This document shows, one piece after another, positions 1-64,000 of a DNA stretch of 64,000 bases. Under the pieces are notes generated by a model. It was not told where the DNA came from. It saw only the letters and a program-made list of their open reading frames with translations, and did not search any database. The translations under genes and the position numbers were made by a program. The DNA comes from Aphrocallistes beatrix (Eukaryota > Porifera > Hexactinellida > Sceptrulophora > Aphrocallistidae). The stretch's first letter is position 1, and each line of letters opens with the position of its first letter. The stretch spans positions 1,178,001-1,242,000 of the forward strand of contig OY725490.1 of the NCBI GenBank assembly GCA_963281255.1, read 5' to 3'.

Positions 1-920
1 GACTTGACTTAGCTTGAGGATAGACTTGACTTAGCTTGAGACAGGCTTGACTTAGCTCGAGACAGACTTGACTTAGCTTGAGATAGACTTGACTTAGCTT
101 GAGACAGACTTGACTTAGCTTGAGGATAGACTTGACTTAGCTTGAGGATAGACTTGACTTAGCTTGAGACAGGCTTGACTTAGCTTGAGGATAGACTTGA
201 CTTAGCTTGAGACAGGCTCGATTTAGCTTGAGAGATATACTTGACTTAGCTTGAGGATAGACTTGACTTAGCTTGAGGATAGACTTGACTTAGCTTGAGG
301 ATAGACTTGACTTAGCTTGAGGATAGACTTGACTTAGCTTGAGACAGACTTGACTCAGCTTGAGGATAGACTTGACTTAGCTTGAGGATAGACTTGACTT
401 AGCTTGAGACAGGCTTGACTTAGCTTGAGGATAGACTTGACTTAGCTCGAGACAGACTTGACTTAGCTTGAGGATAGACTTGACTTAGCTCGAGACAGAC
501 TTGACTTAGCTTGAGGATAGACTTGACTTAGCTCGAGACAGACTTGACTTAGCTTGAGGATAGACTTGACTTAGCTTGAGACAGGCTTGACTTAGCTCGA
601 GACAGACTTGACTTAGCTTGAGGATAGACTTGACTTAGCTTGAGACAGGCTTGACTTAGCTCGAGACAGACTTGACTTAGCTTGAGATAGGCTCGATTTA
701 GCTTGAGAGATATACTTGACTTAGCTTGAGGATAGACTTGACTTAGCTTGAGGATAGACTTGACTTAGCTTGAGATAGGCTTGACTTAGCTCGAGACAGA
801 CTTGACTTAGCTTGAGATAGACTTGACTTAGCTTGAGACAGACTTGACTTAGCTTGAGGATAGACTTGACTTAGCTTGAGGATAGACTTGACTTAGCTTG
901 AGGATAGACTTGACTTAGCT
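1..920. repeat. Higher-order satellite block repeated at +3,660
   Basis: Comparing line by line, bases 1-920 match 3,661-4,580 exactly in order and register. They diverge near 921 by the presence or absence of one 22-bp unit. Other long-range periods are visible from rare variants: the unit with GAGATAGCCTCTTGAC occurs near 9,451, 12,535 and 18,224, and the GAGGTTAGAC unit at about 10,316, 13,400 and 18,937. The first two of each set are 3,084 bp apart. A further block around 11,100 repeats at +560. These are segmental duplications inside the satellite. Confidence 0.85.
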
Positions 921-3900
921 TGAGGATAGACTTGACTTAGCTTGAGACAGGCTTGACTTAGCTCGAGACAGACTTGACTTAGCTTGAGGATAGACTTGAC
1001 TTAGCTTGAGGATAGACTTGACTTAGCTTGAGGATAGACTTGACTTAGCTTGAGACAGGCTTGACTTAGCTCGAGATACACTTGACTTAGCTTGAGACAG
1101 ACTTGACTTAGCTTGTGGATAGACTTGACTTAGCTTGAGGATAGACTTGACTTAGCTTGAGACAGACTTGACTTAGCTTGAGGATAGACTTGACTTAGCT
1201 CGAGACAGACTTGACTTAGCTTGAGGATAGACTTGACTTAGCTTGAGACAGGCTTGACTTAGCTCGAGACAGACTTGACTTAGCTTGAGGATAGACTTGA
1301 CTTAGCTTGAGACAGGCTTGACTTAGCTCGAGACAGACTTGACTTAGCTTGAGGATAGACTTGACTTAGCTTGAGGATAGACTTGACTTAGCTTGAGGAT
1401 AGACTTGACTTAGCTTGAGACAGGCTTGACTTAGCTCGAGACAGACTTGACTTAGCTTGAGATAGACTTGACTTAGCTTGAGACAGACTTGACTTAGCTT
1501 GAGGATAGACTTGACTTAGCTTGAGGATAGACTTGACTTAGCTTGAGACAGGCTTGACTTAGCTTGAGGATAGACTTGACTTAGCTTGAGGATAGACTTG
1601 ACTTAGCTTGAGACAGGCTTGACTTAGCTTGAGGATAGACTTGACTTAGCTCGAGACAGACTTGACTTAGCTTGAGGATAGACTTGACTTAGCTCGAGAC
1701 AGACTTGACTTAGCTTGAGGATAGACTTGACTTAGCTTGAGGATAGACTTGACTTAGCTTGAGACAGACTTGACTTAGCTTGAGGATAGACTTGACTTAG
1801 CTCGAGACAGACTTGACTTAGCTTGAGGATAGACTTGACTTAGCTTGAGACAGGCTTGACTTAGCTCGAGACAGACTTGACTTAGCTTGAGGATAGACTT
1901 GACTTAGCTTGAGACAGGCTTGACTTAGCTCGAGACAGACTTGACTTAGCTTGAGGATAGACTTGACTTAGCTTGAGGATAGACTTGACTTAGCTTGAGG
2001 ATAGACTTGACTTAGCTTGAGACAGGCTTGACTTAGCTCGAGACAGACTTGACTTAGCTTGAGATAGACTTGACTTAGCTTGAGACAGACTTGACTTAGC
2101 TTGAGGATAGACTTGACTTAGCTTGAGGATAGACTTGACTTAGCTTGAGACAGGCTTGACTTAGCTTGAGGATAGACTTGACTTAGCTTGAGACAGGCTC
2201 GATTTAGCTTGAGAGATATACTTGACTTAGCTTGAGGATAGACTTGACTTAGCTTGAGGATAGACTTGACTTAGCTTGAGGATAGACTTGACTTAGCTTG
2301 AGGATAGACTTGACTTAGCTTGAGACAGACTTGACTCAGCTTGAGGATAGACTTGACTTAGCTTGAGGATAGACTTGACTTAGCTTGAGACAGGCTTGAC
2401 TTAGCTTGAGGATAGACTTGACTTAGCTCGAGACAGACTTGACTTAGCTTGAGGATAGACTTGACTTAGCTCGAGACAGACTTGACTTAGCTTGAGGATA
2501 GACTTGACTTAGCTCGAGACAGACTTGACTTAGCTTGAGGATAGACTTGACTTAGCTTGAGACAGGCTTGACTTAGCTCGAGACAGACTTGACTTAGCTT
2601 GAGGATAGACTTGACTTAGCTTGAGACAGGCTTGACTTAGCTCGAGACAGACTTGACTTAGCTTGAGATAGGCTCGATTTAGCTTGAGAGATATACTTGA
2701 CTTAGCTTGAGGATAGACTTGACTTAGCTTGAGGATAGACTTGACTTAGCTTGAGATAGGCTTGACTTAGCTCGAGACAGACTTGACTTAGCTTGAGATA
2801 GACTTGACTTAGCTTGAGACAGACTTGACTTAGCTTGAGGATAGACTTGACTTAGCTTGAGGATAGACTTGACTTAGCTTGAGGATAGACTTGACTTAGC
2901 TTGAGACAGGCTTGACTTAGCTCGAGACAGACTTGACTTAGCTTGAGATAGACTTGACTTAGCTTGAGACAGACTTGACTTAGCTTGAGGATAGACTTGA
3001 CTTAGCTCGAGACAGACTTGACTTAGCTTGAGGATAGACTTGACTTAGCTTGAGGATAGACTTGACTTAGCTTGAGGATAGACTTGACTTAGCTTGAGAC
3101 AGGCTTGACTTAGCTCGAGACAGACTTGACTTAGCTTGAGATAGACTTGACTTAGCTTGAGACAGACTTGACTTAGCTTGAGGATAGACTTGACTTAGCT
3201 TGAGGATAGACTTGACTTAGCTTGAGACAGGCTTGACTTAGCTTGAGGATAGACTTGACTTAGCTTGAGGATAGACTTGACTTAGCTTGAGACAGGCTTG
3301 ACTTAGCTTGAGGATAGACTTGACTTAGCTCGAGACAGACTTGACTTAGCTTGAGGATAGACTTGACTTAGCTCGAGACAGACTTGACTTAGCTTGAGGA
3401 TAGACTTGACTTAGCTTGAGGATAGACTTGACTTAGCTTGAGACAGACTTGACTTAGCTTGAGGATAGACTTGACTTAGCTCGAGACAGACTTGACTTAG
3501 CTTGAGGATAGACTTGACTTAGCTTGAGACAGGCTTGACTTAGCTCGAGACAGACTTGACTTAGCTTGAGGATAGACTTGACTTAGCTTGAGACAGGCTT
3601 GACTTAGCTCGAGACAGACTTGACTTAGCTTGAGGATAGACTTGACTTAGCTTGAGGATAGACTTGACTTAGCTTGAGGATAGACTTGACTTAGCTTGAG
3701 ACAGGCTTGACTTAGCTCGAGACAGACTTGACTTAGCTTGAGATAGACTTGACTTAGCTTGAGACAGACTTGACTTAGCTTGAGGATAGACTTGACTTAG
3801 CTTGAGGATAGACTTGACTTAGCTTGAGACAGGCTTGACTTAGCTTGAGGATAGACTTGACTTAGCTTGAGACAGGCTCGATTTAGCTTGAGAGATATAC

Positions 3901-6900
3901 TTGACTTAGCTTGAGGATAGACTTGACTTAGCTTGAGGATAGACTTGACTTAGCTTGAGGATAGACTTGACTTAGCTTGAGGATAGACTTGACTTAGCTT
4001 GAGACAGACTTGACTCAGCTTGAGGATAGACTTGACTTAGCTTGAGGATAGACTTGACTTAGCTTGAGACAGGCTTGACTTAGCTTGAGGATAGACTTGA
4101 CTTAGCTCGAGACAGACTTGACTTAGCTTGAGGATAGACTTGACTTAGCTCGAGACAGACTTGACTTAGCTTGAGGATAGACTTGACTTAGCTCGAGACA
4201 GACTTGACTTAGCTTGAGGATAGACTTGACTTAGCTTGAGACAGGCTTGACTTAGCTCGAGACAGACTTGACTTAGCTTGAGGATAGACTTGACTTAGCT
4301 TGAGACAGGCTTGACTTAGCTCGAGACAGACTTGACTTAGCTTGAGATAGGCTCGATTTAGCTTGAGAGATATACTTGACTTAGCTTGAGGATAGACTTG
4401 ACTTAGCTTGAGGATAGACTTGACTTAGCTTGAGATAGGCTTGACTTAGCTCGAGACAGACTTGACTTAGCTTGAGATAGACTTGACTTAGCTTGAGACA
4501 GACTTGACTTAGCTTGAGGATAGACTTGACTTAGCTTGAGGATAGACTTGACTTAGCTTGAGGATAGACTTGACTTAGCTTGAGACAGGCTTGACTTAGC
4601 TCGAGACAGACTTGACTTAGCTTGAGGATAGACTTGACTTAGCTTGAGGATAGACTTGACTTAGCTTGAGGATAGACTTGACTTAGCTTGAGACAGGCTT
4701 GACTTAGCTCGAGATACACTTGACTTAGCTTGAGACAGACTTGACTTAGCTTGAGGATAGACTTGACTTAGCTTGAGGATAGACTTGACTTAGCTTGAGG
4801 ATAGACTTGACTTAGCTTGAGGATAGACTTGACTTAGCTTGAGACAGGCTTGACTTAGCTCGAGACAGACTTGACTTAGCTTGAGATAGACTTGACTTAG
4901 CTTGAGGATAGACTTGACTTAGCTTGAGGATAGACTTGACTTAGCTTGAGACAGGCTTGACTTAGCTTGAGGATAGACTTGACTTAGCTTGAGACAGGCT
5001 CGATTTAGCTTGAGAGATATACTTGACTTAGCTTGAGGATAGACTTGACTTAGCTTGAGGATAGACTTGACTTAGCTTGAGGATAGACTTGACTTAGCTT
5101 GAGGATAGACTTGACTTAGCTTGAGACAGACTTGACTCAGCTTGAGGATAGACTTGACTTAGCTTGAGGATAGACTTGACTTAGCTTGAGACAGGCTTGA
5201 CTTAGCTTGAGGATAGACTTGACTTAGCTCGAGACAGACTTGACTTAGCTTGAGGATAGACTTGACTTAGCTCGAGACAGACTTGACTTAGCTTGAGGAT
5301 AGACTTGACTTAGCTCGAGACAGACTTGACTTAGCTTGAGGATAGACTTGACTTAGCTTGAGACAGACTTGACTTAGCTTGAGGATAGACTTGACTTAGC
5401 TTGAGGATAGACTTGACTTAGCTTGAGGATAGACTTGACTTAGCTTGAGACAGGCTTGACTTAGCTCGAGACAGACTTGACTTAGCTTGAGGATAGACTT
5501 GACTTAGCTTGAGGATAGACTTGACTTAGCTTGAGGATAGACTTGACTTAGCTTGAGACAGGCTTGACTTAGCTCGAGATACACTTGACTTAGCTTGAGA
5601 CAGACTTGACTTAGCTTGAGGATAGACTTGACTTAGCTTGAGGATAGACTTGACTTAGCTTGAGACAGACTTGACTTAGCTTGAGGATAGACTTGACTTA
5701 GCTCGAGACAGACTTGACTTAGCTTGAGGATAGACTTGACTTAGCTTGAGACAGGCTTGACTTAGCTCGAGACAGACTTGACTTAGCTTGAGGATAGACT
5801 TGACTTAGCTTGAGACAGGCTTGACTTAGCTCGAGACAGACTTGACTTAGCTTGAGGATAGACTTGACTTAGCTTGAGGATAGACTTGACTTAGCTTGAG
5901 ACAGGCTTGACTTAGCTCGAGACAGACTTGACTTAGCTTGAGATAGACTTGACTTAGCTTGAGGATAGACTTGACTTAGCTTGAGGATAGACTTGACTTA
6001 GCTTGAGACAGGCTTGACTTAGCTTGAGGATAGACTTGACTTAGCTTGAGACAGGCTCGATTTAGCTTGAGAGATATACTTGACTTAGCTTGAGGATAGA
6101 CTTGACTTAGCTTGAGGATAGACTTGACTTAGCTTGAGGATAGACTTGACTTAGCTTGAGGATAGACTTGACTTAGCTTGAGACAGACTTGACTCAGCTT
6201 GAGGATAGACTTGACTTAGCTTGAGGATAGACTTGACTTAGCTTGAGACAGGCTTGACTTAGCTTGAGGATAGACTTGACTTAGCTCGAGACAGACTTGA
6301 CTTAGCTTGAGGATAGACTTGACTTAGCTCGAGACAGACTTGACTTAGCTTGAGGATAGACTTGACTTAGCTCGAGACAGACTTGACTTAGCTTGAGGAT
6401 AGACTTGACTTAGCTTGAGACAGGCTTGACTTAGCTCGAGATACACTTGACTTAGCTTGAGACAGACTTGACTTAGCTTGAGGATAGACTTGACTTAGCT
6501 TGAGGATAGACTTGACTTAGCTTGAGACAGACTTGACTTAGCTTGAGGATAGACTTGACTTAGCTCGAGACAGACTTGACTTAGCTTGAGGATAGACTTG
6601 ACTTAGCTTGAGACAGGCTTGACTTAGCTCGAGACAGACTTGACTTAGCTTGAGGATAGACTTGACTTAGCTTGAGACAGGCTTGACTTAGCTCGAGACA
6701 GACTTGACTTAGCTTGAGGATAGACTTGACTTAGCTTGAGGATAGACTTGACTTAGCTTGAGACAGGCTTGACTTAGCTCGAGACAGACTTGACTTAGCT
6801 TGAGATAGACTTGACTTAGCTTGAGGATAGACTTGACTTAGCTTGAGGATAGACTTGACTTAGCTTGAGACAGGCTTGACTTAGCTTGAGGATAGACTTG

Positions 6901-9900
6901 ACTTAGCTTGAGACAGGCTCGATTTAGCTTGAGAGATATACTTGACTTAGCTTGAGGATAGACTTGACTTAGCTTGAGGATAGACTTGACTTAGCTTGAG
7001 GATAGACTTGACTTAGCTTGAGGATAGACTTGACTTAGCTTGAGACAGACTTGACTCAGCTTGAGGATAGACTTGACTTAGCTTGAGGATAGACTTGACT
7101 TAGCTTGAGACAGGCTTGACTTAGCTTGAGGATAGACTTGACTTAGCTCGAGACAGACTTGACTTAGCTTGAGGATAGACTTGACTTAGCTCGAGACAGA
7201 CTTGACTTAGCTTGAGGATAGACTTGACTTAGCTCGAGACAGACTTGACTTAGCTTGAGGATAGACTTGACTTAGCTTGAGACAGGCTTGACTTAGCTCG
7301 AGACAGACTTGACTTAGCTTGAGGATAGACTTGACTTAGCTTGAGACAGGCTTGACTTAGCTCGAGACAGACTTGACTTAGCTTGAGATAGGCTCGATTT
7401 AGCTTGAGAGATATACTTGACTTAGCTTGAGGATAGACTTGACTTAGCTTGAGGATAGACTTGACTTAGCTTGAGATAGGCTTGACTTAGCTCGAGACAG
7501 ACTTGACTTAGCTTGAGATAGACTTGACTTAGCTTGAGACAGACTTGACTTAGCTTGAGGATAGACTTGACTTAGCTTGAGGATAGACTTGACTTAGCTT
7601 GAGGATAGACTTGACTTAGCTTGAGACAGGCTTGACTTAGCTCGAGATACACTTGACTTAGCTTGAGACAGACTTGACTTAGCTTGAGGATAGACTTGAC
7701 TTAGCTTGAGGATAGACTTGACTTAGCTTGAGACAGACTTGACTTAGCTTGAGGATAGACTTGACTTAGCTCGAGACAGACTTGACTTAGCTTGAGGATA
7801 GACTTGACTTAGCTTGAGACAGGCTTGACTTAGCTCGAGACAGACTTGACTTAGCTTGAGGATAGACTTGACTTAGCTTGAGACAGGCTTGACTTAGCTC
7901 GAGACAGACTTGACTTAGCTTGAGATAGGCTCGATTTAGCTTGAGAGATAGACTTGACTTAGCTTGAGGATAGACTTGACTTAGCTTGAGACAGGCTTGA
8001 CTTAGCTTGAGATAGGCTCGATTTAGCTTGAGAGATATACTTGACTTAGCTTGAGGATAGACTTGACTTAGCTTGAGGATAGACTTGACTTAGCTTGAGA
8101 CAGGCTTGACTTAGCTCGAGACAGACTTGACTTAGCTTGAGGATAGACTTGACTTAGCTTGAGGATAGACTTGACTTAGCTTGAGGATAGACTTGACTTA
8201 GCTTGAGACAGGCTTGACTTAGCTCGAGATACACTTGACTTAGCTCGAGACAGACTTGACTTAGCTTGAGATAGGCTCGATTTAGCTTGAGAGATATACT
8301 TGACTTAGCTTGAGGATAGACTTGACTTAGCTTGAGGATAGACTTGACTTAGCTTGAGATAGGCTTGACTTAGCTCGAGACAGACTTGACTTAGCTTGAG
8401 ATAGACTTGACTTAGCTTGAGACAGACTTGACTTAGCTTGAGGATAGACTTGACTTAGCTTGAGGATAGACTTGACTTAGCTTGAGGATAGACTTGACTT
8501 AGCTTGAGACAGGCTTGACTTAGCTCGAGATACACTTGACTTAGCTTGAGACAGACTTGACTTAGCTTGAGGATAGACTTGACTTAGCTTGAGGATAGAC
8601 TTGACTTAGCTTGAGACAGACTTGACTTAGCTTGAGGATAGACTTGACTTAGCTCGAGACAGACTTGACTTAGCTTGAGGATAGACTTGACTTAGCTTGA
8701 GACAGGCTTGACTTAGCTCGAGACAGACTTGACTTAGCTTGAGGATAGACTTGACTTAGCTTGAGACAGGCTTGACTTAGCTCGAGACAGACTTGACTTA
8801 GCTTGAGATAGGCTCGATTTAGCTTGAGAGATAGACTTGACTTAGCTTGAGGATAGACTTGACTTAGCTTGAGACAGGCTTGACTTAGCTTGAGATAGGC
8901 TCGATTTAGCTTGAGAGATATACTTGACTTAGCTTGAGGATAGACTTGACTTAGCTTGAGGATAGACTTGACTTAGCTTGAGACAGGCTTGACTTAGCTC
9001 GAGACAGACTTGACTTAGCTTGAGGATAGACTTGACTTAGCTTGAGGATAGACTTGACTTAGCTTGAGACAGGCTTGACTTAGCTCGAGATACACTTGAC
9101 TTAGCTTGAGACAGACTTGACTTAGCTTGAGGATAGACTTGACTTAGCTTGAGGATAGACTTGACTTAGCTTGAGACAGACTTGACTTAGCTTGAGGATA
9201 GACTTGACTTAGCTCGAGACAGACTTGACTTAGCTTGAGGATAGACTTGACTTAGCTTGAGACAGGCTTGACTTAGCTCGAGACAGACTTGACTTAGCTT
9301 GAGGATAGACTTGACTTAGCTTGAGACAGGCTTGACTTAGCTCGAGACAGACTTGACTTAGCTTGAGATAGGCTCGATTTAGCTTGAGAGATATACTTGA
9401 CTTAGCTTGAGGATAGACTTGACTTAGCTTGAGACAAGCTTGACTTAGCTCGAGATAGCCTCTTGACTTAGCTTGAGACAGACTTGACTTAGCTTGAGAT
9501 AGGCTCGATTTAGCTTGAGAGATATACTTGACTTAGCTTGAGGATAGACTTGACTTAGCTTGAGACAGACTTGACTCAGCTTGAGGATAGACTTGACTTA
9601 GCTTGAGGATAGACTTGACTTAGCTTGAGACAGGCTTGACTTAGCTTGAGGATAGACTTGACTTAGCTCGAGACAGACTTGACTTAGCTTGAGGATAGAC
9701 TTGACTTAGCTTGAGGATAGACTTGACTTAGCTTGAGACAGGCTTGACTTAGCTCGAGATAGACTTGACTTAGCTCGAGACAGACTTGACTTAGCTTGAG
9801 GATAGACTCGACTTAGCTTGAGACAGGCTTGACTTAGCTCGAGACAGACTTGACTTAGCTTGAGGATAGACTTGACTTAGCTTGAGACAGGCTTGACTTA

Positions 9901-12900
9901 GCTCGAGACAGACTTGACTTAGCTTGAGATAGGCTCGATTTAGCTTGAGAGATATACTTGACTTAGCTTGAGGATAGACTTGACTTAGCTTGAGGATAGA
10001 CTTGACTTAGCTTGAGACAGGCTTGACTTAGCTCGAGACAGACTTGACTTAGCTTGAGATAGACTTGACTTAGCTTGAGACAGACTTGACTTAGCTTGAG
10101 GATAGACTTGACTTAGCTTGAGGATAGACTTGACTTAGCTTGAGACAGGCTTGACTTAGCTTGAGACAGGCTCGATTTAGCTTGAGAGATATACTTGACT
10201 TAGCTTGAGGATAGACTTGACTTAGCTTGAGGATAGACTTGACTTAGCTTGAGGATAGACTTGACTTAGCTTGAGGATAGATTTGACTTAGCTTGAGACA
10301 GGCTTGACTTAGCTTGAGGTTAGACTTGACTTAGCTCGAGACAGACTTGACTTAGCTTGAGATAGACTTGACTTAGCTTGAGACAGACTTGACTTAGCTT
10401 GAGGATAGACTTGACTTAGCTTGAGGATAGACTTGACTTAGCTTGAGGATAGACTTGACTTAGCTTGAGACAAGCTTGACTTAGCTCGAGATAGACTTGA
10501 CTTAGCTTGAGACAGACTTGACTTAGCTTGAGGATAGACTTGACTTAGCTTGAGGATAGACTTGACTTAGCTTGAGACAGACTTGACTTAGCTTGAGGAT
10601 AGACTTGACATAGCTTGAGGATAGACTTGACTTAGCTTGAGACAGACTTGACTTAGCTTGAGGATAGACTTGACTTAGCTTGAGACAGGCTTGACTTAGC
10701 TCGAGACAGACTTGACTTAGCTTGAGATAGGCTCGATTTAGCTTGAGAGATATACTTGACTTAGCTTGAGGATAGACTTGACTTAGCTTGAGGATAGACT
10801 TGACTTAGCTTTAGACAGACTTGACTTAGCTCGAGATAGACTTGACTTAGCTTGAGACAGACTTGACTTAGCTTGAGGATAGACTTGACTTAGCTTGAGG
10901 ATAGACTTGACTTAGCTTGAGACAGACTTGACTTAGCTTGAGGATAGACTTGACTTAGCTTGAGGATAGACTTGACTTAGCTTGAGACAGACTTGACTTA
11001 GCTTGAGGATAGACTTGACTTAGCTTGAGACAGGCTTGACTTAGCTCGAGACAGACTTGACTTAGCTTGAGATAGGCTCGATTTAGCTTGAGAGATAGAC
11101 TTGACTTAGCTTGAGGATAGACTTGACTTAGCTTGAGACAGGCTTGACTTAGCTTGAGATAGGCTCGATTTAGCTTGAGAGATATACTTGACTTAGCTTG
11201 AGGATAGACTTGACTTAGCTTGAGGATAGACTTGACTTAGCTTGAGACAGGCTTGACTTAGCTCGAGACAGACTTGACTTAGCTTGAGGATAGACTTGAC
11301 TTAGCTTGAGGATAGACTTGACTTAGCTTGAGGATAGACTTGACTTAGCTTGAGACAGGCTTGACTTAGCTCGAGATACACTTGACTTAGCTTGAGACAG
11401 ACTTGACTTAGCTTGAGGATAGACTTGACTTAGCTTGAGGATAGACTTGACTTAGCTTGAGACAGACTTGACTTAGCTTGAGGATAGACTTGACTTAGCT
11501 CGAGGCAGACTTGACTTAGCTTGAGACAGGCTTGACTTAGCTCGAGACAGACTTGACTTAGCTTGAGGATAGACTTGACTTAGCTTGAGACAGGCTTGAC
11601 TTAGCTCGAGACAGACTTGACTTAGCTTGAGATAGGCTCGATTTAGCTTGAGAGATAGACTTGACTTAGCTTGAGGATAGACTTGACTTAGCTTGAGACA
11701 GGCTTGACTTAGCTTGAGATAGGCTCGATTTAGCTTGAGAGATATACTTGACTTAGCTTGAGGATAGACTTGACTTAGCTTGAGGATAGACTTGACTTAG
11801 CTTGAGACAGGCTTGACTTAGCTCGAGACAGACTTGACTTAGCTTGAGGATAGACTTGACTTAGCTTGAGGATAGACTTGACTTAGCTTGAGGATAGACT
11901 TGACTTAGCTTGAGACAGGCTTGACTTAGCTCGAGATACACTTGACTTAGCTTGAGACAGACTTGACTTAGCTTGAGGATAGACTTGACTTAGCTTGAGG
12001 ATAGACTTGACTTAGCTTGAGACAGACTTGACTTAGCTTGAGGATAGACTTGACTTAGCTCGAGGCAGACTTGACTTAGCTTGAGACAGGCTTGACTTAG
12101 CTCGAGACAGACTTGACTTAGCTTGAGGATAGACTTGACTTAGCTTGAGACAGGCTTGACTTAGCTCGAGACAGACTTGACTTAGCTTGAGATAGGCTCG
12201 ATTTAGCTTGAGAGATATACTTGACTTAGCTTGAGGATAGACTTGACTTAGCTTGAGGATAGACTTGACTTAGCTCGAGACAGACTTGACTTAGCTCGAG
12301 ACAGACTTGACTTAGCTTGAGATAGGCTCGATTTAGCTTGAGAGATATACTTGACTTAGCTTGAGGATAGACTTTACTTAGCTTGAGGATAGACTTGACT
12401 TAGCTTGAGACAGGCTTGACTTAGCTCGAGACAGACTTGACTTAGCTTGAGATAGGCTCGATTTAGCTTGAGAGATATACTTGACTTAGCTTGAGGATAG
12501 ACTTGACTTAGCTTGAGACAAGCTTGACTTAGCTCGAGATAGCCTCTTGACTTAGCTTGAGACAGACTTGACTTAGCTTGAGATAGGCTCGATTTAGCTT
12601 GAGAGATATACTTGACTTAGCTTGAGGATAGACTTGACTTAGCTTGAGACAGACTTGACTCAGCTTGAGGATAGACTTGACTTAGCTTGAGGATAGACTT
12701 GACTTAGCTTGAGACAGGCTTGACTTAGCTTGAGGATAGACTTGACTTAGCTCGAGACAGACTTGACTTAGCTTGAGGATAGACTTGACTTAGCTTGAGG
12801 ATAGACTTGACTTAGCTTGAGACAGGCTTGACTTAGCTCGAGATAGACTTGACTTAGCTCGAGACAGACTTGACTTAGCTTGAGGATAGACTCGACTTAG

Positions 12901-15900
12901 CTTGAGACAGGCTTGACTTAGCTCGAGACAGACTTGACTTAGCTTGAGGATAGACTTGACTTAGCTTGAGACAGGCTTGACTTAGCTCGAGACAGACTTG
13001 ACTTAGCTTGAGATAGGCTCGATTTAGCTTGAGAGATATACTTGACTTAGCTTGAGGATAGACTTGACTTAGCTTGAGGATAGACTTGACTTAGCTTGAG
13101 ACAGGCTTGACTTAGCTCGAGACAGACTTGACTTAGCTTGAGATAGACTTGACTTAGCTTGAGACAGACTTGACTTAGCTTGAGGATAGACTTGACTTAG
13201 CTTGAGGATAGACTTGACTTAGCTTGAGACAGGCTTGACTTAGCTTGAGACAGGCTCGATTTAGCTTGAGAGATATACTTGACTTAGCTTGAGGATAGAC
13301 TTGACTTAGCTTGAGGATAGACTTGACTTAGCTTGAGGATAGACTTGACTTAGCTTGAGGATAGATTTGACTTAGCTTGAGACAGGCTTGACTTAGCTTG
13401 AGGTTAGACTTGACTTAGCTCGAGACAGACTTGACTTAGCTTGAGATAGACTTGACTTAGCTTGAGACAGACTTGACTTAGCTTGAGGATAGACTTGACT
13501 TAGCTTGAGGATAGACTTGACTTAGCTTGAGGATAGACTTGACTTAGCTTGAGACAAGCTTGACTTAGCTCGAGATAGACTTGACTTAGCTTGAGACAGA
13601 CTTGACTTAGCTTGAGGATAGACTTGACTTAGCTTGAGGATAGACTTGACTTAGCTTGAGACAGACTTGACTTAGCTTGAGGATAGACTTGACATAGCTT
13701 GAGGATAGACTTGACTTAGCTTGAGACAGACTTGACTTAGCTTGAGGATAGACTTGACTTAGCTTGAGACAGGCTTGACTTAGCTCGAGACAGACTTGAC
13801 TTAGCTTGAGATAGGCTCGATTTAGCTTGAGAGATATACTTGACTTAGCTTGAGGATAGACTTGACTTAGCTTGAGGATAGACTTGACTTAGCTTTAGAC
13901 AGACTTGACTTAGCTCGAGATAGACTTGACTTAGCTTGAGACAGACTTGACTTAGCTTGAGGATAGACTTGACTTAGCTTGAGGATAGACTTGACTTAGC
14001 TTGAGACAGACTTGACTTAGCTTGAGGATAGACTTGACTTAGCTTGAGGATAGACTTGACTTAGCTTGAGACAGACTTGACTTAGCTTGAGGATAGACTT
14101 GACTTAGCTTGAGACAGGCTTGACTTAGCTCGAGACAGACTTGACTTAGCTTGAGATAGGCTCGATTTAGCTTGAGAGATAGACTTGACTTAGCTTGAGG
14201 ATAGACTTGACTTAGCTTGAGACAGGCTTGACTTAGCTTGAGATAGGCTCGATTTAGCTTGAGAGATATACTTGACTTAGCTTGAGGATAGACTTGACTT
14301 AGCTTGAGGATAGACTTGACTTAGCTTGAGACAGGCTTGACTTAGCTCGAGACAGACTTGACTTAGCTTGAGGATAGACTTGACTTAGCTTGAGGATAGA
14401 CTTGACTTAGCTTGAGGATAGACTTGACTTAGCTTGAGACAGGCTTGACTTAGCTCGAGATACACTTGACTTAGCTTGAGACAGACTTGACTTAGCTTGA
14501 GGATAGACTTGACTTAGCTTGAGGATAGACTTGACTTAGCTTGAGACAGACTTGACTTAGCTTGAGGATAGACTTGACTTAGCTCGAGGCAGACTTGACT
14601 TAGCTTGAGACAGGCTTGACTTAGCTCGAGACAGACTTGACTTAGCTTGAGGATAGACTTGACTTAGCTTGAGACAGGCTTGACTTAGCTCGAGACAGAC
14701 TTGACTTAGCTTGAGATAGGCTCGATTTAGCTTGAGAGATAGACTTGACTTAGCTTGAGGATAGACTTGACTTAGCTTGAGACAGGCTTGACTTAGCTTG
14801 AGATAGGCTCGATTTAGCTTGAGAGATATACTTGACTTAGCTTGAGGATAGACTTGACTTAGCTTGAGGATAGACTTGACTTAGCTTGAGACAGGCTTGA
14901 CTTAGCTCGAGACAGACTTGACTTAGCTTGAGGATAGACTTGACTTAGCTTGAGGATAGACTTGACTTAGCTTGAGGATAGACTTGACTTAGCTTGAGAC
15001 AGGCTTGACTTAGCTCGAGATACACTTGACTTAGCTTGAGACAGACTTGACTTAGCTTGAGGATAGACTTGACTTAGCTTGAGGATAGACTTGACTTAGC
15101 TTGAGACAGACTTGACTTAGCTTGAGGATAGACTTGACTTAGCTCGAGGCAGACTTGACTTAGCTTGAGACAGGCTTGACTTAGCTCGAGACAGACTTGA
15201 CTTAGCTTGAGGATAGACTTGACTTAGCTTGAGACAGGCTTGACTTAGCTCGAGACAGACTTGACTTAGCTTGAGATAGGCTCGATTTAGCTTGAGAGAT
15301 ATACTTGACTTAGCTTGAGGATAGACTTGACTTAGCTTGAGGATAGACTTGACTTAGCTCGAGACAGACTTGACTTAGCTCGAGACAGACTTGACTTAGC
15401 TTGAGATAGGCTCGATTTAGCTTGAGAGATATACTTGACTTAGCTTGAGGATAGACTTTACTTAGCTTGAGGATAGACTTGACTTAGCTTGAGACAGGCT
15501 TGACTTAGCTCGAGACAGACTTGACTTAGCTTGAGATAGACTTGACTTAGCTTGAGACAGACTTGACTTAGCTTGAGGATAGACTTGACTTAGCTTGAGG
15601 ATAGACTTGACTTAGCTTGAGACAGGCTCGATTTAGCTTGAGAGATATACTTGACTTAGCTTGAGGATAGACTTGACTTAGCTTGAGGATAGACTTGACT
15701 TAGCTTGAGGATAGACTTGACTTAGCTTGAGGATAGACTTGACTTAGCTTGAGACAGACTTGACTTAGCTTGAGGATAGACTTGACTTAGCTTGAGGATA
15801 GACTTGACTTAGCTTGAGACAGACTTGACTTAGCTTGAGGATAGACTTGACTTAGCTCGAGACAGACTTGACTTAGCTTGAGGATAGACTTGACTTAGCT

Positions 15901-18900
15901 TGAGACAGGCTTGACTTAGCTCGAGACAGACTTGACTTAGCTTGAGGATAGACTTGACTTAGCTTGAGACAGGCTTGACTTAGCTCGAGACAGACTTGAC
16001 TTAGCTTGAGATAGGCTCGATTTAGCTTGAGAGATATACTTGACTTAGCTTGAGGATAGACTTGACTTAGCTTGAGGATAGACTTGACTTAGCTCGAGAC
16101 AGACTTGACTTAGCTCGAGACAGACTTGACTTAGCTTGAGATAGGCTCGATTTAGCTTGAGAGATATACTTGACTTAGCTTGAGGATAGACTTGACTTAG
16201 CTTGAGGATAGACTTGACTTAGCTTGAGACAGGCTTGACTTAGCTCGAGACAGACTTGACTTAGCTTGAGATAGACTTGACTTAGCTTGAGACAGACTTG
16301 ACTTAGCTTGAGGATAGACTTGACTTAGCTTGAGGATAGACTTGACTTAGCTTGAGACAGGCTTGACTTAGCTTGAGACAGGCTCGATTTAGCTTGAGAG
16401 ATATACTTGACTTAGCTTGAGGATAGACTTGACTTAGCTTGAGACAGGCTTGACTTAGCTCGAGACAGACTTGACTTAGCTTGAGGATAGACTTGACTTA
16501 GCTTGAGACAGGCTTGACTTAGCTCGAGACAGACTTGACTTAGCTTGAGATAGGCTCGATTTAGCTTGAGAGATATACTTGACTTAGCTTGAGGATAGAC
16601 TTGACTTAGCTTGAGGATAGACTTGACTTAGCTTGAGATAGGCTTGACTTAGCTCGAGACAGACTTGACTTAGCTTGAGATAGACTTGACTTAGCTTGAG
16701 ACAGACTTGACTTAGCTTGAGGATAGACTTGACTTAGCTTGAGGATAGACTTGACTTAGCTTGAGGATAGACTTGACTTAGCTTGAGACAGGCTTGACTT
16801 AGCTCGAGATACACTTGACTTAGCTTGAGACAGACTTGACTTAGCTTGAGGATAGACTTGACTTAGCTTGAGACAGGCTTGACTTAGCTCGAGACAGACT
16901 TGACTTAGCTTGAGGATAGACTTGACTTAGCTTGAGGATAGACTTGACTTAGCTTGAGGATAGACTTGACTTAGCTTGAGACAGGCTTGACTTAGCTCGA
17001 GATACACTTGACTTAGCTCGAGACAGACTTGACTTAGCTTGAGATAGGCTCGATTTAGCTTGAGAGATATACTTGACTTAGCTTGAGGATAGACTTGACT
17101 TAGCTTGAGGATAGACTTGACTTAGCTTGAGATAGGCTTGACTTAGCTCGAGACAGACTTGACTTAGCTTGAGATAGACTTGACTTAGCTTGAGACAGAC
17201 TTGACTTAGCTTGAGGATAGACTTGACTTAGCTTGAGGATAGACTTGACTTAGCTTGAGGATAGACTTGACTTAGCTTGAGACAGGCTTGACTTAGCTCG
17301 AGATACACTTGACTTAGCTTGAGACAGACTTGACTTAGCTTGAGGATAGACTTGACTTAGCTTGAGGATAGACTTGACTTAGCTTGAGACAGACTTGACT
17401 TAGCTTGAGGATAGACTTGACTTAGCTCGAGACAGACTTGACTTAGCTTGAGGATAGACTTGACTTAGCTTGAGACAGGCTTGACTTAGCTCGAGACAGA
17501 CTTGACTTAGCTTGAGGATAGACTTGACTTAGCTTGAGACAGGCTTGACTTAGCTCGAGACAGACTTGACTTAGCTTGAGATAGGCTCGATTTAGCTTGA
17601 GAGATAGACTTGACTTAGCTTGAGGATAGACTTGACTTAGCTTGAGACAGGCTTGACTTAGCTTGAGATAGGCTCGATTTAGCTTGAGAGATATACTTGA
17701 CTTAGCTTGAGGATAGACTTGACTTAGCTTGAGGATAGACTTGACTTAGCTTGAGACAGGCTTGACTTAGCTCGAGACAGACTTGACTTAGCTTGAGGAT
17801 AGACTTGACTTAGCTTGAGGATAGACTTGACTTAGCTTGAGACAGGCTTGACTTAGCTCGAGATACACTTGACTTAGCTTGAGACAGACTTGACTTAGCT
17901 TGAGGATAGACTTGACTTAGCTTGAGGATAGACTTGACTTAGCTTGAGACAGACTTGACTTAGCTTGAGGATAGACTTGACTTAGCTCGAGACAGACTTG
18001 ACTTAGCTTGAGGATAGACTTGACTTAGCTTGAGACAGGCTTGACTTAGCTCGAGACAGACTTGACTTAGCTTGAGGATAGACTTGACTTAGCTTGAGAC
18101 AGGCTTGACTTAGCTCGAGACAGACTTGACTTAGCTTGAGATAGGCTCGATTTAGCTTGAGAGATATACTTAACTTAGCTTGAGGATAGACTTGACTTAG
18201 CTTGAGACAAGCTTGACTTAGCTCGAGATAGCCTCTTGACTTAGCTTGAGACAGACTTGACTTAGCTTGAGATAGGCTCGATTTAGCTTGAGAGATATAC
18301 TTGACTTAGCTTGAGGATAGACTTGACTTAGCTTGAGACAGACTTGACTCAGCTTGAGGATAGACTTGACTTAGCTTGAGGATAGACTTGACTTAGCTTG
18401 AGACAGGCTTGACTTAGCTTGAGGATAGACTTGACTTAGCTCGAGACAGACTTGACTTAGCTTGAGGATAGACTTGACTTAGCTTGAGGATAGACTTGAC
18501 TTAGCTTGAGACAGGCTTGACTTAGCTCGAGATAGACTTGACTTAGCTCGAGACAGACTTGACTTAGCTTGAGGATAGACTCGACTTAGCTTGAGACAGG
18601 CTTGACTTAGCTCGAGACAGACTTGACTTAGCTTGAGGATAGACTTGACTTAGCTTGAGACAGGCTTGACTTAGCTCGAGACAGACTTGACTTAGCTTGA
18701 GATAGGCTCGATTTAGCTTGAGAGATATACTTGACTTAGCTTGAGGATAGACTTGACTTAGCTTGAGGATAGACTTGACTTAGCTTGAGACAGGCTTGAC
18801 TTAGCTCGAGACAGACTTGACTTAGCTTGAGATAGACTTGACTTAGCTTGAGACAGACTTGACTTAGCTTGAGGATAGACTTGACTTAGCTTGAGGATAG

Positions 18901-21628
18901 ACTTGACTTAGCTTGAGACAGGCTTGACTTAGCTTGAGGTTAGACTTGACTTAGCTCGAGACAGACTTGACTTAGCTTGAGACAGGCTTGACTTAGCTCG
19001 AGACAGACTTGACTTAGCTTGAGATAGGCTCGATTTAGCTTGAGAGATAGACTTGACTTAGCTTGAGGATAGACTTGACTTAGCTTGAGACAGGCTTGAC
19101 TTAGCTTGAGATAGGCTCGATTTAGCTTGAGAGATATACTTGACTTAGCTTGAGGATAGACTTGACTTAGCTTGAGGATAGACTTGACTTAGCTTGAGAC
19201 AGGCTTGACTTAGCTCGAGACAGACTTGACTTAGCTTGAGGATAGACTTGACTTAGCTTGAGGATAGACTTGACTTAGCTTGAGGATAGACTTGACTTAG
19301 CTTGAGACAGGCTTGACTTAGCTCGAGATACACTTGACTTAGCTTGAGACAGACTTGACTTAGCTTGAGGATAGACTTGACTTAGCTTGAGACAGACTTG
19401 ACTTAGCTTGAGGATAGACTTGACTTAGCTCGAGACAGACTTGACTTAGCTTGAGGATAGACTTGACTTAGCTTGAGGATAGACTTGACTTAGCTTGAGA
19501 CAGGCTTGACTTAGCTCGAGATACACTTGACTTAGCTTGAGACAGACTTGACTTAGCTTGAGGATAGACTTGACTTAGCTTGAGGATAGACTTGACTTAG
19601 CTTGAGACAGACTTGACTTAGCTTGAGGATAGACTTGACTTAGCTCGAGGCAGACTTGACTTAGCTTGAGACAGGCTTGACTTAGCTCGAGACAGACTTG
19701 ACTTAGCTTGAGGATAGACTTGACTTAGCTTGAGACAGGCTTGACTTAGCTCGAGACAGACTTGACTTAGCTTGAGATAGGCTCGATTTAGCTTGAGAGA
19801 TAGACTTGACTTAGCTTGAGGATAGACTTGACTTAGCTTGAGACAGGCTTGACTTAGCTTGAGATAGGCTCGATTTAGCTTGAGAGATATACTTGACTTA
19901 GCTTGAGGATAGACTTGACTTAGCTTGAGGATAGACTTGACTTAGCTTGAGACAGGCTTGACTTAGCTCGAGACAGACTTGACTTAGCTTGAGGATAGAC
20001 TTGACTTAGCTTGAGGATAGACTTGACTTAGCTTGAGGATAGACTTGACTTAGCTTGAGACAGGCTTGACTTAGCTCGAGATACACTTGACTTAGCTTGA
20101 GACAGACTTGACTTAGCTTGAGGATAGACTTGACTTAGCTTGAGGATAGACTTGACTTAGCTTGAGACAGACTTGACTTAGCTTGAGGATAGACTTGACT
20201 TAGCTCGAGGCAGACTTGACTTAGCTTGAGACAGGCTTGACTTAGCTCGAGACAGACTTGACTTAGCTTGAGGATAGACTTGACTTAGCTTGAGACAGGC
20301 TTGACTTAGCTCGAGACAGACTTGACTTAGCTTGAGAGATATACTTGACTTAGCTTGAGGATAGACTTGACTTAGCTTGAGGATAGACTTGACTTAGCTC
20401 GAGACAGACTTGCCTTAGCTCGAGACAGACTTGACTTAGCTTGAGATAGGCTCGATTTAGCTTGAGAGATATACTTGACTTAGCTTGAGGATAGACTTTA
20501 CTTAGCTTGAGGATAGACTTGACTTAGCTTGAGACAGGCTTGACTTAGCTCGAGACAGACTTGACTTAGCTTGAGATAGACTTGACTTAGCTTGAGACAG
20601 ACTTGACTTAGCTTGAGGATAGACTTGACTTAGCTTGAGGATAGACTTGACTTAGCTTGAGACAGGCTTGACTTAGCTTGAGACAGGCTCGATTTAGCTT
20701 GAGAGATATACTTGACTTAGCTTGAGGATAGACTTGACTTAGCTTGAGGATAGACTTGACTTAGCTTGAGGATAGACTTGACTTAGCTTGAGGATAGACT
20801 TGACTTAGCTTGAGGATAGACTTGACTTAGCTTGAGGATAGATTTGACTTAGCTTGAGACAGGCTTGACTTAGCTTGAGGATAGACTTGACTTAGCTTGA
20901 GACAGGCTTGACTTAGCTCGAGACAGACTTGACTTAGCTTGAGATAGACTTGACTTAGCTTGAGACAGACTTGACTTAGCTTGAGGATAGACTTGACTTA
21001 GCTTGAGGATAGACTTGACTTAGCTTGAGACAGGCTTGACTTAGCTCGAGACAGACTTGACTTAGCTTGAGATAGGCTCGATTTAACTTGAGAGATATAC
21101 TTGACTTAGCTTGAGGATAGACTTGACTTAGCTTGAGGATAGACTTGACTTAGCTTGAGACAGGCTTGACTTAGCTCGAGACAGACTTGACTTAGCTTGA
21201 GGATAGACTTGACTTAGCTTGATACAGGCTTGACTTAGCTCGAGACAGACTTGACTTAGCTTGAGGATAGACTTGACTTAGCTTGAGACAGGCTTGACTT
21301 AGCTCGAGACAGACTTGACTTAGCTTGAGGATAGACTTGACTTAGCTTGAGACAGGCTTGACTTAGCTCGAGACAGACTTGACTTAGCTTGAGGATAGAC
21401 TTGACTTAGCTTGAGACAGGCTTGACTTAGCTCGAGACAGACTTGACTTAGCTTGAGGATAGACTTGACTTAGCTTGAGGATAGACTTGACTTAGCTCGA
21501 GACAGACTTGACTTAGCTTGAGGATAGACTTGACTTAGCTTGAGACAGACTTGACTTAGCTTGAGGATAGACTTGACTTAGCTTGAGATTGACTTGGCTT
21601 CGCTTGAGAGACAGACTTGACCTGAGAC
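1..21628. repeat. Long satellite array of a 21-22 bp unit
   Basis: About 21.6 kb of uninterrupted tandem repeat, running off the left edge. The basic unit is AGACTTGACTTAGCTTGAGG plus AT (22 bp). Main variants are a 21-bp unit containing CTCGAGAC, units with AGGCTTGAC, and a longer unit with AGGCTCGATTTAGCTTGAG followed by AGATAT. That makes roughly 990 units. The array is not a simple monomer run: variant units recur in the same order over kilobases. The last units decay between about 21,588 and 21,628 into unique sequence. No open frame survives, because the unit carries TAG, TGA or TAA and its length is not a multiple of three. The TTAGC core is not the TTAGGG telomere repeat. A centromeric or heterochromatic role is possible but cannot be read from the sequence. 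Confidence 0.98.
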
Positions 21629-22735
21629 GTCATAAGGAAACAATATACTTCTACGAGTAAGGAAAAATCACACAACCTGGCATTCCAATAGGATATAGTC
21701 ACACATTTCGTAACTCTACAGCCTGATGAAGTTGACTAAATAAACAAATAATATTATTAAATCTTTTCTTGAATTTAGCAAGTTTAGTATACTATTATCA
21801 TGTTTCAATACTTCGGTAGTGCATTATACAGAGGTCTTAACTTTATTAGATAATGAATACAGTGAAAAAAACTTTGGTAGAATGTATCACCGTGACGTAC
21901 TGCATGTGCAAAATTCCTCAAAGTATACAATGTTCTAATTCCAGAGTAGCACATGCCAAATGAATAAGATTAGTATGGGAAGAGCCAGAATAAAGTTTTA
22001 AACTTTCTGCTAAGGGTGCAGATATATCGTCGTTAAAATGACTATTCTTCTCTACCCAATTCACATTGAACAAACATCATTGATGAATTTCAAGAACTTA
22101 ACAGTTGTTTTTTCCATGTTATAAGCTAATTGTTCGCCTGAAGTTGACTCATGAGAAACCTTAAGGGTCAAATTTATACTTTTCCTTTCCAAGCTGATAG
22201 CCAGCAGGCTTTCGATGTTAATTTGGGGCACTTCTAAATAAATTGCATTTATCCAAATTAAATAAGGTTTTTATGAACATGTTTTTGGAGAACGAGGATT
22301 GCATTCACTAAATTGGGGGAAAGTAAACACTTTTTCGTCGTCTTTTAAATTCAGTCAATTGTTTCTAACAAACTTGAGTACTAAGTATATGCATGATTTA
22401 GAATAATTACATTACTTATGTCTTAAGAAACCACTCACCCTTGGAATCTTGCAGTTTTATTAGTCATCACAGCTCTTGGAATGGCTCGATACCACTTTCA
22501 CGAAGAGCACCATCTTTTGGTAAATTAAAAAACTTCATGGAGTGTTCTACTCCTCTCTGTAATTGGAAGTAAAGCCAGGCGCGACACAAAACATCTCGTC
22601 CAAATATTAATTAATGCAATTAGTGTTGTCAAATGAGGCATTATAAATGAGAAATAGAAATGATATACAATAAAACAATACGTAAATGTAATATACTAGT
22701 GTTGTATGCGAAGTATATATAAATATTGTGGTCAC
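21629..22735. other. AT-rich unique sequence, no gene recognised
   Basis: This is unique AT-rich DNA between the satellite and the first transposon fragments. I looked on both strands for the receptor exons found further right (signal peptide, Ig, FN3) and for transposase motifs, and saw none. Confidence 0.5.
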
Positions 22736-22912
22736 ATAATATTTTCAAAATGAATATTTAATCAACCCATGAACACAAAATATGTAATAATTATATAGTT
22801 GATAATAACAGTATTAATTTAGCGATTTTAGGATTGAATATACTAAGCAATCCATGGTACTATTTTTTTGGTGACTGCCATTGCCTTATGTATAGAATGC
22901 TATGGTCCGTCT
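22736..22912 (-). mobile_element. Half of a MITE, inverted copy of the one at 25,127
   Basis: Read on the minus strand, this starts with CCATAGCATTCTATACATAA and stays almost identical to the left 175 bp of the MITE at 25,127-25,503. Only one end is present. The other side passes into unrelated DNA, so it is a truncated copy. The terminus abuts a fragment of the dispersed hairpin-ended repeat (the stretch beginning GTCCGTCTTACTG), so it probably inserted into or next to that repeat. Confidence 0.7.
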
Positions 22913-23268
22913 TACTGTTATAATCTATAATGCACGACAAAACAAATTGTCAATTTGTAAAATTTCGATGCGTAATGATGACGTAATAACGGAGTGATGA
23001 GTCATCATTTTTGATGATAGTATCATATTTGAGATATATTAATATACACATTCTATTAAAATTTCAGCCTTCTATAACTTAAAACGGCTGAGTTCTAGTC
23101 GAAAAACTGAAATTTCAAATTATAAAAAGGTGACCGTGACGTCATAATTCCATGATGAGTCTTCATTTTGGTCTGAGGTCAGAACTTAGTGGAGCCATAG
23201 CCAAAAGACTCCTACATGCCAAAAATCAGCTTTCTGTGCCTGGCAGTTTCTTCAATCAATTCGTTACA
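22913..23268 (+). repeat. Dispersed hairpin-ended repeat, 5'-truncated copy
   Basis: This is the 3' two thirds of a repeat family seen about ten times here. It keeps the marks of the family: GATGAGTCATCATTTTTGAT, the CATGCCAAAAATCAGCTTTC segment, and the 3' terminus TTCAATCAATTCGTTACA followed by a short TA run. The GC-rich 5' hairpin is missing. Confidence 0.7.
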
Positions 23269-23663
23269 GATATATACGTCTAACGAGGTTCAGTCCAAAA
23301 GTTTTTCGTACTGAAAAAATACTAGACCATAGCCTACTACGTATATATGTCATGGACCAAAGTGTAAATTGTAGTTTTATTTCTAATTGTAATTGTGCAT
23401 TGCTAATGTTAACATGAATGAGTTTTATATTAGCGTTGAAGGATTTTCTCAACTGGTAATCATAATCTTTACTACACTCACGCATAACGCAATAAGATTA
23501 AATAAATCTACAATTTCTTATCAACCCATGATGTATGATGCTCCCATCAAATTTAGGTTAACTCAACACTTTGACTCAGCCAAATGTTTGGCTGAGCCAA
23601 AGTTGCTTTTAGCCAAGATTCATAAATCTTAGCCAATTTATAATTTGGTGGTCCATAACATAT
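23269..23663. other. AT-rich spacer, no feature recognised
   Basis: Low-complexity AT-rich DNA between two copies of the dispersed repeat. Short open frames occur on both strands but show no domain, splice or composition signal. Confidence 0.4.
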
Positions 23664-24153
23664 ACAAGCGCGCTTCGCTTGCTTGCGCTGCGCGGCTGGC
23701 GGACACTTTGTGTCCGCCGGAGGCTCCCTTCGGTCGCCTGGGGGTGAAATTGGTTAATTATAAGGGAGATTTCATCTCTAAATATGTCCATCTTAGTTTT
23801 AAAATCGATATCACTCGAAAAATCACCAAATTTGTCAATTTTTAAAACTTTGATGAGTAATGATGACGTAATAACAAAGTGATGAGTCATCATTTTTTGA
23901 TGATAGTTGCGTCATATGTGAGGTATGTTAGTATACACATTCTATTAAAATTTCAGCCTTCTATCTCCTATAATGGCTGAGTTATGCCCGAATAACTGTG
24001 TTGCTTAACAAAAATGTGACAATGACATCATAATTCCATGATGAGTCGACATTTTGCTCTGAGCTCAGAATTTACTGGAGCCATAGCCAAAATACTCCCA
24101 CATGCCAAAAATCAGCTTTCTGCGCCCGGCAGTTTCTTCAATCAATTCGTTAC

Positions 24154-24155
<2 letters not shown>
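23664..24155 (+). repeat. Dispersed hairpin-ended repeat, near full-length copy
   Basis: The copy starts with AAGCGCGCTTCGCTTGCTTG, then a GC-rich part with a perfect hairpin whose arms are GGCGGACAC and GTGTCCGCC around a TTT loop. An AT-rich body follows, then the 3' end TTCAATCAATTCGTTACA, then a TA microsatellite. The fixed 3' end leading into a simple-repeat tail suggests a non-autonomous retroelement (SINE-like), but I see no clear target-site duplication or pol III boxes. Confidence 0.75.

Positions 24156-24214
<59 letters not shown>
24156..24214. repeat. (TA)n microsatellite, about 30 units
   Basis: A pure TA dinucleotide run directly after the 3' end of the dispersed repeat and directly before a MITE with TA target specificity. 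Confidence 0.97.
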
Positions 24215-24219
<5 letters not shown>

Positions 24220-24522
24220 TAGGACGTCAGTTATCCGAACGGGTTGGGACCGCGGGGGTTCGGATAACTGAAGTTGTTATGTGATTATATAGAAAAGTTG
24301 GTCAGTAGTACTAAGTAGTCATAATGATGAATATGGATAAAATACTCATTAGCTTATGTAGGTATCATCAATAGTATATAAAATGATGACAGTGTAATAA
24401 TTTCAATTATCAACTCAGGATGCATCATTTATACATATTATATTTTATTTTGGTCAACCAAGGGGTTCGGATAACTGAAGTGTTTGGATAACTGAAGTTC
24501 GGATAACTGACGTTCTACTGTA
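24215..24522. mobile_element. Tc1/mariner-superfamily (pogo-like) MITE
   Basis: The terminal inverted repeats are TACAGTAGGACGTCAGTTAT at the left and its inverse, ending ACGTTCTACTGTA, at the right. The outer TA on both sides fits the TA target of Tc1/mariner/pogo elements. Inside, the phrase GTTCGGATAACTGAAG is repeated several times. There is no coding capacity in the 308 bp. Confidence 0.85.
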
Positions 24523-24527
24523 TATAT

Positions 24528-25024
24528 ATACAAACGCGCTACGCTTGCTTGCGCTGCACGGCTAGCGGACACTTCGTGTCCGCCGGAGGCTCCCTTCGGT
24601 CGCCTGGAGGTGACATTAGTTAATTATAAGGGAGATATAATCTCTAAATATGTCCATCTTAGTTTTAAAATCAATATCACTCGAAAAAACACCAAATTTG
24701 TCAATTTTTAAAATTTTGATGATTAATGATGACGTCATAGCAAAGTGATGAGTCCTCATTTTTTTAATGATAGTTGCATCATATGTGAAATATGTTAGTA
24801 TACAAATTCTATCAAAATTTCAGCCTTCTATCTCCTATAATACCTGAGTTATGCTCGAATAACTGTATTGCTTAACTTTTAAAAATGTGACAATGACGTC
24901 ATAATTCCATGATGAGTCGACATTTTGCTCTGAGCTCAGAACTTACTGGAGCCATAGCCAAAATACTCCCACATGCCAAAAATTAGCTTTCTGCGCCCGG
25001 CAGTTTCTTCAATCAATTCGTTTC
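24528..25024 (+). repeat. Dispersed hairpin-ended repeat, near full-length copy
   Basis: It follows the same plan as the copy at 23,664: a GC-rich start with the GGCGGACAC hairpin (one arm slightly changed), the body with GATGACGTCATAGCAAAG, and an end in TTCAATCAATTCGTTTC followed by an AT microsatellite to about 25,041. It lies in direct orientation to that copy, separated by the MITE at 24,215. Confidence 0.75.
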
Positions 25025-25126
25025 ATATATATATATATATACATTAATCGAGTTTTAATAGTAAGGATAAGGGCCTCAGAGTAACTTGCGGATTTGGGAC
25101 TAGGGATGCGGTAGAAGATGGTTGAA

Positions 25127-25503
25127 CCATAGCATTCTATGCATAAGGCAATGGCAGTCACCAAAAAAATAGTACCATGGATTGCTTAGTATATTCAATC
25201 CTAAAATCGCTAAATGAATACTGTTATTATCAACTATATAATTAGTACATATTTTGTGTTCCTGGGTTGATTATATATTCATTTTGAAAATATTATGTTA
25301 TATTTGTTTTCTTCGGAATAAAAATAATTACAAAGATCAAACATGTCTTGACAATTAATGGTCATATTTGTGAGTGGGGTCACTTAAAATGCTTAATTAA
25401 TCATATATAACGTATAAAGGATTAATGTAAATTTGAATATTCTAAGCAATCCCTGGTCAAAAAAAAAAGTGACTGCAACTGCCTTATGTATAGAATGCTA
25501 TGG
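25127..25503. mobile_element. MITE with TTGAA target duplication
   Basis: This 377-bp element has terminal inverted repeats starting CCATAGCATTCTATGCATAA (left) and the matching inverse ending TATAGAATGCTATGG (right). The inverted match extends through GGCAATGGCAGTCACC with a few changes. TTGAA flanks it directly on both sides (25,122-25,126 and 25,504-25,508). It has no open frame. The superfamily is unclear: a 5-bp TTGAA duplication is close to, but not, the TTAA of piggyBac. Confidence 0.8.
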
Positions 25504-25514
25504 TTGAACTAATA

Positions 25515-25679
25515 CAGCGATTTTCAACCTTTTTTGACTGTGGACCCCCTATAGCAATTTTCCTATATTCTGTGGACCCCCTCCTATTAACTGTAACACA
25601 AAATTTTGAATCCTGTGGACCCCCTGATATCTTCTGTGGACCACTAAGGGGTCCATGGACCCCGGGTTGGGAACCACTG
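25515..25679. mobile_element. hAT-type MITE with perfect 8-bp duplication
   Basis: This 165-bp element has hAT-style ends, CAGCGATTTTCAACC at the left and GGTTGGGAACCACTG at the right. AACTAATA is duplicated exactly on both sides (25,507-25,514 and 25,680-25,687). Inside, TGTGGACCCCCT is repeated four times in near-tandem. It sits only 12 bp from the end of the preceding MITE. Confidence 0.9.
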
Positions 25680-25687
25680 AACTAATA

Positions 25688-26129
25688 CATGAGCTGCCTT
25701 AAATCATTAACAAAGCACAATAGAGCTTAGGAATGTATTACCAGCATATATAAATATGGTGTCAAAGTACCCATATCCGTTGTTAAGATTTAGATTAGTC
25801 ACCATATGGTTCCGCAATAGGGTATATTTGTGTCAAATTTGGTGATTTTCAGAGGTCGTTTAAGGGCACTTCTAAGTGTTTTTATTATAAGACTTTTCGC
25901 ATAGAACTGAGATGTAAATGGGTTAATGCGAAAAATTTGGATTTTCTTCATGGAATGTTGCTACATTCCAGTGTTGCTATGGAGACGTGTTTTGGTCAGT
26001 TGAGGTTATATCTTGAAAACCGCGATAGTTAGACATTCAAATGTAATTCCATTTGATAGCTAATAGACTATTTCCTATTAAGTGATAATATAATTTATTT
26101 GTCTAAATTAAATGTTTTACGAGTTATTA
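25688..26129. other. Unique AT-rich DNA, nothing recognised
   Basis: No gene, repeat end or transposase motif could be seen here on either strand. Confidence 0.4.
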
Positions 26130-26270
26130 GACAAGAAGCGCGCTTCGCATGCTTGCACTGCGCGGCTGACGGACGAGCCCTTCGGGCGCCTGGGGTCACA
26201 TTGATTAATTATATGGGAAATAACATCTCTAAATACGTCTGTCCTACTGTTATAATCGATAATTTAAATT
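26130..26270 (+). repeat. Dispersed hairpin-ended repeat, 5' fragment
   Basis: It holds the GC-rich start (GCGCGCTTCGCATGCTTGC) and the following AACATCTCTAAATACGTCTG segment of the family. The 3' two thirds are missing. Confidence 0.65.
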
Positions 26271-26414
26271 TCTATGACTACAAGAGGGGGTTATCTGTCT
26301 GAGAATATCATCAATTTTTATTGAGAACATTTGGGGATGTTTCTCTCTCAAGATGAACAGTTTTTAGTTGGTTTGCTTAATTTAGACATGGTTGAGACTC
26401 ACTTCTAGTCGAAC

Positions 26415-26640
26415 CGCGGCCTGGACCTCCTTCACCGGAGTTCCACGAAGAGCCGGTTAAGGCAGTGAGGAAATTAGTGGGTGCAGATCCACGATTAATC
26501 TGCACCGAGATAGAGGATGAACTTGGCATTTCATTGACTGCATTAAATAAGATTTAACACGAGTATTTAGGCTAGAGTAAGTTTGCAGGTCGCTGAGTCC
26601 CGAATCAACTAACATTTGCTCAAAAGTAGAAATGGGATCT
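26415..26640 (+). pseudogene. Fossil of a third mariner transposase (N-terminal HTH part)
   Basis: One forward frame reads through a segment with VKAVRKLVGADPRLICTEI and, further on, LGISLTALNKI and VPNQLTFAQK. This is the helix-turn-helix and linker region of mariner transposases; the related intact copies in this window have IELVGEFLRNDPCCSIEEI and LIERIMDEDRRVTIRELEE at the same place. At least three in-frame stops interrupt it, and the catalytic domain is absent. It differs in sequence from the two better preserved mariners at 27.1 and 31.3 kb, so it represents another, older lineage. Confidence 0.65.
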
Positions 26641-27131
26641 TTTACGAACGAAGGACATTCGAAACGTGTTTATGACATCTGCACTGCTCAAAAATAATGA
26701 ATATCAGTTTTTCAAATTCCAATTGTGTTTAAACTTTATCTAAAAAATACTGCTTAATATGAGATATAAGTCATATAGATGTCAAAGGACTATAAAGGGC
26801 ACATTGATATAAAATGTTTCAGCCCAAAATCATAGCTATACTACTATAGTCCACAATATCACGTGACAAATTTCTCGAACCTTGTAATTTGAGAAAAATT
26901 GAAAAATTGACACGTTTGTAGCACACTAATCAACTATAGCTATGGAACCCCTGAATTTCTGAAGAATCAAATTTTCTAAAGAATAACACATTTGGTGTCG
27001 GAAAGTTCTATAAAAATGATAAATGGAATATCTGTATTTGGGTGTTACTTATCAAAATAACAAAGATATGTGTGGTTTCACAAGAGATAAACTAACTAAT
27101 GAGTCAAGACTATTTGACATATACTATACTG
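26641..27131. other. AT-rich DNA left of the mariner
   Basis: No coding exon or repeat end could be recognised here. Confidence 0.4.
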
Positions 27132-27206
27132 TACTTAGGTCATTTCAAAAGTACTGATCACCCCCCCACCAATTTGATATTAAGCAACGACTGATGTATT
27201 ATTTAA

Positions 27207-28268
27207 TTACATATTCTCGAAATAGTCTCCCTTGATGCGAATACACTCTTTTAGACGGTCTAGCCAGCAGCAGAATGTCTTTTTATACTCCGTCTGTGGG
27301 ATCGATTTCAGGTACTTATGAATGGCGAATCCGATCTCCATTCGACTAGTGAACTCCTTGCCAGAGAGATGACTTTTCAGCTTGGAAAACAACCAGAAGT
27401 CACAAGGACTTAGGTCAGGGGAATAAGGAGGGTGATTCAGTGTTTGCATCCCTATATCCTCGATGTATGCGGCGACTTGTTTAGTTTTATGGCAACTGGC
27501 ATTATCATGTAGAAGTTTTATTCCACGAGGACCAGTTCTCGGCCGACGCTCTGCGTAGTGTTTACTGACTTCTGCGAGCACATGAGTGCAATAAAAGTCT
27601 CCAGTAACATTCTGGCCCTTCAGAACGCAAACTTGAGCAACTGGGCCGTAGACATCAAATGCAATTGCGTACATTACCTTCTTGGCACGGAAATCTGGAC
27701 GCGGTTTTTTAGGTCGGGGTTCGCCCGGATGCAGCCAACACTTAGATTTTTCCTTGGATTTAGGTTGTGAATAGTAAATCCAAGTTTCATCTATGGTTAC
27801 TATCTCATAGAGTCGCCTTGCATCAAATCTTTCGTAATGTAGAAGATTTTCACAGCATTCTACCCTCTGTTTCATCTGGGCCTCTGACAGCAAATACGGC
27901 ACCCACCGAGCGCAAACCTTCCTTACTCCGAGATCTTCCTTCAAAATGCGGTAAATACTTCCCGTTAAGATATCCGTATACTTAGAAATCTCTTCAATAG
28001 AGCAGCAAGGGTCATTTCGAAGAAATTCACCAACTAACTCAATTGAGGGTTCACAGGTTGCAGATTTAGGCCTACCAGTCCGAGGCTCATCTTCAATGCT
28101 GTCTCTTCCCTCTCTGAATAGTTGAGCCCATCTTCTAACCGTGGAATAAGCAAGTGCTTGATCTCCACAAACTTCCACGAGATCATTGTGGATGTCCCTG
28201 CTCGAATCTTTTAGCTCAATAATTGACGATTTTGAAACCATAAATGTATAAGTAGCCAAAACTGACAA
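27207..28268 (-). CDS. Mariner transposase, D,D34D, intact frame
   Basis: This cut-and-paste transposase of 353 residues is close to the usual 340-350. The N-terminal half is the paired helix-turn-helix DNA-binding region, with WAQLFREGRDSIEDEPRTGR and the GRPKS linker. The catalytic domain shows IDETWI (first Asp), LLHDNASCH (second Asp) and HPPYSPDLSPCDFWLF (third Asp). I count exactly 34 residues between the second and third Asp, the mariner signature. There is no stop or frameshift. The chosen start is the first Met; MVSKSS ten residues on could serve instead. Its promoter side now carries a 2.5-kb hAT, so expression from the native promoter is doubtful. The element looks young enough to have kept its frame. 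Confidence 0.93.
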   Translation of the reverse strand: MSVLATYTFMVSKSSIIELKDSSRDIHNDLVEVCGDQALAYSTVRRWAQLFREGRDSIEDEPRTGRPKSATCEPSIELVGEFLRNDPCCSIEEISKYTDILTGSIYRILKEDLGVRKVCARWVPYLLSEAQMKQRVECCENLLHYERFDARRLYEIVTIDETWIYYSQPKSKEKSKCWLHPGEPRPKKPRPDFRAKKVMYAIAFDVYGPVAQVCVLKGQNVTGDFYCTHVLAEVSKHYAERRPRTGPRGIKLLHDNASCHKTKQVAAYIEDIGMQTLNHPPYSPDLSPCDFWLFSKLKSHLSGKEFTSRMEIGFAIHKYLKSIPQTEYKKTFCCWLDRLKECIRIKGDYFENM

Positions 28269-28765
28269 GATTGAAATGATGATTATAAGAAAAATACTTA
28301 TGCTATCTTAAAATTTCTTTTAGATATTAGGAGAGAATGGGTAATGCTATCAGGATTATATTAATTGGTGCATTAGATATACACTGGCTGTCAAAAATCA
28401 ATAGTGATTAGGGAATACAATCCCGGGATCCCGGTCCATTTTATCTCCGGGATTCAATCCCGGGATTGGTTTTCTAATCCCGATCCCGATATTTCAATCC
28501 CGGGATTACCTTCTCAATCCCGGGATCCCGAAACTTTAGTGTTATGTCTACTCTATGTTTAAACAATTGAACAATTTCCTTATAATTACCAACCAACACT
28601 ACTTGGAAACAAGATCCTATTTACAAAGGTAACTTACAAATACACTATTCAGTGTCAAATAACAACAATACGATTTACAAGTATGTACTGTATTACTATT
28701 TACTAATCTATAAATAGCTTTCTACAATAATAAATAATCAAATATTACGATTATCTCATATTATC

Positions 28766-29215
28766 ATGGCAGAAAAAACATCCCTTGTTTTCAAAGATTT
28801 TGTCGGCGCTGAAGTCTGGAAACATTTTCTTCGTTCATTATGTGGCAAGTTTGCACAATGCAAAGTATGCAAAAAAGTATTGAAGTGCGATGGCGGGTCA
28901 ACCAAAGGATTGCATGTCCATCTTAAGTCGATCCATGAAAATGATGTTTCAGTAAAACGCAAGAATTCTGAAACTAGTCAAGAAGATTCCCTAGAAAAAC
29001 GTCCAAAAATCACTACAATCGAACAGTTTGTCAACGATACCACTCTCCCAGCAGTGCTTGCGAGGATGACTGCATACGATGGCCTTCCTTTCAAAATTTT
29101 TATTACTTCAATGGACCTAAGGAATTCTCTAACTGCCCAGGGTTATTCTTTACCAAAGTCAGTAACAACCATAAGAGAACATGTAGTCAAGTACGGAAGG
29201 TATTTGAAAGAATAA
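28766..29215 (+). CDS. hAT transposase, N-terminal part with BED zinc finger
   Basis: This encodes the first 149 residues of the nested hAT transposase. Residues 20-54 hold a BED-type zinc finger: WKHFLRSL, then CKVCKKVL, then the spaced His residues in HVHLKSIH. Later it reads IEQFVNDTTLPAVLARMTAY, typical of the region before the RNase H-like core. The frame ends at TAA at 29,213-29,215. The homologous reading continues in another frame, so this is the front half of a broken gene, not a separate protein. The switch lies around 29,195-29,201, where ...VVKYGR in this frame is continued by KVFERIKHDL in the other. Together with the next entry it forms a frame of about 620 residues. Confidence 0.85.
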   Translation: MAEKTSLVFKDFVGAEVWKHFLRSLCGKFAQCKVCKKVLKCDGGSTKGLHVHLKSIHENDVSVKRKNSETSQEDSLEKRPKITTIEQFVNDTTLPAVLARMTAYDGLPFKIFITSMDLRNSLTAQGYSLPKSVTTIREHVVKYGRYLKE

Positions 29216-29283
29216 AACATGATTTACGCTTTAGAAAATCAAAAGGTGAGAAGTTCAGCCTTACACTGGATGAATGGACCTCG

Positions 29284-30624
29284 TTGAAAAATAAGAGGTA
29301 CTTAAACATAGGATTAGCAAGAATCCTTGGAAGTTTTACAGCAGAGAGATGTGTTGATGCAGTATCTAATAAATTGAATGAATTTGGGATAGTGTTTGAG
29401 ACTGATATTATTGCTGTTACAACTGATGGCTGCTCTATGATGCAAAAATTCGGTCGATCAATTCAACCCCTCCATCAATTGTGCTATGCCCACGGGCTTC
29501 AACTCGTAATTCATGACGTATTTTATCAAAAAAATACTGTCTGTCCTGAGAAAGTATCCCACTATTCAAGTGAAAGTGAAACTGACGAATGTGAAATTGA
29601 TGAAGTGATAGATGAAATGGAAGATTCAGATGGATTAACTATTGTGAGTCCTGAGCAGGAAAATGCTATGGCGTTAAATCTTGACATTTCTGGCATAGTC
29701 AAAAAAGTTCGTCGAGTTGCAAAACTATTCAAGCATTCTCCTCTTAAAAACGAAATTTTGCAGAATTATGTTAAAGAAAAACACTCGAATGGTTTGCAGC
29801 TGATCCTTGATTGCAAAACTCGCTGGAGTTCACTCTTGAACATGCTCGAGAGGATTGTTAAGATACAGATACCAGTTCAAAAGGCCCTTCTTGATCTGAA
29901 TTCTGATATTAAGATAAGTGATGAGGAGTTTGGCCAAATTTCACGCATTGTACAATCATTGGGCCCTATCAAGATAGCAGTTGAGGCTTTATGTAGAAGA
30001 GATGCAAATTTTATCACTGCAGAAGCTACGATAAAATTTTTACTTGATGAAATGCAAAATTACCCTCCTTCAGTGTTCAATAACAGGATAATTGAAGCAA
30101 TCACTCGAAGAAGTATTCAGGAACGCTACATCGAAGCTTCAATAATAACAGCATACTTACACAATCCTTTGGCCAAATTAGAAAAAAAGACTGTTGTAAG
30201 GGAATTTTGTTGCACCCTGCTATCCAGGATGAGCCAGTACCAGGATCTAGACAATAAGACCGATCATGAAATGGATCAAGTGAACTCTAATTCAGATAAA
30301 GATCTTAATGACACAGAAACACTGCCTGTAGCAATGAAGTTACAATTGGCCATTAATGCTTCCTTAGAGACACCAAAGGAACTACAATCGTCTGATGACT
30401 CTTTATTGTCTTCATTGAAATTCGAGTTGAACATAGCGGAACATACAGGCAAAAGAGGGATATTGCTGGAAAAGGTTTACCAGATGTTGCTTACAGTACC
30501 GCCTACTTCTGTTGAATCAGAGAGGATCTTCTCATCATGCGCCTATTTCTGCAATAAGTTCAGGAGCCGTCTGAGCGACACAACATTAAATACTCTTTGC
30601 ATAATAAGGAACAATAGGAAATAG
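29284..30624 (+). CDS. hAT transposase, catalytic and dimerisation part
   Basis: This is the second half of the hAT transposase. The frame is open upstream of this Met to about 29,190 and includes FSLTLDEWTSLKN, whose Asp is the first catalytic residue. It then reads AVTTDGCSMM (second Asp region), CYAHGLQLVIHD (conserved C..H of the insertion domain) and CKTRWSS. It ends in the hAT dimerisation domain VPPTSVESERIFSSC, with FCNKFRSRLSDTTLNTLCII. An acidic stretch near residues 100-117 is typical of the insertion region. The length fits a complete C-terminal portion ending at its natural stop. One frameshift separates it from the BED half, so the element is probably non-autonomous unless the shift is a sequencing error. 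Confidence 0.9.
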   Translation: MKNKRYLNIGLARILGSFTAERCVDAVSNKLNEFGIVFETDIIAVTTDGCSMMQKFGRSIQPLHQLCYAHGLQLVIHDVFYQKNTVCPEKVSHYSSESETDECEIDEVIDEMEDSDGLTIVSPEQENAMALNLDISGIVKKVRRVAKLFKHSPLKNEILQNYVKEKHSNGLQLILDCKTRWSSLLNMLERIVKIQIPVQKALLDLNSDIKISDEEFGQISRIVQSLGPIKIAVEALCRRDANFITAEATIKFLLDEMQNYPPSVFNNRIIEAITRRSIQERYIEASIITAYLHNPLAKLEKKTVVREFCCTLLSRMSQYQDLDNKTDHEMDQVNSNSDKDLNDTETLPVAMKLQLAINASLETPKELQSSDDSLLSSLKFELNIAEHTGKRGILLEKVYQMLLTVPPTSVESERIFSSCAYFCNKFRSRLSDTTLNTLCIIRNNRK

Positions 30625-31316
30625 GTATTCATATTTATATTAGTTTATCATAAAATCAGAATATTATGTGTTGTGTTTGTCAAGAATTAAATTAAATAAT
30701 ATCTTCCTTCTCTAAATTTTCCAAATTAAAATTTAAATAAATTTTGCTGCAAAATACAATCCCGAAAAATCCCGGGATCCCGGGATTGGAAAGATCTTGA
30801 ATCCCGGGATTAGAAAAATATCAATCCCGAAATCCCGGGATTGAGAAATTTGACCGGGATTGGAATCCCTAATAGTGATCAGTACTTTTGAAATTACCTA
30901 AGTATACATTGATTTTAAGCAATTCTTTTAACTGGCACTTATATATTTTATCAGAGTGCAATAAATTGAAAATAATATCTTTCATTTTCTAGCTGCGCTC
31001 CCCTGTCGATACATCCCTAATGTAGTAGTAGTATAATGTGATGCTCGAATGCTTCTTAATTTAGATATACTAATTTATCTCAGGTCTTGATGACTTATCC
31101 GTTTCTGCATATAGGGATTGAGTAGACCTACACAGCCATCAGGAGTATCAGGATTAGACATTTCGTATTCTCTCCAACTCCTCTACTCTCACAGTAGACA
31201 AGATGTAACATACACATACACTGACAGTACTAACTTCACTCTACCATCTTCTCAACTCAGTTACAATACAACTATTACTCCTCCCAACTTCGCTCAGCTA
31301 GATGGAGTAGAAACTA

Positions 31317-32625
31317 CAAGGGTTGTCCCAAAAGTCCTCGACCGAATTATTATAAAACTAGTATACACATTACAATCAAATAAATTATTGGTCAAAACAT
31401 TCAATATATTCCCCCTTCAACTTTCTGCAGCGTTCCCATCTTTCCGGTAGCTTACCTATACCCGTGGCATAGAAATCGGGAGGGGTCCCTTTTACCCACT
31501 GATTTATCTCACGCTCCAGGTCCTTAAATGCAGTAAATCTCTTCCCACGAAGCGGTCTCTTCATCTCCCCAAACAGCCAGTAGTCGCTCGGGGCTAGGTC
31601 TGGACTGTAGGGTGGGTGGGGAACACATTCAAACCCCAAGCGATGAATGGTCTCCTTCGTTTGCTTGCTGACATGCGGTCTCGCATTATCATGTTGGAGT
31701 AACACTCCACGGCTAAGTTTCCCACGTCTCTTTCTCTTGATTGCCTCTCTCAAATCTTCAAGTTCTTGGATATAATAATCACTGTTTATAGTGGTCTTCT
31801 CAGGGAGCCAGTCAATGGAAAGTATCCCCTGCATATCCCAGAATACTGTAGCCATCCGCTTACCGGCGGACGGCGCACTCTTCGGTTTGATAGGGACTGG
31901 TTCATGCTTCCGCTTCCATTGACTGCTTTGAAATTTAGTCTCCGGTTCGTAATAATGAAACCACGTTTCATCCCCTGTCACAATGCGATCGAGGAAGTTT
32001 TTCTCACCCCTCCAGGCTGCAAGGAGTTCGCGACTAGATTTCACCCTTTCTCGTTTGTTTTCTTCAGATAGGAGTTTTGGCACCCATCGCGCAACAACTC
32101 GACTCATCTCCAAATCTTCTCGAATAATTCTATGAATCGTTGTTTTTGGAATGCCTACCCTCTCTTCTAACTCCCTGATAGTAACACGCCTGTCTTCATC
32201 CATTATCCTCTCAATTAGTTCGACGTTACCTTTGAGCCTGGAGCTTTTCGGACGTCCTGTGCGGACAGAGTCCTCGAAGGTATCCCACCCATCCTCAAAC
32301 CTTTCAACCCATCTGTATACAGTGCTTCTGCTAGGGCACCCCATACACGATCTGCACCTCTTCTAGGATCTCTCTGCGCGAATATCCGCGTTTTAATAAA
32401 AACCAAATGTTACTGCGTATACTTTCTCTAGAATGTTCCATTAGAGTGAAAACTTAAGCTGGGTCAAGTTCAGATAGAAATTCAATTATGCAATTAGAAC
32501 AGTTCTACTGTAGTCAATCTGAAGCGTAATTGAATAAGCTTCAAATTGATATACTATAAGCCTACTTGACTCGTATAATGAAAGTGATAATTCTAAACGG
32601 TCTAAGACTTTTGGGACAACCCTTG
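31317..32625 (-). mobile_element. Mariner inserted in a coding exon of receptor A
   Basis: The 1,309-bp element has terminal repeats CAAGGGTTGTCCCAAAAGTC (left) and the inverse, ending GACTTTTGGGACAACCCTTG (right), with TA on both sides (31,315-31,316 and 32,626-32,627). Deleting it with one TA restores GAAACTAACATTACAGC, exactly the uninterrupted sequence of paralogue C near 57,190. The host exon therefore existed intact before insertion. Confidence 0.95.
31385..32344 (-). CDS. Mariner transposase, D,D34D, N-terminus frameshifted
   Basis: The open frame gives 319 residues with the full catalytic domain: GRPKS linker, VTGDETWFHYY (first Asp), LLQHDNARPH (second Asp) and HPPYSPDLAPSDYWLF (third Asp). 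There are 34 residues between the second and third Asp. The true start lies further upstream at 32,441 on the minus strand, where MEHSRESIRSNIWFLLKRGY begins the helix-turn-helix in another frame. That frame meets TAG near 32,333, so a one-base frameshift around 32,335-32,350 separates the two parts. This copy is probably inactive. It belongs to a different subfamily from the mariner at 27.1 kb (different terminal repeats and transposase sequence). Confidence 0.88.
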   Translation of the reverse strand: MGCPSRSTVYRWVERFEDGWDTFEDSVRTGRPKSSRLKGNVELIERIMDEDRRVTIRELEERVGIPKTTIHRIIREDLEMSRVVARWVPKLLSEENKRERVKSSRELLAAWRGEKNFLDRIVTGDETWFHYYEPETKFQSSQWKRKHEPVPIKPKSAPSAGKRMATVFWDMQGILSIDWLPEKTTINSDYYIQELEDLREAIKRKRRGKLSRGVLLQHDNARPHVSKQTKETIHRLGFECVPHPPYSPDLAPSDYWLFGEMKRPLRGKRFTAFKDLEREINQWVKGTPPDFYATGIGKLPERWERCRKLKGEYIECFDQ

Positions 32626-33210
32626 TAACATTACAGCTAACTTGATGATAGTACAACAGTGTGGACAGTCATTCAGTGGAAAAGCAATGGAGTGTTCCTT
32701 TAGATCAAGTAAGTTAAATTACTTATTTGTTTATAAATTCACTTTTATGATATTATACTATAGAAAATAATTAAAAGCGACTAGATTATACCTCAGAGCT
32801 GCCAACCATCAATTATACAAAATCACGTTCCATAGTTGATGAATCTTCACTCCCTTGATGCTATTAGTGAGTCCAAAGGTAGGCAGTAGGTCTCGATACC
32901 CAGGATGCTCCCAGTTGGCGGACACTCTCATGATTAAAGGATTTGGGATAGTATAGCCAACAAAATCGACTCTAATATGCTATAGCATCCTTCATACATA
33001 TTTCCAAGTTTGATCGGCTCTAATTAATCATCATTGAATAATGACTCTATGATTAGGAGAGTCTCAAAATAATTATGTGTTCCTATTAAAAGCCGAAGAA
33101 ATTAGCAGTCCACCACAGCTTATTCATGCCTCTACACATTGATCTAGAAATTGCTGAACATTCTAAGGATGACGGACTGGATTAAACAGATAAGAAGTTA
33201 AGGGGATACC

Positions 33211-33345
33211 GACAATTCGCACCACGACAATTCACATCCGACAATTCGTACCGCGACAATTCACACCCGACAATTCGTACCGCGACAATTCACACCCGAC
33301 AATTCGTACCGCGACAATTCACATCCGACAGTTCGTACCACTTTT
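33211..33345. repeat. Tandem subrepeats in the left MULE terminus
   Basis: The phrase CCGACAATTCGTACCGCGAC, followed by AATTCACAC, repeats about four times with a unit near 29 bp. The right terminus (34,035-34,085) holds only about two inverted equivalents. Asymmetric, internally repeated termini probably multiply transposase-binding sites. Confidence 0.85.
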
Positions 33346-33396
33346 GATTGGTCAATTTAATTTATTATACGAGTACATACAAGTATAATGTTCTAC

Positions 33397-33542
33397 TACA
33401 GTAGAACTCGGTTAGTACGTACTAACCGAGTTAATATTACATAGGAATCTATATAATAAATGAATTTTGGTTCAGAGAACTGAGTACATACTAAGCCGAA
33501 GTACGTCTTATCCCAAGTACGTACTAACCGAGTTCTACTGTA
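33397..33542. mobile_element. Tc1/mariner-type MITE nested in the MULE
   Basis: The 146-bp element has inverted termini TACAGTAGAACTCGGTTAGT and the inverse ending AACCGAGTTCTACTGTA. The outer TA is the target site. It has no coding capacity. It sits immediately after the stop side of the MULE transposase remnant, so it entered after the MULE. Confidence 0.88.
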
Positions 33543-33950
33543 TTTTAAAATTAAATACTTTAATCCGCTCCCAAACAGAAATGAACCAAGCCTGACTCAC
33601 TTCCACTAACCCCTGCTCACGCTTGAGGGCGGCAATACATTTCCATATTGTGGGATGGTGGCACCCAACAGTGGCGTTGAAGCTATGGTGCCATGCTTCC
33701 ACGGCGTTAGTAGTCCGGGGCATCCCGAAGGGCGTGTCAAGTGGTAGTTCCACAGGGCGATAGGGAATGTCGGCTCACTGTAGTATCCGCTTAGGTGTGT
33801 GCGTCCGACATAGTTCCTCTGTAAGTAGTCGAGTAGTTCGGCTGCTTCGGCAGTGGGTGGAAGCAAGAGTGTAACGCGGTCAAATAGCTCGTATACATCA
33901 AAGGGATGTACGAATGCGAGAGCGGGTATCTGCCGGATACGCATGGCCAC
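33535..33950 (-). pseudogene. MULE transposase C-terminal remnant, frameshifted
   Basis: Two overlapping minus-strand frames together give the C-terminal part of a MULE transposase. The first (33,950 downward) has IPALAFVHPFDVYELFD, LLDYLQRNYVGR and FPIALWN. The second (33,753-33,535) has MPRTTNAVEAWHHSFN and continues IWKCIAALKREQG. The order ALAFV, DY.....GR, LWN, PRT.NAVE.WH is the conserved end of MULE transposases from animals (the FLYWCH-associated kind). The switch of frame lies around 33,700-33,760. The catalytic core and zinc finger are deleted, so the element depends on another source of transposase. Confidence 0.8.
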
Positions 33951-35211
33951 AGGTATCAGTTAAGATGGAATGGATTGTAAAATAAGGTTATAACAACAAT
34001 CCTATTGTATCCTATTGTGTTGTAATAACAACAATTGTGGTGCGAATTGTCGTTGGTACGAACTGTCGGGTGCGAATTGTCGGTATCCCGAAGTTAAGAT
34101 CCAAGCCACTGTAAACAAGGCTGCTAACTGAAGTTGTTGAGAACTGAATGGATTTTGTATACGAGTTAAGGCTGCATGATGTCCAATACAATATTTAGGC
34201 AAAGTATGCAATAGTAGCTATAATAAGTAGATTTGATTTGGTCTGCAGGGAGCCTCATGCAAACGCGAAGTGTTCACTAGTAGCGTTTGTCTTATAAAAC
34301 TGGACCATAAAAGTATTTCACTGTAGAAACAAGCAGGTCAGGCTTGCCTTTTGACCATTCATGTCAGATTAATTATAATTGCAAATCTTAAAAAATGACT
34401 ATTCAGTTATTTATATTTGTCCAAAATATGTGTATTCCTCCAACCTGAAGATTTTGTAATTTCTAGATTCAATAACTCAGAGTACAACCACTGCGTGTGA
34501 AGGAGACACAGTCAGTGTCAGCTGTGTACTGAATGCACCTGGTGGTCAGATGTTCCAATCTAGTGTTCCTAGTTTCCTCATTGGAGATTCTGATGTAGCC
34601 ATTTCAGTTAAAAACATCAATGACAACGAAAAACACCATGATGTAAATCTGACTAGACTGACAGCTAACACCAATCCTGGATCTCTCACGATGGTGTCTG
34701 GAGTAGTCACTCTAACTTCTTATCGGAATTCTGATGAAGGACTACGTATCGGGTGTGAAGTGCATATAGATGACGAAACTGCAGTGACCGTACATCTCCG
34801 ACTAAAACAATCATGTTGGTACCTAATTTCATTTTTAAAAAAGTTTGTGCGAATCGATTAAGGAACTGGGAAGTGCTACAAAATTTGGCATGTGCTAGGT
34901 AAATAATAATTCGTTTGCAAATGAGTTTGAATATCTGGGCAAAATTTTCAAACTTTATTGGAAAAAGTGCACATTGTGTTGACTAATGCAATTTGGTAAT
35001 TTAATAATATAGAATCTAAACAGTAGTGACTATGGGGTAGATACACTTGGAACCGTTTTTCTTACTATTTCTTTACAAGTTCAAACAGTGTGAAAAACTG
35101 TACATGATGCAATGTATGCAGTAAAAACAACGTTAGTCTCGTATTTTTGCAGATTCTCTTTAGTTGACATTAATACCTGCTTATCCAGTAAATGACAAAA
35201 TAAATGCAACA

Positions 35212-35700
35212 AGCGCGCTTCGCTTGCTTGCGCTGCGCGGCTGGCGGTCGCAAAAAGGCTGGATTCGGTTAACCGGCTAACCACCGCCAATTTCGCTTAA
35301 CAGTTAGGGAAATCTTAGATCGGTTAGTCGGTCTGTTTTTTCATATATTTACACCAATTTCATTGTTTTTAGACGGGAATTCATGTATTGCTTCTAAAAC
35401 ATTAATAATGCGCGTGTCGCTTTCTTGCGCTGCGGCTGGTGGGCGCTTTGTGTTCGCCAGAGGCATCTTTTGGGTGCCTAGGCTCACATTGAGGAATTAT
35501 AAGGTAGATAGCATCTCTAAATACGTCTGTCTTACTGCTGTAATCGATATCACTTGAAAAATCACAAAATTTGTCAATTTTTCACTTTTGGATTTCTTTT
35601 AATTCCATGATGAGTCGACATTTTCGTCTGAGCCAAAATACTCCCACATGCCAAAAATTAGCTTTCTGTGCCTGGCAGTTTCTTCAATCAATTCGTTACA
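35212..35700 (+). repeat. Two dispersed-repeat fragments in an intron of receptor A
   Basis: At 35,212-35,265 only the GC-rich 5' end of the family is present (AAGCGCGCTTCGCTTGCTTG onward). At 35,405-35,700 a second fragment has the hairpin (GGCGCTTTGTGTTCGCC, degraded), the AACATCTCT-type segment, an internal deletion, and the 3' end TTCAATCAATTCGTTACA. Between them are the inverted-looking motifs CGGTTAACCGGCTAACC and, after the second fragment, ATCGGTTAACCAACC. The insertions are absent from the homologous intron of B near 45.8 kb, so they post-date the A/B duplication. Confidence 0.65.
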
Positions 35701-36814
35701 AAGATCTACTAAACCAAAATAACCGTGCACTAAAATCGGTTAACCAACCCCATCCCTATTCAGTACAATAGAGATATAGTTCTATGTTCTTTATTTCTTA
35801 TAGGTCCAGTAGATGCAACCATTCCTATTTGTAAGTTCTTTTTTATAATGTACAACTTAAAAAGCTTAAAGCAGCGGTTTTCAACCTTTTTGGGCTGTGG
35901 ACCCCATACGTATTAACACTTTTGTTCCTCATACGTATGTGTAGTGTTGTAGTAAATTACAATATTTCATTAGACAAAGTAGGTCCATTATTTGATGAAT
36001 GTTAATTTACTTATTTATATTTCATGGTCTAAATGAACAAATTGTATAGGTTGTTAATAGTAAATCAAACAATTAAAAGCTCATCACGGACGGGATAGGA
36101 GTGTGCTTCCAACATATTATTGTGATAATACACATGTGAAGCGTTATTGAGTCACTACCCCGATTTTAAAATTTTTGCTGACTCATCACGACGTCACATG
36201 ATAAAATTCGTATAATATTGTAGAGTCATCCACACTAAATATTCATCAAACATATTCACTTGCTAATTTCTTTCTCATATTATTCGCGAGACATAAATTT
36301 TATAAAGAAATTGAGATTTGGAATTTTGATTTTTTGCTGAGTATTCATGATATCATCATCATAACGAATTTAACATATATATCACCTGTAGAGAGCTCAC
36401 TAATGAACATTTTACCATTAGTTTTATCAAATCTCCTACCATTCGTAAAATAGACATCTTGTTAAGTAATTATGTATTAGATTGAATGAGTCCATTGGTA
36501 TTAAATGAGAAAAATAATTTTATAATCAAGCTTGTTTGAACTGAAAATGCTGGTCACTTGAGATGAATGCAATTTCTCTCATTTAGCCTATATTATATAT
36601 CTGATTGGTTGACATGGAGAACATTGACAACGCAATTAAGGATGTATATTATCCACAATAATTCATTTAATTCCAGGGTTCTTCGAACCTCAAACTCACT
36701 GCTGTAGACTCAGCAACTTAGTACATGTAGTATGGTAGTAGGTGAGACATAGCTTAGGTCTTGAGATAATCCTTACTATTAAAACTCGATTAATACATAT
36801 AGTATATACGTATA

Positions 36815-36985
36815 TAACGAATTGATTGAAGAAACTGCCGGGCACAGAAAGCTGATTTTTGTCATGTGGGAGTCTTTTAGCTACGGCTCCACTAAGTCTG
36901 AGCTCAGACGAAAATGTTAACTCATCATGGAATTATGACGTAATTGTCACCTTTTTTATAATTAGAAATTTCAGTTTTTCGAGCT
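36815..36985 (-). repeat. Dispersed hairpin-ended repeat, 3' fragment
   Basis: Minus-strand copy of the 3' part: it starts with the inverse of the terminus (AACGAATTGATTGAAGAAAC) and runs to the TTTCAGTTTTTCGA segment. It sits in the intron before the transmembrane exon of receptor A. Confidence 0.75.
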
Positions 36986-37338
36986 TTTTTATCCATGAAT
37001 TTTTATCCATTATTTAACTTCATATTTTAAATTTATTCTTATATATTTTCTTTTCAGTTATCATTGGAACTGCTGTGGGAGGAGCAGTCGTGCTCATAGG
37101 TTGTCTGACCACAGTAGTTATGTGTGTATTGTTTATTATTTACCTGAGGAAAAGAAAAGAAAACCCCAGTTAGTTACATTTTATAATAGATTTATGAATA
37201 TTTATTCTACTGACAAGATCCACCATCCTTTAGAATATACAGGAGCAGACGGATCTCATGTGAAAGAGTAAGTGTAATTTATCTCAATTGATAATTTGCT
37301 GTATTGTCTCATAACTGAAAAACTTTTTTAATTTAGAG

Positions 37339-37679
37339 CAGGGATTCTCAACGTGTGGTCTTCTGGTCAAAATTGACCACAGTTTAGTCAAATACGAGTA
37401 AAAATTACATTATTTTATGGCCAATTCACACCGTCTTTGATCAGATTTATTCTATATCTGTGCAGTTATTTGGATAATGTCATTGAAATTGTATTATTTG
37501 AGAATCGGAACAATAAGTTAGAGTTGTGATGTAATTAAGTTGTGTATAGCTATGGAACTACTGGAAGCACTTTAAAATGTGTATTGAGATGTCATACCTT
37601 CCATAACCATGACTCAGGAATACTGTGGTATTTTAGCGTCGAAATGTGGTATTTATCCAAAAAAGGTTGAGAATTCCTG
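37339..37679. mobile_element. hAT-type MITE shared by receptors A and C
   Basis: The ends are CAGGGATTCTCAACGTG (left) and AAAGGTTGAGAATTCCTG (right), which are hAT-like. The flanking 8 bp, ATTTAGAG and ATAGAGAG, look like a degraded duplication. The same insertion lies at the homologous intron position in receptor C (59,457-59,608, internally deleted), where the right flank ATTGAGAG is intermediate. Receptor B appears to have an empty site near 46,608. Confidence 0.75.
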
Positions 37680-38210
37680 ATAGAGAGATACAAATTGCAT
37701 TGTCAACGGATAGGAAGTAAAGTATTTCCTATCAAATAAGATTAGCACTTGCCTTCCCCATTACAGAGGCTCCATTTAAGAGATTCCATTGTATATTGCT
37801 TTGAACTAATATTTCTATTTTAACTCAATTGCTTTGTAGATATGAGGAGCTAGAAGAAGCTACTTACAGTCAGGTTAACAAGAAATCTAAGCTTAAGCCT
37901 GAACCTGTGAAGAAAGATGAGGTAATAGCAACATAGTACTATAAAGCATGAATTTATATGATGCTAGTTATAACAAAGTATTGATATTCAGATATCATAT
38001 TTAATAAAATATTATAGAACTCCATAGCCTTTATATATTCTAATATATTATTTCTATCAATTTCTTCCACAGAATGAGCTCACTTACTTGGAGATAGACC
38101 ATAGCTCTGGTACTAGAAAAATGGTGAAGCCTCCAACCATACCAAAAACCAACTACGTAGATATAGCTGACTTACCTGAGACTACTCAATATGTGAGTCT
38201 GCAAAACTGA

Positions 38211-38554
38211 TTGGTGGAAAGATGGATACAAACTCTGCTTTTATAATACGCTCTATTTTCTATATAAATGAATATGTATATGTTGAACTATGATAGATAC
38301 TCTATTGAAGATATATTTTCTTATTCCCTACCCTAGAGATGTAGTCATACTTTCTTGTGATTAAAGATATTTCCTATTTGAGTTTATTAGTGAATGAGTG
38401 AAGTGCAATATTTTTTAGTCTGGATTCTATGAGGTGTTGGATGTATTACCTAAAAATGACTTAAAATTACATTTTTGGATTTATTCAAACCATTTTTGCT
38501 TAATGTCTTATGACTATCATGCAAAATAATTAGTAGAGAATGAGGGAGTAGGTA
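38211..38554. other. 3' flank of receptor A
   Basis: Bases 38,290-38,400 are closely similar to the 3' flank of receptor C (59,942-60,052), including CCCTACCC, CATACTTTCTTGTGATTAAA and GAATGAGTGAAGTG. This is presumably 3' untranslated sequence. No further gene is seen. Confidence 0.6.
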
Positions 38555-38809
38555 GGGGAATCGGAATAAGACCTAAACCATTCGAAGTAGGAATGAAACC
38601 TAAAACGTGTGAAGTAGGAATAAGACCTAAAATTAGAGGAAGAGCGAAAGTGAGCATTTTAGGTTTGAAATAGTGTTCAATTGAGTAGGAAAGTGGCGTT
38701 TTTATTCGTAAGGGGGTACTGTGACATTTTAACTCTATCCCACTTTGCTGTTTTTGGGCATTATTCCTACATGTACTGAAAATATTTTAGGTCTTATTCC
38801 GTCGACTCC
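38555..38809. mobile_element. MITE with GTAGGTA duplication
   Basis: The 255-bp element has inverted ends GGGGAATCGGAATAAGACCT (left) and AGGTCTTATTCCGTCGACTCC (right, inverted, partly matching at the tip). GTAGGTA flanks it on both sides (38,548-38,554 and 38,810-38,816). The internal phrase GAATAAGACCTAAA is repeated three times near the left end. There is no open frame. The 7-8 bp duplication is compatible with hAT, but the tips are not typical of it. Confidence 0.65.
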
Positions 38810-39104
38810 GTAGGTACACTCTTGGAGGTTCTACTATTTTCTATGGAATTCTGATGAAAAATAGTTGATAGAGAACATCCAGTATACAGCTATGTTTGGA
38901 TTAAAAAATAAAATCAATTAGATTTAATTAACAGGGAGGTTATAGAATAAGCACAGGAGAGTAGAAGAAAATCCGTGAATAAATAAGCAAGGAGGCTCGT
39001 TTATTCAGACCCCTAGAGTACTTCCGCCAATAATTCATATTTATGGTTTATTGTTTTATCTTACAGCCTGACATATCCTTTTTGAGGTATCATCTTCTGT
39101 CAGA

Positions 39105-42100
39105 ATGAGTTTGTTTGGAAATCACTTCACGCTGTTTCTTTTCTTCAGCTTTTACATTTTTTGTCAAGGTAGCATTTTTTGAATGCCAGTCAGCTCGTAC
39201 CACATACCAACAGAAATCCTGCTTTTCGCTGTGTTCTTAGATATTTCATCCAAAATGCTGTAGAAATCATACATTTAATTTTGGTAGTTGTATGTACGAG
39301 TTAACTTTTTGGTAGTTGGTATGAGTTGACTGGTTCCCGTATTTTTTTACATTAATACTCGTTAGTATAATCACTTATCATGAACCTACTTAATATGTAC
39401 AGTGGAGTCTCCCATAACGGACACTCCGAGAAATGGACAAACCTCGTGGCACGGATTAAATTTGCCAAGCATGCAATACTTAAGCTGTCTCCGAGAAGCG
39501 GACAACTCCGAACAACGGACAGGGAACTGGCCCGAACGGCGTGTCTTAATGTAAAATTATCTCCCAAGAACGGACAACCAGAAACTGCACCCAATGATTC
39601 TTATGGATATCACAAAATTTACATATAATATGAGTAGCTATTCAAGTCCACTGTCTGTTAAGTCGTTCAACAATTCTTTCATCTTGTCAATGTAAACTTT
39701 AGGTCCATAAAGACGGTACACACACGGGATTTCTAGTCCGTAACCTGCTCCTCTGTTTTCTTTCTCTCCCGTAACCTCAGCAAATGCTTTATTTACTTCT
39801 CTTCACAAAAATTGAGAAAGGCGTGGTGTTTATAGGGTACGTGTGCTTCCGTTACTCATCACTCAATATATTAATTATTATCACAGTATATTAAAACTTG
39901 TGACTTCTCCCGTCACTGTTCAACTTTAATACATGTAAAACTTCATTCAAAATGATGCATATTGAGTGTTTTGATAAAAATATGGACCAGTCTCCGAGAA
40001 GCGGACAATTCTTTACAACGGACATAAGCCATGTCCCCTACGTGTCCGTTATTCAGAGACTCCACTGTACATTCATTTATGAGGTAACTAGAATGGGAAA
40101 ATAATTTCTGAAATTCTTATTTAATAACTTTTCCACTTATAGAGGTTCATTTGTATAGAATCGAATAAAGTTGACCCAAATAAAGAGGTTCCCCATTTAT
40201 ACAGACCGACTTATCAAGGTTATATGTATAATCAGATGTAATATTGATTATTAAAAGAAGGTTTTGAAATTAAATTTCGTTACTACCTCTTATTAAACCA
40301 AGATGTAAATTCTAGGTACTGTAACTCAGACTCCCAGCACAGCATGTGTGGGAGACAGAATCACTGTCAGTTGTACACTGATACCTCCTACTGGTCAAAC
40401 ATTCACAGCTACCCTTCCGCGTTTCCTCATTGGAGATTTTAATACATCCTTTTCAGCTATCAACATCAACAACAGTGTATCACACCCTGATGTAGATCTG
40501 TCTAGACTGACAGCTTACACCAATGCTGGATCTGTCACGATGGTGTCTGGAGTAGTTACTCTACTTTCTTATCTGAATTCTGATAAAGGACTACGCATCG
40601 GTTGCGAAGTGGCTCTAAATACTGGGATGGATCTAATTGATAATACCCAATTGATCCAATCAGGTATAGATTTGTAGCTACACATAATGTTTTGTTTCAT
40701 TGATTAATTAACAACTATTTTGATAGTGGAGATTTTTTAGAAAAAGTGTCCTGATACACAGCGAAAATCAGCCCACTTCTTCTGTACAAATGTCTTCATA
40801 ATCGATGTTCCATGACGATTTAGTACCAAACACCTTTCATTCACCATGGAAATATTTCACAAATCCATTGAATTCAGTTTCAGAGATGAGGAGAGTCATT
40901 CATTTGCGAGTTAAAATTAGGTTCATCTCGCACAATCAATCAAAATGACACTTCCTCATCACCAATTAATTGGATCCAAATGGTTTTACAATAATGCTAG
41001 TTATAACTCGTATTTGCCTCTAATTCGATATGGTCAATGTACTAATAACTTCGAATGTGGAGTTAAAAGGCTCTACTGGAATCACTTAAACATATATTGG
41101 TTTTGACTTTGCGGTTCTACCTAGTTCAGCCAATGGCAGCCATTTGCCTGAGACTTGATGCAGAACTAGGAGCCTTTCAAGATCCATAGGCGGTCTTCAT
41201 TCTGAAATTCACTTAGTTTGGCTGCTAGAGATCTATATCCACTTCTAGCATTTGGATTAGTATTTCTCCCAGGAGACTGCAGGGGATTGCCATTATTTTT
41301 TGGCACAATATACACAACTCTAAATAAAGTAGTAAGATAAAGCAATCACGACGTTATTATCATTTATCAATTGGAAACTCCATTTTACACATTATTCAAG
41401 TATTTACTTAATCACTCAGCTCCCACAATGAAATGACTTGCGTTCCTCAGGCTGGGAACCACTGCTCTATTGTAGGTTTAGACATACGTATAGTATGCAT
41501 GTATATATTTTATATAGCTCCTCCTTCTGCTCCTATCAGTCTACAGAGCTCTGTATCTAACTTCAACACAGTTACTTGCTCAGCTGACATATCTCTATCA
41601 TGGAATACTCCTCCTAGCAACAGAACTGTAGATAGGTATTTCCTGTATCTTGATGGATCTCCACTAACTACTACTAATTCTAACAGTTACATTGACTCCA
41701 CTATTCTGAATATCAACACTGACTATCAGTACTCTGTAACAGCTATGAGCTGTGTTGGTAACTCTACTAACAGCTCTACTAATGTTAACTCTGTTGCAAG
41801 TGAGTCATAACTAAATTTATAGTCTTATATAGATGGCCCGCAAAGTGTATGATCAGAATATCGATCTCAGTAAATTGTTTGAACCAAATCAGATCACTTA
41901 TTTGACTTCTACGTAGATCAATAGTAATGACGTCATCATATAATTACTGAGTTTGTATAATAATAAACGAATGTTCATAATAGGGAGGTTAGAAATAGGC
42001 GACCTTGACTAGTATTCTATTGGAACCAAACTGAAGTCGATTATCATGGATTTATTGTCCCTAAAAACTTTTCTAGCTCCTCCTGCTCCCAGTCTACAGA

Positions 42101-45100
42101 GCTCTGTATATAGCCTAAACTCAGCTACTTGCTCAGCTGACATATCTCTATCATGGAATACTCCTCCTAGCAACAGAACTGTAGATTGGTATTTCCTGTA
42201 TCTTAATGGATCTCCACTACTTACTACTAATTCTACCAGTTACATTCACTCCACTATTCTGAATATCAACACTGACTATCAGTACTCTGTAACAGCTATG
42301 AACTGTATTGGTAATTCTACTCCAAGCTCTTTGAGTAATCCAATCAATATCGCAAGTCAGTGTATATATTTATAACTTCCTCTCTGTTTATCTTTTGAAA
42401 TTCTTTTCCTTTGTTTATTATTTTAGGTTATTTTCTAATGAAAAGTTCACAGTTCGCTTGTCTCGCTTATAACAACGATACTGGAGTATTGACCATTAGT
42501 TGGGTGAGTTTAACTCTTGAATATGTGAATGAAGAGACATATAATTCCCCAAAATATTATAGATATTTTCAAATATCCTATCCTGCCATGATATCTCATT
42601 AGTGTAACGTTACCCCAAACATGCATACAGTACATTACTGTAACATTACCTTAATATTAATCAATGTGAGCTCAGGCGCCTCCTGCGGACATTGTATCCG
42701 CCAGCCCCGCAGTGCGCTTATCTGAGTGAAAGCGAGATTAAACATCGAAATTTGACAACAGCATAGTATGCTATATTTAATATAGATACTAGTCATTTAG
42801 ACTGATTACTTCACCCAGTCTGCTTGGATTTGAAATTCTGATGGAATACAGGAGTACAAGAATGGAGAGTTTTTCTGCCCTACTATTCTAGTCCCGAACC
42901 TGAAAGATTATTGATAGAAGACATGTCAAAAAGCTGATATACAAGTATTATTAATTAATACTCTCTTGAATCACTTTTAAATGAACGCCTTAAACATCGA
43001 TTTTTTCTAATTTAGAACTTCTAATTTGGAACCCTATTTTATTTCTAGCTAGACCTCTGTTGATGTATATAGGGTGATGCTTCTTATTAATATACACAAT
43101 TCCTTATTTCCATTTCTGAGACTTTTATCCGTTTCTACATTTAGGATTTGGACTCATCACCAGTAAGAGAATTAGAAATAACGTATTCTCTTCAACTTTT
43201 TTACACTCACAGGAGACATAACATAGAACAAACATACAATGACAATGCTAACTTCACTCTACTATCCTCTCAAACCCAATATAGTACAAATATCACTGTT
43301 GCAAACTTTACTCAACAAGATGGAGTAGAGACAAGCATAACAGCTAACTTGACTATCGTACAACAGTGTGGGCAGTCATTCAGTGGAATGGCAATGAGCT
43401 GTTTCTTCGACTCTAGTAAGTTAACTGTTTTAGTAGTAACCATTGAGATCTCGTTTGATTTATTTATTTGCATAATATATGTACTATAATTATGTTTCAA
43501 ACAATTTTCCATGTCAATCAATCATATTTCAAGTTTAAGGAGTCATTATGATTTATTTATATGCATTGAGTTAGGTCTAATCCTATTTACCAATTATATT
43601 AAACAAGCACGCTTCGCGCACTTGCGTAAGGCGACTGGAAATGTCAAATAAATTATTAAAATATGATATTTGAAATCTACACCGCTAACAAACAAATTCT
43701 AACGTTTAATATATCTCCGAATAACGGACACATTAGGGATATGGTTTTTGTCCGTGAGAGATTCTGGAGGGTGCTTAAGTACTACATACGTATATGGCGA
43801 AATTATTCCGTCCATGAGGTTTGTCCGTTGGAGAGAGGCTGTCCCCTTTTCAATGTGTCTGTTTTGTGAGACTCTACTGCAGTGATTCTCAAAGTGGGCC
43901 GTAGAGCCCCCCAGGGGGCGCTGAAAGGTTGTTGGGGGGCGCTAATGTGTTTTGTTAGCAATACATCTACGATATTTGAACCTCAAAAAAAAATGTGTAT
44001 TCCAGAATATTGATGGTCAATCTTTGAAACAAATTTCAACATTCACTGTAGTTGTAAGAGCTAGAAAGTACAATAATCACACTGTCAATGGTTTCCCGTG
44101 ACTAATTAATACAATAATTACACTTGATGGCTTACGGATCATGAGTAAGGGGAGGGGGCGGTGTCGACAGTAAAATCCTGATTAGGGGGCGGTGTGCTAA
44201 ATTAGTTTGAGAAACACTGCTCTACTGTATAGATCAGAGTAAGTGGGGAAATTCGAATGTAAAATTAATTCAATATTAGAGGAATTGTTGGGCATGAACA
44301 ATGCTTGATGATGATATAACTAATTTTGTCCTGCGAATTAAAGATTGCATGGTGCCAAAAACTATTAAGTATAGCTCTTGTTTCTACTGAAACTGAAAAT
44401 TATACTTTTCTTTAACTGAAACTAAAATACATCAATTTTAATTTCAGTTAGGAGCCCTAATGTTAGAGACATCACTGGTTATGGCGATATAGTTAATGAT
44501 AGACATCAATAATGCACCGAAAAGGATTTTAAATAATTTTGTTTATGTGCCCTGTGCAATAATTTACAATCTATTTATAGATATTCCTCCCTTTCCACCT
44601 ACTCCTACAAACGTTACAGGTAATTTTTGTACACACCGTAATAGCTTGAATGATGCACCCAATGACAGATTATGGTTTATACTAATTATGGCCTCTTCTC
44701 AATTATCAAATAATATCTCCTATGATTACTGTCGTTGTGTGTAAATTATTTTTTGCAAGCGAGCTTCACTCACTTGCATAGCGCTGCAGGTAGACACTTT
44801 TTGGTCCTCCGAACTCTCCATTCAGGAGAATCCTGCTATAAAATAGTCAGTCTCTAATAAAATTATTTTAGTTAATTGAGAAAAATATTTTTAAAATTAA
44901 ATTTTCATGCAAACGCGAAAGTTCACTAGTCGCGCTTGTGCTTATAAAACCGGCAATAAAAGTATTTGACTGTAGAAGCAGGTCCATACCTGATTAAAAA
45001 TTATAAAACAATAAATAATGTTCAGTTATTTATATTTGTCCAAAATATGTCTATTCCTCCAAACTGTAAATATTGTAATTTCTAGCTACAATAACTCAGA

Positions 45101-47747
45101 GAACAACCACTGCGTGTGAAGGAGACACAGTCAATGTCAGCTGTGTACTGAATGCACCTGGCGGACAAATGTTTCAATCTACTGTTCCTCGTTTCTTCAT
45201 CGGAGATTCTATGACTTCAGTTTCAGCTAACAACATCAACAACAGTGTATCACACCCTGGTGTAGATCTGACTAGACTGACAGCTTACACCAATGCTGGA
45301 AATCTCATGATGGTGTCTGGAGTAGTTACTCTAACTTCTTACCAAACTTCTGATGAGGGACTACGTATCGGGTGTGAAGTTCATCTGGAGAATGGCACTG
45401 AAATTATCGTAGAACTTCGACTTGTTCAATCATGTTTGTACCTTTTTTATTTTACTATACCTTATTAAGTTTTAGCCTTAGTTTGTCGAATCGATTATGG
45501 TGCTACAAAGCAAAATTTGGAATGTGCTAGGTAAATGTTAATTCGCTTACAAATGAGTTCGAATATCAATAAAAAGGCAAATTTTTCACATATTTTGGGA
45601 AAAGTGACTAATTGTGTTGACTAATACAATTTGGTAATTTTTATAAATGGAAAATAGTAGTGACTATTGCTAAGTACACACGAAACCGTTTTTCTTAGTA
45701 TTTCTTTACAGCTTCAAACAGTGAGAAAAACGATACGTGATGCATGTGATCGAAAACAACATTAGTTTGTAATATTTCTAGATTCTCAAGTTGGAGTATA
45801 CGAGTACTTTTCCAGTAAATGCAATATTTGTCACAAAATTTATTTAATTAATGGTTCAGTGAAGTATAAAAGTCAAAATCTTATATGGTAGATAACATCT
45901 TACTTCCTATTTTCTGCCATAAATCAAAGTTCTTCGATCGCGAGGTTGTAAATACATTAAGATTCAAATAAAATGTATTTGAATATGTTTTAGCAAAATG
46001 TAAATACATCTCTAAAGTATTTAGTGCATATTGGAGATATCTTTTTATGTTTTTTATTTCTTATAGGTCCAGGAGATCCCACCATTCCCCTTCTTGGTAA
46101 GTTGATTATATAAGGTGCAACTTAAATAGCTTAAAGTATTCGCGATTTAATGATTTTTTAATGATATTTGAGCACTTTTGTTCCTCTAAATAATGACCGA
46201 TATTTAATTTTTGATATACTTTTTTAGCCTAAAAATGGGATACCTGAGAGATTTTCCCATAATACCTTAGTTAATTTGTCCATAATTTAACCTATCTTTT
46301 ATATTTCTTCTATATTTTTTCTAATATATTTCCTCTTCAGTTAGATTTGGGTCTAGTGTGGGCGTAGTCTTATTTATCCTGATCATATTCATAGCTCTGT
46401 TTGTATTATTTCTTATCGTTTTCTGGTGCAAAAGAAAAGAGATCCACAGTTAGTTGGGTTTTATAATTAGATTTACTGAGTATTTATTCTACTGACTAGA
46501 CTCACCATTCTTTAGAACCTACAAGATTAGATGAATCTGGTGTGAAAGAGTAAGTGTACTCGTATTGGGAATTAAAGAATTCATTGTTTAATAATTATTA
46601 TCTTTTTTAAGAGAAATTAATCAATTATTATAAATTCTACGTCGTCTGTTCCATCTATAGGTCGGATTTCAAATTTCTTGAGGAAATCTTTTTAGAGTAA
46701 CAACCATTCAATCACCCTTTAGAATGTCTTGTTTTCTAATATTCAAAAGTTCTCGTTAGATAGTTTTCTTAAACTAAAATTGACACTTGCCTCCTCTATT
46801 CCCCAATTATAAGCAATTCCCGTTTTCAAAGAGCAATTTTTCCCATTCACAGAGGCTCCATTAGAGATATTCCAATGTACAGTAGATATTGGAGATATTT
46901 ATAGTGATATTGCCGGGCAGATAATCTTTTGTCAAATTACCATTATAACCAAAAAATAAGCATGGAATATCATCGAATTGGAATCTCAAACAGAGCTAAA
47001 TTATCTCTATCCGATACTGTATATCAGTGGTTCTCAATCGGGGGTGCGAGAAAGTATCCACTTGATTAATATTTACTAAGAGATAACAAATTTGTTCCAT
47101 TTTGCCTACCCAATGAAGTGCATTGTTTAGCTTTAGCACATTTTATTGTATTCTTGGAAGTGCTTTTTCAAAATCATATAATGTGTAAATCAATGCATTT
47201 TATTGAATAGGCGTAATGACGCTACCTTTATTAAAAAGCGAGAGTTGATTTCGAAAGCTGAAGGGGTGTGGGAGTCTAAAATGGTTAAGAAACACTGCTG
47301 TATATGTATTGCTTTGAACTGATATTTCTATTTTAACTTGCATTGGTAGATATGAGGGGTTAGAAGAAAATACTTGCAGTGAGGTTAACAAGAAATCTGA
47401 TCTTACGTGTAAGCCTGAACCTATGAAGAAGGATGAGGTAATAGCAATATAGTACTATCTAAAAGTGAGTACTTATGAAGCTAATCGAAAAGCAGCTTTG
47501 GTACTCAGGAATCATTCTAACACTTATAACCCCCAATACAATTCCTTTCAATATATTAATTAAAAAATATCTGCAAAGAACTCTAGCATTTATCTACTTT
47601 ATATTTATTTCTATCAATTTCTTTCCACAGATCAAACTCCATTACTTGGATATAGACCATGGTCCTCATCCTGGAAAAATAGTGAAGCCTCCAACCATCT
47701 CTCCTACTCCCTATATTAATATAGACCACGTTGAGACTAATCAATAA
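39105..47747 (+). CDS. Receptor gene B: SP-Ig-FN3x3-Ig-TM-ITIM, intact
   Basis: Thirteen exons: 39,105-39,168 (signal peptide), 40,316-40,663 (Ig-like; Cys in VSC and RIGC), 41,518-41,799 and 42,077-42,355 (two FN3 domains with ISLSWN and DYQYSVTAM), 42,427-42,503 plus 43,145-43,415 (third FN3, split), 44,581-44,619 (Pro/Thr linker), 45,086-45,433 (second Ig-like), 46,067-46,096, 46,341-46,448 (TM helix, then WCKRKE), 46,516-46,549, 47,350-47,437 and 47,631-47,747. They sum to 2,085 nt, 694 codons plus stop, with every junction phase agreeing; domain exons are phase 1-1. The tail has YEGL, LHYLDI (ITIM consensus) and YINI. The second ITAM Tyr of gene A is here the TAA stop. The product is a type I plasma-membrane receptor with many Asn-linked sequons. 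The ligand is unknown; a role in recognition or adhesion is inferred from architecture. Donors GTTTGT (45,434) and GTCAGT (42,356) are non-consensus but used by paralogues or plausible. Confidence 0.85.
39398..40069. mobile_element. Tc1/mariner-type MITE in intron 1 of receptor B
   Basis: The 672-bp element has inverted ends TACAGTGGAGTCTCCCATAA and the inverse ending CAGAGACTCCACTGTA. The outer TA is the target. Subterminal phrases TCTCCGAGAAGCGGACAAC and AACGGACA recur in both halves. It accounts for the small open frames on both strands near its left end, which are not genes. Confidence 0.88.
42676..42735 (-). repeat. Dispersed repeat, short 5' fragment
   Basis: GGCGCCTCCTGCGGACATTGTATCCGCCAGCCCCGCAGTGCGC reads, on the minus strand, as the GC-rich hairpin start of the dispersed family (degraded). 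Two similar 5' scraps lie at 43,605-43,640 and 44,755-44,830, also in introns of receptor B. Confidence 0.5.
43709..44229. mobile_element. Degraded MITE of the 39,398 family, split by a hAT MITE
   Basis: Phrases CTCCGAATAACGGACACAT, TTGTCCGTTGGAGAG and a right end TGAGACTCTACTG match the family at 39,398. The terminal TA is displaced to 44,228 by the insertion of the next element. The left terminus is not recognisable. Confidence 0.6.
43880..44219. mobile_element. hAT-type MITE with perfect 8-bp duplication
   Basis: The ends are CAGTGATTCTCAAAGTGGGC (left) and TTTGAGAAACACTG (right). CTCTACTG is duplicated exactly on both sides (43,872-43,879 and 44,220-44,227). GGGGGGCGCT and AGGGGGCGGTG lie in its two halves. 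It interrupts the tip of the older MITE. Confidence 0.92.
47035..47297. mobile_element. hAT-type MITE in an intron of receptor B
   Basis: The ends are CAGTGGTTCTCAATCGGGGG (left) and GGTTAAGAAACACTG (right). CTGTATAT is duplicated exactly (47,027-47,034 and 47,298-47,305). It is absent from the homologous introns of A and C. Confidence 0.92.
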
Positions 47748-49003
47748 GCCAGTCTGAACACTCATTGCTGGATAGTTGGATAATATATATAGTATATATG
47801 TATAAAAGTGAACTATGAGATAGATATTCTGATTTGAAACTGTATTTTTTATTCCCTTTTTTATGGATGTTGTCATACTTTTTATTATTAATGATATTTG
47901 ATGAATTATATTGGCATATTTTTATTACATTTCTTCACATTTATCAGGATAGACTCACAGATACAATTGAATAAAGAATACTATCAAGTCAATGGCGCAT
48001 ACAAATAAGCAACACATTCACAAGAAACGCTAAAAATTGGTTAAATAAAATCAAAGTGGACTTCAAATTGTAATATATTTTATATATATAATTTCCCTAT
48101 CCGTTGCACTTTTATAATAGCAAGGGTAATAATTATAATTAAGAGTCCATAGAGGGAATACGTAATATCCAATCTAGAATCTACTTATTAAATATCAAAT
48201 ATTACACATTCAATCCAAATGGTAAAACATAGCAAGAAATAATGAAGTCCCTCACAGAGGGAATTAGAGTCTCTTCATTTTTTTGGTAATTACACATATT
48301 TTATGTTGTCAAGAATGTAGAAGCACATCTGTGAAGAGCTATTTTATAACCAAGAAATTCGAATGGACAGATTTCTGATCTGAAATTAGACTCTTAGCAT
48401 TTCTTAGTTTGATTGTATTTCCCTTAGTGAAGAGATCTAATTTGCTATTAGTTGTATGGAAAATAATGAAGTGTTGAAGTACTTTTGTCCGGTTAGTGTA
48501 GCATATAGTGTAGTACCAAATTATTTGAGATATTCTGAGTTTAGATTTTGTATATATTTTTCTATTCAATACATGTGATTATATTTCGTTGTGATTATTA
48601 AACGATGTGCTCTAATAGTACATAGCAACAGGGATGAAGGAAAAATATGCTAGTCATTCAACCGCTACATTATATTGTGATAATATGAACCTATGCACAC
48701 TAAATTTGTCCCTAAATTTAATTGTAATTCATGATAGAATAATGAGAATTCAGTCCTTGGTAATGAATCTGCAATATCTACAAATATTGCCGGATTAATA
48801 CCAGACTAAAAGAGCAGAAAATACTGATGGACAGATCGAAAATATTCACAATAGAATTAAGTTTAAAAGTGAGAATACTACATACAAATAATACAAATAC
48901 AAATATATAAAGTTGAATTCAGAATTATGAGATACAAATATAAATCCAAAGAAATATTTATATAAAACTTTTATGATATATCAGAAGAAGGATTAGCTGT
49001 CTT
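47748..49003. other. Intergenic, between convergent receptors B and D
   Basis: AT-rich DNA holding the 3' flanks of both genes. Around 47,838-47,910 there is weak similarity to the 3' flank of A (TATTCCC, TGTTGTCATACTTT). No other gene is seen on either strand. Confidence 0.5.
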
Positions 49004-49298
49004 TCAGATATTTTGAATTTCGGAGTATTTAGTGGGTGGAATCGGAGGTCTCTTTCTTCCAGTGTCTCTTCTGTCAAACTTGAATAATTCAGCGTACATA
49101 ACACCACTCTGTGAATAAATTAATTCCAAATTATAGATAGTAGTAATTTTCATACATAATCATTAGAGATTAAAGCATTCAATTACAAAAATCATACGAA
49201 CTGTTGAGTTTATTATTTCATTAAAAGGTGGACTTAGCTTCAAATCATCCTTCATAAAGCAACTAATTCCGATTGTCTTATTGGTGCATACTATTTAG

Positions 49299-49472
49299 TA
49301 CAGTCGACTCCGCTTAATATGGTCACTGCTTAATCGGACCATTTCTGGCATGACTGAAATAGCTTTACACATAGAAGCTAATAGAAAATATTCCTCGGTT
49401 AATAGGGTTCTCCGCTTAAAGGGGTAAAATGTCCTCTGACCGATGTGACCCTATTAAGCGGAGTCGCCTGTA
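49299..49472. mobile_element. Tc1/mariner-type MITE in the last intron region of D
   Basis: The 174-bp element has inverted ends TACAGTCGACTCCGCTTAAT and the inverse ending TTAAGCGGAGTCGCCTGTA, with TA at both borders. CGCTTAAT-like phrases recur inside. It lies in the intron between exons 49,106 and 49,717 of receptor D. Confidence 0.88.
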
Positions 49473-50109
49473 TTAAACTCCCCTAACCGTGTTTATGTAT
49501 CTGAGTTAATTATGCTAATTTTGGGAAACATAAAATATTTGATGAGTACATAGTAGCCCCATTTAAACAATATACATACCTTAACTTCATTCTCGTATCT
49601 AGATAAGAGAAAGAACTAGTGTAATAAACTTATTGGATTAATAATTTATGATTACTAAATTCCAGTATTTTAAATGAAATAAATATAAATAGTAGTATTT
49701 ATAATACAAAATTTACCTTTGTATCTGATAGTCTTCTCTGCATCTATACATAAACGAAATGAGAGATTTAAAACTCTGGAAACATTTTAAATAATTCAAA
49801 GTAACTAATTCATACCTTTTTCTTAAACAATGAAATCCCATTCCAATCAATGCGATGAGAACGAGAAGGAGAAGAGATAAAAGTCCAACTATGTAGCCAA
49901 TGAGGTGTATCCAGGGAATTTGAGCTAAACAGAGACTTAACGATAAAAATACTCACATGAGAGATTATATAACCGTGTATATCCTGAATATTATCTGGGG
50001 AATTATTGCGTTTTTGTATCATTTACTGATGAAAAAATAAAATTTCGGAAATGAGAGACTTTTAACTGAATTTTGTCAACACCGGTCAACCTTTAGGTGT
50101 AAAATGAAA

Positions 50110-50275
50110 AGTGAAATTTCTAATTATAACAATGGTGACGATGTTCTCTCAATTCCTTGGTGAGTTGACATTTTTCTGAGATTCATACTTGCTCGAGCCA
50201 GTCTCACAAGATACTGTGATGTGCAAAAAACTGGTTTTCTGCTACTGATAGTAGCTTAGATTAATTCGTTACACA
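50110..50275 (+). repeat. Diverged 3' fragment of the dispersed repeat
   Basis: It aligns loosely with the 3' end of the family: GGTGAGTTGACATTTTTCTG, GCCAGTCTCACAAGATACT, and an end in TTAGATTAATTCGTTACA followed by a TA-rich stretch. It is much more diverged than the other copies, so old. It lies in an intron of receptor D. Confidence 0.5.
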
Positions 50276-53008
50276 TGTACGTATATCTCAATAGCTAAGT
50301 TGACTAATTCATTGAAAGATGATGAAGAATTATGAATTATTCAAAATTTCAAACATTAGTGCAGATTCTATGCCAAAAGTGTTTAAAAGGTTGTTCATGT
50401 TATATACCTCTAACATTGCGAGTCAGTCTCTAAGCGAATATCAAATATTTTTTTCATTATTTTCGTTTCAAATTTGAGTAATTCATTGATAATTCATGAA
50501 TTAGTCAACTTAGCTCAATCGTTTCTATTTATTATCTTTAGTATCCAACAGGATTATTCTCTTCTGCATGCATTCAATACACTAACGTAACTCAATTAAA
50601 AGCGGGTAGCTGTATGTAATTTAGTTTACTTAATGACTATACTGATTTGATGATGGTGAATGTATTGATTACTTACTGGTGTTTGAATCAGAAGTGTGGA
50701 GTAGTATAGTTGTATTGGTACTAGGCTTAGCTGTCTGTGTATTATTAGACGAAGTTGTAGTTGGAGGGATAGCAGGATTGTCTGAATAAAAGATACAATA
50801 GTATACCACCACGGTGTTGAGAATGGTGATGTAGAGCTAACTAAATACAATGAGATTCCTGACATACCTGATTTAAAGAAACATCCCATTGCTTTTCCAC
50901 TGAATGACTGTCCACACTGCTGTACTATCGTCAAGTTAGCTGTAATGTTAGTCTCGACTCCATCTAGCTGAGTGAAGTTGTGAGCAGTTAGAACTGTATT
51001 GTAACTGAGTTGAGAAGATGGTAGAGTGAAGCTAGTACTGTCAGTGTATGTGTATGTTACACCTTGTCTACTGTGAGAGTAGAGGAGTTGGAGAGAATAC
51101 GAAATGTCTAATCCTGATACTCCTGATGGCTGTGTGGGTGTACTTAATTCCTAAAATATGAATATAACCCTGTTACAGAATGCTATGAAGGTTGAAATTT
51201 AAAAACAGTTGCACAAAGCATCTTCCACATTATAAAATATCAGTATTCCATTTATGATCAAAAAGACTTATCCATCATAGATGGTGCAGTCATCATAATA
51301 TTTTCATTATCAAGATGTTTCAGTAGTTAACATGATAACTAAAACACTTCTTACTACCAAGTTTAACCAGTCGCCCTGTAAATATAAATCTTCAAACTTT
51401 GAAATTTACTAAAATACTTGTAGCCAAACAAGAATAGTAACAGATCAACTTACCCAATTGATTGTTAGATCTCCTGTGGCATTATGATAATCAAGACACA
51501 CAAACTGAGAACTCTTTGTTAGTGAATAACCTAATTGAATTGCAGACATATTAAATACTACCTCTAACTTTATTATAAGATTTAAATGTGTAAAACTCAC
51601 TTGCAACAGAATTAACATTAGTAGAGCTGTTAAGTCGAGTTACCAGCACAGCTCATAGCTGTTACAGAGTACTGATAGTCAGTGTTGATATTCAGATTAG
51701 TGGAGTGATTGTAACTGTTAGAATTAGTTGTAGCTAGTGGAGATCCATCAAGATACAGGAAATACCTATCTACAGTTCTGTTACTAGGAGGAGTATTCCA
51801 TGATAGAGATATGTCAGCTGAGCAAGTAGATGTGTTGAAGTTAGAAACAGAGCTCTGTATACTGGGAGCAGAAGGAGGAGCTAGGAACAATTTTAAATAA
51901 GATACACTCAAGGACAACTTATGACATTATAATTTTTCATCTTTATTTTTAATAAACTAGGTCTGCTCGTGGGCAATGAATTAAAATTGTAACATATGAT
52001 ATTTAAAATAGTGTAGATCGACAGACCGATAGTTCAGTTTTGATAAGTGACTATATTAATGCAGCAGTTTTCAACCCTTTTAGCAATGGAATTATAACTA
52101 ATATAGCAATAATTCTACATTCTGTGGATATATTCCAGTTCATTTTCCATCTTCACAAGTGTAGAAACTAATTAAAATTTTCATCTATGTTTTAAGACTG
52201 CATAAATCCGATTGGTGTTTTCTAGGACAATATTTTGTTAATATTTACATTTAAAAAGTAAACCCAAATTTAGTTTTTAGAAACAGGCACTTTAAAATGG
52301 TTACATAAGAAATGAGATTATTATAAAGGTGAGAAGCATGATAAGTTTACACATACCAGCTCCAACTACTCGATGAGTTATGATTAATATTTCTGACACA
52401 TCTGGTTCAATCTCTCTCATATCAACCATGCATCCGATAGGAATGCCTTCATCTGAGCTGTTGTAGACAAAAGAGATATATCCGTTTACACTCTTCAAAG
52501 ATCCAATTGGTATATAAGGCTGGAATCGATTTAAATCAACGCCTTTATAGCTACAAATACCGATATTTCGGCATCCAAAAATTGCATTCTCAAGGCCGTT
52601 AATGTTGAAGCTAACTTCTGTGGCAGTGAATGTGTATCCATCATTCGGTACAGTTAGTACACAGCTGACTGTGATGCTCTCTCCTTCACACGCATAATCA
52701 GAATTCTGTGTGACTGAAGTACCTGAAAAGAGAATGATAGCAAGAATTATGTTAAGAGTAAGAATGGTGAGTTAGTAGTGGAAGAAGTATGTGTAATTAA
52801 GTCCATGGAATCTACTAGCGACAAATGTAAACTGCGTCTAAAATTGAACAAAGTAGGTAGAATTGAATTTGAATAGTTCCTTACTTACCATAGAGGAGAA
52901 TAAGATGTGTGGAGAGAAAGAATATTTGGAAGAGTTTGAACATGTTTATCTAATTGTCAAATCTTCAGTTAACCTCCTTCTAACAGCAACGAGCTAATGA
53001 AAAATCAA

Positions 53009-53196
53009 TACAGTCAGGGTCGCTCATTATGAACACCTTGGGGACCAAAAAGGCTGTTCATAATATAGAGACTTCATATTAAGCGAACTCGACCTAATAC
53101 AAATCCTATGGAACCTGTTGAATCAGGACCAGAGAGTTAGTTCATAATAAACGAATTTCATATTAAGCGGGTTCATAATAAGCGAACCTGACTGTA
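53009..53196. mobile_element. Tc1/mariner-type MITE 66 bp upstream of the D start
   Basis: The 188-bp element has inverted ends TACAGTCAGGGTCGCTCATT and the inverse ending ATAAGCGAACCTGACTGTA, with TA at both borders. Internally TTCATATTAAGCG is repeated. It lies in the likely promoter or 5' leader of receptor D. Confidence 0.88.
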
Positions 53197-54561
53197 TTAT
53201 CAATTGACAGTGCAGCTTTTTGATAGTGCAACTTTTTATAAATTGATATATCATAAAATATGAAAATAGTTCATTCTAATGTTGAAACCGTTGATAATAT
53301 CGATTAAAAATATACAAATATTTAACATATAGTTTCGAAAATGCAGTATTTGGAATCTACACCTCTAAATACACCAGGCCAACAATTGAAACTAGTTTCC
53401 AACATTTTTTTGTGATTTTCAATTTATTTATATATTGTAAACAAATGTATTATCATACAACCCCGAAAATACAATACATTTGACACCTAAATGTCAATTT
53501 TCATATCCATATATGATTTGCTAGTTTTTCTATTGATTCGAGAAAACAAATAAAATCCTAAAGTTTCAATATTTAAGATTATTTAACACACACACATATA
53601 TACATATATATCTGCACTTATGTACATACAAAATGTACCTCAAGCTAATTAATGCATTTTAAAGGATGTGGATATTTGTGACATTACTACATTAAAGGAG
53701 TCTAGAGTGGAGAATATACATATCTTACTATGTCAGTGAGTAATATCAATTGTGAAGTAAGGTGATTTCAGTGATTATCATAAAGTATATTGTGAAGTAC
53801 AGTTATTTCAATGATTAAGGTTAATCAATAGTGAAGGTAATGTCAATAATGAAATAAAGTAATCTAATTTCTGAAAAACTTAATTACTTCATCTCTTGTA
53901 ATGCAGATGAACTTTTAACAACATTCAATTATAATGTCAGCACATAAGATTCTATAATGTAGCATCACCAATTCGATGATAATTGACTTCTTACGACAAG
54001 TTTCCTAACCAACGCATTATCTAACTACGTACAAGCAGATCAACTATTGCAAATGTTCGCAGGATTCAATTGCCTTTTTGCTGTTTGTTGTTTACTTGTT
54101 ACTATATTAAAAGTTGTAGAATGGCAACAAGTTCACAAATACATATATCTAAGATTTTTTATCTTTTTGCATTATTACTAACTTTGCTCTTATTAGAGTA
54201 TATCGAATTTGAATAGTAATCAATTTCAATATAACATAGATCTGCTGCCCAATAACTTCTAAGTAGTATGCATCAGTACTTTGTTAGAGCCTTTTTATTA
54301 CACAGACCAAAAGGCATTCAAGAATGTATGGCGTAATTACCAGGTTAAGCAGCATTGTCCTGACTAAAGAATTGAGTAAATTGAGAAGTATTTTTCTTTT
54401 GTAAAATAAGAATCCTTTATTTACAGAGACAGTATGTAGTCCACTGAATGTATATAAAATATAAAAATAGAATAGTCACAGTCTGCGCAAAAAATTTCAA
54501 CTCAGATTTCTTTGCATAATATCCTGACTATACAATTCGATTAATGTTTATATATCTCTGA
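53197..54561. other. Divergent intergenic region between D and C
   Basis: AT-rich DNA between two receptor genes pointing away from each other. It must hold at least one promoter for each unless they are regulated from elsewhere, but I see no motif I can name. Just before each start codon the 21-22 nt AGATTTGACAATTAGATAAAC is conserved between D and C. Confidence 0.5.
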
Positions 54562-55033
54562 AACGAATTGATTGAAGAAACTGCCAGGCGCAGAAAGTTG
54601 ATTTTTGGCATGTGGGAGTCCTTTGGCTATGGCTCCACTAAATTCTGATCTCAGACCAAAATGTCTACTCATCATCGAATTATGACGTCATTGTCACCAT
54701 TTTTAGTATTAGAATTTTCAGTTTTTCGACTATAACTCAGCCATTTTAGGTGATAGAAAGCTGAAACTTTAGTAGAATGTGTATATTAATATATCACATC
54801 TATGATATAACTCTCATTAAATAGCGATGACTCATCAATCTGTTATGCCGTCATCATTACGCATCAAAAATTGACTTATTTTGTGAGATTTCGAGTAATA
54901 TCGATTATAACGGTAAGACAGACGTTTTAGGAATGTTATCCACCTTATAATTACCCAGGCACGGGAGCCTTCGGTGGACACAAAGTGTCCACCAGCCGCG
55001 TAGCGCAAGCAAGCGAATCGCGCTTGTGATGAA
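54562..55033 (-). repeat. Dispersed hairpin-ended repeat, near full-length inverted copy
   Basis: On the minus strand it runs from ACAAGCGCGATTCGCTTGCT through the hairpin GGTGGACAC/GTGTCCACC (both arms changed in a compensating way) to the terminus TTCAATCAATTCGTTTCAG. It ends 155 bp upstream of the start codon of receptor C. Confidence 0.8.
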
Positions 55034-57636
55034 TAGATCTATTCATCTAGTGCAATCTCATAATTTGATATCAGATTTGCAATAGCTGTCATAGTTTAAA
55101 TGGATTTTACTCAAGGATAGATCTATTTAGTACTAATTATGATGCAAATTAATGCTGTGTAAATTAAAGATTTGACAATTAGATAAACATGTTTAATCTC
55201 TTCCAAATATTTCTTCTCTCCACACATCTTATTCTCCTCTATGGTAATGGTAAGTAAGGAACTATTATAATTCAATTCTACCTACTTAGTTCAATTTTAG
55301 TTTACATTTGTCGCTAGTAGATTCCATAGACTTAATTACACATACTTCTTCCACTACTAACCCACCATTCTTACTCTTATATAATTATTGCTATCATTCT
55401 CTTTTCAGGTACTTCAATCACACAGAATCCTGATTATGCGTGTGAAGGAGAGAGCATCACAGTCAGCTGTGTACTAACTGTACCGAGTAGTGGATCAATA
55501 TTCACAACAGAAGCAACTGACTTCATCATTGGAGAAACTAATGTTCCTATTTCTAAGCGTGCGATTGACATGAATGAAACTCAGAATGGTATTGATTTAT
55601 CTCGATTCAATGTTGATGCACCCATCGGAAATACAACATATGTGGCTGGATCCATCACTCTTCTCTCTTACAACAGTTCTACGGACAAAGATCTCCGTAT
55701 GGGATGCCATGTTAGGACCAGGGCTAGTGGAGCATCGTCGTCAGAACCATTTATTCAAACTATTCGATTGGTTCCAGCTGGTATGTATTGTAAATTAACA
55801 TTGATATATTTTATATATTTTCCATTATTCTATTACTGTTAAATCCTGAAATTCAAATAATTATCTGAAGACCAGCGAATATTTTTGATGGATTCAATGG
55901 AGCAGCATTTTCGATATGTCTGCGTCCATTTGTTGTAAAAACCCCCTCGCAGACGCAGGATGGTAGTGTACTTCCAAAGTGAAATGTGATTGAGTCACAA
56001 TTCCTCGATTTTGTTAATTCCTTTTCTGATGACTCATCATGATGTCACTATGATGCGTTAGCATAATATTGTGAGAAACACCCAAAATAAACATTTTATT
56101 CCTCAATTTTATCTCTCACCATTCACAAGATATGCCCTCTGTTAAATATTTAAAATGCGTAGATTTATAAAGTTGGCGTCATCATAATGAAACCAGGATA
56201 ATACTGTAGAAACATCCATATGGAGCATTGTTGATTTGCTGAGAAGTTTCGGATGACCGGATACAAACATTCATTTTAGAACTTTGCACCTTTTGAAAGT
56301 CGGTATGCTTATAGGCTATGCCCTACCAGGCTACATACTTCTATTTACCACGTACGCGGGAAAAGCATAATGTTTATAACTAGCTATATTTCTTAGCTCT
56401 TCCTTCTCCTCCCAACAGTCTACAGAGTTCTGTGTCTAACTTCAACACAGCTACTTGCTCAGCTGACATATCTATATTAGGGAATACTCCTCCTAGCAAC
56501 AGAACTGTAGATATGTATTTCCTGTATCTTGATGGATCTCCACTAGCTACTACTAATTCTAACAGTTACATTTACTCCACTATTCTGAATATCAACACTG
56601 ACTATCAGTACTCTGTAACAGCTATGAGCTGTGCTGGTAACTCTACTACCAGCTCTACTAATGTTCCCTCTGTTGCCAGTGAGTCCTAATTGCACATTAT
56701 GTGTAAGAGTTATTTCACACATCAACAATGCTATAACATTATAAACATGTTTAGGTTACTCATTAATGAGGAGTTCTCAGCCTGAGTGTCTTGCATATGA
56801 CAATGTCACAAGAGTACTCACAGTTAATTGGGTGAGTTCAATCTTAGCATTATAGCATTAAGTAATTTCACTCTGCGTTAGTATGATTGAAATCCATACG
56901 TTTACTAAAAACAACATTTCTATTTGTTTTATTTAATTTATATTATTCTCCTTTGGAATATTATTATTAGACAAAAATCAAGAAAAGATATTGTATCTAA
57001 AATATTCTACATTTAGACATTGAGTACTCCTACACAGCCATCAGGAGTATCAGGATTAGACATTTCGTATTCTCTCCAACTCCTCTACTCTCACATACAC
57101 TGACAGTACTAGCTTCACTCTACCATCTTCTCAACTCAGTTACAATACAGTTCTAACTGCTCACAACTTCACTCAGCTAGATGGAGTAGAAACTAACATT
57201 ACAGCTAACTTGATGATAGTAGAACAGTGTGGACAGTCATTCAGTGGAACACCAATGGAATGTTTTTTCAACTCGAGTATGTCACTATTTTTTATCGGTT
57301 CTAATTGTTGACTTACTTTTTCAGGGATTTTATATCAGTAACACATGTCTTACCCTAAATTTCTATTTGTAAAGTTCACTCTACAATGTAATTTCTATTA
57401 CAAATCTAAAAGAGATTTGTTACTCTTAATCTAAAATATTTAGTTACTTTTTATATACAATTAGTATTGTATGGCTGCTACAATACTAATTAGGCTGTGA
57501 CTGCTCCTAACTAGGTTTTAAACAATAAATCTTGATATACTGTAATAGGATCACAGGTGTATTTTATTTTATATTTAATATTGTACCGTACTTTCAGAAA
57601 CAATTCCCACCACTACTGCAACTCCTACAACTCCTA

Positions 57637-59176
57637 GTAAGTTAAAAATATAGTTGTATTTATATTTTGATTTATAAACGTTTTAAGTATATTTTGATAT
57701 CATCTGTACTATTCTGTAGGAAAGAAAATTCGTTTGTTATGCATTCATATCAATGCCAACATTATAATAATTAAAATTTATTTTGCTTTGGGGGCTTGTG
57801 TATTTTTTGTTCTAGATGAACTTTATACCTCAGAGACCTTTCTCCGTTTTCATAACCCTAACTTCAAATTCACAATTATTTGTACTACAACGAATAATAA
57901 TGTGAAAAGATATCACCCATGCCAATTGTCCTATTTTTGGCGAGACGTCCCGCTTTTATCACGACAAGTTGGAATGTACGAGACATTGAAGTTACATACA
58001 TAAACCATACTATGTTTAGATTTTGAATCTAGACGAAATTTTAACTCCTCTGTGGAGAAAAAAAAACACAACAAAAACACACTTTTTCGAAACATTATTT
58101 ATGACTTCACTCCCACAATACGAAATCCTTTGTAACACACCGTGCTTGAATATGATATATACTTCAAAATAACAACAAATGCATATTGTTAATTTTCTCA
58201 CAGTACATAGCATTGAATGATGCATATTTTTAAAACAAAAGTATAGAGGCTATGTTTCAAACAGGAATTATACAACCATCCAAAGATACGCTCCTAGTCT
58301 CAAACCCATTAATGTTCATGGGGCGCTTAAATCGCTAAATAACATTACAATATATAAAATGTAAATTGGGTAATTGTCTAAACTTTCACGTTCCTAAACA
58401 CTTTCAGGCTTAAAACCATAGCCTAAAGGAGAGTTTCTCGCTCTTAGATAATCCCTTGGTTTCAAATGTGTACATTCGAAAATCAATAGCGAACATTTTG
58501 TTCAGAATGTAAATGTTAATTTTGTTGATAAGCAAATATGCGATAGGAGAGAGTTGCTCGATGAGTGAACTTGGTAGACATAGAATGCCGTACTGTATAA
58601 GCAAGCGAACCTTGTTAGTTTTTGCTCGTATAAAGTTCGTAATACATTTAGCGCACATATACGTGGAATCTTTGTGAATATTGATTTCGGCTATTTTTCG
58701 GGAATATGTCTGGTCTTGGTTCAGATAATTTTACATTTCTAGCACCTCCCAGTTCCTCAATCAATTCTACAAAAAAAAACAAAAAAAATGCGTTTTATTA
58801 CAATATAAGGTGCTACTGATACAACTTCACTAAGTGAGTAATATTAGTAGTATTCACATTTGCAATTATAGAGAATTTATACATAATATTTATTTTTCAT
58901 AACTCCTGAGATAATTAACCTCGAACTCACTGCTTTAGACTCAGCAACTTAGTAGTTGTGTATGATAGGTATGACCTTGAGATAGTACGATGGCAATAAA
59001 ATTAAAACAAAATTCCAGACTTCACAAAAGTTTAAGTTAGAAACTCCTTGAAATGAGTGAAAAGAATCGTGAGAGAATTCCTATAATACGCATAGTAGTT
59101 AATTTATCCATTATTTAATCTTATACTAGATAGGTACTTTTTAATTTATTCTAATATATTTCTTCCTTAATTACAG
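57637..59176. other. Large intron of receptor C, partly unexplained
   Basis: No Ig-like exon equivalent to that of A and B is found here. Bases 58,918-58,985 match the intron of A near 36,690-36,780 (CTCACTGCT and AGACTCAGCAACTTAGTA). The stretch 57,720-58,740 has no counterpart in A or B and no recognisable transposon ends. Small frames at 57,734-58,003 and 58,410-58,658 resemble no family I know. Confidence 0.5.
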
Positions 59177-59456
59177 ATAACATTGACGCTGCAATGGGAG
59201 TCGTGATCTTATTTATTGTGATCACACTCATAATTCAGTTTGTTTTGCGTATTATTTTGCTGAAAGAAGAAAGAGGTTCAGTTATATTTTATGATTAGAT
59301 TTACTAAGTATTATGTCTACTGACTAGATCCACCATTCTTTAGGACATACAGGAACAGATTGATCTGATAGGAAGAAGTAAGTGTACTTGGATAGACAAT
59401 ACCTCAATTGGTATATTTGCTATATTTTCCCATAACTGAAAGAATTGAATTTAGAG

Positions 59457-59608
59457 CAGGGTGTATAGCCATGGAACTGCTGGAACTCTAAAATGGGTAT
59501 TGAGATGTCGTACCTATCCTCCATACCATGACTCAAGAATACATGTGGTCGTAAAACAATTTAACTTCTTATTTGTGGTATTTATGCAAAAAGGGTTGAG
59601 AATCCATG
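59457..59608. mobile_element. Internally deleted copy of the A/C-shared hAT MITE
   Basis: The left junction GAATTTAGAGCAGG and the right part AAAAGGGTTGAGAATCCATG match the MITE at 37,339 in the equivalent intron of A, with about 190 bp lost inside. Confidence 0.7.
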
Positions 59609-59885
59609 ATTGAGAGTGACAAAATGTATTATCAACGAATAGAAAGTAAGGTATTTCCTATCAAATATTGATACTTGTCTCCCTCATCTGGAAAGGTTTC
59701 TCAATTACAGAGACTCCATTTAGATAGATTCCACTGTATATTACTTTGAACTGCTGATATTTCTATTTTATCCTATTTGCTTTGGTAGATATCAGGAAGT
59801 AGACGAAGTTACTTACAGTCAGATTATCAAGGAACCTAATCCTGAGCTTGAACTTGTGAAGAAGGATGAGATAATAACAACATAG

Positions 59886-60503
59886 TACCATAGAACATTA
59901 ATTTTAATGAAGCTAGAAGTAGTTGAAACACAATATCGTTATTGAAGCTATATTTTCTTATTCCCTACCCTATAGATGTAATCATACTTTCTTGTGATTA
60001 AAATATATTTCCTATTTGAGTTTATTAGTGAATGAGTGAAGTGTAATATAATAGAAGTGTTGACAGATAAAGTTAATAATATGTGCATGAGTAATTTAAG
60101 CTTTGACATGTAATCTTGACTTTGATGATATTCCTTCACGTAATCAGGATAGACATAGCGATACAGTTCAAAATACAGTTCAGAATCCAAGGGATTTAGT
60201 ATAATTGTCTAGATAGTGTGTGCGGATAGTGTGTCACGATCTAGAACCACTGCTGTTCGTAATACAATATTCCACATCTCACGATGTGTTACTTGCCATC
60301 ACACTTAGTTAGATTACAGGTAGAGGGCCTGCTCTCTCTGTCCGGCTATTTCATCTGCTTATTGTTCAGAGCCAATGACAAAAGCTAATTGGCTGAAGTA
60401 TCCCTATCAAAATCAGAACTGTATATGTAGGTCTCTCTTGAAAATAACAATATTCATGGTGTGAGTTGTCTTTATGATTCATTACTCCCAATTTAATATT
60501 AAG
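59886..60503. other. 3' flank of receptor C
   Basis: Bases 59,942-60,052 match the 3' flank of A. A deletion relative to A has removed the last coding exon just before this. The rest is unrecognised. Confidence 0.5.
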
Positions 60504-60655
60504 AATCTCCTCAAGATTATGTTCATATGAGTTCTCTGCTCAAACAAGATAGCACTCAACCTCCTACTCAGTATGCTAACTACTATGTTATGTGTAATAA
60601 TACATCAAGTGGCGGGAGTTCAAAGAGGAAACATTTATTGAAAAGCTGTATTTGA
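60504..60655 (+). pseudogene. Orphan receptor tail exon
   Basis: A frame of 49 codons starts after a possible acceptor (TTAATATTAAG) and runs to TGA at 60,653-60,655. It begins SPQDYVHMSSLLKQ, and further on has PTQYANYYVM. The DNA matches the end of the tail in gene E (63,740-63,806): CTCCTCAGGATTATGTCCAT and CTCCTACTCAGTATGCTAAC. No upstream exons for it lie between the end of C and here. It is probably the remnant of a deleted receptor of the E type. The Tyr motifs YVHM and QYAN sit where E has its own. Confidence 0.6.
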
Positions 60656-60670
60656 ATATACTATAAGTCA

Positions 60671-60833
60671 TACAAAGGACTCCTCTTTATTAGACTCATA
60701 AGTTAATGATGTCACTATCAGCAATACCAGAGTAGATTTAGTTCTAGGGATAGAAGCTCATACTAAATGCATCAGGTGATAGGGAACTCCGCTTGATCAG
60801 GCCAAAATACCCGATTAAGGAGTCAACTCTGTA
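60671..60833. mobile_element. Degraded MITE, first of two duplicated copies
   Basis: The ends TACAAAGGACTCCTCTTTAT and GGAGTCAACTCTGTA are a weak inverted pair. The body is about as long as the copy at 61,451-61,605 and closely similar to it (ATAGAAGCT, GGGAACTC, GATCAGGCCAAA). TA borders fit the Tc1/mariner type. Confidence 0.6.
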
Positions 60834-61450
60834 TCTCAAAAACTAATGGTCTTATTTTATACGACGTTATGATCCAATTGTTTTTATAGTGAATTACTTA
60901 AGGACTGGGAGCAGATAAAGATTTTGTGCAAGGATAGAGTCCTGTTTGGGGAAGAACAATCATATTCATCCAACATTGCTATATACTCACTCAACCGTGA
61001 AGAAGATCGTGGATATTTTGTCTCGCATCTGCAAGCTTGTGAACTCATAGGATTGATTGCTAGGATTTTCATCCATTTACACGCCTAAATAGTTATCCAC
61101 AGTAGAGATTGAAGAAGTGTAACTATGTCTTCAGCTTTTGATAAGTTTGTTATGTTTGAAGCTGTACTACCGATCCGATACGAACACTACTCTTCTAACT
61201 ATGTCTTCTAAAGTCCATGGATTTCTCCGTTTATGAACATTATATGCGCTGAATAATGGGCTATCTTCCTACTAGCAGTATACACTCCGTATCAATTTCA
61301 GTAGTTGTTACATATTAATTAATTAAAATACTTTTAACAAAAGGTTCCTCTTAGTTTGGTCACCTGGTGATATACGTATAATCAATGTGTATCGATTACA
61401 TCGATTAGTCCAATATAATACTGGTACTGTAGTTAAATTTGAGTTAGTGA

Positions 61451-61605
61451 TACAGTGGACTTCTCTTTAATAGACTCATAAATTAATCTTGTAAATTTCG
61501 GCAAGACCAGAATAGTTCTTGCGCATAGAAGCTAATAATAAATACATCAGTTAAAAGGGAACTCTGTTTGATCAGGCCAAACTACCCATAAGCGAGCCAA
61601 TTGTA
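61451..61605. mobile_element. Degraded MITE, second copy
   Basis: The ends are TACAGTGGACTTCTCTTTAA and GCGAGCCAATTGTA. Similarity to the copy at 60,671 continues beyond both elements, so the pair arose by segmental duplication and not by two insertions. Confidence 0.6.
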
Positions 61606-61840
61606 TCTCAAAGACAAATAATATCCTTAAATCTAGGATCATTATTTCATCGCTTTAATAATCTATGACATTATGATATATATTCTATTCAGCTATTCTC
61701 TGTCGCACATATTTTTCAATGCTATATATTGAATTTTCTATGATCATAACTACTATGATAAGGACTGGAAACAGATTTAAAATTTTGGACCACGGATAGA
61801 TTCCTGTTTGAAGAGGAATCATCATATCAATACGTCATTA
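61606..61840. repeat. Flank of the duplicated segment 60.67-61.08 kb
   Basis: AAGGACTGG, AACAGATT, AGATTCCTGTTTG and AATCATCATAT here match GGACTGGGAGCAGAT, AGAGTCCTGTTTG and AATCATATTCAT at 60,902-60,970. The unit repeats at roughly +780 and is moderately diverged. Confidence 0.55.
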
Positions 61841-61954
61841 CTTCCTTTCTTTATTCCTGTTATATAATTATACTATATAATCATGTTATAAACTTAGCCT
61901 GTATTTAAAGGACAGCATTCTATTTTGAACCTGACTTGATATATATTCTTTAGA

Positions 61955-63815
61955 ATGACTTTAGCAATCCAATTCATTTTCTGTATAATTTTACTATTCA
62001 TCACAAAACAAATACATTCACAAGGTAATTTGGCTTAGAATAATACAGGTTTAGGGTTTTGTGTATTTTGATGTAAATTCATATGATTTCTTTAGGTAGC
62101 AGCATCTCATTCTCTCCTAACTCACCACTCTGCATTGGAGAAGAATTTGAGATGGTATGCTATGTGGAATCTTCTGTACAGTTCAGGGCAGATGATGCCC
62201 AAGTTTCATTCAACTCTTCAAACCCTTCTTCGATTAGTCAGCTTAATTCAGACGCAGTAGTGGATGGTATCGACTTATCTCGTTACAGAGCTGACCTTGA
62301 TGACCTGAGTATCAGCATGAGCAGACCAGGGATCAGACTCATCATCAAGAGTTATCAGCCTTCTGACTCTAATACTATATTTAGATGTCATGGAGAGTTT
62401 ACGAACTTCACTGTGAGCCCTGCTCTTGTATCCGGACAACCTAATGAACAAGCTGGTAATTTTATTTATCTTTTGTTCACTTTCACAAATAGTGTAGCTT
62501 CTCTATAAAGGAAACACTCCTCATTGTGGACGGTGCATTATATCCACTTCAATTTTCCTATATTTACCATTTAGTGTTTTAGAATTTTTTCGAATTATAT
62601 ACAGCGAATCCGACAAAAATATCCAAAACTAAGGAGATTAATTTTCTCACATAACTTATAATTATAATGAATTCCAATATTATAAGGCAAAGAGAACTTC
62701 GGTCTTGTTAGAAACAGACTGTTATATATCACTAAACAAACTAAAGAAAAATACTACAGAGAAAGAATTGTAATATATCTTATTGCTGCTTATGTTTAGT
62801 CGCCCCCTTACCTCCCATCTCTCAATCTAATTATTTTTCTTCCCTCAACTCATACACGTGTGAGGCTACTTTCTCAGTTAGCTGGACACCTAACCCACAG
62901 AATGTAGTAAGATAGGATTACATAGTATATTTCAATGGACAGATGATTTCATTCACAGCTAATGTATCGTACTCCTATGATGCCACACTACAGCTTTATA
63001 CGCCGCTTTCCTTCGCTGTTGCAGCTAGCAACTGTGCTGGCAATTCCCCTCAATATAACTCTACAGTCAGTTACCCCGGTTAGACTATAGCTCATTTGTT
63101 GAAGAAATCAGTTCATAAATAAGCTTACTATGTTTACAATAGGCTACGTACTGTTCCAAAGTTCCAGTTCCTGTCTCTACTATGATAATGATTCCAGTTT
63201 GCTATCAATACAATGGGTTAGTTGTGAGATTGTGAATGAATACAACTAATGTGCTATCTAATATTTTTCTGCATTTTTGAGGTTCAAGTGACTTTAGTTT
63301 GTAATAAATTGATTGAATCTTATCTTCAATTTATCTCACAGGACCTGGATACTTTGCCATACAGACTCTTCGTACAATATTCTCTCCAATTGAACATTAC
63401 TTATACTCAGAGAAATATTTCAATTTCTTTCAGACAACTTTCTATTTTCACTCTACTCTCCTTTCTAACCAGTTACACTCAGTCCATTACTCCTCATGAC
63501 TTCTCTACAACTGATAGTATAGAGACTAACATAACAGCTTGCTTGAAGATAACTCACCAGTGCGGGCAGCCTCACACAGGCATAGACATATGTTGTTGCT
63601 ATAGTACAAGTAAGATTTCAGTCTTAAGAAATCTTAGTCTTAAGAAATCTCCATCTAAGCCAGCTCCATCTCATCCTTACGAGTACATAGATATAGATGA
63701 GATGAGTGGTAACATCAACTCTCCTACTCAACAACAATCTCCTCAGGATTATGTCCATAGAGTTCTGTACCAGAACAAGATAAGTTATCACTCAAACTCC
63801 TACTCAGTATGCTAA
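61955..63815 (+). pseudogene. Receptor gene E: SP-Ig-FN3-FN3 fused to tail, stop in FN3
   Basis: Exons: 61,955-62,024 (signal peptide MTLAIQFIFC..., hydrophobic), 62,096-62,455 (Ig-like; Cys in MVCYV and FRCHG), 62,800-63,078 (FN3), 63,143-63,216 plus 63,342-63,609 (second FN3; ITACLKITHQCGQPHTG). Phases match the paralogues. The first FN3 has an in-frame TAG at 62,913-62,915. After the last FN3 residue the usual donor is followed within a few bases by a duplicated 16-bp phrase TCTTAAGAAATCTTAG and then by tail-like sequence: KPAPSHPYEYIDIDEMSG and SPQDYVH. No linker or TM exon lies between. The C-terminal end is also out of frame with the likely ancestral ending PTQYANLK. E is the most diverged member. 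It could be a decaying gene, or its true tail may lie past the window edge. Confidence 0.7.
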
Positions 63816-64000
63816 CTTGAAATGATAGCTTAGCAACTGTATATGAACAGAAATTATTATATAGAACTGATTTTAAGGAAGGTTTTAATGTAAATATGTC
63901 CAATATGTTTGGTTGATATTATTGCATTTTGAAATTTTTTATATATTATATTAGTTTGGTGTCAATCTTAATATATGCTCTACATCAGTTTATAAACTGT

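Follow-up and report, generated by a model that had tools for sequence, protein, structure and literature searches.

A tandem array of putative paired-type Ig/FN3 recognition receptors in a glass sponge

The genes for self/non-self recognition in sponges are an open question, with aggregation factors as the standing candidates. Five homologous Ig/FN3 receptor genes, A to E, lie in the 64,000-nucleotide stretch of DNA analysed here (the window), raising the question of whether they belong to such a recognition system. A preliminary description had suggested a sponge lineage. This placement was borne out by the mitochondrial contig, which suggests a glass sponge near Aphrocallistes; its genes follow the order of glass sponges, and its genetic code and cox3 shift site are also of glass-sponge type. 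Tunicate, demosponge and protostome origins were disfavoured, mitochondrial code tables 9, 4, 5 and 13 scoring below table 24.

The five copies share Ig-like, FN3 and split FN3 exons, as had been described. Gene B (39105-47747, + strand) was open from signal peptide to stop and encodes 704 aa; it is intact with matching phases, as claimed, with 14 exons rather than the 13 reported. Internal acceptors are AG and donors GT, phases fit throughout, and some donors are weak (e.g., GTTTGT). The exons of gene B, all on the + strand, are as follows.

39105..39168, exon 1, signal peptide (MSLFGNHFTLFLFFSFYIFCQ), donor GTAGCA
40316..40663, exon 2, N-terminal V-like Ig domain, structure predicted
41518..41799, exon 3, FN3 (Pfam fn3 3.8e-5, 24.2 bits, slightly below the cut-off of 25)
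42077..42355, exon 4, FN3 (Pfam fn3 4.2e-6, 27.3 bits, above the cut-off)
42427..42503, exon 5, FN3a (split FN3, part 1), from homologues, without a Pfam match
43145..43415, exon 6, FN3b (split FN3, part 2), from homologous copies
44448-44477 and 44581-44619, exons 7-8, short linkers, from splice sites and phase only
45086..45433, exon 9, second V-like Ig domain, from model and homologues
46067..46096, exon 10, linker, from splice sites and phase only
46341..46448, exon 11, TM helix with basic stop-transfer, from TM homologues
46516-46549, 47350-47437 and 47631-47747, exons 12-14, cytoplasmic tail, motifs and then stop

The tail of gene B carries YEGL, LHYLDI (ITIM) and TPYINI (ITSM). When ten exons were searched against Pfam, fn3 was the sole model above its cut-off (25 bits), the rest being sub-threshold; one copy passed at 27.3 bits (42013-42375), two others fell below (24.2 and 15.3), and fn3 did not match any of the split FN3b exons. 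The split domain FN3a/FN3b of gene B is nevertheless probably FN3.

Of the five window copies, B is the only one intact in this assembly; the other four genes (A, C, D, E) are disrupted, and their features are listed below.

Gene A, 31115..32708, +, FN3b exon, split by a mariner
Gene A, 31315..32627, unstranded, mariner within the FN3b exon, with terminal inverted repeats and flanking TA at both ends
Gene A, 31385-32362, -, mariner transposase ORF
Gene A, 34467..34814, +, second Ig exon
Gene A, 37058..37168, +, TM exon, from TM homologues
Gene A, 37234-37267, 37840-37921 and 38073-38210, +, tail exons
Gene C, 49004..52943, -, whole gene
Gene C, 52889-52943, -, signal peptide; 52357-52722, Ig; 51601-51880, FN3
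Gene C, 51454-51530, -, FN3a; 50868-51150, FN3b; 50677-50781, stalk
Gene C, 49816-49924, -, TM; tail exons down to 49004
Gene D, 55189..59885, +, whole gene, broken, later exons placed by eye
Gene D, 55189-55243, +, signal peptide; 55409-55780, Ig; 56397-56678, FN3
Gene D, 56755-56831, +, FN3a; 57017-57276, FN3b with a 23-nt deletion
Gene D, from 57598, +, stalk; 59177-59275, TM; from about 59788, tail piece with VTYSQI; by eye
Gene E, 61955..63825, +, whole pseudogene
Gene E, 61955-62024, +, signal peptide; 62096-62455, Ig; 62800-63078, FN3 with in-frame TAG
Gene E, 63143-63216, +, FN3a; from 63342, FN3b running into a frameshifted E-class tail

The FN3 exon described at 31115 in gene A is present but interrupted by the 1.3-kb mariner, whose terminal inverted repeats are 93% complementary. 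The 5' half of gene A is apparently located upstream of the window (locus L071), and a 21-bp satellite of about 23.5 kb lies in the intron between this half and the window part. Its tail carries YEEL, YSQV, LTYLEI (ITIM), TNYVDI (ITSM) and YVSL. Gene C has VMYAEL (ITIM) and TKYSEI (ITSM) in its tail and a 1-nt frameshift near 51632 in its FN3 exon, for which an assembly error is possible. In gene E no TM was seen between FN3b and the tail, and the tail reading given in the preliminary description has to be corrected: its last part is in the wrong frame, where nine full-length relatives finish in YANLK.

The clustered family proved far larger than had been described. The contig that holds the window (C3) contains 70 of the 80 Ig-exon matches found genome-wide and 78 of the 79 matches of FN3b, the membrane-proximal FN3 exon, nearly all of them inside about 1.1 Mb. 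This amounts to dozens of copies, counted as exon matches rather than gene models in one genome assembly; FN3b fragments 1235020, 1210624 and 944422 were left out of the array map. Off C3, a copy with a frameshifted Ig exon was found on C6 and a recent block on C4. Open copies, among them B and L074, lie in or near the window. In four tailed genes besides B (L069, two in L073, and L074), part of whose exons were modelled, reading frames run uninterrupted through the core exons (Ig, FN3, FN3a, FN3b) and the splice sites fit; a signal peptide was not found in one of the four. In the modelled genes, whose modules are compatible in phase, a signal peptide and a V-like Ig head come first, then one or two FN3 exons and a split FN3; either a stalk or a second Ig leads on to a single TM helix, and the tail is short.

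The head had been assigned to the Ig superfamily from the sequence alone. Single-sequence and six-sequence profile searches left it unidentified, with JAML at E 0.32. A profile of 32 heads gave 34 PDB matches at E<=10, of which 32 were Ig-superfamily chains, mostly V domains; JAML was the best (E 0.0046), its best single domain was weak (i-E 0.11), and the TCR matches span 29 residues only. Structure prediction of the Ig-like exons, which the preliminary description had suggested, yielded a V-like fold (AlphaFold, best model pLDDT 87.9, pTM 0.80). Compared with PDB folds, this model matched a shark IgNAR V domain best (E 3.5e-4, the sole match below 0.001), and about 45 of the 50 listed matches were Ig-superfamily chains by title, NCAM, SYG-1 and DIP-alpha being among the matches. 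In the 32-head alignment, aligned to JAML, C17, C95 and D88 are invariant and R62 is present in 90% or more; these residues would provide the B-F strand cysteine pair, the Arg/Asp salt-bridge pair and the D-x-G before the F cysteine. The strand C Trp was not conserved and the Tyr-x-Cys feature was lacking in the 32 heads. Pfam searches with the same heads at E<=1 returned no Ig model; the bacterial Ig-like models Big_3_5 (two) and Big_7 (one), with a best value of 0.084, and unrelated models were obtained. Because the 32-sequence profile and the fold model both matched, the head was named as Ig superfamily; the model shows a V-like Ig domain, one for which Pfam had no match. Its variability is highest in segments placed at V-domain loops, above all after the F-strand Cys. 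A test for positive selection on the head gave no support for it, pN/pS being below 1 in every segment (maximum 0.98).

Head and stalk differ sharply in divergence. FN3b identity exceeded 80% in 61 of 153 gene pairs; in these, FN3b was 91% identical (dS 0.08) and Ig 38% identical (dS 1.18), which makes dS about 15 times as high in the head as in FN3b. Exons retained for dS and omega were Ig 36 of 41, FN 36 of 50, FN3a 27 of 32, FN3b 34 of 39 and tail E 9 of 11, short or off-C3 exons being omitted. FN3b was near-identical in most sampled genes, even across different tails, whereas heads were highly divergent. The best FN3b identities between tail classes (A-E 98%, C-E 95%, A-C 96%) agree with the claim that mixed tail types sit on shared ectodomains. 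The FN3b of gene B is an exception, being just 56-65% like most other copies, so the intact gene falls outside the homogenised set. Introns flanking FN3b failed to align in half of the gene pairs aligned. Omega was 0.47 for FN3b at low dS; the median omega of 1.67 for FN3a (26 codons, 17 closest pairs) was given little weight.

Three tail classes occur on similar FN3b: A/B and C, which are ITIM+ITSM-like, and E, with YIDL/YVPM/YANL. Class E is the commonest in the genome, with 28 matches, followed by A/B (14) and C (3). Tails rich in YxxL/I/V had been reported, and the pooled tails of A, C and the L074 E-class gene contain 10 such motifs against 2.13 expected, a number reached in 0 of 20,000 shuffles. 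The tails match ITIM/ITSM and YxxM patterns, but the claimed ITAM type was not supported, the spacing YxxL/I-x(6-12)-YxxL/I not being seen in the tails read, as judged by eye. The motifs LTYLEI/TNYVDI of A, LHYLDI/TPYINI of B and VMYAEL/TKYSEI of C fit [SIVL]xYxx[LIV] and TxYxx[VI], the ITIM/ITSM consensus, in genes with a single TM; in A/B- and C-class tails the ITSM stands 23 residues after the ITIM. Full-length E tails have the Tyr, YVPM and YANLK in 9/9 and YI[DE][LI] in 8/9, with a class omega of 0.44, and 27 of the 28 E-tail matches are free of an internal stop.

Among possible readers of these tails, p85 was found in the genome, and the SHP-like exon order SH2, SH2, PTP occurs on one strand at C8:160-163 kb; judged by exon order, this gene may encode an SHP-type phosphatase. 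No tandem SH2 beside a kinase (Syk-like) was present among the kinases listed at E<=1e-20 (143 of 413 candidates scored). An ITAM receptor was rejected on motif spacing and the absence of a Syk-like arrangement in these lists. Since no canonical ITAM was seen in the tails read and no Syk-like arrangement in the lists, the 'activating' side is proposed from the meanings of YxxM/YxN tails in vertebrates. RTK and RPTP were rejected for the modelled genes, as the tails read stop after about 54-92 residues; no kinase in C3:0.52-1.84 Mb was among the 142 matches listed. PTP exons lie inside the array at C3:827962 and 1014690-1016085, unconnected to any receptor model.

On balance, the sequence evidence leads us to favour the view that the window genes are part of a glass-sponge tandem array, approximately 1.1 Mb long, of cell-surface receptors that are of the paired type and serve recognition, most likely of self versus non-self. 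Exon-sized homogenisation, by gene conversion or exchange, would keep FN3b alike while the head escapes, and the divergent heads could bind many different ligands. Ligand binding would lead to phosphorylation of tail tyrosines; tails of the A/B and C classes (ITIM, ITSM) may then engage an SHP-type phosphatase and so dampen the response, and E-class tails (YIDL/YVPM/YANL) may recruit PI3-kinase p85 and Grb2-type adaptors and promote it. The least certain step is that the balance of tails might set self versus non-self at tissue contact and gate syncytial fusion. Because the tissue of glass sponges is syncytial, recognition ahead of fusion would carry special weight. We suggest only tentatively, and with more doubt than confidence, that this is a glass-sponge histocompatibility locus, which would be the first locus of allorecognition receptors to be known from Porifera. 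Syncytial fusion would then be controlled by receptors that combine a variable, CDR-like V domain with a homogenised FN3 stalk and an ITIM/ITSM (SHP) or YxxM/YxN (PI3K/Grb2) tail. If true, V-domain receptors with antagonistic ITIM-type signalling would go back to the animal base. With variable heads, uniform stalks and opposing tails at one defined locus, the sponge self/non-self question becomes testable.

The array could also consist of expanded innate receptors for microbes or symbionts, whose opposing tails set a threshold of phagocytosis or tolerance and whose ligand is not conspecific. Birth-and-death arrays with spread copies are usual in pathogen-facing families, and this array has pseudogenes and copies on C6 and in the recent C4 block. 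The tandem expansion of immune-type AIG1 genes in A. vastus (excerpt of PMC10282587) and the oyster ITAM Ig receptor for microbes, CgIgIT2 (excerpt of PMC11999971), are in line with this. We nevertheless consider it rather unlikely: this analysis gave no pointer to a microbial ligand, and ITIM-bearing IgSF clusters in Hydractinia and Botryllus are linked to allorecognition (excerpt of PMC12065747).

Expansion of ordinary Ig/FN3 adhesion or cell-identity molecules (as NCAM or DIP/Dpr) for tissue patterning seems improbable. The short tails carry conserved SH2-type motifs, the 15-fold head dS holds over 61 pairs, and three tail classes sit over similar FN3b, which argues for diversification rather than fixed patterning, although adhesion proteins often have Ig plus FN3 ectodomains and the fold matches of the head include NCAM, SYG-1 and DIP-alpha. 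Very improbable indeed is a locus made up largely of dead genes, in which the tandem array is decaying, few members still work and the apparent conservation reflects recent duplication only. The broken genes A, C, D and E, the frameshifted Ig of the C6 copy, and the satellite and transposons inside gene A would suit it; however, the core exons are open in L069, two L073 genes and L074, nearly all E-tail matches (27/28) lack an internal stop, and omega is 0.44 for the tail and 0.47 for FN3b at low dS.

The favoured recognition receptors can be compared with several known systems. Vertebrate paired receptors (KIR, LILR, SIRP, SIGLEC) have common ectodomains with opposing tails, and the sponge genes resemble them in this and in their tandem arrangement; PD-1-type tails are similar in having ITIM then ITSM at similar spacing. 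In contrast, the sponge ectodomain contains FN3 and its proposed positive class has YxxM/YxN in its own tail, whereas the vertebrate positive class uses a charged TM and an ITAM adaptor. KIR/LILR membership was rejected, as these have a C2-type Ig-only ectodomain and the sponge genes a V-like Ig plus FN3. 'KIR/LILR/Alr-like', by analogy, is likeness in working, not membership. Aggregation factors are secreted proteoglycans with Calx-beta, VWA or Wreath domains and no Ig, FN3, TM or tail. This identity was also rejected, fn3 being the sole Pfam model above cut-off (ten exons) and TM and tail being present (for aggregation factors, see PMC5400394, as cited in an excerpt of PMC5450542). Within the excerpted results of an Amphimedon graft transcriptome, aggregation-factor adhesion genes were not significantly enriched.

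The Hydractinia Alr family in the allorecognition complex comprises 41 genes (excerpts of PMC11999971, PMC12065747) and likewise forms a cluster of IgSF membrane receptors whose V-type domains are unusual and whose tails bear ITIM-type motifs. Hydractinia is a cnidarian and thus non-bilaterian, as is the sponge. The likeness is one of architecture; the sponge stalk is mostly of FN3 exons, ITAM was not seen and the commonest tail is YIDL/YVPM/YANL. Botryllus FcoR, whose function is backed by work on the fuhc locus, similarly has a V-type Ig head, a TM and ITIM or lone tyrosine tails, but belongs to a chordate and has sushi and C2 Ig domains without FN3, as described in the excerpt of PMC12065747. 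According to that review excerpt, unrelated allorecognition receptors from cnidarians to mammals converge on ITIM/ITAM signalling; the glass-sponge case would carry this convergence beyond Cnidaria, with a PI3K/Grb2-type tail replacing ITAM. The AIG1 genes of the glass sponge Aphrocallistes vastus are also a tandem expansion of an immune-type gene, but encode unrelated AIG1-domain proteins, 38 of 50 being single-exon (excerpt of PMC10282587).

Translation of the exons and inspection of their splice sites confirmed that the window carries five homologous Ig/FN3 receptor genes (A to E), as the preliminary description had proposed, but only one of the five copies (B) is intact. Gene B was earlier described as intact over 13 exons with matching phases; its integrity and phases held, but the splice model gives 14 exons, encoding 704 aa with AG/GT at the internal junctions. 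The modules of B are, in order, a signal peptide, Ig, FN3, FN3, a split FN3 (exons FN3a and FN3b), two linkers, a second Ig, a linker, a transmembrane (TM) helix, and three tail exons. Gene A follows this plan in the parts seen. Its 5' half (Ig, FN3, FN3, FN3a) appears to fall outside the window, on the upstream side, in fetched stretch L071, in which case the FN3a-FN3b intron would be approximately 33 kb, and its FN3b exon is split by a TA-flanked mariner. A shorter plan of signal peptide, Ig, FN3, split FN3, stalk, TM, and tail is shared by D, E, and the minus-strand gene C. Gene C carries a 1-nt frameshift and gene D a 23-nt deletion; gene E is interrupted by a stop codon, lacks a TM, and has lost the reading frame in its tail. 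The 21-bp satellite in the putative FN3a-FN3b intron of gene A covers approximately 23.5 kb and shows strong strand skew.

Features in and adjoining the window
39105-47747, plus strand: gene B, splice-site exon model, intact
1-21609, with L071 8152-9996 (together C3:1176152-1199609): 21-bp satellite in the putative gene A intron
31315-32627: TA-flanked mariner whose inverted ends are nearly perfect, transposase open; interrupts gene A
27207-28307 and 28978-30624: mariner-like ORF (identified by eye) and hAT-like ORF, in the same putative gene A intron as the satellite

The genome (100.5 Mb, 28 contigs) was searched with single exons. With the second Ig exon of B, 70 of the 80 matches at E<=0.01 fell on C3, the contig carrying the window (C3:1178001-1242000); with the FN3b exon of C, 78 of 79 did, bearing out the proposal of a clustered family. 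The region C3 ~0.73-1.83 Mb holds 69 of the Ig and 75 of the FN3b matches. Assuming one FN3b exon per gene, these matches suggest a copy number of the order of 60-75, pseudogenes included. At E<=1, tail queries gave 28 matches for the E class (27 on C3 and one on contig C6), 14 for the A/B class (several of them weak), and 3 for the C class. In stretch L074, an E-class gene that is complete in seven exons was recognized by eye. Four tailed genes (L069, two of L073, and L074) keep open frames in their core Ig and FN3 exons, and the splice sites fit; a script search found no signal peptide for one L073 gene. Contigs C3 (1685.7-1696 kb) and C4 (2024-2034 kb) share a block that contains array exons (L023/L024 and L033/L034). 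The two stretches compared were 100% identical over 3,288 and 99.86% over 2,802 bases, which may reflect either a transfer that happened very recently or an effect of assembly or haplotypes. Contig C6 carries a second FN3 cluster with many exon-sized FN3 matches (777-878 kb, 1030 kb, and 1338-1470 kb), as well as an E-class tail with a frameshifted Ig of the array family (L077). An Ig exon 62% identical to the second Ig of B lies near the start of contig C21 (position 13811).

NG86 synonymous and non-synonymous differences were then computed among exons taken from fetched stretches totalling 252 kb. The Ig exons (n=36) had a median identity of 0.41 and dS of 1.13, the FN exons (n=36) 0.57 (quartiles 0.33-0.87) and 0.27, the FN3b exons (n=34) 0.84 and 0.19, and the E tails including TM (n=9) 0.73 and 0.35, with omega 0.44. 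Restricted to pairs with dS 0.05-0.2, omega was 0.86 in the 21 Ig pairs and 0.47 in the 264 FN3b pairs. Eighteen genes in which the Ig and the next FN3b were both seen gave 153 pairs, with median identities of 0.39 (Ig) and 0.52 (FN3b). In the 61 pairs with FN3b identity >0.8 (median 0.91, dS 0.08), Ig identity was lower than FN3b identity in every case (median 0.38, range 0.18-0.95, dS 1.18). DNA alignment of six gene pairs revealed only exon islands in three, an additional island at the Ig (78%) in one, and near-continuous similarity in two; among the island-only pairs, FN3b was, for example, 95% and 97% identical over 293-294 bases with flanking introns unaligned. The uniform FN3b and its exon islands, beside a divergent head (the N-terminal Ig), point to exon-sized homogenization that the head would have escaped. 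The FN3b of B falls outside the homogenized set (63% to that of C). Variation in the head was highest after the F-strand cysteine and peaked at segments that we placed at V-domain loops. Positive selection on the head is without support, since pN/pS reached a maximum of 0.98 and never exceeded 1.

At E<=1, none of 32 heads matched any Pfam Ig model of vertebrate type, and three matched bacterial Ig-like models weakly. A 32-head profile searched against all PDB chains gave 34 matches at E<=10, comprising 32 Ig-superfamily and two AP-4 chains. JAML ranked first (E 0.0046; best single domain i-E 0.11), followed by individually weak matches to TCR beta (TCR matches spanning 29 residues), antibody chains, VNAR, poliovirus receptor, and SYG-2. 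The JAML alignment paired the cysteines, Arg, and D-x-G with those of the heads. AlphaFold models of six window heads ranged in pLDDT from 41.5 to 87.9 across five models (best model pLDDT 87.9, pTM 0.80). In the Foldseek search, a single chain passed E<=0.001, that of the shark IgNAR variable domain (TM 0.57/0.62), and approximately 45 of the 50 rows listed were Ig-superfamily chains. The profile match, JAML alignment, and modeling together identify the head as a V-like Ig domain in which the core Trp and Tyr corner are missing.

In the A/B class of tails, LTYLEI or LHYLDI is followed 23 residues on by TNYVDI or TPYINI; in the C class, VMYAEL is followed by TKYSEI at the same distance (spacings by eye). 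Proline-rich stretches (PPTIP, PPTIS, PPIPP) lie between the paired motifs, and we take both pairs to fit an ITIM then ITSM consensus, as in PD-1-type tails. The E-class tail of one copy reads HPYEYIDLDKLSGNISSPTQQQSPQDYVPMSSVHKQDSTQPPTQYANLK. Among nine full-length E tails, YEYI, YVPM, and YANLK were each present in 9/9 and YI[DE][LI] in 8/9; we assume that YVPM is a p85-type YxxM and YANL a Grb2-type YxN. The C6 copy has His in place of one Tyr of the first pair. Pooled over tails A, C, and E, YxxL/I/V occurred 10 times against 2.13 expected, a count reached in 0/20,000 shuffles. For YxxL/I/V and for an ITIM pattern that also accepts Thr at -2, respectively, p was 0.09 and 0.004 in the C tail alone, and 0.007 and 0.16 in the E tail alone. 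The proposal of different tails on a shared ectodomain was supported: in 15 genes assigned a tail by nearest downstream match, FN3b identity between classes reached 98% (A-E), 96% (A-C), and 95% (C-E). Median values were 0.92, 0.84, and 0.90, respectively, versus 0.92 within E, and the lowest values (0.56-0.62) all involved class A. Different tail classes on similar FN3b exons match the paired-receptor pattern.

The genome contigs gave 62 SH2 and at least 155 tyrosine phosphatase (PTP) matches. On contig C8, SH2 at 160251 and 161304 and PTP at 162018-163182 follow one another on the same strand, an exon order indicating a candidate SHP-like gene. At C12:2710325-2711449, two SH2 matches are accompanied by an inter-SH2 match that falls below the Pfam cut-off (5.6e-5); the best PDB match is p85-alpha (3.5e-37), and this locus is a PI3K p85. 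No tandem SH2 indicative of Syk adjoined a listed kinase (143 of 413 candidates scored; split or weak kinases may escape), in agreement with the lack of ITAMs in the tails read; the ITAM-type tails proposed initially were not retained. PTP exons also lie inside the receptor array (C3:827962 and C3:1014690-1016085). Arrays of tyrosine phosphatase domain pairs with long open frames occupy C15:65-276 kb and C2:51-87 kb, another phosphotyrosine-signalling expansion in this genome.

The anatomy is that of a clustered family of paired inhibitory/activating receptors, whose job is likely the recognition of self or foreign matter by variable heads. Downstream of these heads, an SHP arm would be balanced against a PI3K/Grb2 arm. 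Among invertebrate loci, Hydractinia Alr and Botryllus fuhc/FcoR are the most similar to the array in anatomy, and both are tied to self/non-self recognition (PMC11999971, PMC12065747); we therefore prefer self/non-self recognition as the possible role. Microbial sensing by the array receptors is a serious rival to this reading. No paper on such a locus in sponges was found by title or abstract start in the open-licence literature searched, and the words "allorecognition" and "fibronectin" are absent from the main texts of two glass-sponge genome papers.

Contig C28 (17,996 bases) is mitochondrial. Against the PDB COX1 chain 8ugh (408 aligned residues), AGA aligned with Ser 4, Gly 3, Asn 1, and Ala 1, ATA with Ile 15, Val 7, Leu 6, Met 2, and others 3, and TGA with Trp in 10/10. 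Among five NCBI codes, that with AGA=Ser, ATA=Ile, and TGA=Trp gave the best Pfam COX1 score (505 bits; next 499). Glass sponges read AGR as Ser and AUA as Ile, according to the Aphrocallistes vastus mitochondrial paper (PMC2267718). The gene order atp6-cox3-nad2 (names by eye), the sizes of atp6 (729 bases) and nad4L (303 bases), and a +1 shift in cox3 at a TGG codon (residue 140) agree with that paper. The code, gene order, and cox3 shift thus strengthen the suggested sponge origin, the most probable source being a hexactinellid near Aphrocallistes. One shift is described for A. vastus cox3 (PMC2267718). In the cox3 examined here (L076 4326-5120), a second TGG then GGA in +1 lies 14 codons past the TGG-GGA site at residue 140, and this second site seems to need another +1 shift.
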